A stretch of DNA of 64,000 nt from a bacterium 1XD42-54 (GTDB taxonomy: Bacteria; Bacillota; Clostridia; Lachnospirales; Lachnospiraceae), in NCBI GenBank assembly GCA_003612585.1, contig RAZH01000006.1, positions 1 through 64,000 of the forward strand, in the 5' to 3' direction. The stretch's first letter is position 1; the number at the start of each line of letters is the position of its first letter. Below, one piece after another: positions 1-64,000 of this stretch. The notes below the pieces were generated by a model. It was given only the letters and a program-made list of their open reading frames with translations, made no database searches and was not told the DNA's origin. The translations under genes were made by a program, and so were the position numbers.

Positions 1-641
1 CCGGTGCCCTGTCCCCCGGTCATGCACTCCCTTGCATCTGCTTCCACGATTTCGTGGCTCATCCACCAGAAGTTTGAACTGGGTATCCCCTTATACCGCC
101 AGGAAAAGGAATGGGAGGCCATGGGACTGTCATTAAGCAGGGCGACGATGTCGAACTGGCTCATGGTCGTCTATCGGGACTGGCTTTCCCATGTGGTCGG
201 TCATCTCAGGCAGGAACTTCTGAAACAGGAGTATCTGCACATTGATGAAACCCGCGTACAAGTGCTGATGGAACCAGGGAGGAAGAACAGCCAAAGTCGA
301 AACTCCATACCGCTTTCCATTATGCCCTGAACAACCGGCAGGAGTTCTTCAACTATCTTGAGGATGGGAACTGTTCCATCAGCAACTCTCTAGCGGAGAA
401 CTGTATCCGTCCGTTTGTGATCGGCCGTAAGAACTGGCTGTTTGCGGGAAGCCCGAAAGGTGCTGCCGCAAGTGGGGGGATCTACACCCTGGTCGAGACA
501 GCGAAAGCCAATGGACTGGATGCAATGAAATATATCAAATATATCCTATCAGATATGCCGGGGAGTACATTTCTTGAAAATCCGGAATATCTGGATGATT
601 ATCTGCCATGGGATCCCATGGTACAGGAACGTTGTCGATAA
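1..641 (+). pseudogene. IS66-family transposase, internally deleted remnant
   Basis: The first part (to about 290) encodes IS66 transposase sequence including LHIDETRVQVL, the segment with the first catalytic Asp, and runs into EPGRK. The reading then changes frame and resumes near 302 with KSKLHTAFHYALNNR and the IS66 C-terminal region (SLAENCIRPFVIGRKNWLF, then LPWDPMVQERC), stopping at 641. Most of the central DDE domain that normally lies between these segments is missing, so the protein cannot be active. The 5' part lies outside the window. Full-length IS66 transposases are around 500 residues. Confidence 0.9.
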
Positions 642-681
642 CCACTGCCCTTTTAGTATAGAGGGTTGGTGGTTATTTTTC
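640..681 (+). terminator. Rho-independent terminator after the IS66 transposase remnant
   Basis: AACCACtgCCCT and AGGGttGGTGGTT form a stem around a short loop, followed by TTATTTTT. It starts at the transposase stop codon and would end transposase transcription. Confidence 0.7.
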
Positions 682-695
682 TATCCACTATCTTA

Positions 696-707
696 TTTGA
701 CGCTTAC
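696..707 (+). repeat. IS66-type right terminal inverted repeat
   Basis: TTTGACGCTTAC is the reverse complement of GTAAGCGTCAAA, which matches the outer end typical of IS66-family elements. It lies just downstream of the transposase terminator, so it probably marks the right end of the element. The left end is outside the window, so a target duplication cannot be checked. Confidence 0.7.
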
Positions 708-1205
708 GTTAAAAAGCCGGAAAATAAAACTAAGGAACGGATGGAATACTTTGCGTGTATGCTGATGGAGACAGGCATTAAATCAGCAATTCACCTGCTG
801 GCCGAGGCAAAACACGAAGATTGCAATTAAACAGGTAGATATATTAAGTATATCTGTTACGACCAAAGAGTCCGCTGGTACGCTTGGTGGATATTACGCG
901 TTGGCTGATATCAGTAAAAATGCAATCGCTCAAAGTGCAAAAATTATTATACCTTTGGGAGGGTGCCGAGCAGATAACATAGGCGGTTACGCAGCTGTTG
1001 CATCCCCATATCTTAGCACTGGCGCTGGATTGGCCTGCAAGTTATGGGCGGTCAACTCAGCATCTGCCGATACGTATTTAATGTCATTTGTGTGCTTGTC
1101 ATGACAAACACGCATATGATAAAAATCGTCAGGCAGGACGAGATGATTACCTGTACTATTCCATCGAGTGTTATTTGTCCCCTAAAGTCAAAGGTAGGAT
1201 AGCTA
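708..1205. other. Debris region without an intact gene; two coding-like fragments
   Basis: Two plus-strand fragments look coding but lack proper starts. The first ends at 830 and would read MEYFACMLMETGIKSAIHLL from an ATG at 741. The second is open from 766 to 1104, with its first ATG-like option at 901. It is rich in short hydrophobic and Gly/Ala/Ser segments (for example GGYAAVASPYLSTGAGLACK), like a phage appendage tip, but lies opposite to the neighbouring fibre genes. Its stop codon falls in a 20-bp near-palindrome (1092-1111, core TTGTCATGACAA). No function is assigned; IS66 insertion next door probably truncated one or both. Confidence 0.35.
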
Positions 1206-1652
1206 TTATTTTATCTGCCCCGCCAGGTCAGCAATATAAGCATATCCGCTTGTCAATTTCATTGCTGCATCTGTTTTTAAAATAACCCTCCAACAGTTCG
1301 GCATATCAGCTATTGTTGATATCGCCGTATCTACCCAACCACCCTCCAGCGTGAAAATTCGGGCTGATGTTATAGTCAGCGTATGTTTTTTGCTGTGTTT
1401 TGGGATTATTACAGTAAATCCCATTCCGTTGATGAAAAAACCCGGAAGCCAGCTTCCAGAGAAGGCACCTGTGACAAACATATTCGTGTTTTGTTCATTA
1501 ATAGCAGCAACCAAGTTACTTTTGTCTGTAGTTTTGAGACCTGACAATTCGCCCAGTTGGCTGCTTAGGGTCGTTACCTCTTTAAATACATGATTGATAT
1601 CTTCTTTGATTCGGTAAATAAAGCTTTTAACTGCATCTTTTTCTATTCTCAT
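1206..1652 (-). CDS. Putative tail appendage / receptor-binding protein, last gene of the tail cluster
   Basis: About 148 residues. The start MRIEKDAVKSFIYRIKEDI is chosen over an upstream in-frame ATG because an AACGAGG ribosome site precedes it. The same N-terminal pattern, MRI-x2-DA(V/I)K-x-FIY-x2-K, opens the next gene upstream (1772-2548). This suggests a shared short anchor that attaches different tips to one baseplate site. The rest is beta-rich with no domain I recognise. It is the most distal gene of the leftward tail operon, a usual place for variable adhesins. The role is inferred from position and the shared N-terminus. Confidence 0.55.
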   Translation of the reverse strand: MRIEKDAVKSFIYRIKEDINHVFKEVTTLSSQLGELSGLKTTDKSNLVAAINEQNTNMFVTGAFSGSWLPGFFINGMGFTVIIPKHSKKHTLTITSARIFTLEGGWVDTAISTIADMPNCWRVILKTDAAMKLTSGYAYIADLAGQIK

Positions 1653-1771
1653 AAATACCTCGTTATTTCTTGGGCCAGTATTGTATTGAGGGGTCAAAAA
1701 TAAGTTATTCTGTTGAAAATGAATGCTTCAGGCATAAATATATCTGAGTAAACAGAAAAAATACGCCAGGA

Positions 1772-2548
1772 TCAGGCCACCCGTTTCCACATATAACAGG
1801 TAATGTATGGCTGCAGATTATTATGTGCATTTCCGCTTCCGGTGTTTCCGGTATTAAATGCAGCTGAATTTGCAGTGCTTCCGGAAGCTGCTCCAGATGT
1901 TATTTGGGGGATTGTGATGGAGTGGTTGTGTGTAGCAGAACGTCCTGTTGTTGTACCTTTTACATTATGATGGTGGGTGACATCAACAGTGAAGGTATTA
2001 TGCCCCATCTGAGTTCCGCTGTCAGCGGCTCTATCGACTTTATTTGTTGCTTGGCTTATTATACCAGATGCAGTTCCAGTGTGCCATTGCATGGCTTTAA
2101 AAGTACCAGTTAAACTTTTATTTGTGACACCAGTATTTACATCAAAATTATGAGTATGCTCTTGCGTTTCAGCAGCGGACGTTACAGTTTTCCCATCTAT
2201 GATATGTGTATGGCTGTTTAAACCATGCGCATGTTGACCCACCTGATGGGCATGCGCAGGCAGCTGTGCAGTAGTCAGGGTATGAGTTTTTGTACCTCCG
2301 GTTTTTTCCGGAGTGTTAAAATCTGTATCGGATGTATTTATTCCGACAGGCACGCGACCGGAACCCCATATTTCCCATCTTGTGCCGACATATTTTGTGC
2401 CAGGGTTTATTCCGGATATATTGATTTCGATATCTCCGACAGATGGAATCAGGGAATCAAGCATTGCGAGCAGATCATTTCTGGTTTCGGAAATTTCTTT
2501 TTTATTTTTATAGATGAAACGTTTGATTGCGTCTTGTGTAATTCGCAT
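1772..2548 (-). CDS. Tail-collar / gp12-like fibre protein with His-rich metal-binding tip
   Basis: 258 residues. It begins with the MRITQDAIKRFIYKNKKEI anchor shared with the next gene downstream. The middle has WEIWGSGRVPVGINTSD, typical of phage tail-collar and microcystin-dependent (MdpB-like) proteins. A long stretch follows with repeated His-x-His motifs (AHAHQVGQHAHG, HSHT-like, THHHN, HNHS), which in T4 gp12-like trimers bind metal ions along the axis. It ends NNLQPYITCYMWKRVA, the conserved YI-x-CY-x-WKR terminus of this family. GAGGAG lies 9 bases before the ATG. It probably forms a receptor-binding fibre of the tail particle. Confidence 0.8.
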   Translation of the reverse strand: MRITQDAIKRFIYKNKKEISETRNDLLAMLDSLIPSVGDIEINISGINPGTKYVGTRWEIWGSGRVPVGINTSDTDFNTPEKTGGTKTHTLTTAQLPAHAHQVGQHAHGLNSHTHIIDGKTVTSAAETQEHTHNFDVNTGVTNKSLTGTFKAMQWHTGTASGIISQATNKVDRAADSGTQMGHNTFTVDVTHHHNVKGTTTGRSATHNHSITIPQITSGAASGSTANSAAFNTGNTGSGNAHNNLQPYITCYMWKRVA

Positions 2549-2567
2549 ATTATAGATCTCCTCTCCA

Positions 2568-3326
2568 CTATGCTTCAGTATGTTTTAGTTTGACCAGAAA
2601 CTGTGTCGGAATGGAAGAAGAGCTTTCGGGAATGATCAAAAGATAAACAATCTCTTCTCCATCAAGAATTGTTGTATACTGTGAACATTTGTAACTGCTG
2701 TTTCCCTTATCGTCGTATACAGAGATAATAGTATATGGTTTTGGATAAGCAAAGCCAAATGGTAATTCAAACCCGTACTGGTTCGGAGTCTGGAGCTTAT
2801 TTTCAGAAACAGAAACCACATAAGTATATGTCTGTTTATCAGATTCGCGGGGGATTGTGTAGTATATGAAAATGTCATGATACAATCCAATTTGGGTGGT
2901 TGTATTGTCTTCTATACTATCAAAATCTTCGCCATCAGTCGGCAACCATACGCGCAGCTTTCCGGAGTCGTTTAAAAGGGTTATTCCTTTTGTTTTAAAA
3001 GTGTTTTTAGAGTGGGAAGAACCACCAATTCCGTAGTCTATGCCCGAATCAGGATGTAAAAGGCTTCCATTATATACTACTGCGGAGACTTCAAGATCTG
3101 AAGTATAGGATATATCAGAAGTAGCGGAGAAGCCAAATGTTCCATTGTGGATACTCATGCTTGTCCCTTTCGGGATTTTAACATATTTAGTGTAAAAAAT
3201 TTCATTATACCACTGATTGATGTCGTCAGCAGTAATCACATCGCAGCGATTTGTTTCTACATAATATATCAAATTTTCCTTTAGTCTTTTTGTACCGTTT
3301 TTTCCTAAATAGTTGATTTTTTGCAT
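2568..3326 (-). CDS. Putative phage baseplate or fibre protein
   Basis: 252 residues, unrecognised by motif. The N-terminus (MQKINYLGKNGTKRLKENLIYYV, shortened here as MQKINYLGKNGTKRLKEN) is a short helical lead, followed by alternating polar beta-like segments without membrane helices or Cys clusters. A GAGGTG site precedes the ATG. It sits between the collar-type fibre and the BppU-like protein in one leftward operon, so a structural role in the tail tip is likely. It might carry a carbohydrate-binding fold. That role is positional inference. Confidence 0.5.
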   Translation of the reverse strand: MQKINYLGKNGTKRLKENLIYYVETNRCDVITADDINQWYNEIFYTKYVKIPKGTSMSIHNGTFGFSATSDISYTSDLEVSAVVYNGSLLHPDSGIDYGIGGSSHSKNTFKTKGITLLNDSGKLRVWLPTDGEDFDSIEDNTTTQIGLYHDIFIYYTIPRESDKQTYTYVVSVSENKLQTPNQYGFELPFGFAYPKPYTIISVYDDKGNSSYKCSQYTTILDGEEIVYLLIIPESSSSIPTQFLVKLKHTEA

Positions 3327-3387
3327 ATAAAAAACTTCACCTCATTTCAATGGATAAAAGGGACTGTTACAGTAAAAGCGAACGGGT

Positions 3388-4350
3388 TTAAGTTGTAAAC
3401 AGTCCGTCAATATACTCGTCTGTGATTTCTTCAAAATTCTCTGGTGTCAGAAACGTACCTGCTAAACAGTCCCAATATCCGTCCGCAGTATAGTAGACAT
3501 TTGTTCCCGCTGGATAAACGTATGAGGGGCCATCTTTAAAGGAATCATCAGTTGTGAAGGAATCGCTGATATTGTACATATATCCGCTTTTTTTCATTTC
3601 CTGTGCTAATTCAGATAATTCAGCAAACGTAATAGTGCCCATGGGCAATAAAGCGCCTTTCAGGCTTTGCGCTACACGTGAGGCCTGTTCAAAATAATAT
3701 TTTGCATTGTCTAAATTGTCGTCTTCTCTGACCGCGCCGTCTGTTCCGACTGCATAGCTTTTTGCCTGCAAAGAGTAACTCTGAGCGTCATTCTCACTGT
3801 TTTTGGCAGAGGCAGCGCTTGCAGCAGCTTTTGTTGCTTCATTTACCGCTGTTTCTTTGCTTGCAGCAGCATTTTGTTCAGATTCTTTTGCAGCCGCGGA
3901 AGCTCTTGCAGAATTTTCAGCGCTGATGGCCGCGTCATTTGCCTTCTGATCAGCAGAGCGCGCATATTCACGGCATTCCCCGAGCACAGTTTCCAGGCTG
4001 ATATAGTCTGGCGTATTGTCATAAATATAATTGGATGGTTTCGGGGCCTTTCTAACATTAATCCGGAATCCATAAATGCTTTTTATTTCCTCCTGATTGG
4101 TCAGGTTTACATAACCAGTGATGGTTTTGTATTGCGTGAGCAGTACATTTGGAATATTGGCAGTTAGAACCTGATCTGAAATAATTTCCGGGACAACAAC
4201 ATAAGCCTCCTCCATATCGTTTGTAAAAAAATGCACGCGTGCCGTTTCGTTTATTTCAATTCCAATAAATTGTACACCCACATTTTTATCCCACTGAACA
4301 AGCGTGGATAAAGAGTTTCCATTTAAATCATAAACCATAATTTCTTGCAC
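3388..4350 (-). CDS. BppU-like upper baseplate protein with coiled-coil stalk
   Basis: 320 residues from a GTG preceded by AAAGGAGG. Residues 1-110 form a beta domain (MVYDLNGNSLSTLVQW, then VGVQFIGIEIN) like the N-terminal domain of Gram-positive baseplate upper proteins (BppU family), which docks on the tail tip. Residues about 125-230 are an Ala/Ser/Lys/Glu-rich heptad region, a long trimeric coiled coil. A small C-terminal domain with aromatic residues follows (YVYPAGTNVYYTADGYWDCL). It probably links the tail-tip hub to the receptor-binding fibres encoded next downstream. Confidence 0.65.
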   Translation of the reverse strand: MQEIMVYDLNGNSLSTLVQWDKNVGVQFIGIEINETARVHFFTNDMEEAYVVVPEIISDQVLTANIPNVLLTQYKTITGYVNLTNQEEIKSIYGFRINVRKAPKPSNYIYDNTPDYISLETVLGECREYARSADQKANDAAISAENSARASAAAKESEQNAAASKETAVNEATKAAASAASAKNSENDAQSYSLQAKSYAVGTDGAVREDDNLDNAKYYFEQASRVAQSLKGALLPMGTITFAELSELAQEMKKSGYMYNISDSFTTDDSFKDGPSYVYPAGTNVYYTADGYWDCLAGTFLTPENFEEITDEYIDGLFTT

Positions 4351-4364
4351 AAAATACCTCCTTT

Positions 4365-4844
4365 TTAATCAACATCCCTGTTATTTTCATCGAGCTTTCC
4401 GACGGCCCTTAGTTTCCTCACTTTTTCCATCAGGGTATCCACATACCCATTGCCGTCATACTCTTTTGCATAATCATCATGCAATTCTTCGAGTGATTTG
4501 AGGCTTCGGATTGTAATGTAACCGTTTGATATAGCTTCTTCACCAGCGCGGACAATGGAGTGGCGCAGTTTTTTAAATTCAGATTTGTCCTGTTTGTCGA
4601 GCCGCTGAATAATGACAGAGAGTTGTTCTTTGATTTCATTCAGTTGAGTTTCATGATGTGTGACCATATTTTGGGTTGTTTCTTTGGCATCTCTGATTTT
4701 TTTTGTTTTTTCAAATGTTGTATATGCTTTTCCGATTCCAATTCCAGCTGCAGTAAAAATAGCGCAGATTACTGCAATCCACGCCAGTACAGTGCCAATC
4801 GGAATACGGTATAAAATCTCCCATACAGAATTTGTGTCCATCAT
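4365..4844 (-). CDS. Holin-like small membrane protein with coiled coil
   Basis: 159 residues with one N-terminal transmembrane segment (about residues 15-38, IPIGTVLAWIAVICAIFTAA). A charged helical cytoplasmic region follows, with a coiled coil (ETTQNMVTHHETQLNEIKEQ). This resembles haemolysin XhlA / BhlA-type proteins that help holins permeabilise the membrane for endolysin release. It lies three bases downstream of the endolysin gene in the same operon. Membrane topology and location support a lysis role; no sequence motif proves it. Confidence 0.55.
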   Translation of the reverse strand: MMDTNSVWEILYRIPIGTVLAWIAVICAIFTAAGIGIGKAYTTFEKTKKIRDAKETTQNMVTHHETQLNEIKEQLSVIIQRLDKQDKSEFKKLRHSIVRAGEEAISNGYITIRSLKSLEELHDDYAKEYDGNGYVDTLMEKVRKLRAVGKLDENNRDVD

Positions 4845-4846
4845 TT

Positions 4847-6286
4847 TTACCTCTTCAGATATTTACTTGAAACAAAACCAGTGTAGGAACGGTAAGCGAC
4901 AAGATACCATTTTGTATGATTGACCTCTGTGTAATATCCATAGCAGCGGACGGTTCCTCCACAGGGGATCACGCACTGGATTTTTTGTCTGGTGTTATCC
5001 GTTCCGGCACCGGTTCTGAGGTTAAGCGCAGTTGTAGTGGTATAGGTACCGGCAAGTGATTTGGAAAAAGAGTATGCAGGGTCAATCTTTGTGCTTACTG
5101 TATTTGAGGGATTCTCAGTTTTAGTTGCGTTTGAGTCTGCTGTGTCTGGCTTTTGAGACGGGAGATTAGAAAGAAGAGAAGTGACCAGTGTATAATCCGG
5201 TCTGCAAAATTTAGTTCCCGGCAGCTTGCTGTTGAAATAGGATTTCTGACATACACCGCCGCCATTGGCAATCACACCTGAGGCGCCGCTTGTATTTCCT
5301 TCAATGGTCCAGAATTTATCTCCGGAAACCTTTGTGACAATGCCTGTATGCACGAAGGTGCCATTTCTGTAAAAGATTACGATATCACCGGCTTTCGGGT
5401 TCGCATGTTTTGTGAACAGGGTTCCAAGCGTGGGGCAGTAGACGTATGGCCAGTGCCCGAGCATTTTTTTTGCAGTATCTTTTCCAAAGGCTTTCATAAA
5501 TACCCACGAAACAAAACAAGCGCACCAGGCCTGTCCCTGATAAGCCGGATAGACGTCGCGCCAGTATTTGGTGTAATTGTTGCTTCCTGCATTTGCCGTT
5601 TTGCTGTCCAGATGATTATTGGTCGCTTTTTCCAGATACCCCAGCTCATTCGCAGCAATTTTAATTACTTTGTCAATCGCCTGAGCGATGGATGGCTGAG
5701 CCGAAGCTATGTTGTCTGTACTAGATGCTGGTTTGAAAAATTTATCATAATATTCCTGGCCGTATTTGGCCCGTATGCTTTGTACGGATGCTCCGGTATC
5801 CGGAGGACATTCAAATCTTTTTAAAACGATATCAGAAGCCTGCTTGACAGAGGTCGCTGTTTTTAATGCTGTCAGGACAGAAGTGTAGGATGTCGATAAT
5901 TCTTTCATCAGATAATCCAGGGTATTTTCTTCGTCAGCAATCGATACCCCTTTCGTTTTTGCGAGATCATAAAGCCCTGCTTTTCGCCCCGGGCTTGTCC
6001 ACTGCGCAAGCCCGTATCCATACTGTTTTCCCGGAAGGGGGTTCAGAAATTCAGAACGGGAAATCTTTCCATTATCAATTGCAGCAGTATAAGATGCGTC
6101 CGAGTAAACTTTGCCGTGTTCTTTCAGCCGTTTTAAACATAAAATTTCCACACGGTTGAAAATAAGTCCTGATTCTGCACGCAAATTCCCCATTAATCCG
6201 GCAACGCCGTAAGCATTTTTGAGTTTAGAGAAGAGATAATTCCACACCCGTTCTTCCACGTTTTTTTCTTTTTCAATCAGTGTCAT
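4847..6286 (-). CDS. Modular endolysin: lysozyme-like domain, CHAP amidase/peptidase, SH3 cell-wall binding
   Basis: 479 residues. The ATG at 6286 follows AAAGGAGTG; the GTG nine bases upstream would overlap that site. Residues about 10-185 match the phage tail lysozyme family, with RAESGL carrying the likely catalytic Glu38 and YGYGLAQWTSPGRK. Residues about 205-365 form a CHAP domain with catalytic Cys255 (QAWCACFVSW) and His313 (GTFVHTGIV). After a Ser/Thr/Asn-rich linker, a C-terminal bacterial SH3 domain follows (TALNLRTGAG to YTGFVSSKYL). It would cut both glycan and peptide bonds of peptidoglycan for host lysis and particle release. Confidence 0.92.
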   Translation of the reverse strand: MTLIEKEKNVEERVWNYLFSKLKNAYGVAGLMGNLRAESGLIFNRVEILCLKRLKEHGKVYSDASYTAAIDNGKISRSEFLNPLPGKQYGYGLAQWTSPGRKAGLYDLAKTKGVSIADEENTLDYLMKELSTSYTSVLTALKTATSVKQASDIVLKRFECPPDTGASVQSIRAKYGQEYYDKFFKPASSTDNIASAQPSIAQAIDKVIKIAANELGYLEKATNNHLDSKTANAGSNNYTKYWRDVYPAYQGQAWCACFVSWVFMKAFGKDTAKKMLGHWPYVYCPTLGTLFTKHANPKAGDIVIFYRNGTFVHTGIVTKVSGDKFWTIEGNTSGASGVIANGGGVCQKSYFNSKLPGTKFCRPDYTLVTSLLSNLPSQKPDTADSNATKTENPSNTVSTKIDPAYSFSKSLAGTYTTTTALNLRTGAGTDNTRQKIQCVIPCGGTVRCYGYYTEVNHTKWYLVAYRSYTGFVSSKYLKR

Positions 6287-6396
6287 AAAAATCACTCCTT
6301 TGTTTATAGAAGAAGGCCTGCCGCATAAACAATATTTTTATACATTTTTCTACAGAACAGTACGCTTACGCAGCAAACCTATAAAATATAAAGTCG

Positions 6397-6780
6397 TCAG
6401 TTCCATTGTTTGTCAATGATGCCCCTAAGAGTCTGTAAAGAACTGTCAATTTCATGATCCATCCACTGAATGAGTTCTTTTTGATTGAGCGCTCTGGAGA
6501 GAACGGGATATTTGTCAAACAGTTCATTTATGACCTGAGAACGTTTGATACTTCCAGTTTTGTTCCATTCCCCATAATCCATCTCAGCATCAGAAACCAA
6601 TGTAAGCAGCGTCTCTTTTATCTGGGCTTTTGCAATCTCAATTTTTTCCTCATCCGATTTCGTCCAGTAATCCTGTATCTTTTGAACGATACCAACAGAG
6701 AGCCCCAGAATGACCAGAATCGTCGTCCAATTAGCATTGATCAGCTGTAAAAAATTTTGAATTCCATTTAACATATTCAT
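6397..6780 (-). CDS. Putative phage holin, LLH-like
   Basis: 127 residues from an ATG placed five bases after GGAGG. Residues about 15-35 (WTTILVILGLSVGIVQKI) form one transmembrane helix. A long charged region with DYGEWNKTGSIKRSQVINEL follows, a pattern seen in LLH-type and related phage holins, where an acidic helix precedes a segment resembling host cell-wall proteins. It sits just upstream of the endolysin gene. Its job is probably membrane permeabilisation. The family call is by pattern only. Confidence 0.55.
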   Translation of the reverse strand: MNMLNGIQNFLQLINANWTTILVILGLSVGIVQKIQDYWTKSDEEKIEIAKAQIKETLLTLVSDAEMDYGEWNKTGSIKRSQVINELFDKYPVLSRALNQKELIQWMDHEIDSSLQTLRGIIDKQWN

Positions 6781-6814
6781 ACGTACCTCCATTTCCCGTA
6801 TTTATCAGGTTTCA

Positions 6815-7020
6815 CTTATTTATACAAAATCAGCTCCAGGGGGAGAATACACAGAAAATACTTTATTTTCTTTGGAGCGGTATTTTGTATATCTATAAGA
6901 TTCGGCCGTTTATAAAAATTAGCGCCAAGGGGAAGCGCACGAAGTGAGAAATGCGCAGTTTCCTTTCGAGCGCCATTTTTAAATTTAGTAGACGTATCCT
7001 CTGATACAAAGTCAGCCCGC
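6815..7020. repeat. Tandem diverged palindromic elements between lysis genes
   Basis: This non-coding gap holds two related hairpins. The first (about 6816-6899) pairs TATACAAAAT-x2-GCTCCA with TGGAGC-x3-ATTTTGTATA and has an inner AGAAAATA/TATTTTCT stem. The second (about 6912-6996) has AAAATTAGCGCCAAGGGG at one side and GAGCGCCATTTTT at the other, aligning with the first in both arms. A third partial start, ATACAAAGTCAGC, begins at about 7001 beside a GCCCGcttCGGGC hairpin. The shared arms suggest duplicated RNA-structure or promoter-type elements rather than chance. Confidence 0.6.
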
Positions 7021-7033
7021 TTCGGGCGCCCCT

Positions 7034-7420
7034 TTATTCGGAAAGTCGCCCCTTTTCGTCGGAAGTCCGCTTCCTCTCCGACATTGCCGCCTCATACACA
7101 ATACCACCAAGGGTATTTTCTGCCTTGGCCTTGTTGTAATAGCCCCAAATCGCAAGAGACAAAGTTACGGGTAGTACCAGCAGTGCGTACATGGCGCGCA
7201 TGTCACCTCTTTGAAGAATGATGTATTCGCAGAAAACAATTACTTCGAGACACAGTAAAATTACCGTCAACAGCATTAATTTGCTTGTTGACGGCAATTT
7301 GAAAGGTTTCCGGTATTTGTTTTTTTCGGCTTTCAGGTTCTGGCGAATTTCAATCTGTCGGTTCCTGATTTGAAGGTCGAGCATTTTTTCATTATACTTT
7401 TTTTCCGTCATATACCACAT
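7034..7420 (-). CDS. Small two-helix membrane protein in the phage cluster
   Basis: About 128 residues, starting MWYMTEKKYNEKM. The start is placed at an ATG nine bases after AGGGTG; an ATG three codons later is also possible. An N-terminal charged helix is followed by two transmembrane segments (LMLLTVILLCLEVIVFCEYI and YALLVLPVTLSLAIWGYY) and a polar tail. I do not recognise a family. Its place between the tail-tip genes and the holin/endolysin suggests an accessory lysis or membrane protein. Confidence 0.5.
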   Translation of the reverse strand: MWYMTEKKYNEKMLDLQIRNRQIEIRQNLKAEKNKYRKPFKLPSTSKLMLLTVILLCLEVIVFCEYIILQRGDMRAMYALLVLPVTLSLAIWGYYNKAKAENTLGGIVYEAAMSERKRTSDEKGRLSE

Positions 7421-7433
7421 ACCTAAGATCACC

Positions 7434-7664
7434 CTATTCTTTATCTGTCTTGCAGTTTTCTGTTCCGGCTAGTGCTTTTTCATACTGCGCTTTCTCCGAT
7501 GCATATTGCTGGGCCAGGGCCTGCTGTACCTGAGCATACAGACTGGCCAGTATTGGCTCAAGCACGATCGGCGGTAAATTAGAATGGTTGATTAGATTTG
7601 TCAGTCCGGTAACGAGTTCTTCGCGTGCTACGGTGAGGGGCTTGTTGATTGTTTTATTGTCCAT
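7434..7664 (-). CDS. Small hypothetical phage protein
   Basis: 76 residues, helical, with the segment EELVTGLTNLINHSNLPPIV and a Gln/Ala-rich helix (YAQVQQALAQQYASEKAQYE). Phages of Firmicutes often carry a small helical protein of this type just after the tail-tip gene, but I can assign no function. GGAGGAG-like sequence precedes the ATG. The stop is 13 bases before the ATG chosen for the next gene. Confidence 0.5.
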   Translation of the reverse strand: MDNKTINKPLTVAREELVTGLTNLINHSNLPPIVLEPILASLYAQVQQALAQQYASEKAQYEKALAGTENCKTDKE

Positions 7665-7692
7665 TTCTCTCCTCCATTATTTGAATATTTTG

Positions 7693-10600
7693 TCATGAGT
7701 TGCCGAAATTATTTACTGCCTGTTCCAGAGCATCCAACCTTTCGCTGAGTTTCTGGTTCTGTGCGCGAAGGGTGGCATTTTCAGTGAGGCATTTCTGAAT
7801 CATATGTGTGTTCCACATCGTGAATTCTGTGTAAATGAGGCTCCACGGGTCTGTTACGCCGCAGTAATCCTCACTTTCCGGGTCATCGGTTGTCTGCACC
7901 AGTCCGGCAAAATCCTGCGTGGTGTATCCGTGAGACAGAAAAGCGTCCCGTACCTGCTGGGCTTTTGCGCCAAAATGATAACGCCCGGATACCCCCTGAT
8001 TATATTTGAAGGCACAGGTTTCGATGTCCATAAATACATCATCAAATTCATCGAGAGATTTGAAGCTGTTTTTCACACGTTCATCCGATGTGACGGCGCT
8101 GCCGGAAGTATTTTTCAGCAAAACGGTCTGGCCGCGCAGGATGGTTTTGGTTTGATAGTCAGCAGAGCCATTCCAGCCGTAGCAGCAGTTGATTCCGTTA
8201 TCTACTTGGACAATATTGTGGTTTTCGCCATCTGCCCATTGGCAGAATAATTGTTTTTGAGTTGTATAGTCTGAATTGTAGCCAAATTTTTCATTTGCAA
8301 GAATAATTGCATTGGAATAAATATTTTTAGCACATCTAACAGTAGAATCAAACAATACATCATTATTAAATTCACTAAATCCTGCAACAAGCAGACCGTT
8401 TTGTATGGAAGCACCGTCATGGATTATGAGTGTATTATCCACTAGTATCTGTTCAAATCCAGATCCAATGTTTAAAATATAAAATCCAGAATAGGAATTA
8501 ATAGATGATTTTAACGCAATCCGGGATTCCTCGCCATCGTTGACATACATATTCAGATCCTGTTTAATATAAGATTTCTTCATCCACACATGCCCGTCCC
8601 GGTTAACTTTAAAGTTCCCGTTCCCGGCCCAGAATACCCAGTGGTCATAGGTACTCAGATCGGAACTGCGTATGCCTGGATAAACAAGCTGTTCCTCGCC
8701 TTCAAAGCTTGTGGCGTAAGTGCCTCCGCTCATACCGCAGTAAGGCGTGGAGAGGGAGTCGGCATAAATATTGAAGTCACCGATAGTTCCGCTGCTGGCT
8801 GTTATTTTGCCGTCCACAGAAAGAAGACCATTGTTCCAGACCAGCTTTCCTCCGATATTGATTCCGTTTTTGGTGAAGTATGAGGTGGTGGCGGGCGTTC
8901 CTCCGGATACGTTGAAACCGTCGATTCCAATGTAAATGCCGGGTATCGTAGTGTTGGTTACACTTGAAATGCTTCCACTTCGGATGCAGGCAGAACCGAT
9001 TTCCAGGCCGTTTTCGCCTCCGATGTGCCCGGAGGTTGCAGTGACTTTGCCGGTCAGTTCAAGATCGCCGTCTGAGTTTAGACAAAAGACGTTTCTGCTG
9101 CCTTTTGATACTGTCAGGATGGAATCTTCGTTATTCGGGTCAACTTGAAATACATTGATGCCGTTCGATACGAGAAGTCCGTTTTTGTCAAACTTCAGAG
9201 AGCCGGCCATATTATAGATTCCGAGGTTTTCACCGAGGATGAGCCGGCCGATCAGGACCTCTGCGTTGATTCCGTAGGTTTCGCACAGTTCTTTTGTCTC
9301 GGGGTTGCGGTACAGAAGGTTACCGATTGCGGTCTGAAGCGTATTCCAGTTATCCTTTGTGATTGCAAGGGTGGAATTTATGATTTTCAGCTGTGTCGGC
9401 TCGTAGCTGTCTGTAACGTCGTTGTATTTGCGGAACAGTAAGCCGTTTTTATCAAAAACAATATCCTGGCTGCCTGCATCGTTCACAATTTTGGTCAGCG
9501 TTGCATCGAGGCCGTCGCGGGTCCAGCTCTTTACTGTGTCGTATACATTCTGGCCCTGAGAGGCCTGCCGCTGTACGTAATGATACGTTGAAAACATAGA
9601 GGAGGCCTGTCCGAGGATATTTCGGACATCCGATATTCCGGTTTTGATTGTGGTGACGTCGGAGAAAGCAACCTGAATCGTTTCGAGACTGTTATAGTCA
9701 ATTTCATATTGCAGCAGTCTGAGCCTGTAAATTTCACCGTCAACGAGAATGCGGAGCCAGTTTCCGACCTGGAAATAGCGAATGAGGGGTTCAAATTTTT
9801 CAATCGCGAGGAGATTTTTCAGGGCTGCGGAAATGCTGTGCTGTAAGGCAGCGGATTTATAGATTTCTTTTTCGGCTGTTTCAATAAACTCTGTGGCCTT
9901 TTGTACCAATTCGGCATTGTTCAGGCCATCGGAGATATAATTGCTGTTGGAATAAACATCGTCTCTGCGATAGCTGCAAAATACCTTCCAAAGGTCAGTT
10001 CCCAGGTACTGTTCAAAGTCAAGCGCTTTCTGAATGCGGATGCGTTCCTGCAAGGCTGCATGGTACAGATTTGCAATTGTTTCGAGCTCCTGCTCGCGGA
10101 GCGCCATTTCCCCTTCAATTGCCTGCAAGCGGTTGCTGTAATTCAGAAGAAACGAATGGTACAGTTCCGGGTCCGTGAGATTTTGGGCAGCGGAATCGTC
10201 TAAGCTGAGCTCTTTGAGCACCTCAATACATCCCTGACAGCAGTCGTGAATCACTGTTAACATGCCAAGGCTGTATTGCCTCAGGGATTCCACAAAAGCC
10301 CCCTGGAAGGTTCCGCCCTGGGAAATGATTTCTTTCTGAAACAGGCCGGATATGCTGTAATCTTCGGTATCTCCTTTGCGCAGTGCTTTGTCGATTTTCT
10401 GTCGGAGGAAAGCTTCGTAATCATCCGCAAGTTTGACCGCAATTCTCGCGCTGTCTGCAAAGTCCGTTTCGTCTGAAAAATTGGTTACAGCGAAGACACC
10501 GCTCCAGGTAAGCGTTGTTTTGTCGAACGAGGATTCTTTGATTTTTACCTGGTAACGGTTGTCTGTGATGATTTTAGCTACAGAGAGCACATTGCTGTTT

Positions 10601-11952
10601 GCAGTAGCTTCTGAGACAGAGGACAGGTTTGATACAGCGACTGGAGAAAGGTTTTGCTGTGTAAGCAGGGCTGCCTGTTGTGCAGCGGAGGTATTGCTCA
10701 TGGATGGGGCCGGCATAAAGCTGTCGCTCAGGAACCACTCAAAATCAATGGTTTCATAAAGAATGCGGATGAGCGAAGGATATCCGATGACCGGGGACGA
10801 AATTTTGCAGAGGCTGTCGCGATTTGACTGGTATTTTTCAATGAGCGCATTATAGCTTTCAAGAATTTCTGAGTCAAAGTCTGACCGGTGCTCTTTTTCA
10901 TAACTCTGGTACAGATTTTCATAATCTTCGATTTTCTGACATAATTCCTCTGGCATATCCTCCTTTACGTAGGCCGATATGTACCACAGATAGGGGGAGC
11001 CGTTCGGATTGCAGTTCTGGATGGTATTCGTCATCAAATCATCCCCGGCCTCCAGACGGAAACAATTCTTTACAGAATCCGAATCGGTGGAAAAGGTAAT
11101 TTCGTCGGTCAGATTATCCTTTGTGATAAAGATTGTGGTATCTTTGCCGTAACCATGGCGGATGTCCGTACTTTGACATTTTGGACATGCATCCGTAAAT
11201 TCTCCGCGGTAATGGCAGGCCTGGCATGTCTGTTCCAGATCATAGAAAGAAATCGTACGTGCAGGGCAATTCGTATCCGGATCATTTTCATTCCCGTAAA
11301 CAACGAGCGCGTGAATTTCTTCCGCAATTTCATCCAGTGCATCTTTGATGGAAATGTTATCAAAGGAAAAGGTTCTCTGAAGTCCAGCCAGTTCTGAGTC
11401 AACGTGAGCAATTTTGTAATGGGGGGCCTTTTCCAGGATGCGGTGCAGGAGGGAAGTTTCTGGATGGTCTTTATTATATAGAATTGTAGCAGTGACTTTA
11501 TCCTGAGGAGAGGTGTCTTCCGGTTCTCCGCCATGGTCTGAAGTGGCAGGCTTGCCGTAATCATCCCGTGCAATATCGTCTTCTGTATTGATTTCCGTAC
11601 CGAAGATTAAAATTTGAGACAATTCCGCTTCGCACAGACCTTTGGCAGTAACACTTTTGGTAACGCTAGGTCCATCCGACAGTTCAACATTTATTTCAAA
11701 CCAAGCATCCCACTCGGGACAGTAGATCAGCTTGAAATCGACCAGTTTATCCCATAAAAAGACGGGCGTTTCGGTGTTATCTGTTTTGGATATTTTAAAG
11801 GTGAGTTCTGTAGTGTCATTCAGATGATCAGAGACAAAAAGATCCGTTACGTTTCGCAGCTGCCCGAGACGCTTTCCATTTTTGTTTGCAAGGATAAGTG
11901 TCGGTTCTACTGGTCTGTGGTCCGGATCAAATAATATTTTTATAGTAGACAT
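7693..11952 (-). CDS. Tail-tip hub (Tal / prophage endopeptidase-tail type) with C-terminal S74 auto-cleaving chaperone
   Basis: 1,419 residues. The N-terminal part (to about 400) resembles the gp27/Tal-type hub of siphophage tails. It contains an inserted zinc-ribbon-like pattern, CQAC (243-246) and CPKC (256-259). The long middle is repetitive beta structure of fibre type with many Gly/Asn turns. Residues 1289-1419 are a Peptidase S74 intramolecular chaperone: SDERVK supplies Ser1289 and Lys1294, spaced as in endosialidase-type domains, and a coiled coil ends the protein. This domain drives trimer folding and then cuts itself off. It directly follows Dit, the usual Dit-Tal order. Confidence 0.82.
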   Translation of the reverse strand: MSTIKILFDPDHRPVEPTLILANKNGKRLGQLRNVTDLFVSDHLNDTTELTFKISKTDNTETPVFLWDKLVDFKLIYCPEWDAWFEINVELSDGPSVTKSVTAKGLCEAELSQILIFGTEINTEDDIARDDYGKPATSDHGGEPEDTSPQDKVTATILYNKDHPETSLLHRILEKAPHYKIAHVDSELAGLQRTFSFDNISIKDALDEIAEEIHALVVYGNENDPDTNCPARTISFYDLEQTCQACHYRGEFTDACPKCQSTDIRHGYGKDTTIFITKDNLTDEITFSTDSDSVKNCFRLEAGDDLMTNTIQNCNPNGSPYLWYISAYVKEDMPEELCQKIEDYENLYQSYEKEHRSDFDSEILESYNALIEKYQSNRDSLCKISSPVIGYPSLIRILYETIDFEWFLSDSFMPAPSMSNTSAAQQAALLTQQNLSPVAVSNLSSVSEATANSNVLSVAKIITDNRYQVKIKESSFDKTTLTWSGVFAVTNFSDETDFADSARIAVKLADDYEAFLRQKIDKALRKGDTEDYSISGLFQKEIISQGGTFQGAFVESLRQYSLGMLTVIHDCCQGCIEVLKELSLDDSAAQNLTDPELYHSFLLNYSNRLQAIEGEMALREQELETIANLYHAALQERIRIQKALDFEQYLGTDLWKVFCSYRRDDVYSNSNYISDGLNNAELVQKATEFIETAEKEIYKSAALQHSISAALKNLLAIEKFEPLIRYFQVGNWLRILVDGEIYRLRLLQYEIDYNSLETIQVAFSDVTTIKTGISDVRNILGQASSMFSTYHYVQRQASQGQNVYDTVKSWTRDGLDATLTKIVNDAGSQDIVFDKNGLLFRKYNDVTDSYEPTQLKIINSTLAITKDNWNTLQTAIGNLLYRNPETKELCETYGINAEVLIGRLILGENLGIYNMAGSLKFDKNGLLVSNGINVFQVDPNNEDSILTVSKGSRNVFCLNSDGDLELTGKVTATSGHIGGENGLEIGSACIRSGSISSVTNTTIPGIYIGIDGFNVSGGTPATTSYFTKNGINIGGKLVWNNGLLSVDGKITASSGTIGDFNIYADSLSTPYCGMSGGTYATSFEGEEQLVYPGIRSSDLSTYDHWVFWAGNGNFKVNRDGHVWMKKSYIKQDLNMYVNDGEESRIALKSSINSYSGFYILNIGSGFEQILVDNTLIIHDGASIQNGLLVAGFSEFNNDVLFDSTVRCAKNIYSNAIILANEKFGYNSDYTTQKQLFCQWADGENHNIVQVDNGINCCYGWNGSADYQTKTILRGQTVLLKNTSGSAVTSDERVKNSFKSLDEFDDVFMDIETCAFKYNQGVSGRYHFGAKAQQVRDAFLSHGYTTQDFAGLVQTTDDPESEDYCGVTDPWSLIYTEFTMWNTHMIQKCLTENATLRAQNQKLSERLDALEQAVNNFGNS

Positions 11953-11955
11953 ACG

Positions 11956-12765
11956 TTAAATCCCCACTTTCATCGAAGGATTGTATTTCAAAACAACAGA
12001 GCAGGGGAGAGAGAAGGTCAGCGTATTGGCACGTGTCTTGTACGAGTTTGTGATCTGTATAAAATGAAAGTTAAAATCATTCATAATTGTCTCCTGGTGC
12101 GAAGCAGAGGAAGATTCTATGATCAGGTCCTTCAAAGTAATGATTTCCCCTTCCGTGCAGCCTTTGATTTCAGTCGTGCGCTGGTCCAGACTGTTGGTGA
12201 TGATCAGATCTCCGCTTTGTCTGCATGTGATTTCGACCTCAGCGCAGGACGAACCGATTTCATCCGAAGTGTCATAAATGGTATACTGTCCGTCCGGGGC
12301 AGAGATGTCAAAGGTTATAATCTGAGTTTCGCGTAAGGCAAAGGGGCGGTTGGTGGTGAGAAACAGATGCATCCCGATTACATTTCCGTGAAGTTCTATT
12401 TTTTCTATGTTAAAGCTGCCTTCAAAGTAAAGATCACTGTACTCATCATCGATCAGTTTGAATTTGAGAAACTGATGGCGGTTCAGCCAGCGTGTAAGCT
12501 CTCGCTGTTCCTGGAGTGTAAAATACAGATCTTCGTTATTGTTCCATGTGCATGGATTTTTGCAGATGCTAAATTCAGTTTCGATACAGTCATCATAACT
12601 GGTGCTGGCCAGCATGTGGAGTTGGCCGCGCTGTGTCTGCGTTTTGTTGAAGGTAATCTGTGAGCCTGCTGCAATATTTTCGATGTTATTTTCGTCAAAC
12701 GTACAGATCATACATCCAAAATCAGACAGGTACAGACCGTCATATTCAAAATCTGTGGCTCTCAT
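11956..12765 (-). CDS. Distal tail protein (Dit, siphophage tail-hub family)
   Basis: 269 residues from MRATDFEYDG, whose ATG follows GGAGGGA; an upstream in-frame start would overlap the previous gene. The N-terminus (FEYDGLYLSDFGCMICTFD), the middle (LTRWLNRHQFLKFKL) and the following beta strands match the Dit / SPP1 gp19.1 family. These proteins form the hexameric ring joining tail tube to tip. It lies between the tape-measure side and the Tal-type gene, the standard order in siphophages and F-type tailocins. Confidence 0.8.
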   Translation of the reverse strand: MRATDFEYDGLYLSDFGCMICTFDENNIENIAAGSQITFNKTQTQRGQLHMLASTSYDDCIETEFSICKNPCTWNNNEDLYFTLQEQRELTRWLNRHQFLKFKLIDDEYSDLYFEGSFNIEKIELHGNVIGMHLFLTTNRPFALRETQIITFDISAPDGQYTIYDTSDEIGSSCAEVEITCRQSGDLIITNSLDQRTTEIKGCTEGEIITLKDLIIESSSASHQETIMNDFNFHFIQITNSYKTRANTLTFSLPCSVVLKYNPSMKVGI

Positions 12766-12785
12766 GTTATCCCTCCGTTTCGTGA

Positions 12786-13064
12786 TTATTTGAGCATTCG
12801 TTTTAACTGGCAGCACTGAGCGTATAGTTTCTGATACGCATCCCTTGCAGCCTTTGCTTCAGAGATTCCATCTTCCCATTGTTGCTGGATAGCGGCACAT
12901 TCCAGAAGGATATGCTGGGCGCGGCTGCGCTCTGCGGCAGTGTCAGTCTGAATAGACTGAACCAGATCGCGCAGGGCGGTATTTTTCTGTTTTAATTCTC
13001 TGTTTTTTTCTTTGAGCTTTTCATTTTCAAGCTTCAGTTTTTCATACTGTTTAAAAATATTCAA
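12786..13064 (-). CDS. Small coiled-coil protein between tape measure and Dit
   Basis: 92 residues from a TTG preceded by AGGAGG. It is almost wholly helical, with heptads in YEKLKLENEKLKEKNRELKQ and further along to the C-terminal CCQLKRMLK. No catalytic motif is visible. Its position between tape measure and Dit suggests a tail-assembly accessory. A role in tape-measure bundling is only a guess. Confidence 0.5.
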   Translation of the reverse strand: MNIFKQYEKLKLENEKLKEKNRELKQKNTALRDLVQSIQTDTAAERSRAQHILLECAAIQQQWEDGISEAKAARDAYQKLYAQCCQLKRMLK

Positions 13065-13132
13065 TGTGATGATTCCTCCTGGTATGAGAACCGCTGTTCC
13101 AAAGCGTGTTCAGCTTCGAAACAGCGGTGTGG

Positions 13133-16100
13133 TTAAAAGTTGAATCGGTTTTTCTGGTTAAGGCTTTTACCTGCGATCGGATCGATGGTAATCGATTGAA
13201 TAAAGCGGGTGAAGCTTTTATCTTTTTGCATGGCGGCTTTGAACTCGTCATAGTTTTTCACAGATGGAAGCGTAATGTTGAATTGGCTGTCTCCCATTTG
13301 AATCTGTGTATTCTGAGTTGCCTGCGGAACGTTTTTCACCACAACGCCGCTATTGCCGGAATATTGCCGGATATAGCCGGACGGGTCGTTTGCAGCTCTC
13401 CACATATTTTCGGATGCCATTGCGTTATAGATTCGGGAATCTTTTGATAATGGCGTCAGAATTGCACCATCCGCTTTGCGGACATACGTTTCAAAACCAT
13501 CTGTCTCCCAGTTTTCGTTGGTCCATCCGAGTTCATTTTGTGCGATGCGCTTTGCACCCCTGGCATATCCGCTGATCTGCTTTTTCTTAAGCCATCCGCG
13601 GTCGCCGCTTCCCAGCTTTTTGCCGGTACTGATATGATAAGGGTAAGTCCCCTTTGTGTTGATTTTTGTGATATATACGTATCCGCCCCGGTTGCTGTGG
13701 CCATGCGGATTTCCGCCGTAAGAGTCATTATAATACTCGCCGCTCACGTATTTTACCTTGTCGCCAACCTGAATTTTTCCGTCGCCCTGGGGGGATTTTG
13801 AAGGCGCAGCAGGTTTTGGAGTATTAACAGGCTTGTCCGCATTTGACGGAGCCTGATCTGAGGAAGAATTTCCCGTAGCGGCTTTTGCGGCAGGCTTGGT
13901 GTTTTCCGGGTTGGAGGCGCCAACCTTACCGGCCTTTTCATCTGCCTGTTTTTTTTGATTTTCTTCCTCTGTTATTTTCTTTTTCGCCAGCTCTGCCTCT
14001 TCATCCGCTTTCTTAGAAAGGTTTTCCATGAAAGCTTTGATGGAGTCAACGGAAGCCTGTACGTTGTTCGTCCAGAGCAGATTCATCGCATCGGAAAGGC
14101 TCGTACCAACGTCTGCTGCCAGGTTGTTTAAGGTATCGGAAATTGGCCCGGCATTTTCTTCAATGGACTGAAATACCTGCTCAAGGAGGAGCGTGATATC
14201 ATCCAGTCTTTGATTTAATGTTTTTTCGTATTCGTCATACAGGTCGCTCAGTAGCTGTTTCTGATCAGAAACATACCGGTCATACTGTGCTTCCTGAAGC
14301 TGCTCTTTGGCCTCGTCCAATTCGACTTTGATTTTTTGGATCTTGGATCTTGTTTCTTCCGAGCTGTCGTTTTCGTAGGCAGAAAGCTGTTTCTGGAGCG
14401 CAGCTATTTTTTTGGTTTGATTTGAAATATTTTTCTGATAATCGTACAGATCCTTCTGGCTGTCCAGCGCGTCAGTGTATTTGTTGATGAGATCCTGCAG
14501 GCGGTCCAGTTCTGCGTCAATTCCCTCGCTCACAAGATTTTTGATTGCCTGTTTTTCGTCTTCAGCAGCCAGAATAGATTTGCGTTGTAATTCCAGCAAT
14601 TCTTCTTTGCGTTCGATCAGTTTCGTGTCAGCCGGATTGGAGGCAAGTTCATCGTTGATATGTTTCAACTGTTCGGCATATTGGTCAGCCTGATTTTGGT
14701 ATATCTCATAATTCCGGCCATGCAGTGCAAGTGTTGCCTGGCCGGCATCTGTGATACCGTTATCGTCAAACAGTTCTGAGTTTGCCATGAGGTCAATGTA
14801 AAAATCGGTTTCCTCTGTCAGTTTGGAGATCTGGTCCTGTAAAGAATCAAAACGTTCCCAACTGATTTCACGAATGGAATTGCTGAAAGTAATCACCTGT
14901 GTTTCTGCTTTCTGGATTGCTTCTGACACACCGTTTATTTTATTGGTCATATCATACCAGTCCTGAGAACCCTGTTCGATTTCACCGCTCGCCAGTCCGT
15001 TGTACAGGGCCTGCTGTAAATCTGCCAGTTCTTGCTTCATGACACTGATATTGTCACGTTCAACAGATTGAAGCATTTGATAATAACCGGCGCTTGCCGC
15101 GAGTCCTTTGGCCTCGGCCTGTGCGAGCGCGTTGTCGTACTCATTGGAGATATGTTCAGACAGAGAGAGCTTGTTTTGGTATTCCTGGCTGATACTGTCG
15201 AATATTTTTACGTATTCTTCCGAGATGTCATTGGAAGCCCGGATAATGTCCGCGTTCAGACCGTCGATTTCTGATTCGACTGACTGGATTTGGGCTAGCG
15301 CGTCGTACCATGCTTCGGTATCCTCTGGAATTTTGCCGGTATTCAGATATTTTTTCAACTCGGCAAGTTCTTTGGATTTCAGGTTAACCTGGCTCTGATT
15401 ATTTTTGATCAGATTCTGGTAATCTTTAATGTTTTGTTCGGACGCTTTGCGGCTTTGATCTGCTGTGACATGGTCGCTGGCATAGTCGTTTCGTCTGGAA
15501 ATGACACTGTCTGTTCGCTTTGCCGCGTGCTCCAGATCCTGAAGCTTCTTTTCCCATTTGGTTATGATGTTGTCAAACTGCTGTTTGTACAGCTCGGACA
15601 GAGTCTCATTCAGTTCGGCAATCGCATCGTTACAGCTGAGGGCTTTTTCGTACCATAATGCGTATTCAGAGATTTTCTTCTTCGTCTTATCGTCGTATTT
15701 ATCAATATCAATTGTGCCGTTCTGAACCTTCTCTTTCAAATCAGAGCTCAGGCCTACGCTTTCCGCTTCTGCGATATAGCGATTGTATGCCTTTGCCTGC
15801 TTGCCTATTTCCGATGATACTTTTGAGATCTCAGACGCGAGCGCTTTATTCCGTGCCGTAAATGTCTGGAATGCGCTGTCGGCAATTAGTTTGAGATTTT
15901 TGATTTCGCGCTGAATGCGTTTTAAGAGTTTTTCGATCCAATCTACAGAATCCCGGTCGCCGCCGTTCCCTTTTGAGGTATTAGTGCCTGTTTTCCCGGT
16001 GGTTCCGGAGGTGGAACCGGTAGTCTTGGAAGTGCTGCCGGAGGGGATGTCCGGACCGGTGCCGCGTCTGGCATTTCCCTGTACCAGAGCCTTTCCGTGC

Positions 16101-19100
16101 CGGCTGGTGTGCCCTCTGGAAAGAAGCTCCTTTGTCTGGAGATGGTCAAATACGATATCGCCCTTTTGCAGGTGAACCATTTCCGGGCCATGATCGCCAA
16201 CGGTGAAATAACGGTTTCCCCTTACGACCATTTCCTGCCCGAGTTCTCCGGTTAACGCAACCGTATCGCGCAGTTCTCCGGGGGAGCCGTACGCGTTGGA
16301 ATCTCCTGCAATGAAACCGGGTGAAGCTTTTGGTACAGAATTGCCGGAAGGAGTAGAGGAGGGAAGAGGAAGACTGCCGAACAGATTAGGACTTGTGGTT
16401 TCCGTTCTGGTTATATTAATGTAAGTTTGCGCTGTTTTCCCGTTTAATTCATCAAGCACGGTTTCAACGGAGGTGAGAACACTGGTAGCATTATCCGTCA
16501 CAGACGCAGTTGTTTTAACTTCTTTCGGCAGTTGGTTTACCTTTTTCTGTATTGTATCGAGCGTTTCTTCATTTATGAAATGAAACTCGTAGGATAATTT
16601 GTTGATACCATCAAAGGAAGATAAATCCATTGTGGCAATCTGATGGACTAGTTCTACGTCGTCAATTCCCTGAACGGTAATACCGAGTGTTTTTTGCGTA
16701 TCTTCGTCAATGAGGTCTATAGCTTCTCTAGCCTGAGCGAGATTGGCCTGAGCCTCTTCTGTATTGAGACCGAGTGTCTGTGCGTGTTCCAGTTCATTGT
16801 ATGCCTGCTGGAAACTCTGAATTGTATAGATCGCGCTGCTTAACTGTGCGTCCACACCGCTTAGCTGCTCATCGCTGATATTCATCACAGCAGGTGCTTC
16901 CAGTTCCTGCTTTTTAGCAATTAGAAATTCCAGTACGGCTTCTATGGAAGAAATCTGGGTCGTGTCAGCAGTCGCAGGATCTGCTTCTCTTAATTCCTGT
17001 AATTTCTCCGAAAGCTGGTCGATTTCACCGTTAAGTTCGTCCCCCTTTGCGCCAAAATCAATTTCAATACCGTCAATATTGGAGACAGTCTCGTCGAGCG
17101 AGACGATATCGTCTGTTCCGATAACGAGATGGTAATCCCGGGCAAAGTCGTCTAATTCCTCCTGCAAAGATTCCTTTAACGAAAGATCATCCGTATCTTC
17201 CATCTGCTGAAGCAAATCCCGGGCTACTTCTTTGGCGTATTCTGCTTTGGCTGCGATTTCCTCCGAACTGTTTGCAGACATGTTGTCAAGAGTTTCATTG
17301 CACTGTGCAATGCGTTCTTCGTACTCTGCAATTTTCTGTTTGGACGCCTCTACGGCGCTTTCGTAATTCTCCGTATTCGGATTTGCCTGGATTTCAGCAA
17401 GATGCCTTTTTTCAGCAGCCAGTTCACTGTACAGATCTTCGACATGCTGTACGCCGTCTTCTTCTGTAGTGAAAAAATCGTTGTGGAATCCGTAGGTTTC
17501 TAGCTGACCGAAGATTGCCATCATTGGCTCAAAACCAATACCAAGCTTTTCGGCAGTGGATTTCAGCTCGTCCATACTGTTCCCGAGCTCATAGGTCCAT
17601 TGTCCGTTTTCCTTTTCCGCCAGGCCGAGGGCCTCTAGATCGTTCAAAAAGTTGAGGCAGCCGTCAGAGCCATCCTGGAAATACCGCTCGAACTTCGCCA
17701 TATTTTCACTGAAATTCAAAGGATCGTCGGAACCGGTCGGGCTGATCATTTTGGCAAAAGCCTTGAAATTCGGATCGCCGATCTGATTGCTTTCATAAGC
17801 TTTCTTTGCCGTTTCATATCCGGAAAGCATTTTGTCGTACGTGCTTCCGGGGCTTTCTTTGCTGTTTTCCCATTCCGCGAGGTTCGGCGTATCGATTTTC
17901 AGTCCGCCAATCCGGATAAAGGTTCCTTCGATTTCATTTGCAGAATCAATCACAGACTGCGCATAAGCCTCAAGCGCGTCTGCATCGGCATCCTTGCCGA
18001 TATTTCTGAGATGTTGTATTTGCTGCGTAAAGTAATCAAAGGTCTCATTGTTTGCGGCAGTGATTAAGCTGTCAACGCCGCTTTCGAGGTCTCCGAGATA
18101 GGAAGCGAGCTGAGGGCAGGCTTTCAACAGTTCCCCAACCTGTTTTTCATCCAGTATTCCCCCGGCTTTTGTGAGCTGCTGCTTGGCGGAGGTAAGAGTC
18201 TGCATTTCGGAAGTGTAGGCAGATACGGTTTCCGATAACTCACTTCCATCCTTTATAAAATTTTCAAATGAGAAATCATCTAAAAATTCGGATTTAAATG
18301 AATCAAAACGAGCACGGATTTCTTTTGGTGTGCCAGATAAATTTGTAGTATCAACGACAAATTTGAACAATATTTTTCTATCGGTTTCAGATCCAAACTC
18401 TTGTTTAAATTCGTTTAAGATATTTCGTGCGCGTATGTTCGCTCCTAATACAGAACCTACCCCAAGGTTTGCATATAGCTGGGATTCAAGCTGGGAGACA
18501 TCAATTTTAGAAAATTCTATATCATTAATCAGATTTCTTAAAAATTGTTTGGCTTTTACGAATTCTTTGGGGTCAGCTATGGCAGAGACAGTCTCATTAT
18601 AAGAGCGTATGAATTGTGATAATTGATCCGTTTTTAGATTCGAAAGCGCTTTATTCAGATGATTCGTTTGTCCCGCAAGCTCAGGGAAACGTTGAACGAG
18701 GTCAGTTAAATCAACTTTTTCTCCATTGTTTAATTTAGCAATTGTTGATTGAATTTCAGAAATATCGGCCTGAAATGCATCAATAGATTTGCTAAAATCA
18801 GATTCAGATCCATCATCATTTTGGAAAAGGGAGGAGAAAGTAATCTGGTTGACAGAATTAGGTTTAGAAAATGTGTTTTTAATATAATCTTGAACAAGTG
18901 TTTCAAAAGATTTTGAAGGATCATTTTGGGATGTTTCATAAATATCCAATATTGCTTTTACAGGTAGCGTGAAAGTCTGAGACGAAAGTTCTTTATCTAG
19001 GATCTGTTCAGCAATAAAATCTCTAATATATTCTACATAGTTCTGGTATTGCGTTACTTTTTCCCCACTGCTGAGTAGTTTGACGCTTTTCATTTGTATT

Positions 19101-20648
19101 CCAAAATTAAGCAAGAATTCATGATATTTTTCTTTGCCCGCTTTTAACCCTAAGTTCTCTATATAATAATCTAGCAGTGGCGATAATAAAGTATTGATAT
19201 TTTCTTTATAATCTTCAACACTTAAACGGGATAAATCTAAAGAGAAAAATTTATTGATTGAATTTTGAAGATCTTTTTGAGTTTCACTATTGAACACTTC
19301 TGAAAGAGGATATAAATAGGTTTGCTTCAAATAATCTTCTATATTTACATCAGCTGGAAGCCCGGACCAATCAATATTTGACATTGAGTTCAAGATGGCG
19401 GAGCGGACAGCATCTCCCATTTCTGGGTTATTAAAATTAGGATTTGTTTCAAATTCTGCTTTAAAAACTTGCAGAAGTTCATCCCACAATGCGTCAGCTT
19501 CTTTACGAAGAGAAGATATCTCAAACAGATTTTCGGAACTTTTATCTGAGAATGTTTGAACTAAATTATTTTTTGTGACGGGTAGAGAGTTTTTAAGCTC
19601 AATGGCTGCCTGTTTAATTTGGTCGTCGCCTGGCATTCCTTTTAAAGAGAAATATATCTGATCCAAATCACCATCGCCGTTTAGATCATTAAGTTGTTTT
19701 TCTAAGGTAATACCGGCATTTCGAAAAGTTTGTTCTATTTGATCAATAAAATATTGGTATTTGTTATATTCAAGATCCAAATATGTAGTTTCGCCATTTT
19801 GAAGGTCATCTAATTGTTGTTTTAGTATGTCATTAACATCCTGGGAATCAGATCTATTAGATGAATCATTTGAACTTGTCAGACTGGCTATATTGTCTAG
19901 AGTATCTGTATTTTTCTGATAGGCAGTAGCTGCTTCTTCGAGGTCCTTGATTTTGTTTTCGATTTTATCAACTTGGGCTTTCGTACCTTTAAAAGCAGAT
20001 TGCAGATTGTTGCCAATTTTAATATTTGCTACTTCTCGGTCGGCCTCAAGCAGTTCTGTGAGCTGTTGTTTTGCTGTTTCTGCATTGTTACCGAGATTCA
20101 AAATAGCAGTTCCCTGAGAATCGTAGCCTGTAACGAGTTCCGGATAGATTTCTTTGATCTCATTGCAAAGAGATAGGTACTCTGCATATTCTTCATTTGT
20201 AAGTGAAATATTTTGATTGGTATTTTGATTTACACCAGCGCGTAGCTCATCAAAACGATCTCCGGAATTGTTTACGAAAGATTCTTTATTTGTATAGTCA
20301 GAAATAGTTTCCGAGATTGTTTGTTTCGCTTTCTGCCCCGCCTCAATTAAACGCTCTGTTTTGTGAATGTAGTCATCAAATACTGAGATTGCTGCCGGGA
20401 TTGTTACGGCAGCAATTGCAGTAACTGCAGCTCCGATGGGATGTGAAGAAATAACCGTATTAAAGCCGGAGAGCATGCCACTTAAACCACCGCCAGCAGC
20501 GGTAAAACTTTCCACAGCTTTCATTAATGTCGGAACTTGATTTTTTAATGCTTCTGCCATAGCAGAAAAGGATTTTATTTCCGTAGTTGTATCTCCACCA
20601 AACAATTTCACGATAGAAGTCATTGCCGTTGACATTGTTAATAGACAT
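13133..20648 (-). CDS. Tape measure protein, 3' exon (main part)
   Basis: This exon encodes about 2,505 residues. Joined to the 5' exon at 22304-22671, it gives one frame of 2,627 residues. An N-terminal hydrophobic segment (IGAAVTAIAAVTIPAAI) and long alternating helices fit the ruler and scaffold of a long non-contractile tail. Near residues 1,500-1,600 there is the usual TMP Gly-rich patch (GELGQEMVVRG, HGPEMVHLQKGDIV). Near the C-terminus an SH3-like segment (GDKVKYVSGEYYND) is followed by a globular domain. DNA covering roughly 18240-19980 is clearly more AT-rich than the rest and includes an EF-hand/dockerin-like loop, DLNGDGDLD. An ATG at 20635 could give a separate start, but no ribosome site precedes it. 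Confidence 0.85.
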
Positions 20649-20660
20649 CAATATTACTTT
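20631..20660 (+). promoter_or_regulatory. Candidate promoter for the antisense zinc-ribbon genes
   Basis: TTGACA (20631-20636), a 17-base spacer and TATTAC form a sigma-A-like promoter on the plus strand. It sits partly inside tape-measure coding sequence and partly in the intron's 3' end. A second, weaker option is TATAGT near 20675. GAAAGGTGG then precedes the ATG at 20700. The genes therefore seem to be expressed independently of, and against, the late transcript. Confidence 0.5.
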
Positions 20661-20699
20661 GTGGTATAGTAAAATTAAAAAGAAAGGTGGTAGATTTGT

Positions 20700-21209
20700 A
20701 TGGCACTTATTGCATGTCCAGAATGTGGTGGGAAAATTTCTGATCAGGCGAAAGCCTGTGTACACTGCGGTTATCCATTGAAGCGAGCCATTTTTACATT
20801 TAAAATTACTCTGTTGGAAATACCAGAGTTAAGTAGATGGAATGAACAACGTGTAAAAATGATTACAGAAAAAATTGACAATGTGCTTCGTAAAGTAACG
20901 AAGTTAGAGCATAGTCAGATAGATAGTCTTATAAATAACCGGCCGTCAGTTTTATTGGATGGGTTATCAGAGAGAAATGCAGATACCCTTGTGAAAGAGT
21001 TTACTGAGGTGGGAGCAACGGTAGAAAAGCAAGAAAGCGATTCATTATTTGATGGAAGGCTTAATGTTGTCATAGAATCATATGTGCGTGGCGGTGTCAT
21101 ATGTCCAAAATGCGGCTCCATGCAAATTGCTCTGCTGCCAAGGGGATTTAAGGGCACTTTATGTGAGCACAACTGCTGCCAAAAGTGTGGATATAGCTGG
21201 GCAATATAA
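20700..21209 (+). CDS. Double zinc-ribbon protein encoded antisense inside the intron
   Basis: 169 residues. The N-terminal zinc ribbon has Cys6, Cys9, Cys20 and Cys23 (ACPECGG then ACVHCGYP). The middle domain of about 90 residues contains KLEHSQIDSLINNRPSVLLD and GLSERNADTLVKEFTEVGA, which resembles the small alpha-beta fold of L7/L12-type C-terminal domains. A second ribbon at the end has CPKCG, then CEHNCCQKCG. It is opposite to every tail gene and followed by a paralogue. No endonuclease motif (LAGLIDADG, GIY-YIG, HNH) is visible. The function is unknown; a nucleic-acid or protein-binding adaptor is plausible. Confidence 0.75.
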   Translation: MALIACPECGGKISDQAKACVHCGYPLKRAIFTFKITLLEIPELSRWNEQRVKMITEKIDNVLRKVTKLEHSQIDSLINNRPSVLLDGLSERNADTLVKEFTEVGATVEKQESDSLFDGRLNVVIESYVRGGVICPKCGSMQIALLPRGFKGTLCEHNCCQKCGYSWAI

Positions 21210-21235
21210 TTGAATTTTGAAAAAGAAGTGATATT

Positions 21236-21768
21236 ATGGCACTTATTACATGTCCCGAATGTGGCGAAAAGGTCTCGGATAAAGCAAAAGCCTGTATACA
21301 TTGCGGTTATCCTTTGGAAGTGCTGGGGATTGAAAATACCAATGTATTTAAAATTATCCTGACAAGACTTCCATATAAAGGTAATTCTAAATGGAGAAGT
21401 AGTTCAGAATATAACGAGGCTGTATCTGCAGTAAGAGCAGGACTTGAAAGTTTGACAGAGCTAAGTTTGCTGAAATATCAGAAATTATTGACGGATATCC
21501 TTCACTTTTGGTTGATGGATTATCAGAAAAAAATGCTGATATTCTTATACAACAATTTACTGGGAAAGGAGTCACTGTAGAAAAGCAGGTAAGTGCTTCT
21601 TTGTTGGATGAAAGGCTTAATATTATCATACATAAAAGAGCATGTGCTGAAGTAGTATGTCCCAGATGCGGTTGTACAAAAATTGCAGCGCTACCGATTA
21701 AATATAATACTGTAGGGGATGTTATGAGTATAACAAATTATTGTCAGAAATGTGGGAACAAGTGGTAG
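21236..21768 (+). pseudogene. Second double zinc-ribbon paralogue, frameshifted
   Basis: It starts MALITCPECGEKVSDKAKAC, nearly the same N-terminal ribbon as the previous gene, with a ribosome site GAAAAAGAAG. The frame is lost near 21460-21475. The other frame continues the paralogue exactly (FAEISEIIDGYPSLLVDGLS, then EKNADILIQQFTGKGVTVEK) and ends with CPRCG and CQKCGNKW at 21768. Read across the shift it would be about 177 residues. No slippery heptamer is obvious, so a one-base mutation or sequencing error is more likely than programmed frameshifting. Confidence 0.75.
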
Positions 21769-22303
21769 CCATAAAAATATAATGAGTAAAAAATAGTTTC
21801 TGTCCCGTTATCAACGCCGACAGAGAGCGTACCACAAAGCAGGAGATAAGTTCCTGTACAATAGACTATACAATACAAGCTGCCGCTCTGAGGCGGCGGC
21901 AACTCGGAGGGTGGGTAGTCGTTGGGGATGAGACCTTTTACATTCCCGTCCTGCTGATGTTATCCTATCTGCTCGTTTGAGCGCGACACTTAGGCTTATG
22001 GATTCCCATATGTCATCCGGTCAATTTTTTCTGCTTTCGCGACGGTTACGTTTATCCTGTTCGGATTCCGCTTTCGTTTGACCGGTTTAACCAGTTTCCC
22101 AGCATATACCCCTCACAATTTATTCCCGCAGATAACAGGTCAGATACCGTGATTGTACGGATATTTGGCGAATGCTGCGGGGATTTTGATTTATCCTACC
22201 TGTGCTCATAGACTTGTCTGCATCACCGTTTTCAATGCTTCCTTATCTACGCTATCCTCACTGCAATGAACTACCCATGGTTTTGGGTTAAGATAAGTTG
22301 GAT

Positions 22304-22671
22304 AAATCATTTTTCAGATTTTGGTATCTTTTGACTTCTTTAGTGAGTTGTTCGAATGTTCCGATTGTTGAGTTGACCCAGCCGCCGATATTTTCCAGGG
22401 CAGTTTTTGCCTGAGTTTCCGCAGCGTCTGCTGCCGCCACGGTATCTGTCATTTTAGTCGCTGCCTGATTTTTTAAAGTATCAGGCAAAGCAGCAGAGTT
22501 TGCAGTTTTTGACAGATTGAATAATGCCTGGGTAGCCTCTGTCAGGTCGCTGAGGTCAATTTTTAATTTATATTGTTTTCCAAAGGCAGTATTAAGATCA
22601 GTTATGACCCGGTTAACTTCCGATCGGTCGATACCGAGCTTGATCAGGTGATCATAGTTATTATTTGCCAT
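22304..22671 (-). CDS. Tape measure protein, 5' exon
   Basis: About 122 codons, starting MANNNYDHLIKLGIDRSEVN after a GAGGTGAC-like site. The helical N-terminus includes ITDLNTAFGKQYKLKIDLSD and QLTKEVKRYQNLKNDL, normal for tape-measure N-termini. Without splicing, translation would stop six codons into the intron (at 22288), giving a 127-residue stump. With the inferred splice the exons total 7,884 bases, an exact number of codons. Its place just after the chaperone-position gene is the standard tape-measure slot. Confidence 0.8.
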
Positions 22672-22686
22672 AAGCTGTCACCTCTT

Positions 22687-23196
22687 TCATGAAGCAGAAT
22701 TGACTTTCTGCAAAATGTCTGTCAGCGCATCAGAGTTACTGTCCAATAGCTTCGTCATTTCTTCTACAAGTCTGTTTACGAAAGCCTGTGGCGTAGAGGT
22801 ATTTTCGATCAAATCTGTGTAGGTCATGTGAAAGACCGCATCAAATTCTGACACATCTTTTCCGATCATGCCCATGATATCTGCCAGTGCACCACTTTGC
22901 ATTAACAGGTCATAATCTGCCAGCGCATCCTCAGAGCTGATGCGCAGCCCCGGGCAGTAGAGCTCAACTGTACACATGCGGTTCAGGACATAGAGCAGTG
23001 GGGCGTTGCGAAGCACAGTGCCATATTCTGTCATAAAGTGATTCCTGATAATTTCAGTCGCGATTTTTGCCTTTACGCTGTATGGCACATATGTTCGAAG
23101 TCCAATACCGGCCCACAGATCAGCCTTTTCCTGCGGTAAGTGACAGGCCTCATATTTTCCGACAAAATCAGACACAGTAAGTTTTGTGTTTTCCAT
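22687..23196 (-). CDS. Putative tail assembly chaperone
   Basis: 169 residues, mostly helical, acidic C-terminal half (MGMIGKDVSEFDAVFHMTYT). GAAGGAGG precedes the ATG. Siphophages place one or two tail assembly chaperones between the major tail protein and the tape measure. This gene occupies that slot directly before the tape-measure 5' exon, and the order is the main evidence. The N-terminal TVSDFVGKYEACHLPQEKAD is not a motif I can name. Confidence 0.6.
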   Translation of the reverse strand: MENTKLTVSDFVGKYEACHLPQEKADLWAGIGLRTYVPYSVKAKIATEIIRNHFMTEYGTVLRNAPLLYVLNRMCTVELYCPGLRISSEDALADYDLLMQSGALADIMGMIGKDVSEFDAVFHMTYTDLIENTSTPQAFVNRLVEEMTKLLDSNSDALTDILQKVNSAS

Positions 23197-23266
23197 TCTT
23201 GTTTCCTCCTTCTATCATTCATGGGTGGGGGTAAAATGTGTGGGAAGCGAACGCCTTTCAAAGTCA

Positions 23267-23342
23267 GACCCGTGGGAGGCAGGCCAAAATAAGGGGTGAC
23301 TTGTTTGCTGGAACCCCGTTTTTGGCCTGCCTCCCACGGGTC
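23267..23342. repeat. Long perfect inverted repeat in the tail operon
   Basis: Two perfect 23-base arms (23267-23289 and 23320-23342; outer ends GACCCGTGGG and CCCACGGGTC, inner ends GGCCAAAA and TTTTGGCC) enclose 30 bases with a further GGGGT/ACCCC pairing. In RNA from either strand this would be an extremely stable hairpin. No T-run follows on the minus strand, so it is not a classical terminator there. It lies in the leader of the chaperone-position gene and could be an RNase III-type processing site, a stabiliser or a small palindromic insertion. Confidence 0.8.
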
Positions 23343-23392
23343 GTCCTCTCAAACAGGATTGCCCCCTCAAACTACCCGCTTGCATTCCCACC

Positions 23393-23459
23393 ACAAAAAA
23401 ACAGGGGGTGCCGCAAAAATACAAATCTGTCTATGAAAATGAATTTTGCAACACCCCCA
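23393..23459 (-). terminator. Intra-operon terminator, leftward
   Basis: On the minus strand CTGGGGGTG-TT-GCAAAA pairs with TTTTGC-GG-CACCCCCTG, then TTTTTTTG follows. This is a strong Rho-independent terminator placed after the zinc-binding protein gene and before the chaperone and tape-measure genes. It could lower expression of downstream tail genes relative to the abundant tube protein, or be read through by the phage-type polymerase. Confidence 0.75.
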
Positions 23460-23480
23460 GGGTATTTGATTATCTGAAAA

Positions 23481-23741
23481 CTACTGCATAATATCCCTGA
23501 TCTGCTTTTGAATTCCCGCATCAAAGGATGCGAGATCACTCAAATCACATGCTTCCAGCCTTTTTCGTGCGCTGTCTTTTGTGATTTTGCTGAGAAAGGA
23601 ATCCATCAGGATATAGAAGATATTCTTACAGTTCTCCTCATGGAACATCCCATACCACGATGGTTTGGTTACGTCCGGGCAGGAGGGGCAGTAGTAGTAT
23701 TTTTTACCGCACACTTTGCAGGTGCGGTTTGCTCTTGCCAT
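23481..23741 (-). CDS. Small zinc-finger-like protein in the tail operon
   Basis: 86 residues. The N-terminus carries CKVCG and CPSC (CKVCGKKYYYCPSCPDVTKP), a likely four-Cys zinc site, followed by a helical segment (YILMDSFLSKITKDSARKRL). It starts five bases after the tube gene stop. In some Firmicutes phages a small zinc protein sits between tube protein and tape measure; a chaperone-related role is possible. Function unknown. Confidence 0.55.
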   Translation of the reverse strand: MARANRTCKVCGKKYYYCPSCPDVTKPSWYGMFHEENCKNIFYILMDSFLSKITKDSARKRLEACDLSDLASFDAGIQKQIRDIMQ

Positions 23742-23746
23742 GTGGC

Positions 23747-24538
23747 TTACGCTTCTTCCGGAACGACGATCTGGAAGAGCACCTTCTTGGAATCGCAGTA
23801 GTTCTGCTGGCAGATCAGCTTGAACGGATGCTTGCCGTCAGTTGTGAAGCTGATATCTACGTTTGCATCGAGTTTTGCGTTCGGGAAGATGAGGTATGCG
23901 TGAATCAGTGTGGTCGGATCACAGGTATCTGTACCCAGAACCTCCATGACAAATTTACCAGCTTTCGGGAAGTTGAGTGCGTCGCCTGTGACTGCAACTG
24001 CATTTTCCGCTGCATAATTGTACATAACGAGAAGCTGTGTACCTGCTGCCAGCTTGGTCGGAAGTGTGACAGAAGCGGACTCTGCATCGTATACAAACTG
24101 TGTCTCAGATGCTTCAGTACCTACTACGTATTTTGTGCCAAGTGTGCCGTCGCCGTTCAGCTGGTAGATTTCCGTGATGTTTTCAAGCGGAGTATGAGCC
24201 AGGGTCTTGGTTGTGTCGCCGGCAGCGATTTCCAGAGTTTCAAATGCCGGCGTACTGATCGTTGCGCTGGCGGAAGCCACTGCTTTGTCCACGCCGTTCT
24301 GTGCAGCGAACAGACTCAGGTCAAACAGAGAATTGCTGGCAGAGAATTCAGCCTTTTTGCCGCGGTTAAACGTAGCAATAGCGGAACCGAGTGCGTCGAC
24401 TGCCTCTGCTGTTTCGGATGTGATGTTGAGTGACGGCTCTGTAATCTGGTTGATAGACCAGAGGTAGGAACCATCTGCGGAAGTCATAACTCCACGAAGT
24501 ACATGATCGATTACGAAATTGTTGATATTAAATGCCAT
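23747..24538 (-). CDS. Major tail tube protein (putative)
   Basis: 263 residues after GGAGG. The first half (MAFNINNFVIDHVLRGVMTS, WSINQITEPSLNITSET, KKAEFSASNSLFDLSLFA) has the repeated beta pattern of siphophage tube subunits. Residues about 95-175 read like an inserted Ig-like domain (ENITEIYQLNGDGTLGTKYV). It precedes the chaperone-position and tape-measure genes, as expected. It would be the most abundant structural protein of the particle. Confidence 0.65.
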   Translation of the reverse strand: MAFNINNFVIDHVLRGVMTSADGSYLWSINQITEPSLNITSETAEAVDALGSAIATFNRGKKAEFSASNSLFDLSLFAAQNGVDKAVASASATISTPAFETLEIAAGDTTKTLAHTPLENITEIYQLNGDGTLGTKYVVGTEASETQFVYDAESASVTLPTKLAAGTQLLVMYNYAAENAVAVTGDALNFPKAGKFVMEVLGTDTCDPTTLIHAYLIFPNAKLDANVDISFTTDGKHPFKLICQQNYCDSKKVLFQIVVPEEA

Positions 24539-24583
24539 AGTTTTTTTCCTCCATATTTTGTGTTTTTTGTATATGAAAAAGCC

Positions 24584-25333
24584 TCAGCTTTCATCGCCTT
24601 GGCTTCTCATCCAGTTAAATTCTTTTTTGTTTATTTTGCTTGTATCAATCATTCCACTGTAAGCTCCTTTGAGCAAAGCGGTAGAGGATACATAGATCTG
24701 TGAACCCATAACGGTATCCATAAATTCATAGTAACCGCATTGTTTCAGTTCGTCTTTTTTGTATTTGAAGCCGGGATATCGCATCATGGCAGATATGTAT
24801 TCTTTCAGATAAGACTTATAAGGTGCTTTTTTCTGCTTTTCAATGCGCTCCCGGTCAAGCCGGATTAAGATATCGTGCGTCGTCTTATTGGCGGCATGTT
24901 CGATTTTTGGTTTGATACCATGCATTTTTCGTAAATAAGAAACGATTCTCAGGTAAATAAGCCGGTCAATCGTAATGTCATTTTTTTCGTCGTACAAAAC
25001 GGGTTCATTGTTTCTTCGGTCAATCAGTGGAACAAAGGCGCTCAAATCTATTTTACCGAGAAATAGTCCCGTTTCGTTTGGGGTAAAGCTGCGGGAGATC
25101 AGGATGAAATATTCAAAGTCATCAATTTCCATGTAGTCGATGTTACAGATATCCAGCAGATAAGATTTCATATCGGATGGAATCGAACAGAGTGTGTAGA
25201 TTGCGTTAAAATATTTTCGTTCTCCAAACGCAACAATTTCCCCGATGGTAGGCTGATGAATCGTGATTTTATCGTTGATTTTGTAGTCTTCGGCAAAATA
25301 CAGTTTTAATTCATCAAAATCGGTCAGATCCAA
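24584..25333 (-). CDS. Phage tail-associated protein, function unassigned
   Basis: 249 residues starting at a TTG immediately after the upstream stop, with AAGGTGG nearby. Recognisable segments are INDKITIHQPTIGEIVAFGE, KYKKDELKQCGYYEFMDTV and STALLKGAYSGMIDTSKINK. The protein is acidic-helical without membrane segments. Similar proteins sit beside tail genes of Clostridia phages. A tail assembly chaperone or completion role is possible, but nothing in the sequence proves it. Confidence 0.5.
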   Translation of the reverse strand: MDLTDFDELKLYFAEDYKINDKITIHQPTIGEIVAFGERKYFNAIYTLCSIPSDMKSYLLDICNIDYMEIDDFEYFILISRSFTPNETGLFLGKIDLSAFVPLIDRRNNEPVLYDEKNDITIDRLIYLRIVSYLRKMHGIKPKIEHAANKTTHDILIRLDRERIEKQKKAPYKSYLKEYISAMMRYPGFKYKKDELKQCGYYEFMDTVMGSQIYVSSTALLKGAYSGMIDTSKINKKEFNWMRSQGDES

Positions 25334-25897
25334 TTAGTTCACCACCTTGTTATTTACAATGGTTGTCTGATTGTTCCTGGTTTTTAAAACAGCATTTGGC
25401 GTTTTTAGTTCAAAAACGAGCGTTCGAAGCGCATACTGGTTTTCTGTGACGCCAGCTGTTTCTTTGACGAGATGGACCTGCTGACCAAAACAGTTTGTCC
25501 AGTTGAAAACATCCCTGATCAGAGCTGCGAGCAGATCATGTCTGCTGATTTCAGTTTCTGTATCAAATATTGTTTTCTGGTCGCACAGAACATAAAAAAT
25601 GATTTTTCCATATTTGATAAGCCGGTTTTGCTCGCTTGTCTCAGAAAAACCGGTTTCAAAACAGATATAGTTTTTGGCATCCGTGGCTACGCCAGGAACC
25701 ACATAATATGGAAAAAGAGCTTTCCCCAGGTATTCATCCGGAGCGTTTTCATCCAGAGTTGGATGATTTAATACGTGAATAATGCGTTTGTCGGCACATA
25801 GTTTTTGCCTGATGATTTCCTTGAAACGTATGTTGTCATCATCCGGGTAATCTTTGAATTTCCGGAGCTCAAGGAGTTCTTCCTGTGACAATCCCAT
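25334..25897 (-). CDS. Putative tail terminator / completion protein, first gene of the tail operon
   Basis: 187 residues after a GGAGG site. The centre alternates beta strands (YYVVPGVATDAKNYICFETG, RLIKYGKIIFYVLCDQKT) and a helix (RHDLLAALIRDVFNWTNCFG), then a final strand pair. This suits the compact alpha-beta fold of tail terminators that cap the tube next to the head. It lies upstream of the tube protein, where terminators normally are. The family is inferred from position and pattern. Confidence 0.45.
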   Translation of the reverse strand: MGLSQEELLELRKFKDYPDDDNIRFKEIIRQKLCADKRIIHVLNHPTLDENAPDEYLGKALFPYYVVPGVATDAKNYICFETGFSETSEQNRLIKYGKIIFYVLCDQKTIFDTETEISRHDLLAALIRDVFNWTNCFGQQVHLVKETAGVTENQYALRTLVFELKTPNAVLKTRNNQTTIVNNKVVN

Positions 25898-25944
25898 AAA
25901 AATTCCTCCAAATTGATGGTTTTGGGTTTCTGAGTGGTCTGTAT

Positions 25945-25981
25945 GTGCACTGACGTTGCTGGATAAGCAGTGTCAGCGCAC
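25945..25981 (-). promoter_or_regulatory. Structured leader hairpin upstream of the tail operon
   Basis: On the minus strand GTGCGCTGACACTGCT pairs with AGCAACGTCAGTGCAC around TATCC. It lies in the 216-base gap between the polymerase gene and the first tail gene. There is no T-run, so it is not a simple terminator. It may be an RNA processing or stabilising structure, or lie close to a promoter for the phage-type polymerase. Confidence 0.55.
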
Positions 25982-26113
25982 AGTCAAAAAGAAATAATGA
26001 AAAAGAAATTGTGCTGTCTTTTCTTTCTCCCCTCCATAACAGTTCCTTAAGCGGTGCGCACAAATGGCTGTTTTACGGGGAAAAACAGGCCTCGAAGTGA
26101 GAAGTACGGAATT

Positions 26114-28921
26114 TTAACACGCTTTTTTGTAAACTTTTGCAAAATTCATGCCATACAGGATTACGTTCCCGGTGTCGCTGGCCGTCAGATAAGCCCTGTC
26201 AGACTTACTTTTCAGGAATGCATCATAAAAGGTTTTGTTTGGAATTCCCATGAGAGCGAAGAAGGTGGAAGAGCGGATATCGGCATATTCTTCACTTTCG
26301 ATGCGTTTCATTAGAGCGTACGCAGTGCTGTAGGTGAATTTCATTTTGGAAAGCTCCTCCAGAACGGCGCGTTTGATCTCGCTGCTGAGGAAATATTTTG
26401 TCTGGCGGTCCATTTCCTCTTCCGATTTTGCATAGATCTGACGGATGGAATCCTTCTGATCACGAATCAGATCCGTGATGCGGCGTATCTGGTGGTAGTT
26501 CACGAGCGAGCTGTCGTACTGTGATTTATCAAGAATATCGCTGAAAGGAATGTATTCTTTTTTCTGTACAGTCCGGATGCGGTAGGAATTTATGATTTTC
26601 TGCAGATAGTCCATGGAGGTCTGATGTTTCCGATAGTTTTTTGCAGATGGAATATAGTAGCCTTTTTTTCTGGCCAGGTGCAAAAAGAAGTTCGGCTTTA
26701 TCTCTTTTCCGTTTTCATCCTGGAACATACATTTGTACTTCTGCTTCATCTTTCGCAGTTCCACCGCATTGTCGGTTGTAAAGATCTTTTTTGCTTTGTC
26801 AATCTCGAGATTTGACATAACGTCGAGCTGTGCAATGTCGCAGTATAATTCCATATTTTCTTCAATCGACTGACCGTGAGCGAGATTGTCCCAAAGCAGG
26901 CTGTTCAGCATCTGAGAAAAATTAATAATTTCTCCGATTTTGTTTACCGATGTTTTCACATCAAGGTCTGCTTTCTGTTCGTCTGTAAAGTATCGGTTGG
27001 CTTTGTCGGCAGATACAAGGCCTGTCGGCACTTTAAAATGGTCATAATTTTTCCTGGCGGCCTGTATGAGGATATTATGATCGGTAAGCATTACTGCGTC
27101 TGAGTCAAAATCTGATCCGCTCAAACGGTTCAGTACATTTTCACCAATCGAATTCATACAGCAGATTTCCTTTGATAAATTAAAATAGGTATCTATCAGC
27201 GAATTTTGCTGATTTGTGGGGAGCCACATATTTCCGATTGTGACATGAGGACTTCTAGAGCCGAGCAGCGTCTTTCCATATGCGAAGTTTTTACAATGGA
27301 TATTTCCGATGCCGATCTGACTCTCCCCGGTGAAACGCCCGATAGCATGCTGAAGCATTTCAACAGGATTGCCAAGCAGGGTAGCGTAGTTACCGCGGAC
27401 AAGGATGTGTCCGTACCGGATATTTTTCAGATATGCGCTGATCAGTTTTTTCTTAAAATCTTCATAGATTCTGGTGTGTTCAAACTGATCATTCAGATCG
27501 AGCATCCGAAATACAATATCGTTTTTATTTTGGACAGGGGAATAGCTGTTTTCAAACTCAGAATCGAGGTTGAATTTGAGATGGTGCCGCATGACTGCCA
27601 CATCTGTACGAAGCAGTCTTGCGTATTCAAGTGATTCTGCCAGAAGCTCTTCCATTTCCCGTTCGGATAGCTGCAAGGTATTGATCAGCTGATAATGTGT
27701 CTGTACAAATTTTCCGTTAAAATAGTGTGTTGGCTTCTCGTGTTTTACTACACCGAAGGTCGGTTCAAGGTGATCAAGCCATTGATCGAGTGTCCCGAAT
27801 TTCAGATATTTAATGCTGCTTGGAGTGGTAATCAGTTTGACGTCCTCAATACGGGTTGCCCTCGTGTATCCGTTTAGTTGAGAAAGTTTTGTTATGTTGT
27901 GGTCGGCAAACCATTGCTGAATATTAGTGTTAAAACAGCAGGATTTGAAAAAACGGTTTCTCAGAAGAACCATACCGTAGCAGTCATACATGCCCATAAG
28001 TGTTTGATCAATCAGAGACTGACCGTCCCAGATGTTATTTGAGATTGTAACATGTTCTTCTTTTGTAACCAGATTTCCATCCACAGCTCTCGTAGCGACG
28101 ACATCGTCTTCAAATACACTTTTATAATCATGGATGACTAAAATATTTTCCGGAAGAATCTGAAGCGTATCAATGATACTGCTCGAAGTAAGAGAAATAT
28201 AGGATTCCCATGCGGCCAGGTCAATTTTTTGCCCTTTGCGGATTTTTAGCCCGCAGCATTCCCACCGGTGCATGCGCGCATAAAGTTTTTCATCAATAAA
28301 CAGGCATTTCCCGACTCTGGCTGACCCCGAAGAACGTTTAAACCGTACATAATGGATTCCATCACAGGTAAAACCATTTTGGTACAACAGATTCCTGGCC
28401 TGTGCGCAGGTATAAACTGTTTTGATGCCGCTTTTTAGCTCATATATGCCAGTGGGTTCCCCATTACGCCTGGTGTAACAAAAACTTTTTCCAAGCAAAC
28501 TGTCATCAACGGGAGAAAGTACTTCCTGCCCGATGCGAATGCCTGCCAGTTCGCCGTTCCTGACACAGACATTGTCTTCAAATGTAAGATCGCTGACGTT
28601 GTATCCATACTTTACGTAGGTGTCAGCGTTTACACGGTTATATTCATATACGTTATATTTGAAAGTTACATTGATGATACATCTGGTAAACTCTTTCCCC
28701 AGATGCGTGAAAGTCATTTTAGAATTGCGATATGCTTTTTGATAGACTTCCTGCAGCTTGATAGATTCCAAGCTGTGGTCTAAGACATTGGTAAATTTTC
28801 TGTAGTTGACAGTTCCATCCTTTCTCATAAGAGAATATCCGTTACCTCTGTCACTGGCAGCCGCAAGGATCAGGTCCTTTGCGTCCAGCGAAGCGATATA
28901 AAGTCCTCTACTTATAGACAA
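26114..28921 (-). CDS. Single-subunit two-barrel RNA polymerase, YonO / QDE-1-like
   Basis: 935 residues; AAAAGGAG precedes the ATG. The catalytic loop is SGSDFDSDAVML, with Asp603, Asp605 and Asp607 as the metal-binding triad (DxDxD), very like SGGDLDGD of cellular RdRPs and the DFDGD loop of beta-prime. Upstream, GSRSPHVTIGNMW (about 553-565) matches the Arg-x-Pro segment before the triad. The second barrel is represented by IWDGQSLID and MVLLRNRFFKS (about 296-326), where a conserved Lys is expected. YonO of phage SPbeta, of similar length, is a DNA-dependent RNA polymerase for late genes. Here the gene directly precedes the tail and lysis operon in the same direction, so it probably transcribes it. 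Confidence 0.85.
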   Translation of the reverse strand: MSISRGLYIASLDAKDLILAAASDRGNGYSLMRKDGTVNYRKFTNVLDHSLESIKLQEVYQKAYRNSKMTFTHLGKEFTRCIINVTFKYNVYEYNRVNADTYVKYGYNVSDLTFEDNVCVRNGELAGIRIGQEVLSPVDDSLLGKSFCYTRRNGEPTGIYELKSGIKTVYTCAQARNLLYQNGFTCDGIHYVRFKRSSGSARVGKCLFIDEKLYARMHRWECCGLKIRKGQKIDLAAWESYISLTSSSIIDTLQILPENILVIHDYKSVFEDDVVATRAVDGNLVTKEEHVTISNNIWDGQSLIDQTLMGMYDCYGMVLLRNRFFKSCCFNTNIQQWFADHNITKLSQLNGYTRATRIEDVKLITTPSSIKYLKFGTLDQWLDHLEPTFGVVKHEKPTHYFNGKFVQTHYQLINTLQLSEREMEELLAESLEYARLLRTDVAVMRHHLKFNLDSEFENSYSPVQNKNDIVFRMLDLNDQFEHTRIYEDFKKKLISAYLKNIRYGHILVRGNYATLLGNPVEMLQHAIGRFTGESQIGIGNIHCKNFAYGKTLLGSRSPHVTIGNMWLPTNQQNSLIDTYFNLSKEICCMNSIGENVLNRLSGSDFDSDAVMLTDHNILIQAARKNYDHFKVPTGLVSADKANRYFTDEQKADLDVKTSVNKIGEIINFSQMLNSLLWDNLAHGQSIEENMELYCDIAQLDVMSNLEIDKAKKIFTTDNAVELRKMKQKYKCMFQDENGKEIKPNFFLHLARKKGYYIPSAKNYRKHQTSMDYLQKIINSYRIRTVQKKEYIPFSDILDKSQYDSSLVNYHQIRRITDLIRDQKDSIRQIYAKSEEEMDRQTKYFLSSEIKRAVLEELSKMKFTYSTAYALMKRIESEEYADIRSSTFFALMGIPNKTFYDAFLKSKSDRAYLTASDTGNVILYGMNFAKVYKKAC

Positions 28922-29125
28922 AATCTCCTTTTCTGAAAATGTTTCGATTGAAAAGTTAGCTCCTTCACTTTTTCTGGAAAGTTCAGCCCCTACCCTGACC
29001 TGCTCGGCTTTTGGCGTCTTCGCATGGTTTCCCCGGTACCGGCTGACGAACCACTTCAGTTGTCAATGTGCGTTTGCGTGTGTCGGGAGGCAGATAGTTT
29101 ATCTGGCGCTCTTTTTATTCAGGGA

Positions 29126-29163
29126 CGCAAAAGAGGCGAGCCTCATTTTCAGAGACTCACCTC
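29126..29163 (-). terminator. Leader terminator / attenuator before the RNA polymerase gene
   Basis: On the minus strand GAGGUGAGUCUC and GAGGCUCGCCUC pair fully if two G-U pairs are allowed, followed by TTTTGCG. It lies about 60 bases into the transcript from the promoter at 29227-29255 and some 200 bases before the polymerase ATG. A second hairpin (AATAATG/CATTATT, 29181-29164) abuts its upstream side. Together they look like conditional termination. Confidence 0.65.
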
Positions 29164-29193
29164 AATAATGGTTTCATTATTAAGTTTTTGCGT

Positions 29194-29219
29194 GAACATA
29201 TGTACGGAATGTGTTCCGT
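29194..29219. promoter_or_regulatory. Operator-like palindromes at the RNA polymerase promoter
   Basis: ACGGAATGTGTTCCGT (29204-29219) is an inverted repeat at the predicted transcription start of the polymerase promoter. Overlapping it, GAACATATGTAC (29194-29205) is one mismatch from the GAAC-N4-GTTC LexA/DinR box of Firmicutes. The stretch CATATG-tac-GGAATG also resembles the CATATGGAATG repeats at the regulator's own promoter. Binding by LexA or by the phage regulator is inferred. Confidence 0.5.
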
Positions 29220-29226
29220 GTTTGGC

Positions 29227-29255
29227 ATTGTATCATGAAAGGATAGAGGTGTCAA
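29227..29255 (-). promoter_or_regulatory. Sigma-A promoter for the RNA polymerase gene
   Basis: On the minus strand TTGACA (29255-29250), a 17-base spacer and TACAAT (29232-29227) form a near-consensus promoter. It directs transcription left, through the palindrome and leader terminator, into the polymerase gene. Host RNA polymerase would therefore make the phage-type polymerase first. Confidence 0.75.
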
Positions 29256-29315
29256 GTGCTTGTTTGCACCTGAGGTACTTTATTTTTGAGGTTATTATCA
29301 TTTGCAGAAAGTTAC

Positions 29316-29344
29316 TTGACATTTGGTTTAATGTATGATATTTT
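29316..29344 (+). promoter_or_regulatory. Rightward sigma-A promoter of the divergent control region
   Basis: TTGACA (29316-29321), a 17-base spacer and TATTTT (29339-29344). It points toward the 29612 gene. A direct repeat begins at the predicted start site, suggesting repression by occlusion. The two divergent promoters are about 60 bases apart, as in phage switch regions. Confidence 0.7.
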
Positions 29345-29348
29345 GAAT

Positions 29349-29449
29349 AAGAGTTCCGAAAGAACGAATATAAGCTGCCGAAGAATGGTTTTGGGATTTT
29401 TTCTTAAGCAGTTTTTCTTTCAAAAAAGAGTTCCGAAAGAACGAACATA
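29349..29449 (+). repeat. Pair of 24-base direct repeats downstream of the rightward promoter
   Basis: Copies at 29349-29372 and 29426-29449 share AAGAGTTCCGAAAGAACGAA and then differ at one base before ATA. Each contains GTTC-cgaaa-GAAC dyad symmetry. The first overlaps the predicted transcription start, and the second is 77 bases further on. This is the layout of an operator pair. The rest of 29450-29611 is leader without a gene; it includes a GGTAC-ttttt-GTACC hairpin. Confidence 0.75.
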
Positions 29450-29611
29450 GAAAAGAAACGCACTTTGAAAATGAGCGGAGGCAGGTTGAAATCTGCAAGG
29501 TACTTTTTGTACCGACCGTATACAGGAAGGTAAGTCCTATTCAAAAGAGTAGGCAGGCGCTGCATGGAGCCAGGCTTTGAAGTTTTTTGAAAAGTTACAG
29601 GGGGTGGATTT

Positions 29612-29965
29612 ATGGATGGAAAATGTATTGTCAATCAGGTCAAAGGATACGGGTCTATGCGTTTTGGTATGGAGATGCCGAAAAATGCAGTGTATGGAAC
29701 ATACCGGGGCGTACCGTGGATGTGCATTGATTTGAATTTTTATCCGGACGGCAAGTCAATTGATGTGCTTGTTTACAGACGAAAGTCAGAAAGATGGAGG
29801 CGGGAGCGTCTCGACAGCGGACCGATTTACGAGATTTTGACACAGTATATAGCAGAGAACGGTTTGCTCGGGAGGCCTGTAAAGTACGCATTAAGACTGA
29901 GGGGTACGTTTCAGGCAAATGGTCCGGCTGGCAGAAAAAGAAAAGTTTATTCCTCGTTTTGTTGA
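29612..29965 (+). CDS. Hypothetical protein in the control operon
   Basis: 117 residues after GGGGGTGG. The sequence (YGSMRFGMEMPKNAVYGTYR, VPWMCIDLNFYPDGKSIDVL) looks like a small beta-rich domain ending in a basic tail (AGRKRKVYSSFC). It has no membrane segment and no motif I recognise. It is the first gene after the repeat-flanked rightward promoter and lies just before the recombinase-fold regulator, so a regulatory or host-interaction role is possible. Confidence 0.5.
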   Translation: MDGKCIVNQVKGYGSMRFGMEMPKNAVYGTYRGVPWMCIDLNFYPDGKSIDVLVYRRKSERWRRERLDSGPIYEILTQYIAENGLLGRPVKYALRLRGTFQANGPAGRKRKVYSSFC

Positions 29966-30002
29966 TGAAATAAAGCAATTTGCAGGATCTGGAAAGTATT
30001 AC

Positions 30003-30065
30003 CATATGGAATGTTTTCTTTACAGGGATATAAACTCATGATAAAATTGTTATACATATGGAATG
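30003..30065 (+). promoter_or_regulatory. Promoter bracketed by 11-bp direct repeats before the recombinase-fold regulator
   Basis: TTTACA (30019-30024), a 17-base spacer and TAAAAT (30042-30047) give a good promoter. CATATGGAATG occurs at 30003-30013, just upstream of the -35 element, and again at 30055-30065, at the predicted start site. Two identical sites bracketing a promoter suggest autoregulation of the following gene. A related sequence occurs at the polymerase promoter. Confidence 0.65.
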
Positions 30066-30086
30066 AGGGGTCGGACAGTTATTATT

Positions 30087-30992
30087 ATGTATAACAAGGA
30101 CAGAAAAAAGCAGTTTCTGGAAACGCTGAAGGATAAGGCGGAGACAGGCAGAGCAAACCGAGTTTTTGCTGCTTCAGAAGAACCGGAAATTTTGACAGGA
30201 AAGGATCTGTGCGAGTTTGACAGAGAAGAGTTGTTGGATTTGATCGAACAGATGGAAATCGTACAGCTGACGACAGCACAGGGATGTTATACTGTAATTC
30301 GGAAATATATGAAGTGGTGTATGGATGCTTTTCTGATACCAGCCACAGATTTAGTACAGATTTCTGTAAACGAAATGCAGAAGAGATTAACAGCGCTCCC
30401 GGAAATTATCACGTATGAGGAGCTGCAGAAAAATGAAAGGCGGTTAATCAATATATGCGACCGGCTGATACTGGAGGCTATTTATCTCGGCATAAAAGGA
30501 AAAGATTATTGCGAACTGTTTTCTATGTCGGAAAAGGATATTGATCGAAAGCGAAAAACGATCAGGTTATGTACTGGCAGAGAGATCAAGGTTACGAGTA
30601 ATTTTATTGATTTATGTGAGAGTTCTGCTGAGTGCTACGAGTATGAACTGGTCAGCGGGCAAAAACAAAAGTTAGTCGGAAATTTACCGATTAAGAGAAA
30701 CGCACAGGCGGACAAGGCATCCGGAAAAACAAGAAACGCCGATATCATAGCAAGCCGACTGAAGCGATTTAAAAAATTGCCGGGCTATAAAGATAATCTG
30801 AGCACAACGATGCTGTTTGACAGTGGCTTTGTAAACGCATGCAAATCTGCCATGAAAGAAAACGAAGTAGATGATTTTGAGTATTTTATGAAAACGGAAA
30901 AGGGCAAAGAAATTTATAGTCAATACGGGCTGCCTCAAACACAGACGGCCAAGTGGAATAAAATGCGAAAATACAAAGGATATTTTGAATAG
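30087..30992 (+). CDS. Tyrosine-recombinase-fold protein without catalytic residues, MrpR/YopR-like regulator candidate
   Basis: 301 residues from MYNKDRKKQFLETLKDK. An in-frame ATG at 30063 lies at the predicted transcript start and lacks a ribosome site, so the start is uncertain. Residues about 50-100 resemble the core-binding domain of phage integrases (LTTAQGCYTVIRKYMKWCMD). The next domain has the box-I region as AIYLGIKGKDYCELFSMSEK, where the catalytic Arg of GLR-xx-EL is absent. No HxxR and no nucleophilic Tyr context is visible. SPbeta MrpR (YopR) is a repressor with this decayed fold. Bracketing repeats at its promoter support a DNA-binding regulator. Confidence 0.6.
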   Translation: MYNKDRKKQFLETLKDKAETGRANRVFAASEEPEILTGKDLCEFDREELLDLIEQMEIVQLTTAQGCYTVIRKYMKWCMDAFLIPATDLVQISVNEMQKRLTALPEIITYEELQKNERRLINICDRLILEAIYLGIKGKDYCELFSMSEKDIDRKRKTIRLCTGREIKVTSNFIDLCESSAECYEYELVSGQKQKLVGNLPIKRNAQADKASGKTRNADIIASRLKRFKKLPGYKDNLSTTMLFDSGFVNACKSAMKENEVDDFEYFMKTEKGKEIYSQYGLPQTQTAKWNKMRKYKGYFE

Positions 30993-31095
30993 TACAAATA
31001 GAACAGAAAATGGGAGCAGCCGCACAGAGTACAAACTTTGCGGCTGTTTTGTATTTCAGGAAAAAGCAGTCAGACGGAAGCGAGAAAAATGCCTG

Positions 31096-31151
31096 TTGAC
31101 AAACGTATGTTCTGGTGCGATAATAATAGCACAGAAAGAACAAACGTTCGA
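31096..31151 (+). promoter_or_regulatory. SOS-type promoter with two LexA/DinR-like boxes
   Basis: TTGACA (31096-31101), a 17-base spacer and GATAAT (31119-31124). GAACAAACGTTC (31140-31151) is a perfect GAAC-N4-GTTC box at about +9. In the spacer, AAACGTATGTTC (31101-31112) is the reverse complement of GAACATACGTTT, one mismatch from the box. This arrangement predicts LexA repression and DNA-damage induction of the following small genes. Confidence 0.75.
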
Positions 31152-31168
31152 AAAAGAGGGACGCGTGG

Positions 31169-31477
31169 ATGGATGAAATGCAGAGAGAACGGCTTTTGGC
31201 AGGATTGCATGTATGGGAAAGGCTGCAGAATGTCAATTTAAGAATTATGAGTGGAACAAAAGTCTTGCAGGGCAGATATAAACGATTCTCAGGGAAAAGA
31301 CAAATCCGAATCTATTTAGACCATAGACAGAGCTACACCTTTCACACGGATGCGATAGAGCGGATCGAGTTTTGCAAGGTGCGGGGACTTAGATATACAT
31401 TGTATATGGAAGATAGATTCGGTGTCAAAACCTATATCGAGCATATTTCAGAAGATGAAATTCAAAAAAATAAATAA
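31169..31477 (+). CDS. Small protein under LexA-type control, candidate antirepressor
   Basis: 102 residues, charged, starting MDEMQRERLLAGLHVWERLQ after a GAGGG site. The centre has beta-like segments (RQIRIYLDHRQSYTFHTDAI, GLRYTLYMEDRFGVKTYIEH). I recognise no family. It is the first gene behind the promoter with two LexA boxes. In SPbeta-like phages a small SOS-linked protein counters the repressor; that role here is an inference from position only. Confidence 0.55.
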   Translation: MDEMQRERLLAGLHVWERLQNVNLRIMSGTKVLQGRYKRFSGKRQIRIYLDHRQSYTFHTDAIERIEFCKVRGLRYTLYMEDRFGVKTYIEHISEDEIQKNK

Positions 31478-31496
31478 AAGAATACTCAAAAGAGGG

Positions 31497-31533
31497 AATG
31501 TCCATTACGAGCTGCAGCGTGATGGACATTTTT
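31497..31533 (+). terminator. Rho-independent terminator after the SOS-type gene
   Basis: AATGTCCAT and ATGGACATT pair around a 16-base loop and TTTTT follows. It separates the 102-residue gene from the EF-hand gene, which must rely on read-through or its own promoter. Confidence 0.75.
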
Positions 31534-31582
31534 GCGTCAAAATGAAAATTTTATGATTGTTTGCAGAAGAACGGAGGAAAAG

Positions 31583-31879
31583 ATGACAAAGGAAGGATTT
31601 TATACGAATAAGTATGTGACTACAAAACAGAAAATTACAGAAAGAGACAGATATGAGGCGCTGAAATTGTATTTTGATATATGCGATTCGGACGAGGATG
31701 GATTGGTAAGCAAAGAGGAGGCAGTACGACTTTTCAGACAGATTGATGCATTTCGCATTCCGAAATTCAGAAATGAGCTTTTCGGGAGGCTTGAGAGATA
31801 TCTGGGGCTGTTTTATGATGATGACATAAAAGATTGGAATGCATGCCGGCTTGAGAAGGAGGAAAAAAATTATGCGTAA
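31583..31879 (+). CDS. Small EF-hand protein
   Basis: 98 residues from an ATG after GGAGGAAAAG; an upstream in-frame ATG lacks such a site. A canonical EF-hand loop is present in YFDICDSDEDGLVSKEEAVR: Asp, Ser-Asp, Glu-Asp, Gly, and Glu at position 12, with flanking helices. A second, degenerate helix pair may follow (LFYDDDIKDWNACRL). EF-hands are uncommon in bacterial phage-like elements. Calcium binding is expected from the loop, but the biological role is unknown. The gene overlaps the next one by eight bases. Confidence 0.65.
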   Translation: MTKEGFYTNKYVTTKQKITERDRYEALKLYFDICDSDEDGLVSKEEAVRLFRQIDAFRIPKFRNELFGRLERYLGLFYDDDIKDWNACRLEKEEKNYA

Positions 31880-32018
31880 AAATTGTTGGAACGGGCAAGA
31901 CAGAAACGAACAGAAACGCAGGGCTTTTAACCGTATTATGGTGAAAACGAAACAGAAAAAACCAATCTGCACGAAGAATGGCGTCGTGTGGGGAACAGAC
32001 AGAGATGCGTTAAAATAG
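31872..32018 (+). CDS. Small basic protein, translationally coupled to the EF-hand gene
   Basis: 48 residues, MRKNCWNGQDRNEQKRRAFN to GTDRDALK, rich in Lys and Arg. The start overlaps the EF-hand stop as ATGCGTAA, and AGGAGGAAAAAAATT precedes it. No family recognised. It is the last gene before the chromosomal ispF gene, so the accessory region probably ends near 32020-32130. Confidence 0.5.
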   Translation: MRKNCWNGQDRNEQKRRAFNRIMVKTKQKKPICTKNGVVWGTDRDALK

Positions 32019-32129
32019 GTCTTGCGGGGTTTTTGGTTGCTAAAAACGGTAGAACAGGGTATTCTATTACAAAGAAATCAAATCCTTTCAGGAAGGAAAG
32101 GTAACACGGGAGAAAAGGAGAAAAAGGTT

Positions 32130-32675
32130 ATGCGTGTAGGTATGGGATATGATGTGCACCGACTGACAGAGGGAAGAAAGCTCATTCTTGGCGGGGTGGA
32201 AATTCCGTTTGAGCGGGGGCTTCTGGGGCATTCAGATGCGGATGTGCTGGTGCATGCAGTGATGGATGCGCTTTTGGGAGCGGCTGCGCTCGGCGATATT
32301 GGAAAGCATTTTCCAGATCATGAGGAGCAGTATCGTGGGATTTCGAGCATGGTGCTTCTAAAACGGGTGGCAGAACTTCTGGAGGAGCGATGCTTTGTGA
32401 TTGAGAATCTTGATGCGACTGTGATTGCACAGCGCCCCAAGCTGCTTCCATATATGGATCAGATGCGTGCGAACATTGCACAGGCGTTGTCTCTTTCAGA
32501 AGACCGTGTAAATATCAAGGCTACAACGGAGGAAGGGCTCGGGTTTACCGGAACGGGAGAAGGAATTTCAGCGCAGGCTGTTTGCCTTTTACAGCCGCTT
32601 ATGGACGCAGTGGCAGACAGCAGAATGCAGCCGGAGGGCTGCGCAGGCTGTGATGGCTGTTCGAAGGATCACTGA
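32130..32675 (+). CDS. ispF: 2-C-methyl-D-erythritol 2,4-cyclodiphosphate synthase
   Basis: IspF closes the CDP-ME phosphate to the cyclodiphosphate in the MEP isoprenoid pathway. The start [12 protein letters not shown] follows AAGGAGAAAAAGG; an earlier in-frame ATG runs into the upstream region. DVH gives the zinc ligands, [18 protein letters not shown] and GDIGKHFPD are family signatures, and [20 protein letters not shown] ends the core. The usual protein has about 160 residues. This one has 181, with a C-terminal extension containing three Cys ([11 protein letters not shown]) that could bind metal. Confidence 0.95.
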
Positions 32676-32736
32676 GTAAAGATCACGCATTCAGACTTAG
32701 AGGGGACAGAAATTTGACGTAGAGAGGTATAGGATC

Positions 32737-33753
32737 ATGGAAATCAGACGGCTGGAGCCATGGGAGCATGGAAAAACGCGGAGCTTGTATGAGGAAGTAT
32801 TTTCAGAGGATGATAAGAAGTTTGTAGATTATTATTATAAATGGAAGATTCGTGACAGCCGTATCTATGTGGCAGAGGATGGAGGGGAAATTCAGGCCAT
32901 GGTGCATGCAAATCCGTTTCTGGTATGGGTCAGAGGAACGGTGCAGAGGCTGCATTATATTGTGGCAGTGGCTACGCGAAAACCGTATCGGCACCGGGGC
33001 CTGATGAGAGCGCTTCTGGAGCTGGCCGAACAGGACATGGCAGAAAACGGCGAATGTTTTACATTTTTGATGCCAGCGGCTGAACAGATTTATGCGCCTC
33101 TTGGATATCGCTTCTTCAGCAGACAGCGGTGCGGGGTACTGCGGGGGGCTTTGTCATCGAAGATGCGTATTCTGGCGGCAGATTTGCATTCTTTTGCGGA
33201 GAAAGCGGACCGGTTCGTTTGCGAACCGGAAGAGCCGCGAGAAGTTTGCTGCCGCCCGGTTCAGCAGAAGGAATATGCGGCTTTGGCAGATTTTGTAAAT
33301 GGAATACTGCAAAAACAGTATGATGTTTTTATCTATCGGGATGCAGCCTATTATGAGCGGCTAAGTGCGGAACAGAAGTGTCAGGGCGGCAATGTGATGA
33401 TTCTTATTCATAAAAAGGAAGATGGAATAGGAAATCCCAATCAGAGGGAGGCACAGAACGAAATGCAGACACCGGGCGTGGAGATCATCGGAACCTTTTG
33501 TACCTCTGCCGAGGATGGTCAACAGCTGGAGCTGCGGGAAGTGATTCTGGCCCCGGAGTACATGAAGGCGGGTACAGAGGCGCTCCTGCGGTATGTGGGA
33601 ACAGAGGATGGTTGCAAAGTCTTTGGCTGTCAGCCGGAATTATTCCTGGAGGAGATACAAATGAAACCGCTTCTCATGGGAAAGGCTCCGTGCGGAGGCG
33701 TTTTTTGTAGTGATTGGGATGCTGACCGAGTATATATAAATGAAGTTGTATGA
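32737..33753 (+). CDS. GNAT N-acetyltransferase, Eis-like architecture
   Basis: 338 residues. The N-terminal half is a GNAT domain with the acetyl-CoA loop VAVATRKPYRHRGLMRALLE (motif V-A-T-x4-R-x2-G). MPAAEQIYAPLGYRFF matches the Eis-type pattern ending the first domain. The C-terminal half (YMKAGTEALLRYVG and following) fits the smaller sterol-carrier-like or second acyltransferase domain of such proteins. Substrate cannot be told. It follows ispF by 61 bases. Confidence 0.75.
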   Translation: MEIRRLEPWEHGKTRSLYEEVFSEDDKKFVDYYYKWKIRDSRIYVAEDGGEIQAMVHANPFLVWVRGTVQRLHYIVAVATRKPYRHRGLMRALLELAEQDMAENGECFTFLMPAAEQIYAPLGYRFFSRQRCGVLRGALSSKMRILAADLHSFAEKADRFVCEPEEPREVCCRPVQQKEYAALADFVNGILQKQYDVFIYRDAAYYERLSAEQKCQGGNVMILIHKKEDGIGNPNQREAQNEMQTPGVEIIGTFCTSAEDGQQLELREVILAPEYMKAGTEALLRYVGTEDGCKVFGCQPELFLEEIQMKPLLMGKAPCGGVFCSDWDADRVYINEVV

Positions 33754-33815
33754 GACTTTATCTGTTTTAATTCTAAATAATCTAAATCTAAATAAGGTAA
33801 CGCGAGGAGAACAGG

Positions 33816-34391
33816 ATGGCGAAATTGTATTTTCGGTATGGGGCGATGGGAAGCTCGAAAACGGCTAATGCACTGATGGTAAAATACAATTATAACGAGC
33901 GAGGGAAAAAAGCAATTCTGGCCAAGCCGAGGATTGATACGCGGGATGGCGCGGTGGTACGGAGCAGAATAGGGCTTGAGAGCGCATGCATCTTTGTGGA
34001 GGATATGTGCAGGATGACGGACGGGGAACTGTGTGCGTATGACTGTGTGATTGTAGACGAAGCGCAGTTTTGCCAAAAAGAAGAGATTCGTTTTTTTCTT
34101 CATATTGTGGATGATCTGGAAATTCCGGTTATCTGCTATGGGCTGCGTACGGATTTTCAGATGAATCTGTTTGAAGGAAGTAAGTGGCTTCTGGCGTGGG
34201 CGGATGTGCTGGAGGAGTTGAAAACTGTCTGCTGGTGCGGACAGGGAGCCGTATGCAACGCGAGGCTTAATGAAAAAGGAGAGGTTATTTACAGGGGAGA
34301 ACAGATCGTTATGGGCGGCAACGACCGCTATACGACGCTGTGCAGAAAGCATTATCAGGAGGGGAATACGGGCGCGTCAGAAAAGAATTGA
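33816..34391 (+). CDS. tdk: Thymidine kinase, type II
   Basis: 191 residues. Phosphorylates thymidine in the pyrimidine salvage pathway. The P-loop is YGAMGSSKTANAL (residues 8-20), DEAQF carries the catalytic Glu region, and YGLRTDFQMNLFEGS is the conserved lasso-side segment. Zinc-site cysteines appear as CWCG and later CRKHY. GCGAGGAG precedes the ATG. Length and motifs are normal for Firmicutes enzymes. Confidence 0.95.
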   Translation: MAKLYFRYGAMGSSKTANALMVKYNYNERGKKAILAKPRIDTRDGAVVRSRIGLESACIFVEDMCRMTDGELCAYDCVIVDEAQFCQKEEIRFFLHIVDDLEIPVICYGLRTDFQMNLFEGSKWLLAWADVLEELKTVCWCGQGAVCNARLNEKGEVIYRGEQIVMGGNDRYTTLCRKHYQEGNTGASEKN

Positions 34392-34541
34392 CAAAGAACC
34401 GGAATTTGCATAGACTTAGAATCAGAGAAATGGAAACCGCATCAGGCCTGCAAAGACAAAGAGGATGCATTGCCGGCATCTACAGATCCAGCGCATATTC
34501 GGAGTCTGGACGGGGCGGTTTAAGAAAGAAGAGGAAAGCGG

Positions 34542-35948
34542 ATGAAAGTATATAATACGCAGAGCAAGCGGAAAGAGGAGTTTGTACCATTGGTACCGGG
34601 GAAGGTGAGCATGTATGTGTGCGGACCGACGGTCTACAATTTTATTCACATCGGAAACGCCCGCCCGATGATTGTATTCGATACGGTGCGTCGCTATATG
34701 GAGCATAAAGGATACGAAGTGAATTATGTATCAAACTTCACGGATGTGGATGATAAAATCATTGCGAAGGCAAACGAGGAAGGCGTGACGGCGCAGGAGA
34801 TCTCAGAGCGTTATATTGCGGAATGCAAAAAAGATATGGCGGATATGAACGTAAAACCGGCTACGACGCATCCGCTGGCAACTCAGGAGATCGACGGGAT
34901 GATTGAGATGATTTCCACGCTGATTGAGAAAGGCTACGCTTACAATGTAAACGGCACTGTTTATTTCCGGACGAGAAAATTTGACGAATACGGAAAGCTG
35001 TCGCACAAAAATCTGGAAGATCTGCGCTCCGGCAACCGTTCTTTGCTCGTAACCGGGGAGGATCAGAAAGAGGACCCGCTCGACTTTGTACTGTGGAAGC
35101 CCAAAAAAGAGGGAGAGCCTTACTGGAAATCTCCGTGGAGCGACGGGCGTCCGGGGTGGCATATTGAGTGTTCTGTGATGGCGAAAAAATACCTCGGTGA
35201 AGAGATTGACATTCACGCAGGCGGTGAAGACCTGATTTTCCCGCATCATGAAAATGAAATCGCGCAGAGCGAGTGCTGTAACAACAAAATTTTTGCAAAA
35301 TACTGGTTGCACAACGGTTTTTTAAATATTGATAACCGTAAGATGTCGAAATCGCTGGGCAATTTCTTTACTGTACGTGAGATCGGTGAAAAATACGACC
35401 TGCAGGTACTGCGTTTCTTCATGTTGAGCGCGCATTACAGAAGTCCGCTGAATTTCAGCGCGGAGCTGATGGAATCCTCGAAAAACGCTCTGGAGCGTAT
35501 CCGGAATGCCGTATCAAATCTGGGCTATATGACGGAAAGGGCAGTTGACAAAGAGATGACGCCGTCCGAGCAGGCTGAGATGGCAAATGTGAAAGGCTTT
35601 GAAGCAAAGTTTGACGAGGCAATGGATGATGACTTTAACACAGCAGATGCAGTTGCCGCAGTGTTTGAGCTTGTAAAATATGCGAACAGCAGTGTGCATA
35701 CGGACAACACAAAAGTTTTTGTAAACGCTGTGCGCGATGAGATTATTCGCCTGTGTGATATTCTCGGAATCATTGCAGAGGTGAAGGAGGAGCTTTTGGA
35801 TGAGGAGATCGAAAAGCTGATCGAGGAACGACAGGAAGCGAGAAAGGCCAAAAACTTTGCACGCGCCGATGAGATCCGGCAGGAACTGCTGGAAAAGGGA
35901 ATTACGCTTCTTGATACGAGAGAAGGAGTAAAATGGAAAAGAGCATAA
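34542..35948 (+). CDS. cysS: Cysteinyl-tRNA synthetase
   Basis: 468 residues. Charges tRNA-Cys. The HIGH-type motif is FIHIGNARP, with the zinc Cys in YVCGPTVYN. The second zinc group is in WHIECSVMAKKYLG and HAGGEDLIFPHHENEIAQS. KMSKS is present at about residue 267 (NRKMSKSLGNF). The end overlaps the next gene by 16 bases. The cysS-mrnC-rlmB order is conserved in Firmicutes. Confidence 0.97.
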   Translation: MKVYNTQSKRKEEFVPLVPGKVSMYVCGPTVYNFIHIGNARPMIVFDTVRRYMEHKGYEVNYVSNFTDVDDKIIAKANEEGVTAQEISERYIAECKKDMADMNVKPATTHPLATQEIDGMIEMISTLIEKGYAYNVNGTVYFRTRKFDEYGKLSHKNLEDLRSGNRSLLVTGEDQKEDPLDFVLWKPKKEGEPYWKSPWSDGRPGWHIECSVMAKKYLGEEIDIHAGGEDLIFPHHENEIAQSECCNNKIFAKYWLHNGFLNIDNRKMSKSLGNFFTVREIGEKYDLQVLRFFMLSAHYRSPLNFSAELMESSKNALERIRNAVSNLGYMTERAVDKEMTPSEQAEMANVKGFEAKFDEAMDDDFNTADAVAAVFELVKYANSSVHTDNTKVFVNAVRDEIIRLCDILGIIAEVKEELLDEEIEKLIEERQEARKAKNFARADEIRQELLEKGITLLDTREGVKWKRA

Positions 35949-36373
35949 TATCTTTTGACGAGAGCCTGAATGAAACATTCAGGCTCTCTGAAAAGGACTG
36001 GAATATGTACTCGCCGCTGACCCTCGCTTACATAGGGGATGCGGCGTATGAGCTTATCATAAGAACAATATTTGTAAAAAAAGGAAACTGTCAGCCCCAA
36101 AAGCTGCATCAGAGGGTAACAGCCTGTGTCAGTGCGAAAGCGCAGGCGAACATGATAGAAGCGTTGCAGGCGCATTTAACGGACGAGGAGGCGGCAGTGT
36201 ATCGCCGCGGCCGCAATTCCAAGCCTTATACGAAAGCTAAAAATGCGAGTATGACAGAATATCTGGAAGCCACGGGCTTTGAGGCGATGATCGGCTATCT
36301 GTATCTGAAAAGGGAGTTTGCCCGGATGAATGAGCTGGTGGCTGTGGGACTTGCGGCACTGGGAAAAATATAA
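35933..36373 (+). CDS. mrnC: Mini-ribonuclease III
   Basis: 146 residues. Matures the ends of 23S rRNA precursors. It is a catalytic RNase III domain without a double-stranded RNA-binding domain. The signature LTLAYIGDAAYELIIRTIFV contains the expected Asp/Glu of the RNase III motif, and YRRGRNSKPYTKAKNAS matches the family. It starts inside the cysS end (GTAAAATGG), so it is translationally coupled. Confidence 0.92.
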   Translation: MEKSIISFDESLNETFRLSEKDWNMYSPLTLAYIGDAAYELIIRTIFVKKGNCQPQKLHQRVTACVSAKAQANMIEALQAHLTDEEAAVYRRGRNSKPYTKAKNASMTEYLEATGFEAMIGYLYLKREFARMNELVAVGLAALGKI

Positions 36374-36459
36374 CGGACAGAAATGATGGGCTACGGAGCG
36401 AATGGAAAGACGCTGAAGAAACGTTTTAGATAAGAGCAGTGCGCAGGAGAAAGGGAACT

Positions 36460-37341
36460 ATGAAATTCGAGAACAAAGAATACAGGAACAAAGAATATAG
36501 GAACAAAGAATATACGAACAAAGAAAAGAAAAGAATCGGGAAAGAGAGATCCTATCATAACCTGCCGAACGCACAGGAGGGGGAAGCTGCACAGGGACGT
36601 GTAGTAGAAGGACGCAACGCGGTGCTGGAAGCTTTCCGTTCCGGAAAGGCAGTCGACCGTCTTCTGATCCAGGACGGGTGTCAGGACGGTCCAATTCAGA
36701 CGATCAAGCGGGAGGCAAGAAAGCGCGATACGCTGATTGATTTTGTGTCTAAGGAGCGGCTTGATCAGCTCAGCGAAACCGGAAAGCATCAGGGGGTCAT
36801 TGCGATGGCTGCGGCATACGAGTATGCCTCTGTGGAGGATATTTTAAATGCTGCCAGAGAAAAGGATGAGGCGCCTTTTTTGTTTTTACTGGATGATATT
36901 GAAGATCCGCATAATCTCGGAGCAATTATCCGAACCGCGAATCTGGCAGGAGCACACGGCGTCATTATACCGAAACGCCATGCCGCAGGGCTGACGGCGA
37001 CCGTAGCGCGAACCTCAGCAGGTGCATTGAATTATACCCCGGTGGCACGTGTAACGAATCTTGGCAATACGATTGAAGAGCTGAAAAAAGAGGGAATCTG
37101 GTTTGTATGCGCAGATATGGGAGCTGAGACGATGTACAGCCAGAATCTGACCGGGCCGATCGGGCTTGTAATCGGAAATGAAGGAAGCGGCGTCAGCCGT
37201 CTCGTAAAAGAGAAGTGTGATTTTACAGCATCAATTCCCATGAAAGGGAATATAGATTCATTGAACGCTTCCGTGGCAGCCGGCGTGCTGGCATACGAAA
37301 TCGTGCGTCAGAGAATATACGGAGCAGGCAGGAAAGAGTAG
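36460..37341 (+). CDS. rlmB: 23S rRNA 2'-O-methyltransferase RlmB, SPOUT/TrmH family
   Basis: 293 residues from an ATG after GGAGAAAGGGAACT. The core shows the family: substrate-binding VEGRNAVLEAFRSGK, then LDDIEDPHNLGAIIRTANLA, LVIGNEGSGVSRLV and IPMKGNIDSLNASVAAGVLA, the knotted SAM site. Residues 4-20 consist of an in-frame tandem repeat (NKEYR units, about 15 bases each at the DNA level) absent from typical RlmB. Methylates G2251-equivalent in 23S rRNA. Confidence 0.93.
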   Translation: MKFENKEYRNKEYRNKEYTNKEKKRIGKERSYHNLPNAQEGEAAQGRVVEGRNAVLEAFRSGKAVDRLLIQDGCQDGPIQTIKREARKRDTLIDFVSKERLDQLSETGKHQGVIAMAAAYEYASVEDILNAAREKDEAPFLFLLDDIEDPHNLGAIIRTANLAGAHGVIIPKRHAAGLTATVARTSAGALNYTPVARVTNLGNTIEELKKEGIWFVCADMGAETMYSQNLTGPIGLVIGNEGSGVSRLVKEKCDFTASIPMKGNIDSLNASVAAGVLAYEIVRQRIYGAGRKE

Positions 37342-37358
37342 CGAGGGATTATACAGAA

Positions 37359-38762
37359 ATGAAGCAGTTGAAACGAATCAAAAAAATCACCCGGAAAATG
37401 GAACAACATATGACGGCTTCCCAGATGATGGTTTTTGGCTTTGCGGCTGTTATTTTGTTGGGAGGAATTTTGTTGTCATTTCCGATTTGTAATGCGGATG
37501 GAAAATGGCTGAATTTTATTGATGCATTGTTTACCTCATGCACTTCTGTCTGTGTCACCGGCTTGGTGACTGTTGTTCCGGCAGAACAGTTTACACTGCT
37601 TGGAAAGATGGTTATTCTGCTTTTGATTCAGTTTGGAGGGCTTGGAATCATAGCGTGTACAATGGGAGCATTTCTGATTCTCAGGCGTCAGATCACAATC
37701 CGGAACCGTGTGGTGATTCAGGAAAGCTACAATCTGAATACATTAAGCGGCCTCGTTGTAATGCTGAAATTTGTTTTGTGCGGAACCTTTTTGGCAGAGG
37801 GAATCGGAGCTTTCTTTTATGCACTGCAGTTTGTGCCGCAGTTTGGATTTTTCCGGGGCGTATGGTATTCGATTTTTCATTCGATTTCGGCTTTTTGCAA
37901 TGCCGGGATTGATATATTGGGAGAGAACAGTCTACAGGCTTATCAGACAAGTCCGCTGGTAAATTTTACGACAATCGGACTGATTATAGCCAGCGGTCTT
38001 GGATTTACGGTCTGGCAGGATTTGCTGCTGACCGGAAAGCGCATTCGTGGACGTGAATTTTCTTTTGGGCGCTGCATGCAGAAAATGCGGCTGCATACAA
38101 AGCTGGCGCTTTTGATGACGCTGGTGCTTGTTCTGGGCGGAACCATCGGGTTCTTCTGTATGGAGTATTCAAATCCCGCTACATTGGGGCCGTTTCGGAT
38201 GGGCGAGAAATGGATGGCGGCGATGTTTCAGTCTGTGACAACAAGGACAGCGGGGTTTTTTACAATTCCGCAGAGCGCATTTTATGAACCGTCTCGTTTT
38301 CTTTCCTGCATTTTAATGTTTATCGGAGGCTCTCCGGGAGGAACGGCCGGAGGAGTGAAGACAACGACGATTATGATTTTGCTTCTGACCTGCTGGTCTG
38401 TTTTAAAAGGAAATCCGGATACGGAGTACTGCCGCAGAAAAATACCGGCTCTGAATGTGCGGACCGCTTTTTCTGTGGTGATCGTTGCTTTTGTTGCGTT
38501 GCTCGGCGGAACGATGGCTATTTTGCTGTTCGAGCCGGTCGGACTTATGGATGCGTTGTATGAGGTGACTTCTGCCATTGGAACAGTGGGACTGTCTGTG
38601 GGGATTACCCCGTCTCTGTCTTCGGCAAGCAAGTTGGTCGTGATTCTTCTTATGTATATGGGGCGCATTGGCCCGACAACTCTGGTACTTTTATTTGCAG
38701 GGAAAATCGGGAAAACAAAAGCCGGGAGAAAGCTGCCGGAGGAACGGATTATGGTAGGATAG
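37359..38762 (+). CDS. trkH: Trk/Ktr-type potassium uptake channel subunit
   Basis: 467 residues with about ten hydrophobic helices and repeated pore segments, such as FTSCTSVCVTGL, HSISAFCNAGIDIL, QSVTTRTAGF and EVTSAIGTVGLSVG, where the filter glycines lie. SPGGTAGGVKTTT is a conserved loop. The gene is followed 31 bases later by the regulatory subunit, so the two form a K+ uptake system in the membrane. Confidence 0.93.
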   Translation: MKQLKRIKKITRKMEQHMTASQMMVFGFAAVILLGGILLSFPICNADGKWLNFIDALFTSCTSVCVTGLVTVVPAEQFTLLGKMVILLLIQFGGLGIIACTMGAFLILRRQITIRNRVVIQESYNLNTLSGLVVMLKFVLCGTFLAEGIGAFFYALQFVPQFGFFRGVWYSIFHSISAFCNAGIDILGENSLQAYQTSPLVNFTTIGLIIASGLGFTVWQDLLLTGKRIRGREFSFGRCMQKMRLHTKLALLMTLVLVLGGTIGFFCMEYSNPATLGPFRMGEKWMAAMFQSVTTRTAGFFTIPQSAFYEPSRFLSCILMFIGGSPGGTAGGVKTTTIMILLLTCWSVLKGNPDTEYCRRKIPALNVRTAFSVVIVAFVALLGGTMAILLFEPVGLMDALYEVTSAIGTVGLSVGITPSLSSASKLVVILLMYMGRIGPTTLVLLFAGKIGKTKAGRKLPEERIMVG

Positions 38763-38793
38763 GGATGTTTGATTTCAGAAAGGATGGCACCAT

Positions 38794-39441
38794 ATGAAAA
38801 AGCAGTATGTGGTATTTGGAGCAGGAAAATTCGGTCGGAGTATTGCAGTGACGCTGCAGTCGCTTGGCTGTGAAGTGATTGTGGTGGATCGTAATCCGGA
38901 AATTATTCAGGAGCTTGCAGATGATGTCAGCTATGCGATCTGTGCGGATGTGGAGGACCCGGATGTATTTGAAAATCTGGGGCTTCGCAATCTCGACGGC
39001 GCTATTATTGCAATTGCAGAGAATCTGGAGGCAAGTATCGTGACGACAATGCAGTGCAGTGAGATCGGCATTCCGCGGATTCTTGCGAAAGCAAAAAACA
39101 GTCTGCACGAGAGAATCTTGAAAAGTGTCGGAGCGAACAAGATTATTTATCCCGAAGTGGAAATGGGGCGTAGGATAGCCAAGTACCTTGTGGCAGACAG
39201 CTTTACAGATTGGATTGAGTTATCGCCGTATTACAGTCTTGTGGAACTGGATATTCCGGATAAGTGGGTCGGCAAAAGCCTTAGCGAGTTGCAGATCCGT
39301 GAAAAGTATAACCTGAATGTAATCGGCATTCGCGATGGAGATCAGGTGACGGTCAAGCTGGACCCAGGCGCGCCGATGAAGGCGGGAATTGAACTGATTG
39401 TGGTCGGTGAAAACAGTGATCTGGAACATTTTCAAAAGTAG
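38794..39441 (+). CDS. trkA: Trk/Ktr potassium channel regulatory subunit
   Basis: 215 residues: an RCK-N Rossmann domain with FGAGKFGRSIA (nucleotide loop) and the acidic end of strand two (VIVVDRNPEII), then an RCK-C domain (residues about 135-215, LVELDIPDKWVGKSLSELQI). It binds NAD or ATP/ADP and gates the upstream channel. Length suits a KtrA/KtrC-type single-unit regulator. Confidence 0.93.
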   Translation: MKKQYVVFGAGKFGRSIAVTLQSLGCEVIVVDRNPEIIQELADDVSYAICADVEDPDVFENLGLRNLDGAIIAIAENLEASIVTTMQCSEIGIPRILAKAKNSLHERILKSVGANKIIYPEVEMGRRIAKYLVADSFTDWIELSPYYSLVELDIPDKWVGKSLSELQIREKYNLNVIGIRDGDQVTVKLDPGAPMKAGIELIVVGENSDLEHFQK

Positions 39442-39452
39442 CAGACGGAGGC

Positions 39453-40547
39453 ATGCATTTGAAAGCGAATCTGATACGGTATCTAAAAGAATACGGCGGG
39501 AAAACATTTCAGGAGTGTCCGTTTTCGGAGGTTGACGCGCTGTTGTTTGCGTCGCTTTCCTATCTGAAAATGCAGGGGATTGTTCCGGGCTTTCGAAAGG
39601 GTGAGGGCGTTAGATGGACAGAGATGGCGCAGCATCCGGAAGTAGAAAAGATGTTTACAGATCCGCTGTACGGAAAACAGCACCGCCGCGTATTTTACCT
39701 GGTGCTTGGCAGCAGGAGATACCGCAGTGTTCGGGTCAATTATTATAAAGAGTGGTTTGATGAAGGAAGGGAAGCACAGTTTGCGGCTGTGACATTTTTA
39801 CTGGGACCGACCAGTGTTTTTGTATCGTTTCGTGGCACGGATGAGACCCTTGTGGGATGGAAAGAAGACTTTAATATGAGCTGTATGAGGGAGGTTCCGT
39901 CGCAGCACAGCGCGCTTGCATATTTAAAAGGCGTGGCCAGGTTTACAGATGGCCGGATGATTCTTGGAGGGCATTCCAAGGGGGGCAATCTGGCTGTCTA
40001 TGCAGCTGCGTATGCGCCAAAGCAGATTCAGAGACGAATCCGCCGGATATACAGCTTTGACGGGCCGGGATTTCGCAGAGGTTTTTATGAGAAGCCGGGG
40101 TTTATACAGATGGAAGACCGTCTTTGTAAAATTATGCCGGAGCAGTCTTTGATTGGCGGACTTTTTGTAAATTACAGAAAATATCGCGTCATTGAGAGTT
40201 ATAAAAGAAGCAGCATATGGCAGCATGATCTGATGCAGTGGAAAATTCGAAGTGGACGGTTCGTGTACTGCAAAAAACTGGGAAAACGGAGTATCCGCAA
40301 AACACTTGTTTTCAATAGCTGGATCAATTCGCTGAGCCGTCGCCAGAGGTCAGAGTTTGTAAATACTTTATATAAATTGCTTCGTGATACACATGTCTCA
40401 GATGTAGGGGAACTTTTTAAAAAACCGGTCTCGATTTTAGGCGGGGTCCTGGCAGGCCTTTTCCGGCTGGAACGGGAGCGGCGGCAATTATTCCTGCATA
40501 CGATCGGACGGTTGTTTCAAGCGGCAGTGCGCCAGTTCGGGCGATGA
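39453..40547 (+). CDS. Mbeg1-like alpha/beta hydrolase (DUF2974)
   Basis: 364 residues. A lipase-like nucleophile elbow is visible, LGGHSKGGNLAVYAAAY, and an earlier strand FVSFRGTDETLVGWKEDFNM, typical of Mbeg1-like proteins. A catalytic Asp and His are not certain. The ATG lies only two bases after GGAGG, so a TTG at 39459 (residue 3) may be the real start. No signal peptide. The substrate is unknown. Confidence 0.75.
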   Translation: MHLKANLIRYLKEYGGKTFQECPFSEVDALLFASLSYLKMQGIVPGFRKGEGVRWTEMAQHPEVEKMFTDPLYGKQHRRVFYLVLGSRRYRSVRVNYYKEWFDEGREAQFAAVTFLLGPTSVFVSFRGTDETLVGWKEDFNMSCMREVPSQHSALAYLKGVARFTDGRMILGGHSKGGNLAVYAAAYAPKQIQRRIRRIYSFDGPGFRRGFYEKPGFIQMEDRLCKIMPEQSLIGGLFVNYRKYRVIESYKRSSIWQHDLMQWKIRSGRFVYCKKLGKRSIRKTLVFNSWINSLSRRQRSEFVNTLYKLLRDTHVSDVGELFKKPVSILGGVLAGLFRLERERRQLFLHTIGRLFQAAVRQFGR

Positions 40548-40581
40548 AAATTCTCTTAATCTTAATAAGGAGTGTTTTAAG

Positions 40582-41703
40582 ATGAACAAATTGAACATAG
40601 GGGAGAATATTACACGACTGCGTCACAGCAGAGGAGTTACGCAGGAGGCGCTGGCCGATTTTGTCGGGGTGACGAAAGGTTCTGTGTCAAAATGGGAAAA
40701 TCATCAGAGCATGCCGGACGTTTCACTGCTGCCATTACTGGCAGCGTTTTTTGATGTTAGTATTGACGAACTAATCGGGTATGAGGCGCAGCTTGATAGA
40801 GAGCAGATTCGTAAAATATACCAGGAACTTGCGGCTGATTTTGCCAGGCATCCATTTGAAGAGGTGATGGAAAAGAGCCGGAAGCTTGTGAAGCAATATT
40901 ATTCCTGCTACACGTTTCTGTTTCAGATCAGTCTTTTGTGGCTGAATCATTTTATGTTGGCGGACAGTCCGGACGTGCAGCAGAAAGTGCTTGGTGAGGC
41001 ACGCGAGCTCTGCCGGCATATTTGTAATGAATGTAAGGAAACGGCACTCAGCAGTGATGCGGTCATGCTTCAGGCATATATTGATCTGCAGCTTGGCAAA
41101 GCGGAGGCTGTAATCGAAGCTCTGGAAGAGACGATCAGTCCGTATCGGATGACAGGGCGAAGCGAGGGCGTTTTGATTCAGGCATACATGTTGGCAGGAG
41201 AAAAGGAAAAGGCGGTCAGTTATACGCAGTATGCTATGTTCAGCCACCTGATTAATCTCGTGAGCCATGCAATCATGTATTTAGAACTCCATGAAACGGA
41301 TTTTACTGTCTGTGAGGAGACCATCCGGCGTGTGGATCAACTTGACAAAGTATATCAGTTTGCTGCCCTGGACGGGAATGCAGCCGCTATATTTCAAATG
41401 CAGGCAGCCTGTTTCTATGCGCGGTATGGCAAGGCAGAGCAGGCTGTGGAACGTCTGGGACGCTATGTGTCTGTGATCCGGTGGATGTTTTCGAAAGAGA
41501 ATTTAACCAACCACGGTGACGCGTATTTTGACAGGATTCAGGCGTGGTATGAGGGCTGTGACCTCGGGAACCGCACGCCGAGAAGCAGAAAAGTGATACT
41601 GGACAGTGCGTTGCAAATTTTTGACTATCCTGTTTTTGATGGTGTGAAAGAACGCCATGATTTTCAAAAACTGCAACAGTCTCTAAAAGAGATCAGGATC
41701 TGA
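40582..41703 (+). CDS. XRE-family transcriptional regulator with helical repeat domain
   Basis: 373 residues. An N-terminal helix-turn-helix (GENITRLRHSRGVTQEALAD then GSVSKWENHQSMPDVSLL) binds DNA. The rest is helical, tetratricopeptide-like (AYIDLQLGKAEAVIEALEET, YARYGKAEQAVERLGRYV), as in Firmicutes regulators that sense peptides or nutrients. No small peptide gene is evident next to it. Its targets are not indicated. Confidence 0.8.
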   Translation: MNKLNIGENITRLRHSRGVTQEALADFVGVTKGSVSKWENHQSMPDVSLLPLLAAFFDVSIDELIGYEAQLDREQIRKIYQELAADFARHPFEEVMEKSRKLVKQYYSCYTFLFQISLLWLNHFMLADSPDVQQKVLGEARELCRHICNECKETALSSDAVMLQAYIDLQLGKAEAVIEALEETISPYRMTGRSEGVLIQAYMLAGEKEKAVSYTQYAMFSHLINLVSHAIMYLELHETDFTVCEETIRRVDQLDKVYQFAALDGNAAAIFQMQAACFYARYGKAEQAVERLGRYVSVIRWMFSKENLTNHGDAYFDRIQAWYEGCDLGNRTPRSRKVILDSALQIFDYPVFDGVKERHDFQKLQQSLKEIRI

Positions 41704-41735
41704 TTTTTGAGTACGCACCTCAGGCAATTTTTGGG

Positions 41736-41764
41736 TTGACACACCTGAGTGAGTGTACTATAAT
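41736..41764 (+). promoter_or_regulatory. Promoter of the rplM-rpsI operon
   Basis: TTGACA (41736-41741), 17 bases, TATAAT (41759-41764): a consensus sigma-A promoter, as expected for ribosomal protein genes. Confidence 0.9.
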
Positions 41765-41770
41765 ATTGAA

Positions 41771-41940
41771 GGTATGGCCGGTTTATTGTATAACTGTGCC
41801 CGAAAGTTATGTGTATAAATGCTTTAGCCAAAGCCCCGGTGAGGCATTTTATCATAAGATTCCCGTCACGGGAAATCAGCGGGAGGACGGAAATAAGCCT
41901 CTGTCAGTCCGAAGCAAGTTCACTATGTTCAAGGAGGAAG
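41771..41940 (+). ncRNA. Probable L13-type ribosomal leader RNA
   Basis: About 170 untranslated bases lie between the promoter and rplM, with small hairpins such as CCCGTcaCGGG (41866-41876). Firmicutes rplM genes often carry an autoregulatory L13 leader that binds the protein. Position suggests this; I cannot verify the consensus by eye. Confidence 0.5.
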
Positions 41941-41944
41941 ACCA

Positions 41945-42373
41945 ATGAAAAGTTATATGGCTAGCCCAGCAACGATTGAAAGAAAATGGTATGTAGTTGA
42001 CGCTACAGATATGACACTCGGCCGCTTGGCTTCAGAAGTGGCAAAGGTATTAAGAGGAAAGAACAAGCCGATCTTTACCCCTCATATTGATACAGGTGAT
42101 TATGTAATCATCGTAAATGCAGAGAAGATTCAGGTGACAGGTAAGAAGCTGGATCAGAAGGTTTATTATCATCATTCTGATTACGTAGGTGGCATGAAAG
42201 AGACTACACTGCGTGACATGATGGCAAAGAAGCCGGAGAGAGTTATTGAACTCGCTGTAAAGGGTATGCTTCCGAAGGGACCGCTTGGAAGAGAGATGTA
42301 CAAGAAGCTTTTTGTATATGCAGGTCCGGATCACAAGCATCAGGCACAGAAGCCGGAAGCGCTGACATTCTAA
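41945..42373 (+). CDS. rplM: 50S ribosomal protein L13
   Basis: 142 residues after AAGGAGGAAG. Signatures: [56 protein letters not shown]. First gene of the L13-S9 operon, 17 bases ahead of rpsI. Confidence 0.98.
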
Positions 42374-42390
42374 GAAGGAGGTAGGAAACA

Positions 42391-42783
42391 TTGGCTACAG
42401 AAAGATTTTACGGAACAGGAAGAAGAAAAAAATCAATCGCAAGAGTATATCTTATTCCGGGTACAGGAAAGATTACTGTAAATAAAAGAGACATTGATGA
42501 GTATTTTGGTCTTGAAACTCTGAAGCTCATCGTTCGTCAGCCGCTTGTAGCGACAGAGACAGTTGATAAATTTGACGTTCTTGTAAACGTTCGCGGTGGC
42601 GGTACTACAGGACAGGCTGGTGCAATCCGCCATGGTATCGCAAGAGCACTGCTTCAGGCAGACAGTGAATACAGACCGACTCTGAAGTCTGCTGGTTACC
42701 TGACACGTGATCCGAGAATGAAAGAGCGTAAGAAATACGGTCTCAAAGCCGCACGTCGTGCTCCGCAGTTCAGTAAACGATAA
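42391..42783 (+). CDS. rpsI: 30S ribosomal protein S9
   Basis: 130 residues, starting at TTG ([20 protein letters not shown]) after AGAAGGAGG. It ends with the conserved basic tail RRAPQFSKR that reaches the decoding centre, and contains [19 protein letters not shown]. Followed by a strong terminator. Confidence 0.98.
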
Positions 42784-42814
42784 GCAGAAAAATTATACAG
42801 ATTCAAGTATATGG

Positions 42815-42845
42815 ACTCCGCAGGATTTTCCTGCGGAGTTTTTAT
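42815..42845 (+). terminator. Terminator of the rplM-rpsI operon
   Basis: ACTCCGCAGG and CCTGCGGAGT form a ten-pair stem followed by TTTTT. Confidence 0.93.
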
Positions 42846-42908
42846 TAACTTTTCAGGAGATTAGGGGTATAATAAATTCAATGTAATATGAATTAAGGAG
42901 GTGATGTT

Positions 42909-43088
42909 ATGTGTGATGTTAAAAAATATGAAAAAATCTATGAAGATATACAAAAGCTACAGCCAGAAGACACTTTACAGCTTGTACTAGAGGCAGAAAC
43001 AGAAGAGCAAAGAAATTTTTATGAGATGGTTGGTGATTTTCTCCTACAAAAAAAGCAGAGACAGGTAATAGAAAGGAATCTTTTCTAG
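42909..43088 (+). CDS. Putative antitoxin partner of the zeta-like toxin
   Basis: 59 residues, MCDVKKYEKIYEDIQKLQPE to KQRQVIERNLF, acidic and helical, after an AAGGAGGTGATG site. It overlaps the next gene by one base. Small helical proteins directly before zeta-like kinases are usually the antitoxin. The role is inferred from this context. Confidence 0.6.
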   Translation: MCDVKKYEKIYEDIQKLQPEDTLQLVLEAETEEQRNFYEMVGDFLLQKKQRQVIERNLF

Positions 43089-43438
43089 TGAAAAAATATA
43101 TTTTGATAGCAGGAGTCAATGGGGCAGGTAAATCAACTTTGTACGAGTCATTGCAAACTCTGCATGATATACCGAGAGTGAATGCAGATATTGCAAAAGA
43201 AAGAGTAGCAGGGCGTATAAAACATGGTGGTCATGGTATCGCAAAGCAGGATATAGAAAGAAGATTTATTGAGACATTTGATAATTTGAAAAAGGTTTTG
43301 CCGGAAAGTGATTTGGCAGCATTCTATGATAACACGATAGAATTTCGCAGGTTTGCAATATACAAGAATGGAAATCCGGTCAGAATTTCGCATAATGTGC
43401 CGAATTGGTATAAAAAATTTGCGGGAGATATGGAGTAA
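43088..43438 (+). pseudogene. Zeta-like toxin kinase with internal in-frame deletion
   Basis: 116 residues from GTG. The P-loop GVNGAGKSTLYESL (from residue 9) and the later block HGGHGIAKQDIERRFIETFD to FYDNTIEFRRFAIYKNG match zeta-like UDP-sugar kinases. In intact relatives about 80 residues lie between the VNAD strand and the AKERVA-R segment. Here VNADIAKERVAGRIKHGGHG joins them directly. That removes the substrate-binding region, so the protein is probably inactive though the frame is kept. Confidence 0.7.
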
Positions 43439-43530
43439 AATCCCAGGTCTGTCCTACCTATCTTTATATTTAGATAGTCAGATCCGTTGCAGATTTGCCT
43501 TAGCCCTTTAATTGTTTTCTGAAATATTAC

Positions 43531-43576
43531 AAAAAAAGAACAGGGCACATTTCTGCATATGCTCTGTTCTTTTTTT
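43531..43576. terminator. Bidirectional terminator between convergent genes
   Basis: AAAAAAGAACAG-x-GC and GC-x-CTGTTCTTTTTT form a stem with A- and T-runs on the two sides. It can end both the rightward toxin transcript and the leftward cyclase transcript. Confidence 0.85.
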
Positions 43577-43619
43577 AATTCTTATCTAAATGACATTGGG
43601 AACTTTCCTGTCTTTTTTC

Positions 43620-45098
43620 TTATGAAACATCCCGCAATACCGTATACCCATCTTTCCCGTTCCGTTTTGTTTCATACAGTGCCTTATCCGCAGCGACATA
43701 CAGCTCCTGATAGCTCCGGCCATGGATTGGGGAAATGGCGACTCCGACGCTGATTGTGATGTTGCCGGAGGGAATCGCGCTGAATTTGTGGCAACGGATG
43801 CTCTGGCACAGACGGTCGGCGCGGAGGGCAGCCGTGTGTTCAACGGTGTTATTTTTGGCAAGAATACAGAATTCATCGCCTCCGATGCGGCCAACAATAT
43901 CTGTTTCGCGGAATTCCTGGCGAAGCAGAGTGCCGAGCTCCCGCAGGATCTCGTCTCCGGCGATGTGGCCCTGAATGTCATTGATATTTTTGAAACCGTC
44001 AATATCCAGCATCATGAAGACCTGATATCCGATGCAGCGTTCATCTGCAAGCCAGTCATTGATTTGATCTTCTGAACTTTTTTTGTTCAGGATTCCGGTC
44101 AGAGCGTCCGTTTGTCCGAAAACAATGAGCTCCTGCTGTTTTTTGTTGTTTGAACGGAAAATCACGAACAACAGCAGCAGGGTTGCGACAAACAAGGTGC
44201 CAAAAAGGATAAGTTCATAATCGAGGACAAACTGGTAGGACTGCTGGGCGATTGAGACAGGGACAATGTAGCAAAGGGACCAATCGCTGAGCTTCAGCGG
44301 CCGGTATGCCATATAGTAGGTGGAATTGTCTTTTTCGAAAAGAACAAGTCCTTCGTGAAACTGCGAAAAATCCTGACGAATTGTCTCAAGCGTGACTCCT
44401 TCCCGAAACTTTGTGGCACTATAATAACGGAAAAAATTGTCCTCCGGCTGTACACCGGAATTGTCCTTCTCCATCGTACAGGAGATGATTTCCCCTTCTG
44501 AATTAAGGATTAAAATAGAACCGGCTCCATCGTAAATATCACCGAAAAGCATTTTGCTTAAAGATGATACATCACAGGAGCCGCCAATGACACCAATGAC
44601 ATTGTCACCACGGCAGATCGGAACTGCCAGGATAATCCGAGTGGTTTTGTTGTCTACTTTGCTGATAATCGGGGCGCTGAGAGCCCGGTGTCCGGCGATT
44701 GCTTCCTGAAAATATCTTCGTGAGGCCACGGATTTCTGCATCCCGTTGCTGTAGGTGCTTGTCCCGTCCGGAGTAATGACAGCCAGAAGCTCCAGACTGG
44801 ATTGTTCCTTGACGGATTCCAGGAGCTGAAGATTGTTCTCAGAAAGGAGATCATCGCTGGCGGCAAAGTGGCTGGCGATACCTTCCAAATATTCAAAATG
44901 AAGAGTGATTGTGTCGGTGAAGTGAATACTTTGTCGATCTACATTATTGATAATAATTGCTTCTGTGTTTTCTGTGACGTCTTTTTGAATCAGACAAAAA
45001 AATGTGAGAAAACTGGCCAGCATAAAAAGCAGGAAGACACTGAGTGACTTTAAGTGCATCCGGAAATCATCTTGATACGTCTGTTTTTTGTTAACCAT
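43620..45098 (-). CDS. Membrane diguanylate cyclase with extracellular sensor domain
   Basis: 492 residues. A transmembrane helix at about 15-37, an extracytoplasmic Cache-like sensor (about 40-280, with VITPDGTSTYSNG and IGVIGGSCDVSS), a second helix (ELILFGTLFVATLLLLFVIF), then a GGDEF domain. GRIGGDEFCIL is the active loop. RETD five residues before it fits the RxxD inhibitory site for c-di-GMP product. It would make c-di-GMP in response to an external ligand. Confidence 0.93.
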   Translation of the reverse strand: MVNKKQTYQDDFRMHLKSLSVFLLFMLASFLTFFCLIQKDVTENTEAIIINNVDRQSIHFTDTITLHFEYLEGIASHFAASDDLLSENNLQLLESVKEQSSLELLAVITPDGTSTYSNGMQKSVASRRYFQEAIAGHRALSAPIISKVDNKTTRIILAVPICRGDNVIGVIGGSCDVSSLSKMLFGDIYDGAGSILILNSEGEIISCTMEKDNSGVQPEDNFFRYYSATKFREGVTLETIRQDFSQFHEGLVLFEKDNSTYYMAYRPLKLSDWSLCYIVPVSIAQQSYQFVLDYELILFGTLFVATLLLLFVIFRSNNKKQQELIVFGQTDALTGILNKKSSEDQINDWLADERCIGYQVFMMLDIDGFKNINDIQGHIAGDEILRELGTLLRQEFRETDIVGRIGGDEFCILAKNNTVEHTAALRADRLCQSIRCHKFSAIPSGNITISVGVAISPIHGRSYQELYVAADKALYETKRNGKDGYTVLRDVS

Positions 45099-45291
45099 AT
45101 CTCGTACCTTTCTGGTATATAAACAAAATATAGTGCAAGTATATCATATTTTTGTGTAATATACAAAAGAATCGAGTAATTCTTGAAGAAAATATACAAG
45201 CCTGAAAAAAGGGGGTCTCTATCGACGAATGCCTTTTTCTGTGCTATGATGAGGAAGATACGATCACAAACAACAGAAAGGGGCATTTTCC

Positions 45292-48063
45292 ATGGGAGAT
45301 ACCTCAAAAGATAAATTAAACGAGCAAAAAAAGCATATCTGTCTGGGCATTCTGGCCCATGTAGATGCGGGAAAAACAACGCTGGCAGAGGGAATCCTTT
45401 ATCTGACCGGAAGTATACGAAAACTAGGCCGGGTGGATCATCAGAATGCTTTTTTCGATAATTTTGAGCAGGAGCGTTCCAGAGGGATTACGATTTTTTC
45501 AAAACAGGCTGAATTGGTTCTGGATGGGCTAGCGATGACGTTGATGGATACGCCAGGACATGTGGATTTTTCAGCAGAGATGGAGCGGACATTGCAGATT
45601 CTGGATTATGCAGTTCTCGTGATCAGCGGTGCGGACGGCGTACAGGGACATGTGGAAACGTTATGGCGTCTGTTGGAACGCTACCGTATTCCGGTGTTTT
45701 TATTTGTCAATAAAATGGACCAGCCGGGGACTGACCGGGAAGCATTGATGCGGGAGCTGGAAAAGCGTCTGGATGGAAAATGTCTGGATTTTGGGCCGCT
45801 TGAAAAAGCTGAAACAGATGCAGAGGTTTGGGAAGCGTTTCAGGAAAATCTGGCGATGTGCGATGAGGTGCTTTTGGAACAATATCTGGAAACCGGAGCG
45901 ATTGCAGACGATGCGATTGCAGGATTGATTGCTGCGCGCAAGGTATTTCCGTGTTATTTTGGTTCTGCTTTGAAGCTGCAGGGAGTGGAGCAGCTGCTTG
46001 CAGGAATCCGGAATTACAGCTATGTGGCAGAGTATCCGCAGAAATTTGGCGCGCGGGTTTTTAAAATTACGAGGGACACGCAGGGAAATCGTCTGACCCA
46101 TATGAAAATAACTGGAGGAAGTCTGAAGGTAAAGGAGGTACTGACAGACAGAAAGCGGTCTGGAACCGAAGGTCGGGAAGGTATGGAGGCCTGGGAACAG
46201 AAAGTTGATCAGATCCGGGTTTATTCCGGAGGCAGCTTTCGTGCCGTGCCGGAAGCGACTGCCGGGATGGTGTGTGCTGTGACCGGGCTGGAATATACAT
46301 ATGCCGGAGAGGGACTTGGAGCAGAGGAGGAAGCGGAGCTTCCGTTACTGGAGCCGGTGCTTTCTTACCGGATTGAGGTGCCTCCGGAATGCGATGTGCA
46401 CCGTGTATTTTTACAGCTGCGGCAGCTTGAGGAGGAAGAGCCGGAGCTACATATTGTGTGGGATGAGCAGCTTGGCGAGATTCATGCGCAGTTGATGGGG
46501 GAGGTGCAGATCGAGGTTCTGAAGCAGATCATCCATGAGCGTTTTGGCATCTGGGTTGCGTTTGGTTCGGGCAGTATTGTATATAAGGAAACGATTGCAG
46601 CACCAGTTGAGGGAATCGGGCATTTTGAACCACTTCGTCATTATGCGGAGGTACACCTTTTGCTTGAGCCCGCAGAGCGTGGAAGTGGTTTGCAGTTTGC
46701 AAGTGTGTGCAGCGAGGATGTGCTGGATCGCAACTGGCAGAGGCTGATTCTGACCCATCTTGAGGAAAAATTGCATCGCGGTGTGCTGACAGGGGCGGAA
46801 ATTACAGATATGCGCATTACGTTGACGGCCGGAAGAGCGCATCAAAAGCATACAGAGGGCGGAGATTTTCGTCAGGCTACGTACCGTGCAGTTCGTCAGG
46901 GGTTAAAATGTGCAAAAAGTATCCTGCTTGAACCGGTGTATGAATTTTCTCTTGAGGTCCCGGTAGAATGCGCTGGCCGTGCCATGACAGATGTTCAGAA
47001 AATGTATGGAAATTTTGCTCCGCCTTTCATAGATGAAGCGGTGGCAGTGATTCAAGGGAGTGCGCCGGTCATCACGATGCGGGATTATCAGAGGGAACTG
47101 GTTTCTTATACAAAAGGACGCGGCCGGCTTTCATGCAGGCTGAAAGGCTATGAGGAATGCCATGATGCAGAGGAGGTAATTGCACAGATCGGGTATGATT
47201 CGGAGGCGGATTTGTACAATCCCACAGGGTCCGTGTTCTGTGCACATGGCGCCGGTTTTGTGGTTAGTTGGGATGAAGTGCCGGATTATATGCATATGGA
47301 GCGTACCTTGCAACAGGAGGAACAGGTATTGGAAGAAGGGCCGGAGTGTCCGGTGCCTTCAGGGCCAAGGGTGAGCCAGACAGGAAGAGGCTACCGTGTT
47401 CCAGACACAAATGAAAAAGAGCTGGAAGAAATTTTTGCACGGACCTATGGGGCAGTTCCAAGGGAACGGAACCGTTATACAAAGAGCCGCCAGGTGGAAG
47501 CTCCCACAGGAGGAGCGCGGGCCAAACCGAGACAGGAGCAGGAAGAATATTTGCTCGTAGACGGTTACAATATTATTTTTGCCTGGGAAGATCTGAAAGA
47601 GCTGGCAAAGGCGAACATCGACAGCGCGCGGGACAAACTGATGGATATTATGTGTAACTATCAGGGCTATAAGAAAAATCATCTGATTCTGGTTTTTGAT
47701 GCCTATAAAGTGGCAGGGGGACCCGGAGAGGTGCTTGCGTATCACAATATTCATGTCGTTTACACAAAGGAAGCGGAGACCGCAGATCAGTATATTGAAA
47801 AAACTGTGCGGAAGATCAGCAGGGAGTACCACGTGACCGTCGCGACTTCCGATGCGTTGGAACAGATCATTATCATGGGAGCCGGAGCTACGAGACTGTC
47901 GGCAGCAGGGCTTCTGGAAGAAGTGCAGCAGATGCAGCAGGAGATCCGGAAAAATTACCTGGAAAAGCAGACGGGGGGCAAAAATTATTTGTTTGATCAT
48001 TTGGACGAGCATCTGAATGATCTGATGGAGGATGTTCGGCTGGGAAAGAAAAAGCTGGAGTAG
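45292..48063 (+). CDS. TetM/EF-G-like GTPase fused to a YacP/Rae1-type NYN ribonuclease
   Basis: 923 residues. G1 AHVDAGKTTLAEG (about 22-34), switch SRGITIF, G3 DTPGHVDFSAEME and G4 NKMDQPG define an EF-G-like translational GTPase close to ribosomal protection proteins. Its domains II to V follow. From about residue 750 comes an NYN domain: EYLLVDGYNIIFAWEDL, then DSARDKLMDIM, LVFDAYKVAGG, ETADQYIEKTV and VATSDALEQIII, with the Asp set of YacP. YacP/Rae1 cuts mRNA in the ribosomal A site. The fusion puts a ribosome-bound GTPase and such a nuclease in one chain. Confidence 0.9.
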   Translation: MGDTSKDKLNEQKKHICLGILAHVDAGKTTLAEGILYLTGSIRKLGRVDHQNAFFDNFEQERSRGITIFSKQAELVLDGLAMTLMDTPGHVDFSAEMERTLQILDYAVLVISGADGVQGHVETLWRLLERYRIPVFLFVNKMDQPGTDREALMRELEKRLDGKCLDFGPLEKAETDAEVWEAFQENLAMCDEVLLEQYLETGAIADDAIAGLIAARKVFPCYFGSALKLQGVEQLLAGIRNYSYVAEYPQKFGARVFKITRDTQGNRLTHMKITGGSLKVKEVLTDRKRSGTEGREGMEAWEQKVDQIRVYSGGSFRAVPEATAGMVCAVTGLEYTYAGEGLGAEEEAELPLLEPVLSYRIEVPPECDVHRVFLQLRQLEEEEPELHIVWDEQLGEIHAQLMGEVQIEVLKQIIHERFGIWVAFGSGSIVYKETIAAPVEGIGHFEPLRHYAEVHLLLEPAERGSGLQFASVCSEDVLDRNWQRLILTHLEEKLHRGVLTGAEITDMRITLTAGRAHQKHTEGGDFRQATYRAVRQGLKCAKSILLEPVYEFSLEVPVECAGRAMTDVQKMYGNFAPPFIDEAVAVIQGSAPVITMRDYQRELVSYTKGRGRLSCRLKGYEECHDAEEVIAQIGYDSEADLYNPTGSVFCAHGAGFVVSWDEVPDYMHMERTLQQEEQVLEEGPECPVPSGPRVSQTGRGYRVPDTNEKELEEIFARTYGAVPRERNRYTKSRQVEAPTGGARAKPRQEQEEYLLVDGYNIIFAWEDLKELAKANIDSARDKLMDIMCNYQGYKKNHLILVFDAYKVAGGPGEVLAYHNIHVVYTKEAETADQYIEKTVRKISREYHVTVATSDALEQIIIMGAGATRLSAAGLLEEVQQMQQEIRKNYLEKQTGGKNYLFDHLDEHLNDLMEDVRLGKKKLE

Positions 48064-48094
48064 AAAACTGGAATAGGAGAAATGCTGAACTGGT

Positions 48095-49069
48095 ATGAAA
48101 TTTTATTTGGCCCCGCTGGAGGGGATTACCGGACATATTTACAGAAATGCGCTGGAAAAGTATTTTCCGGGTACGGATCGTTATTTTACGCCATTTATTG
48201 CGCCGGATCAGAACCGGATTTTGCGGACAAAGGAGCGCAGAGACGTTTTGCCGGAGCACAATCATGTACCGGACCTAGTGCCGCAGATCCTGACAAACGA
48301 CGCGCGGGAATTTCAACGGACGGCACTTGTTTTGCAGGAAATGGGATATCAGGAAGTAAATTTGAATTTGGGATGTCCTTCCGGAACCGTAGTTTCCAAG
48401 AAACGCGGATCTGGTCTGCTGGCATATCCGGATGAAGTGGACCGTCTGCTGGAACAGATATTTGAGAACGTCGATCTGAAGATTTCTGTAAAAACGCGAA
48501 TTGGAAAAGACGATGCATCGAAGGCTTTAACTCTTATGGAGATATACAGAAGGTATCCGCTTTCGGAACTGATTGTGCATCCGAGGACGCAGAAGGATTT
48601 TTATCGTGGAGAACCAGATCAGGAAGCGTTCGGGGAGATTCTTTCTTTATCGTATCCGTTTCCGGTCTGCTATAATGGAAATTTGCTGACAGTTCGGGAC
48701 TATCGGGCTTTTTGTGAACGCTTTCCAAAGGTGACATCCGTTATGCTTGGCCGTGGCGTTATCGCGAATCCGGGTTTGATTCGATACTTAAAGACAGGGG
48801 AGGCGATTCAGAAAGAAAGCCTACATTTGTTTCATGATGAAGTACTGGAGGGCTACCGTAACGTTTTTGGCGAGGATAAAAATGCGCTTTTCCGGATGAA
48901 AGAGATGTGGATTTATATGATTCATCTGTTTTCGGATCATGAAAAGCATATGAAAAAAATCCGCAAGGCACAAAATCTTTTAGAATACCGCTGTGCGGTG
49001 GATGCATTGTTCAGGGAGCAAGAACTGCTTACGGAAGGTCCTCGGCGGTGGAATCTTCCGCAGAGATAA
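48095..49069 (+). CDS. dus: tRNA-dihydrouridine synthase
   Basis: 324 residues. FMN enzyme reducing uridines in tRNA. Signatures: FYLAPLEGITGHIYRNALEK, EVNLNLGCPSGTVVSKKRGS with the catalytic Cys, SVKTRIGKDD, ELIVHPRTQKDFYRGEPD and VMLGRGVIANPGL. The 3' end overlaps the convergent AraC-family gene by 41 bases. Confidence 0.93.
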   Translation: MKFYLAPLEGITGHIYRNALEKYFPGTDRYFTPFIAPDQNRILRTKERRDVLPEHNHVPDLVPQILTNDAREFQRTALVLQEMGYQEVNLNLGCPSGTVVSKKRGSGLLAYPDEVDRLLEQIFENVDLKISVKTRIGKDDASKALTLMEIYRRYPLSELIVHPRTQKDFYRGEPDQEAFGEILSLSYPFPVCYNGNLLTVRDYRAFCERFPKVTSVMLGRGVIANPGLIRYLKTGEAIQKESLHLFHDEVLEGYRNVFGEDKNALFRMKEMWIYMIHLFSDHEKHMKKIRKAQNLLEYRCAVDALFREQELLTEGPRRWNLPQR

Positions 49070-49976
49070 GCGGATTCTGTGCAAATATGGTGACAGGAGT
49101 ACTGGATTTTGGGGAAGCTTTCGGAGCTTCTCCAAATTTTTTGCGGTAAGCACGGTAAAAAGCGGCATAGCTTGAGAAACCGCTCTGCATGCAGGCCTGC
49201 GTGACAGGAACTCCAGACTGAATCATCGTGCGCGCGGCGAAAAGTCGTTTTTCCGTAAGGTACATGCCAAGCGTATAGCCGGTTTCTTTTCGGAACAGGT
49301 GCATCAGATAAGAACGGCTCAGGTAGCAGGCGTCAGCGATCTGGTCAATGCAGAGATCCTCGTAGAGATGGCCATTAAGATAGGAAAGAATCTGCGAGAT
49401 CTGAGGGTTGGCTCTGGATGCAGCTGGGAAAAAACTACCGGTTCCTTCAGCCAGAGTATTCAGCAAAAGAAGGAATTGCAGCAGGATACAGGACTGATAA
49501 AGCGAGGCAGCTTCCACAGAAAAAGAAACCTCTCCTGAAAGACCGGCCTGAACAGTACAGAGTAATTCCCGGAGTAACGGATACAGACGTGTTTTCCGGA
49601 AGTTTGTAAGACGTATTACATGAGCCCGGCGATCCGCACACAGAGAAAAACAGTGGCCGAGATCTGCGCCCTTGTACTGTTCAAAAAAGGAAGGAGAGAG
49701 GTAGAGAATCAGGCGCCGATAAGGCTGGGCGCCGTGAATAACCGGACGGTGTACTTCCCCGGCAGGAACAAGCACAATGTCTCCGGGCTGCAGATGGTAG
49801 GTTGCGCCTTCGATATAATAGCTGACACTGCCGTATTCAAAATACAACAGTTTGTGAAAATCGTGATAATGACTCTGAAAATCACGTTTTTCCGTACTGG
49901 TCAGATAGAAAATCCGAAAATCCTCGGCCAGATATCCTGATTTTTGTCTCTCTATCTCTGTTTTTGGTGGAAGCAT
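49029..49976 (-). CDS. AraC-family transcriptional regulator with cupin sensor
   Basis: 315 residues. The N-terminal cupin (FQSHYHDFHKLLYFEYGSVS, HLQPGDIVLVPAGEVHRPVI) is sugar-sensor-like. The C-terminal pair of helix-turn-helices is AraC type (DLCIDQIADACYLSRSYLMH and PVTQACMQSGFSSYAAFYRA). It is encoded convergently to dus. Target genes are not evident from the neighbourhood. Confidence 0.9.
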   Translation of the reverse strand: MLPPKTEIERQKSGYLAEDFRIFYLTSTEKRDFQSHYHDFHKLLYFEYGSVSYYIEGATYHLQPGDIVLVPAGEVHRPVIHGAQPYRRLILYLSPSFFEQYKGADLGHCFSLCADRRAHVIRLTNFRKTRLYPLLRELLCTVQAGLSGEVSFSVEAASLYQSCILLQFLLLLNTLAEGTGSFFPAASRANPQISQILSYLNGHLYEDLCIDQIADACYLSRSYLMHLFRKETGYTLGMYLTEKRLFAARTMIQSGVPVTQACMQSGFSSYAAFYRAYRKKFGEAPKASPKSSTPVTIFAQNPLISAEDSTAEDLP

Positions 49977-50182
49977 GGCATTCTCCTTTGCTGCTTGCCG
50001 GTTTTAGCTGGTAACTATCTGCATTACGTTTCAGCAGGGCTGGTTTCGCTGCAATCGTATATTTTATTCAGTATAAAGCATTATTTGCAATATATAAAGC
50101 ATAATATTAGTTTTTATTGCTGAAAATGTTTTTTATACTTAAGGAAGCAACGTATTTTTCAAACAGAATAGGGGGATTTTAT

Positions 50183-51064
50183 ATGGAACTGACTTTGGGG
50201 ATGTATCACAGCTTTGGAAACGATTATCTGGTATATGACTGTATGAAAAACAGCTATGAACTGAAACCGGAGGATATCCGGAACATCTGTAACCGGCAGT
50301 TCGGAGCAGGCTCTGATGGGATTCTGGTTGGACCGGTACAAATTTTTGGAAAGCAGGGTGTAAAGATTTATAATCCGGATGGCAGCGAGGCGGCCATCAG
50401 TGGAAATGGTATCTGTATTTTTGCAAAATACCTGAAGGATGCCGGGTACGTTGTGAAAAAAGAATTTGTACTTCAGACACAGAGTCGTGAGGTCTTTGTA
50501 CGGTATCAGAACGAGGAAGGAAAAGAGATGACGATCTCTATGGGCAGACTGTACTGCGGGCAGACGGAGCCCCTGGAAAAAGAAGCGGAAACGGTTGAAA
50601 GTTCCAAAGAAAAGAGCGAGCACGTTTCTGTAGACTACCAGGGGAAAAAGTATGAAGGTACGTGTGTGTGGATGGGGAACCTGCACTGCATTATTCCGAT
50701 GGAGAAGATTTCCAGAGAAGCCGTATGTGAAATTGGCGCGGAGCTTGAAAAATCAGAACGTTTCCCTGACGGAATTAACACGCAGATTATCCGAATCGCG
50801 GATAAAAACAATATTTACACAGAAGTGTATGAACGGGGCGCTGGCTATACACTGGCTTCTGGCAGCAGTTGCTGTGCAGCGGCAGGTGTAGCTTACCGGT
50901 TGGGCCTTACCGAACCGTGTGTATATGTGCACATGGCTGGCGGTACGCTGACAGTGCGGGTTGATGAGGAAATGAATGCGAGCATGACCGGCAGCGCAGA
51001 ATGTATCGGCAAAATCACACTGTCCGATGAATTCCTGCGGAAATATCAGATAATGGCAGAATAA
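50183..51064 (+). CDS. dapF: Diaminopimelate epimerase homologue lacking both catalytic cysteines
   Basis: 293 residues. The ATG after AGGGGGATTTTAT is chosen over one 66 bases upstream. The family fold is clear: YHSFGNDYLVYDC, CNRQFGAGSDGILVG, and YERGAGYTLASGSSCCAA. In active DapF the first base is Cys in DGSE-x2-CGNG. Here it is DGSEAAISGNG. The second Cys, in TLACG, is Ser here (TLASGSS). Both acid/base cysteines are thus Ser (codons AGT and TCT). It may be inactive as an epimerase or use another chemistry. Confidence 0.85.
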   Translation: MELTLGMYHSFGNDYLVYDCMKNSYELKPEDIRNICNRQFGAGSDGILVGPVQIFGKQGVKIYNPDGSEAAISGNGICIFAKYLKDAGYVVKKEFVLQTQSREVFVRYQNEEGKEMTISMGRLYCGQTEPLEKEAETVESSKEKSEHVSVDYQGKKYEGTCVWMGNLHCIIPMEKISREAVCEIGAELEKSERFPDGINTQIIRIADKNNIYTEVYERGAGYTLASGSSCCAAAGVAYRLGLTEPCVYVHMAGGTLTVRVDEEMNASMTGSAECIGKITLSDEFLRKYQIMAE

Positions 51065-51126
51065 ACAGAACAAAACGGAGCTGAAATTGCGGCTTTGGTG
51101 GCTTAGAATTGGAACAGATTGCATAA

Positions 51127-51168
51127 AATCAGGGGCAAAAAAGGGTGTATTCTTTTTTGCCCCTGATT
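51127..51168. terminator. Terminator after dapF; rest of the 300-base gap
   Basis: AATCAGGGGCAAAAAA pairs perfectly with TTTTTTGCCCCTGATT, giving a bidirectional stem with A/T tracts. The remainder of 51065-51364 has no gene. It has AT-rich near-repeats (AAATTTAATGTC, AAATTTAATGCC) and a TATAAT near 51227, a possible promoter for the next gene. Confidence 0.75.
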
Positions 51169-51364
51169 AAATTTAATGTCAAATTTAATGCCAATTTTAA
51201 AAGTGTACAAAATGAAGGAATGCAGGTATAATAATGACGGGTTATTGTGTGCCATTGTATTGCTTGGGAAACATACCGGAATGAGCGATGCAGTCTGGGA
51301 ATCATGTCGGAGTCGCAATGCAGCTTAGGCAACACATAATATCACATGGAATCAAGGAGGGACT

Positions 51365-51850
51365 ATGAAAATCAGGAAAACAACGCTTCAGGATCTTCCT
51401 GAGATTATGCAGATATATGCGCAGGCGCGCGTGTTTATGGCGCAGACCGGAAATCCTCATCAGTGGCCGGAGGGATATCCGGGGGAGGAGCTGATTCGGG
51501 AGGATATTGCGTGCGGCATCAGTTACGTCGCTGAGGTAGACGGGGAAATAGAGACAGTATTTCTTTATTTTGAGGGAGATGATCCGATGTATCAAAGGAT
51601 TGAAGACGGCGCATGGAAAAACGAAGCGGCGTACGGCGTCATCCACCGGATTGCTTCCAGGGGCAGAGTAAAGGGCGCCGGTTCCTTTTGTCTGCAATGG
51701 GGCTTTGCCAGATGCGGAAATCTGCGCATGGACACGCATGATGACAATCGCGTGATGCAGCACGTTTTAGAGAAAAATGGGTTTGAACGGTGCGGCCGCG
51801 TTTATACAGAGACGGGAAGCCCCCGGATTGCGTATCAGAAAGTCCGATAA
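51365..51850 (+). CDS. GNAT-family N-acetyltransferase
   Basis: 161 residues. IRKTTLQDLPEIMQIYAQAR opens a standard GNAT fold. The acetyl-CoA loop is in HRIASRGRVKGAGSFCLQWG, and the end LRMDTHDDNRVMQHVLEKNG then FERCGRVY is the usual motif B region. RBS AAGGAGG. Substrate unknown. Confidence 0.85.
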   Translation: MKIRKTTLQDLPEIMQIYAQARVFMAQTGNPHQWPEGYPGEELIREDIACGISYVAEVDGEIETVFLYFEGDDPMYQRIEDGAWKNEAAYGVIHRIASRGRVKGAGSFCLQWGFARCGNLRMDTHDDNRVMQHVLEKNGFERCGRVYTETGSPRIAYQKVR

Positions 51851-51884
51851 ATTGAGTCAAAACAAGAATATTGGAGTGGTGGAA

Positions 51885-52637
51885 ATGGAGCAAAAAGAAA
51901 TCTACGAGTTATTCCGGCAGGTTGAGGCGGGAACGCTGACTTCTGAAGAAGCAATGAAAAATGTGGACCTTCATCCAGAAATGCTGGTTGGAAATTATGC
52001 GGATATTGATCTGCATCGCAGCATCCGGCAGGGCATGCCGGAAGTGATTTACGGAGAAGGGAAGACAGCTGAACAGATTTTGGGAATCGCTTCGGCCATG
52101 AAGGAGCGGAAGACAGACAATATCATGATTACACGTCTGTCTCAGGAAAAAGCAGACTGGGTGCGGGAACGACTGGAACTGGATTATGATGCGGTTGCGC
52201 GGATTGGAATTGTGGGGCGCAAGGAGGTACCGAAGCTTGGAAAAATTGCTGTGGTTGCCGCTGGGACCAGCGATATGCCGGTGGCGGAGGAGGCAGCAGT
52301 GACAGCAGAGTTGTATGGGAATTACGTGGAGCGCATTTATGATGTCGGCGTGGCCGGAATCCACCGGTTGCTGCACCGGCTTCCACTTCTGGAGGATGCA
52401 AAGGTCATCATAGCAGTGGCCGGAATGGAGGGAGCACTGGTGAGCGTGATTGGAGGGCTTGTCTCCTGTCCAGTGATCGGCGTGCCGACGAGCGTTGGAT
52501 ATGGCGCAAATTTTGGCGGCCTGGCAGCGCTGCTGTCCATGCTGAATTCCTGTGCAAGCGGTGTGAGTGTGGTGAACATTGACAATGGATTTGGCGCAGG
52601 GGTCCTGGCAGCTAAAATTAATAAGCAGTCTCTGTAG
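51885..52637 (+). CDS. larB: LarB-family nickel-pincer cofactor carboxylase
   Basis: 250 residues from an ATG after GGAGTGG. The N-terminal DLHRSIRQGMPEVIYGEGKT and C-terminal PurE-like domain (GTSDMPVAEEAAVTAELYGN, NIDNGFGAGVLAA) match LarB. It carboxylates and hydrolyses nicotinic acid adenine dinucleotide in making the nickel pincer cofactor of lactate racemase-type enzymes. No larC, larE or larA homologue is visible here, so partners would be elsewhere. Confidence 0.92.
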   Translation: MEQKEIYELFRQVEAGTLTSEEAMKNVDLHPEMLVGNYADIDLHRSIRQGMPEVIYGEGKTAEQILGIASAMKERKTDNIMITRLSQEKADWVRERLELDYDAVARIGIVGRKEVPKLGKIAVVAAGTSDMPVAEEAAVTAELYGNYVERIYDVGVAGIHRLLHRLPLLEDAKVIIAVAGMEGALVSVIGGLVSCPVIGVPTSVGYGANFGGLAALLSMLNSCASGVSVVNIDNGFGAGVLAAKINKQSL

Positions 52638-52723
52638 TTTAGGGGCATTGCGAAATGAAAAAACGGATGTCTCCGGTAAAACATGGAAAATACATAATTT
52701 GGGGATGAGGAGGATGAGAGAGT

Positions 52724-53266
52724 ATGAAAGAATTGTGGGAACTTTATATTTCCTTTTTTCGCATTGGAATTCTGACCTTTGGCGGAGGTCTGGCCATGCT
52801 TCCGATGCTGAAATATGAGCTGGTGGAAAAAAGGAGCTGGATCACGGAAAATACACTGCTGGATTGTTATGCGATTGGTCAGTGTACGCCAGGGATTATT
52901 GCGGTAAACACCGCGACCTTTGTAGGGTATAAAAGGAAGGGGATTTCCGGAGGGATTATCGCGACGCTTGGCATGGTGAGCCCTTCGCTTCTGATTATTA
53001 CAGTAGTAGCAGTATTTTTGCAGGCATTGATTGGCGAGCCGCTTGTACAGCATGCGCTGGTGGGAATCCGCGGCGGAGTCTGCGGTCTGATGCTGAATAC
53101 GGTCTATATGCTGGCTAAAAAAAGCCTTGTAAATCCGTTTTGTATCGCTGTCTGTGCAGGAACGTTTCTGCTCGCATTTTTCACGAAGCTTCCTACCGTA
53201 CTTATTATTGTGCTGGCCGGGGCGGTTGGAGTTCTCTGCGACCGGGTGATTGGAGGTGCAAAATGA
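52724..53266 (+). CDS. Chromate transporter half-protein, first subunit
   Basis: 180 residues. LYISFFRIGILTFGGGLAML and CYAIGQCTPGIIAVNTATFV are ChrA-family signatures; five to six helices. Its stop overlaps the next start (ATGA), so the two halves form one bidomain transporter. Many Clostridia carry this pair, and the true substrate may not be chromate. Confidence 0.9.
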   Translation: MKELWELYISFFRIGILTFGGGLAMLPMLKYELVEKRSWITENTLLDCYAIGQCTPGIIAVNTATFVGYKRKGISGGIIATLGMVSPSLLIITVVAVFLQALIGEPLVQHALVGIRGGVCGLMLNTVYMLAKKSLVNPFCIAVCAGTFLLAFFTKLPTVLIIVLAGAVGVLCDRVIGGAK

Positions 53267-53820
53267 ATCAGGCATTGCTTTTGATCTTTGAGTTTTTTAA
53301 GACCGGGCTGTTTGCAATTGGAGGCGGACCGGCCACAATTCCGTTTCTCATGGATATGGCAGAAAAATATCCGTGGTTTACGATGCAGGAACTCAGCGAT
53401 ATGATAGCGATCAGCGAAAGCACGCCGGGCCCGATCGGAATAAACATGGCAACCTACGCTGGTTTCCGGTCTCTGGGACTGTTTGGTGGATTGGTTTCCA
53501 CACTGTCTCTTGTGTTTCCAAGTGTGGTTATTATTATACTGATTGCAAAATTTTTGGATGGGTTTCAGGAAAACCGTATTGTAAAAGCTGTATTTGCCGG
53601 TATCCGTCCAGCTGTGACGGCACTGATTGCAGTAGCTGTGATCCAGCTGATTCAGGTCTCCCTGTTTACAGAAGAGGCGGGCGGTTCCGTGTTCAATTAC
53701 AAAAGCGGCGCGCTGTGCGTAATTATTTTTATACTGATGCAATGGAAGAAAACGAAAAAGCTGCACCCTGTGGTATGGTTTTTGCTGGCAGCTGCGGCAG
53801 GGATTCTGTTTCAGCTGTGA
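53263..53820 (+). CDS. Chromate transporter half-protein, second subunit
   Basis: 185 residues. EFFKTGLFAIGGGPATIPFL and MIAISESTPGPIGINMATYA repeat the family motif of the first subunit. Translationally coupled to it through the ATGA overlap. It ends with hydrophobic helices including VVWFLLAAAAGILFQL. Confidence 0.9.
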   Translation: MNQALLLIFEFFKTGLFAIGGGPATIPFLMDMAEKYPWFTMQELSDMIAISESTPGPIGINMATYAGFRSLGLFGGLVSTLSLVFPSVVIIILIAKFLDGFQENRIVKAVFAGIRPAVTALIAVAVIQLIQVSLFTEEAGGSVFNYKSGALCVIIFILMQWKKTKKLHPVVWFLLAAAAGILFQL

Positions 53821-53880
53821 TATGTGATTGAACTTTTGTGGAAAGAGGACGGAACCAGTTTTGTTGGGAAAGGAGTATGT

Positions 53881-54534
53881 GTGAAGACATATCATTATAT
53901 TTTATTTGATCTGGACGGGACTTTGACAGACTCGGCGGAGGGGATTATTAATTGCGTGCTTTACAGTTTAGAAAAATGCGGAATTCAGGAAAGTGACAGG
54001 GAGAAACTGAAAGCGTTTGTTGGTCCGCCGCTTATGGATTCTTACAGGAACTGTTATCACGTGTCAGAGGAAGAAGCGCTGAAGTTGACAGCGTGCTACC
54101 GGGAGCGTTTCAGTGTGACAGGATGGAAAGAAAATCGTGTATATGAAGGTATTCCGGAGGTGCTGGATGCATTGAAGAAGGCCGGGAGGCATCTGATTCT
54201 GGCTACGTCCAAGCCGGAGGTTTATACGAAACAAATCATGGAGCTTTTCGGGCTTGCGCAGTATTTTGAATTGATCTGCGGGGCAACTCTGGACGGAAGA
54301 ATTGTTCAGAAGGGGCAGGTGATCGCGTGTGCCATTTCGCAGATCGGCTTAGAGCATAAAGATGAGATGGTTATGGTCGGTGACCGCAAGTACGATGTAT
54401 ACGGCGCGGCAGAGCATGGAATCCCGTGTATTGGCGTGCTTTATGGGTATGGCTCGCGTGAGGAGCTTGTAAGCGCCGGGGCAACCATGCTGTGTGAAAC
54501 GGTATCGGAGCTGCCGGGGCTTCTACAACTGTAA
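53881..54534 (+). CDS. HAD-superfamily phosphatase, phosphoglycolate phosphatase-like
   Basis: 217 residues from a GTG after AAAGGAG; earlier in-frame ATG lacks a site. Motif I is FDLDGTLTDSAEGI, motif II LATSKPEV, motif IV MVMVGDRKYDVYGA. The cap (SLEKCGIQESDREKLKAFVG) is of the helical PGP/PpaX type. General phosphomonoesterase or pyrophosphatase activity is expected; exact substrate unknown. Confidence 0.87.
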   Translation: MKTYHYILFDLDGTLTDSAEGIINCVLYSLEKCGIQESDREKLKAFVGPPLMDSYRNCYHVSEEEALKLTACYRERFSVTGWKENRVYEGIPEVLDALKKAGRHLILATSKPEVYTKQIMELFGLAQYFELICGATLDGRIVQKGQVIACAISQIGLEHKDEMVMVGDRKYDVYGAAEHGIPCIGVLYGYGSREELVSAGATMLCETVSELPGLLQL

Positions 54535-54680
54535 TGGGGCGGCTGCACAGTGTAAAAACTGTGTGGCGGCCCTGTTTTGTGTCATGGTTCTGCTGTTATA
54601 TTTTGGAATCCCTGTACATAAGATAGAGAGAACGCGGCCCATCCATCCGAATCCGGGCCGTGTAGAAACGGGGGAGCAGT

Positions 54681-55664
54681 ATGAATGACAGAGCTTTAAA
54701 AATACTGGAGCAGTATGATCTTGAGATTCTTAGCACAAGGCGCGGACGTGGTTCCTATATTTGTGAGACACCGCAGGGGCTTCGGATTTTGTGTGATTAT
54801 ACGGGCTCTGAAAATAAAGCGCTGTTCCAGAATTGTATCATGGAAAAAATCCGTGAGGGTGGATATGAAAAGGTAGATAAGATCCTTCCGAACCGTGAAG
54901 GCGCTCTGATTTCCAGGGACTGGGAACAGAATAAATATGTGGTGAAAGAATGGTATGTGGGAAGGGAATGTGATACCTCAAATGAAAACGAGATTCTGGC
55001 AGCGGTTACAAATCTTGCGCGGTTGCATCGTCTGATGCAGCTTGGTGAGGACTGTGAGTTTCGCAAAAACTTTACAGCGACAGCGCCGACAGAAGAGATC
55101 CGGGCACAAAATGCAGAACTGCGCAAAATCAGAACATTTATCCGCAAAAAAAATGCCAAGCAGGATTTTGAGCGGTTGTTTCTGAATTATTTTTCACAGT
55201 ATTATGAGCAGGCTGCGGAGGCAGAACAAAAGGCAGATGCGCTCTCTGAATACGGGAATGCTGCTTTGCAGAAATATCCGGGTGTCTGCCACGGCGATTA
55301 TAACCATCATCACGTACTGATGTCGGGCTACGACATTGCGACAACGAATTTTGAGTGCTGCCGTTTTGATTATCAGATCAATGATCTTTACCGGTTCATG
55401 AGAAAAATTCTGGAAAAACATGACTGGAATCAGAGACTTGGCATGCGCATGCTGGAATATTATGCGCAGGTTCGGCCAATTCCGCGTCAGGAGCGTCAGC
55501 TTCTGTATATCCGGATGCTGTATCCGGAGAAATTCCGTAAGCTGGCAAATCATTATTATGGAAGCAATAAAGCATGGGTGTCCGGGCGTTTCCTGGAAAA
55601 GCTGGAGAATCTGAACCGTCAGGAAGAGCAGAAGAACAAATTTGTGAGGCTTCTGGAAAAGTAG
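54681..55664 (+). CDS. cotS: CotS-family spore coat protein, kinase-like fold
   Basis: 327 residues. The fold is aminoglycoside-phosphotransferase-like: RGRGSYICETPQGLRILCDY, the brenner-type HGDYNHHHVLM, and FECCRFDYQINDLYRFMRKI where the metal Asp loop would be. It matches CotS/YsxE-type spore coat proteins of Clostridia. GGGGGAGCAG precedes the ATG. Together with yabP, yabQ and spoIIE nearby it indicates sporulation ability. Confidence 0.85.
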   Translation: MNDRALKILEQYDLEILSTRRGRGSYICETPQGLRILCDYTGSENKALFQNCIMEKIREGGYEKVDKILPNREGALISRDWEQNKYVVKEWYVGRECDTSNENEILAAVTNLARLHRLMQLGEDCEFRKNFTATAPTEEIRAQNAELRKIRTFIRKKNAKQDFERLFLNYFSQYYEQAAEAEQKADALSEYGNAALQKYPGVCHGDYNHHHVLMSGYDIATTNFECCRFDYQINDLYRFMRKILEKHDWNQRLGMRMLEYYAQVRPIPRQERQLLYIRMLYPEKFRKLANHYYGSNKAWVSGRFLEKLENLNRQEEQKNKFVRLLEK

Positions 55665-55731
55665 TTTCTTTTTCCTGTTTTTCGTGCTATCATGTACATA
55701 AATTTGAATCTAAAAATACAGGAGGGCAACT

Positions 55732-57468
55732 ATGGAGGACTACAGAAAAGCTTATGAAGAATGGCTTTCTAACCCTTACTTTGACGAAGCGACAAAAGCA
55801 GAACTGAAAGCCATTGAGCATGATGATAATGAGATAAAAGAGCGGTTTTATACAGAGCTGGAGTTTGGTACAGCAGGTCTTCGCGGCATTATAGGCGCAG
55901 GGACAAACCGCATGAATCAGTATGTGGTACAGAAGGCTACACAGGGGCTTGCCAATTATATCATTCAGGCAGGCGGTCAGGCAAAGGGCGTGGCAGTTGC
56001 ATACGATTCCAGAAGAATGTCGCCGGAGTTTGCAGATTTTGCGGCGCTTACCCTGGCGGCAAATGGAATCAAGGCTTACGTATTTGAGTCCCTGCGTCCG
56101 ACACCGGAGCTTTCTTTTGCAGTACGGACACTTGGCTGTATCGCAGGAATCAACATCACAGCCAGCCATAATCCGCCTGAATATAATGGCTACAAAGTTT
56201 ACTGGGAGGATGGCGCCCAGATTACGCCGCCGCATGATACCGGAATTATGGCAGAGGTAAAGGCGATCACGGACTATACTGCGGCAAAGACAATGACTAA
56301 AGAAGAAGCGGAGGCAGCAGGCCTTTACGAAGTGATCGGCGAAAAGCTTGACGACGCTTTTATAGAGAGCCTGAAAAAGCTGGTGCTTCATCCGGAGACG
56401 ATCCGCGAGGAGAGTAAAAATCTCAGAATTGTTTATACTCCGCTTCACGGAACAGGAAATATCCCGGTGCGCCGTGTGCTGAAGGAGCTTGGCTTTGAAC
56501 ATGTATACGTTGTTCCGGAGCAGGAGCTTCCGGATGGAGATTTCCCGACGGTCGGGTATCCGAATCCGGAGTCAGAGGAAGCATTTACGCTTGGCCTGAA
56601 GCTGGCGAAAGAGGTTGATGCAGATCTGATTCTTGCTACGGACCCGGATGCAGACCGGCTGGGTGTGCTTGTGAAAGATTCCAAAACAGGCGAATACCAT
56701 ACGCTGACCGGCAACATGTCCGGCTGTCTGCTGGCTGACTATGAGATCGGACAGCGAAAAGCGTTGCAGGGGCTGCCGGAGGACGGCGTTCTGATTAAGA
56801 CGATCGTTACAACGAATATGGCAGATGCCATTGCAAAATATTATGGGACAGGCCTGATCGAGGTTCTCACCGGTTTCAAATATATCGGACAGCAGATTCT
56901 TGGATTTGAGAATGGGGGAAGGGGAACGTACCTGTTTGGATTCGAGGAGAGCTATGGTTGTCTGATCGGTACGCATGCGCGGGATAAGGATGCGATTGTA
57001 GCGAGCATGGCGCTGGCTGAAGCCGCTGCATTTTACAAGGCGCAGGGCAAGACGCTCTGGGATGCAATGCTGGATCTGTATGAGCGGCACGGATACTATA
57101 AGGATGATATTAAGACGATTACTTTGAAGGGAATCGAAGGCCTCAAGAAGATTCAGGAGATTCTCGAGACACTGCGCAAAAACCCGCTGACAGAGATCGG
57201 TGGTTATCAGGTTTTATCTGCGCGTGATTACAAAGCAGATACCATCCGCGATATGCAGACGGGTGAAGTGAAGCCGACCGGACTTCCGTCCTCGAATGTA
57301 CTTTACTATGATCTGTCTGACGATGCGTGGCTGTGTGTTCGTCCGTCCGGAACAGAGCCGAAGGTAAAGTTCTATTACGGAATCAAGGGAAATTCCCTTG
57401 CAGATGCGGAAGAAAAATCGGCAGCGCTCGGCGAACAGGTGCTGGAAATGATTCAGAAAATGCTGTAA
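55732..57468 (+). CDS. pgcA: Phosphoglucomutase / phosphomannomutase
   Basis: 578 residues. Interconverts glucose-1- and glucose-6-phosphate. The phosphoserine loop is GINITASHNPPEYNGYKVYW, the metal loop LATDPDADRLGVLV, sugar loop GFEESYGCLIG and the phosphate-binding RPSGTEPKVKFYY. Length fits the PgcA type of Firmicutes, needed for glucolipid and cell-wall sugar supply. RBS AGGAGGGC. Confidence 0.96.
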   Translation: MEDYRKAYEEWLSNPYFDEATKAELKAIEHDDNEIKERFYTELEFGTAGLRGIIGAGTNRMNQYVVQKATQGLANYIIQAGGQAKGVAVAYDSRRMSPEFADFAALTLAANGIKAYVFESLRPTPELSFAVRTLGCIAGINITASHNPPEYNGYKVYWEDGAQITPPHDTGIMAEVKAITDYTAAKTMTKEEAEAAGLYEVIGEKLDDAFIESLKKLVLHPETIREESKNLRIVYTPLHGTGNIPVRRVLKELGFEHVYVVPEQELPDGDFPTVGYPNPESEEAFTLGLKLAKEVDADLILATDPDADRLGVLVKDSKTGEYHTLTGNMSGCLLADYEIGQRKALQGLPEDGVLIKTIVTTNMADAIAKYYGTGLIEVLTGFKYIGQQILGFENGGRGTYLFGFEESYGCLIGTHARDKDAIVASMALAEAAAFYKAQGKTLWDAMLDLYERHGYYKDDIKTITLKGIEGLKKIQEILETLRKNPLTEIGGYQVLSARDYKADTIRDMQTGEVKPTGLPSSNVLYYDLSDDAWLCVRPSGTEPKVKFYYGIKGNSLADAEEKSAALGEQVLEMIQKML

Positions 57469-57546
57469 GATACGATTCATGTACAGCCTTTTCGGGAAAG
57501 ATATTTCTGAATTTCAGGTGAAAGGTTTTCGTGACAGGGATATTTT

Positions 57547-58170
57547 ATGGAGATGCGGGAAAAAAAGGAAATGAAAAACAGTGCCAGCCGCGATGCGGCA
57601 GGGCTGTTTGCGGATTTTTGTCAGATTATTGCGACTTTGCGGGGAGAACAGGGATGTCCGTGGGACCGGGAGCAGACCTTTGGGAGTCTGAAACCGTGTA
57701 TGGTAAATGAAATGACCGAGGCTCTGGCCGGAATTGATCTCTATTACAGTTCCGGAAAAGCGGAAAACCTCTGTGAAGAGTTGGGGGATGTGCTTCTTCA
57801 GGTGGCGCTTCTTTCACAGATTGCACAGGAAAAGGGACTGTTTTCCATAGAAGACGTGATAGCCGGTGTTTCCCAAAAAATGATCCGCCGTCATCCACAT
57901 GTATTCGGAAGTGCGAAGGACAATTCGTCTGTGCCGGCGCAAAGTGCAAGTCACACGGAAGAGGAGCGATTCGCGTCAGATTCTGCTATGCCTGTATGTG
58001 CCGGGGAGGTTCCGGGACTGTGGGAAGAGATCAAACGAGCGGAGAAAAAGAGCAAAACACTGGAGGAAATACGGGCCGAAAAAGAGGCTTTTGGCACAGC
58101 CGCTTCGTGGGCAATTGCGCATCTTTGTTCCCATGCAAAGGGCACGGGGAAAAAGCAAGGAAAACCTTGA
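57547..58170 (+). CDS. mazG: MazG-type nucleoside triphosphate pyrophosphohydrolase
   Basis: 207 residues. GCPWDREQTFGSLKPCMVNE and LCEELGDVLLQVALLSQIAQ are MazG motifs with the metal-binding acidic groups, and MIRRHPHVFG with GLWEEIKRAEKKSK end the domain. About 30 residues of low-complexity linker lie before GLWEEIK. The HU promoter overlaps its stop codon. It removes aberrant nucleotides. Confidence 0.9.
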   Translation: MEMREKKEMKNSASRDAAGLFADFCQIIATLRGEQGCPWDREQTFGSLKPCMVNEMTEALAGIDLYYSSGKAENLCEELGDVLLQVALLSQIAQEKGLFSIEDVIAGVSQKMIRRHPHVFGSAKDNSSVPAQSASHTEEERFASDSAMPVCAGEVPGLWEEIKRAEKKSKTLEEIRAEKEAFGTAASWAIAHLCSHAKGTGKKQGKP

Positions 58171-58195
58171 CAAACAAAGAATAACATTATATAAA
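58167..58195 (+). promoter_or_regulatory. Promoter of the HU gene
   Basis: TTGACA (58167-58172), 17 bases, TATAAA (58190-58195). It overlaps the mazG stop and leaves a leader of about 110 bases. Within it, CAGATTCTG-type and CATATTTATATGG-type symmetric stretches occur. Confidence 0.8.
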
Positions 58196-58307
58196 TATTA
58201 GCAGGGCCATATTTATATGGAAAAGATTCAGAATACAGAATCTGCATTTGGTTTTGTACAGGAATCGAACTGTACATTGCAGATTAAATCCAGAGGAGGA
58301 AACTACA

Positions 58308-58580
58308 ATGAATAAGACAGAATTAGTGGCTGCTATTGCAGAAAAGACAGAATTATCCAAGAAAGATGCAGAGAAAGCGCTGAAGGCTTTTACTGACGTT
58401 ATTACAGAGCAGCTGAAAAATGGCGAGAAGGTACAGCTTGTTGGATTCGGAACATTTGAAGTATCTGAGCGTGCGGCAAGGGAGGGAAGAAACCCGCTGA
58501 CAGGCGAGGCAATGCAGATCAAAGCTTCCAAGACACCGAAATTCAAAGCAGGAAAAGCTCTGAAGGATGAATTAAACTAA
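58308..58580 (+). CDS. hup: HU-family DNA-binding protein
   Basis: 90 residues, [20 protein letters not shown], with the DNA-binding arm [24 protein letters not shown] precedes the ATG. Nucleoid-associated, with its own promoter and terminator inside the mazG-to-hpt cluster. Confidence 0.97.
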
Positions 58581-58616
58581 TTCAGAATATTCAGTGATTA
58601 CAAGATTTGTAATAAA

Positions 58617-58654
58617 GCCCCCAGGATTTCACAGGAAGTTCCGGGGGTTCTTTT
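58617..58654 (+). terminator. Terminator after hup
   Basis: GCCCCCAGGA and TTCCGGGGGT form a stem followed by TTCTTTT. Confidence 0.8.
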
Positions 58655-58726
58655 GCGCAAAGGTGCGCATGGAAATTTATTCCTTTGTCGTGTGTAATGG
58701 GCGGGGAACAGAGGAAAGGAGTGTCA

Positions 58727-58966
58727 ATGCGTCTCGATAAATATTTAAAAGTATCACGTTTGATTAAACGTCGCACAGTGGCAAACGAAGCATGTGACGC
58801 TGGACGTGTTCTGGTGAACGGAAAGCCTGCCAAGGCATCGGTTGCAGTGAAAGCAGGAGACCAGATTGAAATTCAGTTTGGAAGTAAGGCAGTGAAAGTA
58901 GAAGTGTTGAATGTGCAGGAGACCGTCAAAAAAGAGGCTGCATCTGAAATGTACCGTTATTTGTAG
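58727..58966 (+). CDS. rqcP: S4-domain RNA-binding protein RqcP (YabO)
   Basis: 79 residues, MRLDKYLKVSRLIKRRTVAN then VLVNGKPAKASVAVKAGD: an S4 domain of Hsp15/YabO type. RqcP assists ribosome-associated quality control tailing with RqcH. AGGAGTGTC precedes the ATG. The position before yabP and divIC is conserved in Firmicutes. Confidence 0.93.
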   Translation: MRLDKYLKVSRLIKRRTVANEACDAGRVLVNGKPAKASVAVKAGDQIEIQFGSKAVKVEVLNVQETVKKEAASEMYRYL

Positions 58967-59081
58967 TGCATCGTCTGTGTCACAGATGGCAGGATTGTAT
59001 GAGGAATATTTGACGGGAACCAGTCATATGGCGCCCGGAGGATTCATACAATAGAGTAATGGAAAGACTGCGGAGCGTGGC

Positions 59082-59360
59082 ATGGAAGAAAAGAAAAATT
59101 TAAAACCGCACAGTATCATGTGGAAGGACCGAAAACAGGGGAGCGTGACAGGAGTTACGGATGTTGTTTCTTTTGACGATGGCTGTGTTGTATTGGAGAC
59201 AGAGCAGGGAATGCTTACTCTGAAGGGAAAGGATATGCATGTCGGCCGACTTTTGCTGGACCAAGGGGAGGTAGAGCTGGAAGGCGAGATCGAGAGTGCG
59301 GTATATTCCGGACAGAGTCCTGCGAAAAAGGGCAGTATGCTCAAGAGGATGTTCCGATGA
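59082..59360 (+). CDS. yabP: Spore coat/cortex protein YabP
   Basis: 92 residues. HSIMWKDRKQGSVTGVTDVV, MLTLKGKDMHVGRLLLDQGE and VELEGEIESAVYSG are YabP/YqfC signatures. Involved in sporulation at the forespore surface. Its stop overlaps the yabQ start. Confidence 0.92.
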   Translation: MEEKKNLKPHSIMWKDRKQGSVTGVTDVVSFDDGCVVLETEQGMLTLKGKDMHVGRLLLDQGEVELEGEIESAVYSGQSPAKKGSMLKRMFR

Positions 59361-59914
59361 TGAGCGATGTCATCCGCCAGGAGACGCTCGTATTTTTTCT
59401 TTCGGTTCTGCATGGTGTGATCCTGACACTCGGGTATGATGTGTTGCGGGCGCTGCGGCGGGCATTTCATCACAGCACGGTGGCAGTTTCAGTGGAAGAT
59501 TTTCTGTTTTGGCTTGTTGCGGCATTTTTTACCTTTTGTCTTACTTTTTTCTGGACAGATGGGGTAATTCGTGGCTATGTGGCGGTCGGAATTGTGATCG
59601 GAGCTGTTTTGTATCATGTTTCGCTGAGTGCTCTGGTGGTTGGTGTACTTGCCGGGATGTTGCGTGGGGGAGCGCGCGTCATCTCATTTGGGTGTCGGAT
59701 ATTGTCAAAACCGCTGACAAAAATCTGTGCCTTTTGGAAAAAACTGATTGAATTTGTTTGGAAAAGAGTTTACAATATTTTTAGGGGAAAAAAGGGAAAT
59801 AACTCATTAAAGGAAGATAAGAAAAAGAAAAAATCGAAAAAGGAAGTTGATGAAAGAATAAGGGGAAAACGCTATGGCAGGAAGAAGGGGACGGCCAAGC
59901 AGAAGCAACCGTAG
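59357..59914 (+). CDS. yabQ: Spore cortex biosynthesis membrane protein YabQ
   Basis: 185 residues with four to five helices (VFFLSVLHGVILTLGYDVLR, FWLVAAFFTFCLTFFWTDG) and a very basic tail rich in Lys. YabQ is required for the spore cortex. The start is coupled to yabP, and the end overlaps divIC by 41 bases. Confidence 0.87.
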   Translation: MMSDVIRQETLVFFLSVLHGVILTLGYDVLRALRRAFHHSTVAVSVEDFLFWLVAAFFTFCLTFFWTDGVIRGYVAVGIVIGAVLYHVSLSALVVGVLAGMLRGGARVISFGCRILSKPLTKICAFWKKLIEFVWKRVYNIFRGKKGNNSLKEDKKKKKSKKEVDERIRGKRYGRKKGTAKQKQP

Positions 59915-60176
59915 GGGAATGGTTGCGATTGCAGCAGTCGTTATGGTACTGCTGCTTAGTTTGCTTGTGCAAAGTCAGAATTTAAGTGCGCAAAATGAAA
60001 AATATGAGGCCCGCAAGGCTGAGTTAGAGCAGCAGAAAAGAGACGAAGAATTACGTGCGGAGGAGATCACAAAGCTGAAGGATTATGTGAATTCTCCGGA
60101 ATACATTGAAATGGTAGCCAGAGACAAGCTGGGACTTGTGTACAGTGATGAGATTTTATTCGTAGCGGAAGGATAA
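59874..60176 (+). CDS. divIC: Septum formation initiator, FtsB/DivIC family
   Basis: 100 residues. A basic N-terminus, one membrane helix (MVAIAAVVMVLLLSLLVQSQ), a coiled coil (KYEARKAELEQQKRDEELRA) and the conserved YVNSPEYIEMVARDKLGLVY end. Part of the divisome with DivIB and FtsL. Confidence 0.93.
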   Translation: MAGRRGRPSRSNRRGMVAIAAVVMVLLLSLLVQSQNLSAQNEKYEARKAELEQQKRDEELRAEEITKLKDYVNSPEYIEMVARDKLGLVYSDEILFVAEG

Positions 60177-60242
60177 GGAGCTGCAATTTGCTGTTAAAAA
60201 TATCACGGATGATTCCGAGTGTAAGTATATACTTCGAAAGAA

Positions 60243-60292
60243 GGCTGTTGTGGAACAGATAAGTTTATCTGTACACAGCAGCTTTATTTTTT
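60243..60292 (+). terminator. Terminator after divIC
   Basis: GGCTGTTGTG-x-AACAGATA pairs with TATCTGT-x-CACAGCAGC and TTTATTTTTT follows. It separates the yab/div genes from spoIIE. Confidence 0.85.
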
Positions 60293-60326
60293 GCAATCCA
60301 CACTTTTGTTACAGCCTCGATTGATT

Positions 60327-60355
60327 TTGACAGATCTCGCATCGCAAATGATATA
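60327..60355 (+). promoter_or_regulatory. Candidate spoIIE promoter
   Basis: TTGACA (60327-60332), 17 bases, GATATA (60350-60355). No clear TGNCGAA Spo0A boxes are visible next to it. Spo0A control is expected from other Firmicutes but not shown here. Confidence 0.5.
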
Positions 60356-60409
60356 TAGTAGTCAATAAGCCGTGAGGCATAGAGTGACAGAGTAAGGGGA
60401 GGAACTGAT

Positions 60410-61882
60410 ATGGGAGATTTATTTGCATCGGCGCTGCTGTCGGGAGGCAGGCCGCATCTTTTGGGGAACAGGGAGATGACACGGCAGAACAAAATGGAGA
60501 CCAGTATGTATCCGGTGCCGGAAAAAGAACAGCTGGAACGATACGCAGAAGCGTTCTATGGTTTGTCAAAGCTGTTTCAGAAAATGCCCTGCCAAAAAGA
60601 GCGGTTAGGGGATGCGGACCTGGAACTTATTTTTGACCGTGTACGGGAACGGGTCTGTGCGTACTGTGGAAAGGCTGGAAAATGCTGGGGAGGGGATTAT
60701 TTTCAGAGCTGTCGCATTTTGTATGAGATGGCGGCTGAGCTGGAATATGACGGTGTTATATCAGAGGAACTGGAGGCTATGCTGCGGGAACGCTGTGGAA
60801 GAACCGAACCGATTATGCAATCGTTGCATGAAGAGTATGGACAGGCCAGGATTAATCTGATGTGGAGCAATCGCATGATGGAGCAGAGAATGGCGGCCGG
60901 AGAGCAGATCTTCCAGACAGCAGAACTTCTGCGCCAGGTAGCGTCAGGGTTTTCGAATTCACCGGAACAGGAACAGCGAATTGGGAAAAGGCTGCGCCGT
61001 GAATTGAAATATCTCAGTGTTGAGGTGGAAAGTGTCCGGGTCTTTGCGTGTGAGGGGGAACGGACAGAGATTTATCTGTTTTTGCGGGCAAAAAAGCATA
61101 CGTGTGTGTCGGCAAAGACAGTTGCAGAGGTGCTTTCCGGATGCTGCGGACAGAAAATGAGACCGGCGTGGAACTGTCAGGCAGCGGTGGGAGAACAGAT
61201 GGCCAGCTTTCATTTTGTGCCGGACACACGGTTTCAGATTTTCTGTGGGATTTCAAGGATTACAAAAGCAGGAGAAATGGTGTCCGGGGATAATTATGCA
61301 TTTTTGCAGAAGGATACGGGAAAGGTGGTTATGAGTCTTGCGGATGGAATGGGGTCCGGTGCCGGAGCATGCCAGGAGAGTGAAAAGGTCATTGAACTTC
61401 TGGAACAGTTTCTGGATGCTGGATTTCCGCAGGAGACAGCGGTGCGGATGATTAATTCATGTATGTTGCTTCAAAATCATCAGCAAATGTTTTCAACGAT
61501 TGACTTATGTATGGTTGATTTATATAATGCAACATGTGATATCATGAAATCAGGCGCTGTATCGACGTTTATTCGGCGAGGCGATGAGATTGAAGTGATC
61601 GGCGGAAGTGCTTTTCCGGCAGGTGTGATGCAGCAGTCAGATTATGAGAGTATGCACAGACAGCTCGATTCCGGCAGCACGATTATTATGATGACGGACG
61701 GTGTGCTGGAAGCGTTACCGGAGGAGAACCGGGAGCAGCAGATGGTGGAGCTGATTGGCAGAACCGCGACGCGCAATGCAAAAGAACATGCGCGCAGGCT
61801 GATGGAAAAGGTGTATCTGATGCAGGAGCTTCGGGCAAGGGACGATATGACGATTCTTGTCGGGAGCATCTGGGAAAAATAA
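60410..61882 (+). CDS. spoIIE: SpoIIE-like PP2C serine phosphatase without the membrane domain
   Basis: 490 residues after GGGGAGG. The C-terminal PP2C domain shows VSGDNYAFLQKDTGKVVMSL, ADGMGSGAGACQESEKVIEL, IIMMTDGVLEAL and RARDDMTILVGSI with metal Asp residues. The middle has VRERVCAYCGKAGKCWGGDY, a Cys-rich segment typical of SpoIIE. B. subtilis SpoIIE is about 827 residues with ten N-terminal membrane helices. No membrane segment exists here. It would dephosphorylate SpoIIAA to activate sigma-F. Confidence 0.88.
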   Translation: MGDLFASALLSGGRPHLLGNREMTRQNKMETSMYPVPEKEQLERYAEAFYGLSKLFQKMPCQKERLGDADLELIFDRVRERVCAYCGKAGKCWGGDYFQSCRILYEMAAELEYDGVISEELEAMLRERCGRTEPIMQSLHEEYGQARINLMWSNRMMEQRMAAGEQIFQTAELLRQVASGFSNSPEQEQRIGKRLRRELKYLSVEVESVRVFACEGERTEIYLFLRAKKHTCVSAKTVAEVLSGCCGQKMRPAWNCQAAVGEQMASFHFVPDTRFQIFCGISRITKAGEMVSGDNYAFLQKDTGKVVMSLADGMGSGAGACQESEKVIELLEQFLDAGFPQETAVRMINSCMLLQNHQQMFSTIDLCMVDLYNATCDIMKSGAVSTFIRRGDEIEVIGGSAFPAGVMQQSDYESMHRQLDSGSTIIMMTDGVLEALPEENREQQMVELIGRTATRNAKEHARRLMEKVYLMQELRARDDMTILVGSIWEK

Positions 61883-61913
61883 AAGAACGGTACGAAAGAG
61901 GAAGGGGTACAGA

Positions 61914-63386
61914 ATGCGCAGAATCTTTGAGACCATAGAAGCGTATCATATGATAGAAGCAGGTTCACGTGTGATCACGGCAGTTTCCGGCGGGGCAGAC
62001 TCAGTCTGCCTTTTGTACGCGCTGAAAGAATTTCAGAAAAAGATTCCGTTTGAATGTACTGTGGTGCATGTGGAGCATGGGCTGCGGGGGGAGGAGAGTC
62101 TTGAAGATGCGCGTTTTGTGGAGGAATTATGCCGGGAATGGGGAATTTTGTGCCGTACTGTGCGGATCAGGGTACGTGAGCTTGCTGCAACGCAGGGGAT
62201 TTCAGAGGAAGAGGCAGGGCGTTTGGAGCGATACCGGATTTTTGAGGAGATCAGGCAGGAAGAAGGGGCGCAGCGCATCGCAGTGGCGCACAATCAGAAT
62301 GACCAGGCGGAGACGGTTCTGCACCATCTGGCAAGGGGAAGCTCCTTAAGAGGACTTTGCGGGATTCGTCCGGTACGGGGAAATATTGTTCGTCCGCTTT
62401 TATATCTGGAGCGAAAGGAGATTGAACAGATTCTTTGCGCCGCAGGCATTTCCTGGCGCACAGACCGGACGAATCTGGAACAGGAATATACAAGAAACAG
62501 GATTCGGCTCTCCGTTTTGCCGCAAATGGAGCGGGAACTGAACAGGCAGGCTACGGCTCATATCGCTCAGGCTGCGGGACGTCTTTTGCAGGTGCAGGAA
62601 TATCTGGACCGGGTGACGCTCAGGGCGGAACAGGCTTGTATTGTGCAGGAGACGCACGGTCAAACCATAAAATGGAGTGTACGGCTTCCAGTCTTTTTTG
62701 AGGAAGATGCACTGATTCAGCAGGAACTTTTGAAAAGAGTGCTGGAGCTTTGCGAAGGACAGAGGGATATCGGGGCAGTACATATAGAGGCGCTCATGGC
62801 GCTTGCACGTATGGATTGCGGAAAAGAACTCTGTTTGCCGGGCGGAATACGGGCGGTGCGGGAGAATGAAAAACTCTGTTTTGTCAGAAGGGGCGATCGA
62901 AAAGAAAACAGAGTGCAGAAGGACCAGGGCAAAGACGCTGGGTGCTGCGCGGAGCTGAATGGTAAGGAGAATGACGGATGTGCATATCAGCAGGAATTTG
63001 CGCTTACGTCTGCCGGCACTTATGATACGCCGGACTGGGAGGTCGGCATAGCGTTTTCACAGAAGAACCGTGTTTCTGAACAGGAGATTATCGAAGAAAA
63101 AAAGTATACGAAATGGCTTTCATATGATACAATAAAAGATACTATTGTGTTTCGCACGAGGCGTAAAGGGGATTATCTGGTCGTAAACAGGCAGGGTGGA
63201 AAAAAGAAACTGAAGGATTACCTGATCGACTGTAAAGTCCCGAGAGAGCAAAGAGATCGGCTCTGGCTTCTCGCAGACGGTTCGCATGTGCTTTGGGTGG
63301 CAGGTTACCGGATCAGCGAGGCGGCGAAAGTTACAAAAACAACAGAAAAAGTGATCAAAATACAGTTGAAGGAGAAAAGGAAATGA
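61914..63386 (+). CDS. tilS: tRNA(Ile)-lysidine synthase
   Basis: 490 residues. The ATP loop is VITAVSGGADSVCLLYALKE; VVHVEHGLRGEESLEDARFV, AVAHNQNDQAETVLHHLARG and GIRPVRGNIVRPLLYLERKE are TilS signatures. The C-terminal domain has RTRRKGDYLVVNRQGGKKKL and VPREQRDRLWLLADG. It modifies C34 of tRNA-Ile2. The stop overlaps the hpt start. Confidence 0.95.
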   Translation: MRRIFETIEAYHMIEAGSRVITAVSGGADSVCLLYALKEFQKKIPFECTVVHVEHGLRGEESLEDARFVEELCREWGILCRTVRIRVRELAATQGISEEEAGRLERYRIFEEIRQEEGAQRIAVAHNQNDQAETVLHHLARGSSLRGLCGIRPVRGNIVRPLLYLERKEIEQILCAAGISWRTDRTNLEQEYTRNRIRLSVLPQMERELNRQATAHIAQAAGRLLQVQEYLDRVTLRAEQACIVQETHGQTIKWSVRLPVFFEEDALIQQELLKRVLELCEGQRDIGAVHIEALMALARMDCGKELCLPGGIRAVRENEKLCFVRRGDRKENRVQKDQGKDAGCCAELNGKENDGCAYQQEFALTSAGTYDTPDWEVGIAFSQKNRVSEQEIIEEKKYTKWLSYDTIKDTIVFRTRRKGDYLVVNRQGGKKKLKDYLIDCKVPREQRDRLWLLADGSHVLWVAGYRISEAAKVTKTTEKVIKIQLKEKRK

Positions 63387-63913
63387 AAGAGAAAGTAAAG
63401 ATTTTTTTGCAGGAACAGGACGTAAATGCACGAATTGCTGAGGTTGCAAAGCAAATCAGCAGCGATTATGCGGGCCGGGAGGTACATCTGATTTGTGTGC
63501 TGAAGGGCAGCGTCTTTTTTATGTGCGAACTGGCCAAACGGATTACCGTTCCGGTGACCATGGATTTTATGTCTGTGACAAGTTATGGAAATGATACGAA
63601 ATCCAGCGGCGTGGTGAAAATTATCAAAGACCTGGATGAACCACTGGACGGTAAAGACGTGCTTGTAGTGGAAGATATCGTGGATTCCGGGCGTACCTTA
63701 AGTTACCTTCTTGAGATTCTTCAAAAAAGAAATCCGAAATCTCTGCGGCTTTGTACGCTGCTTGACAAGCCGGAGCGTCGGGTGACACAGGTGGCAGTGG
63801 ATTATACGTGTTTCAATATTCCGGATGAATTTGTTGTGGGATATGGCCTGGACTATGCGCAGAAATACCGCAATCTCCCGTTTATCGGTATTGTAGAATT
63901 TGTCGAAGACTAG
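63383..63913 (+). CDS. hpt: Hypoxanthine phosphoribosyltransferase
   Basis: 176 residues. The PRPP loop is VLVVEDIVDSGRTLSYLLEI; VHLICVLKGSVFFMCELAKR and FVVGYGLDYAQKYRNLPFIG complete the family. Purine salvage. The start is coupled to tilS by an ATGA overlap, as in many Firmicutes. Confidence 0.96.
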   Translation: MKEKVKIFLQEQDVNARIAEVAKQISSDYAGREVHLICVLKGSVFFMCELAKRITVPVTMDFMSVTSYGNDTKSSGVVKIIKDLDEPLDGKDVLVVEDIVDSGRTLSYLLEILQKRNPKSLRLCTLLDKPERRVTQVAVDYTCFNIPDEFVVGYGLDYAQKYRNLPFIGIVEFVED

Positions 63914-64000
63914 AAAACGTGTAAAAGGTTGCGGGAAGAAAGGCGGAAGCAGTAGAGGAAAAACGGAAAAAGAACAAGACAGAGGGAATACTAGAATATG
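63914..64000 (+). other. Region after hpt, next gene begins at the edge
   Basis: 87 bases with no gene. ATG at 63998 is the last codon of the window and follows GAGGGAATACTAGAAT, so a new gene probably starts here. In Firmicutes ftsH usually follows tilS-hpt, but only the start codon is present. Confidence 0.4.

What the first reader, a model, noticed from the sequence alone, without database searches (positions are those of the whole stretch)
1206..32018. Self-transcribing tail-and-lysis island: viral-type RNA polymerase, full siphophage tail, no head genes
The leftward genes give a complete non-contractile tail from terminator-like protein to fibres, plus holin-type proteins and endolysin. 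I see no portal, terminase, capsid, sheath or replication gene. Where head genes should stand (upstream of the tail genes) there is a two-barrel RNA polymerase, then a divergent switch region and chromosomal ispF. Known F-type tailocins are head-less siphophage tails with lysis genes. A dedicated YonO-like polymerase driving one, with an SOS-type control region, would be new to my knowledge. The alternative is an SPbeta-like prophage whose other half has been lost or lies left of the IS66 remnant.
Basis: partly seen in the sequence, partly recalled or inferred. Interest (0 to 1): 0.93.

Follow-up and report, generated by a model that had tools for sequence, protein, structure and literature searches.

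The report
Headless phage tail with own polymerase
This bacterium carries a phage tail and lysis gene set with no head genes found, led by its own phage-type RNA polymerase; related bacteria carry the same arrangement, often beside probable DNA-damage switches, so it may be a weapon made repeatedly from intact viruses.

Summary
The minus strand carries a YonO-like RNA polymerase (RNAP), then tail terminator, tail genes, a 2500-residue tape measure, tip, endolysin and fibres, with no head gene between RNAP and tape measure.

In intact relatives (phage MT835469, prophage G258) terminase and portal stand between RNAP and terminator. A terminase profile matches nothing in this genome or in 12 other genomes where tail genes closely follow RNAP, but does match phage-type controls. 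On the RNAP tree the headless label changes about nine times. In one species pair the island diverged like its flanks, under purifying selection (dN/dS 0.07-0.16 for ten of eleven genes).

A clostridial-type SOS box lies within 1.2 kb upstream of RNAP in 8 of 14 headless loci (6 of 12 strictly labelled) and 0 of 42 phage loci; paired on the tree this is not significant. Here the boxes precede a small gene beside an MrpR-like repressor.

Best reading: a damage-triggered F-type tailocin-like particle driven by a dedicated RNAP, a new variant. Particles and killing are untested; the contig ends at position 1, so the left edge is unknown.

The parts
4..330 (+). IS66 transposase piece at the contig end (not part of the island)
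   Evidence: PF03050 3.7e-23; contig C31 begins at window 1; IS66 pieces also at the starts of C17 and C1
1206..1697 (-). tail-fibre-like fragment or small fibre protein
   Evidence: phrog_4757 1.4e-7; tail-fibre families around 1e-5
1772..2548 (-). fibre/receptor-binding type protein with Gp10_C domain
   Evidence: PF21939 6.1e-23; phrog_24267, phrog_5717
3388..4350 (-). tail-fibre-like protein
   Evidence: phrog_16164 5e-14, weak fibre families
4847..6295 (-). endolysin: phage tail lysozyme + CHAP + SH3_3
   Evidence: PF18013 3.9e-25, PF05257 4.7e-12, PF08239; 65% identity to MT835469 over 178 columns
6397..7664 (-). three small genes (131, 132, 76 aa), holin-type by position
   Evidence: the 131- and 132-aa proteins match MT835469 at 56% and 37%, same order; PHROGs of unknown function
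7693..11952 (-). tail tip / minor tail protein with C-terminal S74 domain
   Evidence: phrog_6211 1.4e-21, PF13884; 37% over 1000 columns to MT835469
11956..12816 (-). distal-tail-type protein (DUF6558, phage tail protein)
   Evidence: PF20195 1.3e-49, PF20753 6.6e-39
13133..20635 (-). tape measure protein, 2500 aa
   Evidence: phrog_4211 5.5e-27; 36% over 726 columns to MT835469
20700..21580 (+). two opposite-strand ORFs (169 and 114 aa), zinc-ribbon-like by eye; also in phage and headless relatives
   Evidence: families F6/F36
22288..23196 (-). two small genes before the tape measure (127, 169 aa), tail chaperones by position (inference)
   Evidence: weak or no PHROG matches
23747..24538 (-). 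candidate major tail (tube) protein, phrog_2729
   Evidence: 1.9e-21; same place in MT835469 and other islands; structure model unusable, pLDDT 46
24584..25333 (-). tail-cluster gene of family phrog_4051
   Evidence: 8e-11; same place in phage and headless loci
25334..25897 (-). tail terminator (cap) protein by predicted fold
25898..26113 (-). gap between RNAP and first tail gene: expected place of the RNAP's late promoter (inference)
   Evidence: YonO starts its late operon upstream of yonK, near yonO (PMC5467207); sequence read; no motif shown
26114..28921 (-). YonO-like single-chain RNA polymerase
   Evidence: phrog_8308 4.8e-92; 49.6% to MT835469; DFDSD
29133..29163 (-). terminator-like hairpin in the RNAP leader
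   Evidence: 3 such sites in the region, 6.2 expected
29204..29219 (-). perfect palindrome ACGGAA-N4-TTCCGT just downstream of the RNAP promoter: candidate operator
   Evidence: only match without mismatch in the window
29227..29255 (-). sigma-A-type promoter TTGACA-17-TACAAT with TG before the second hexamer, reading into RNAP
   Evidence: 11 of 12 (18 promoter-like sites in the region, 13.0 expected)
29341..29449 (+). two direct repeats holding AGTTCCGAAAGAACGAA, 77 bp apart
29612..29965 (+). 117-aa gene of unknown function in the divergent switch
   Evidence: no PHROG or Pfam match
30063..30992 (+). MrpR/YopR-like repressor (tyrosine-recombinase type)
   Evidence: PF22822 2.5e-18; PDB YopR/MrpR 7e-14; SPbeta-group phages by tblastn
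31096..31149 (+). promoter TTGACA-17-GATAAT with SOS-type boxes AAACGTATGTTC (31101) and GAACAAACGTTC (31138)
31169..31477 (+). 102-aa gene behind the SOS-type boxes; candidate anti-repressor (inference)
   Evidence: no match in Pfam, PHROGs or phages
32022..32675 (+). chromosomal flank: ispF (first ATG probably later than 32022)
   Evidence: PF02542 3.3e-71 from residue 37; same neighbourhood in G092

Best explanation
It is a domesticated late operon of an SPbeta-like phage: RNAP, tail and lysis kept, head and packaging genes gone. At rest the RNAP promoter (29255-29227) is held off, probably by the MrpR-like protein acting near the palindrome 29204-29219. DNA damage frees an SOS-type promoter (31096-31124); its 102-aa product disarms the repressor and opens the RNAP promoter (in many relatives an SOS box stands directly before RNAP). 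The RNAP then transcribes the tail-lysis operon from a promoter in the gap 25898-26113. Tails of about 350 nm assemble, are closed by the terminator instead of a head, and leave by endolysin lysis to bind and depolarise related cells: an F-type tailocin. Shown: gene content and order; no terminase or portal match; recurrence; purifying selection in one species pair; enrichment of SOS boxes before RNAP in headless loci (not significant once paired on the tree). Inferred: promoter use, repressor and anti-repressor roles, LexA as the regulator, particle formation, killing.
For: Order RNAP - terminator - phrog_4051 - phrog_2729 - tape measure - DUF6558 - tip - lysis. Intact relatives: MT835469 has terminase- and portal-matching genes between RNAP and the terminator-like gene; prophage G258 likewise on one contig. 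RNAP stop to main tape-measure start: 5.5 kb here, 6.4-12.4 kb in five other headless islands, 25.4 and 39.4 kb in the two intact relatives. Terminase profile: 0 of 13 genomes with tail genes closely after RNAP (10, 3); portal profile: 0 of the 10 of these tested; both match phage-type controls. Selection: G069 vs G070 RNAP dN/dS 0.098, tape measure 0.113, tip 0.075; island dS 0.46-1.07 for ten of eleven genes, flank dS 0.63-1.35 for nine of ten; window vs L049 RNAP 0.063. Same chromosomal side of ispF in another genus: ispF 62%, CysS 77% in G092. SOS boxes within 1.2 kb before RNAP: 8 of 14 headless, 0 of 42 phage, 0 of 9 'phage?' (Fisher 2e-6); strict labels 6 of 12 (4e-5); tandem boxes 32-34 bp apart in 4 of 12 strict headless, 0 of 42 phage. 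SPbeta's structural and lysis genes depend on YonO after mitomycin C (PMC5467207, section read).
Against: No experiment. The contig ends at position 1, so head genes beyond IS66 are excluded only by the profiles, not by reading. Paired on the tree, the SOS association is not significant (3-4 pairs for, 0 against; p 0.125-0.5). Host lexA loci: the exact box in 1 of 10, and there behind the gene's start; near-boxes in the 410 bp searched in 3 of 10, none in this genome's own lexA locus. No exact SOS box within 1.2 kb before RNAP in this window (nearest 2.2 kb, at the 102-aa gene). One island (G072) has its RNAP split by a stop. Of 35 same-genus genomes only one has an RNAP match, at 30%, so the island is patchy. 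The tube assignment is not structurally confirmed. Promoter- and terminator-like sites are near chance numbers.
Confidence: 0.75

Rival explanations
1. Part of a larger SPbeta-like prophage: head and replication genes lie beyond the IS66 element or on another contig, and the contig end hides them.
For: Contig ends at position 1 in IS66; intact phages with the same modules exist; MrpR is an SPbeta repressor family.
Against: In the intact relatives terminase and portal stand between RNAP and terminator, a place fully read here and filled by a 216-bp gap. No terminase or portal match in the genome. Twelve other genomes show the like arrangement without a terminase match.
Confidence: 0.12
2. A decaying prophage remnant without function.
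For: IS66 has entered the left edge; the G072 copy has a stop in RNAP; L049's phrog_4051 gene reads as two ORFs.
Against: The large genes here are open, including 2500- and 1419-codon ones; dN/dS 0.063 for RNAP against L049 and 0.07-0.16 for ten of eleven island genes in G069/G070 at dS like the flanks; the like module is missing in several lineages of the RNAP tree.
Confidence: 0.08
3. A tail donor or satellite-like element: the tails serve a head made by another phage or element in the same cell, for instance to move DNA, rather than to kill.
For: A terminator can also receive a head; a chain of a gene transfer agent is the best VIA-align match of that protein.
Against: No head genes of this phage type in the genome; lysis genes are included. 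The terminator fold does not discriminate. Other kinds of head genes were not searched for in the genome.
Confidence: 0.05

Closest known systems
F-type tailocins (F-pyocin, monocin, rhizoviticin)
   Same: Siphophage-type tail with no head, replication or packaging genes; independent origins from phages are described for tailocins (PMC12090994, passages). SOS-linked control is described for R-type tailocins (PMC10538166, passages).
   Different: A dedicated YonO-like RNAP leads the operon here; known F-types are, as I recall, transcribed by host polymerase. No killing shown here.
Late operon of Bacillus phage SPbeta with YonO (PMC5467207, sections 7 and 8 read; PMC8270828, passages)
   Same: RNAP gene upstream of a long late operon of structural and lysis genes; MrpR-type repressor in the element.
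   Different: SPbeta makes infectious virions; this island has no head genes found. RNAP only 22.8% identical over 57% to Bacillus phage BUCT082.
Bacteriophage sp. MT835469.1 (176 kb, human gut)
   Same: RNAP 49.6% identical over its length; homologous tape measure, DUF6558, tip, two small genes and endolysin in the same order.
   Different: Has 39.4 kb with terminase and portal between RNAP and tape measure, and a long stretch of mostly plus-strand genes beyond.
MrpR (YopR) of SPbeta (PMC10516654, passages)
   Same: Core-binding domain PF22822, E 2.5e-18; PDB sequence matches 7e-14.
   Different: C-terminal domain matches weakly (0.0029); binding to SPBRE-type sites not tested here.

Membership tests
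F-type tailocin | Complete non-contractile tail module (terminator, tube, tape measure, distal tail, tip, fibres) | tested here: met
   tube protein by family and position only
F-type tailocin | No sheath (non-contractile) | tested here: met
   no sheath family among the scanned proteins; absence of profile matches only
F-type tailocin | No capsid, portal or terminase | tested here: met
   terminase 0 in G000, portal 0, no capsid family in the scans; beyond the contig end not readable
F-type tailocin | Linked lysis genes | tested here: met
   endolysin 4847-6295; small holin-type genes by position and homology to MT835469
F-type tailocin | SOS-controlled expression | tested here: inconclusive
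   boxes and promoters in sequence; host lexA loci mostly lack the box; paired test not significant
F-type tailocin | DNA-free particles that kill related bacteria | not testable with these tools
   needs induction, microscopy and spot tests
SPbeta-like prophage | Terminase and portal genes | tested here: not met
SPbeta-like prophage | YonO-family RNAP ahead of the structural genes | tested here: met
YonO RNA polymerase family | Catalytic aspartate triad | tested here: met
   DFDSD invariant in 6 rows; DFDSD or DYDSD in 15 of 16 further RNAPs printed, missing only in the first piece of the broken L067 gene
YonO RNA polymerase family | Transcribes its own late operon | not testable with these tools
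   needs RNA-seq in a deletion strain
MrpR repressor family | PF22822 core-binding domain above cut-off | tested here: met
   66.9 bits, cut-off 27
MrpR repressor family | Binds SPBRE-type repeated sites | not tested
   operator motif not compared

The most novel reading that the evidence does not exclude
A widespread class of bacterial weapon: headless siphophage tails, each driven by its own single-chain two-barrel RNA polymerase and placed under damage control, made again and again from SPbeta-like phages of gut Clostridia by removal of what lies between the polymerase and the tail terminator. It would also give a job to chromosomal YonO-like polymerases, whose role was left open in 2017.
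Probability: 0.6. Interest if true: 0.9.

Novelty: new variant of a known kind. Interest (0 to 1): 0.85.

Why it matters
Forrest et al. 2017 noted YonO-like proteins in main genomes of many firmicutes and could only speculate that they transcribe special gene sets (Discussion read). Here a concrete set is named for part of them: headless tail and lysis operons. In a draw of 397 genomes of the host's family, nine had an RNAP of this subfamily (E below 1e-280); of these nine genomes only G258 matched the terminase profile (G329 and G389 counted through G061 and G063, which show the same contig coordinates). Headless islands may thus outnumber intact prophages there, with the caution that downstream contigs of G135, G351 and G458 are under 5 kb and a divergent terminase could be missed. 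The class is a candidate narrow-range antibacterial, its polymerase and promoter a compact expression pair, and its repeated origins make the steps from virus to weapon comparable.

Tried and rejected
Conserved site within the genus: upstream of ispF in nine fetched same-genus relatives (a tenth fetch was too short) no neighbour is shared by all, so no empty site could be read. Finding the left edge: IS66 pieces sit at the starts of contigs C17 and C1; in the first 5.7 and 6 kb I recognised no tail or head gene by eye, without profile scans. RNAP alone as viral-contig query gave nothing; the alignment did. Structured RNAs: none at gathering score in the window; weak matches (DUF805b, TeloSII, snoRNA-like, Xist) taken as chance; SPbeta's 'skipping-rope' RNA, annotated near yonO in Goe14, was not found in 25600-26600. 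Tube model at pLDDT 46, not searched. PDB sequence search: no match for the RNAP profile or the tube candidate at the limits used. The zinc-ribbon-like ORFs upstream of the tape measure were considered as tailocin immunity; prophage G258 has them too, so they are not headless-specific. Family F8 was first suspected a recombinase; Pfam calls one member GmrSD_N, another has no match. Labels: L065 is outside the headless counts (terminase and portal pieces on another contig of its genome), though the tree's forced-change figure counts it; G135 and G351 show no tail genes because contigs end, and count only in the 14-locus figure. L049 was not scored for SOS boxes (too little upstream DNA). Genomes of L051, L062, L068 and L073 also lack a terminase match but are unlabelled or 'phage?'. 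A weak terminase match in G210 (2e-5) and one in L060's genome (1e-19) were not followed. The sign test on phylogenetic pairs was not significant.
Full report
1. What is there. The window is contig C31, bases 1-64000, of a 3.70 Mb genome in 34 contigs, 99.98% complete. Position 1 is the contig's end and lies in an IS66 transposase piece (PF03050). From 28921 down to about 1206 the minus strand carries one co-directional block: RNAP 26114-28921, small genes, a 2500-aa tape measure 13133-20635, a DUF6558 tail protein, a 1419-aa tip with an S74 domain, three small genes, an endolysin, then fibre-type genes including Gp10_C. The RNAP is PHROG 8308 (E 4.8e-92) with the motif DFDSD. Between RNAP and tape measure the minus-strand ORFs that I took as genes have 187, 249, 263, 86, 169, 127 and 128 codons, and two opposite-strand ORFs have 169 and 114; terminase and portal of the relatives have about 500-600.

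3. Intact relatives show what is missing. Phage record MT835469.1 has an RNAP 49.6% identical over the whole length and homologous tail, small and endolysin genes in the same order. Between RNAP and tape measure it has 39.4 kb with a terminase-matching gene, a portal (phrog_2739, 7e-46), then phrog_4051 and phrog_2729. Prophage G258, drawn from the same bacterial family, has on one contig RNAP, terminase, portal, a terminator-family gene, relatives of MT835469's phrog_4051 and phrog_2729 genes, and the tape measure.

4. Headless relatives. The genome-contig scan gave 27 RNAP loci, the viral-contig scan 65. In 56 of these 92 loci a terminase-family ORF lies within the fetched DNA. In another set, tail-cluster genes (terminator, phrog_4051 or phrog_2729 families) closely follow RNAP with no terminase or portal match: the window, L049, L050 (Murimonas intestini, a record flagged 'UNVERIFIED_CONTAM'), L053 (Cuneatibacter sp. 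NSJ-177), L057 (Ca. Pseudolachnospira avium), L061, L063, L064, L067, L075, and G092, G418, G458. A 21-row terminase profile matches 7 of 21 genomes and 2 of 13, none of these 13 genomes. A 20-row portal profile matches 4 of 15 genomes, none of the 10 of the 13 that it saw. The genome of L065 has both on another contig and was left undecided. Read on long contigs, the islands of G061, G063, G069 and G070 run about 28-35 kb from RNAP to the last co-directional gene; the downstream flank then runs mostly on the other strand. L061, G418 and G458 are cut by contig or fetch ends after the first tail genes.

5. Origins and age. On a quick RNAP tree the headless label needs 9 changes among 65 rows; starred branches force 8 when L065 is counted. 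These are short searches without bootstraps, and some labels are partial. The window's RNAP groups with L049 (92%) and five proteins of 68-75% identity whose surroundings are unknown. In G069 and G070, which share genes on both flanks, island dS (0.46-1.07 for ten of eleven genes; the eleventh, F18, 1.61) is like flank dS (0.63-1.35 for nine of ten; the tenth, poorly aligned, saturated), and dN/dS is 0.068-0.161 for ten of eleven island genes (F18 0.31). That is what vertical descent under purifying selection gives. Window against L049: RNAP 0.063, 187-aa gene 0.178, 263-aa gene 0.026, 86-aa gene 0.48 on few changes; the split 249-aa gene was not compared.

6. Site. In G092, another genus of the family, a headless island with a distant RNAP sits on the same side of the same neighbours: ispF 62%, an acetyltransferase 50% over 123 aa, CysS 77%, and two further neighbours at 54% and 80%, with a reductase-like gene (PF01077) and a divergent gene between. 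In nine same-genus relatives no ispF neighbour is shared by all. Hotspot or old position is open.

7. Control. In the window: a promoter-like site into RNAP (TTGACA-17-TACAAT, 29255-29227), a perfect palindrome just after it, a terminator-like hairpin in the leader, a divergent MrpR-like gene and a second promoter-like site with two SOS-type boxes before a 102-aa gene. GAAC-N4-GTTC and GAAC-N4-GTTT are among the motifs used to find LexA sites in C. difficile (PMC4234289, passages). Across loci with at least 600 bp upstream, an exact GAAC-N4-GTTC lies within 1.2 kb before RNAP in 8 of 14 headless, 0 of 42 phage, 0 of 9 'phage?' and 1 of 7 unlabelled loci; in the headless set 10 boxes against 0.20 expected. 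Strict labels: 6 of 12 (Fisher 4e-5). Tandem boxes 32-34 bp apart occur in L063, L064, L067, G092 and G135, and 28 bp apart in L065. Against: paired on the tree, 3-4 pairs agree and none oppose, not significant; host lexA loci show the exact box in 1 of 10 genomes and near-boxes in 3 of 10, none in this genome; the window, G418, G458, L057, L061 and L075 have no exact box there (L057 has one 53 bp after RNAP; the window's is 2.2 kb upstream).

8. How it works. YonO of SPbeta is made after mitomycin C; of 148 induced SPbeta genes 37, structural and lysis genes among them, stay silent without it, and their operon starts upstream of yonK (PMC5467207, sections 7 and 8 read). By analogy the island's RNAP would transcribe the tail and lysis block from the 216-bp gap. 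The product would be capped tails of about 350 nm: SPbeta's tail is 320 nm (PMC8270828, passages), the tape measure of its relative Goe14 2295 aa. Killing by membrane depolarisation is the tailocin model, not tested.

9. Literature. Searches of the held PMC library for YonO, tailocin, RNA polymerase, Lachnospiraceae, SPbeta and related terms listed no paper on an RNAP-driven tailocin; only the listed top rows were seen. Passages were seen of PMC10538166, PMC12090994, PMC10516654, PMC8270828 and PMC4234289, and passages and two sections of PMC5467207; the rest are listings with abstract starts. Most subscription journals, and preprints, are not covered.

10. Verdict. A new variant of F-type tailocin-like systems; function of the particle remains to be shown. 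The host family is taken as Lachnospiraceae because the same-family draw holds genomes with the contig coordinates of the Murimonas and Cuneatibacter records.

Noticed in passing
window 20700-21209 and 21236-21580 (+); also islands G061, G063, G065, G069, G070, G079, G092, G418 and prophage G258: Zinc-ribbon-like ORFs (by eye) on the strand opposite to the tail operon, just upstream of the tape measure, in headless and intact relatives; MT835469 and Goe14 also have opposite-strand genes there. Possibly exclusion or immunity genes.
   Followed up: partly
L063, L064, L067, L075, G092, G135, G351, G458 upstream of RNAP: A divergent gene family (F8; the L063 member is GmrSD_N, PF03235, the G092 member has no Pfam match) stands where the window has the MrpR-like gene; F8 also occurs in MT835469.
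   Followed up: partly
L183 9661-10587 (G418): A second headless island has an MrpR-type gene (PF22822 7.6e-13) upstream of RNAP.
   Followed up: partly
islands G061, G063, G065, G072: Tape-measure-family sequences lie in several separate ORFs with other ORFs between them.
   Followed up: no
G072 contig C1 204886-208056: The RNAP of this island is split by a TAA stop, so this copy seems to be decaying.
   Followed up: no
L063 5609-5719 and L064 5154-5267: THF riboswitches in the upstream flank of both islands.
   Followed up: no
L153 5719-6825 (G070 island): A tyrosine-type integrase (phrog_1, 3e-50) stands between an F18-family gene and the endolysin of one headless island; no such ORF at that place in its sister G069.
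   Followed up: no
window 29352 and 29429: Direct repeats AGTTCCGAAAGAACGAA in the leader of the divergent switch; purpose unknown.
   Followed up: no
G000 contigs C17 and C1, first bases: Two more IS66 derivatives at contig starts; C17 is a 5.7-kb contig whose ORFs look, by eye, like an ABC transporter and a two-component system.
   Followed up: no
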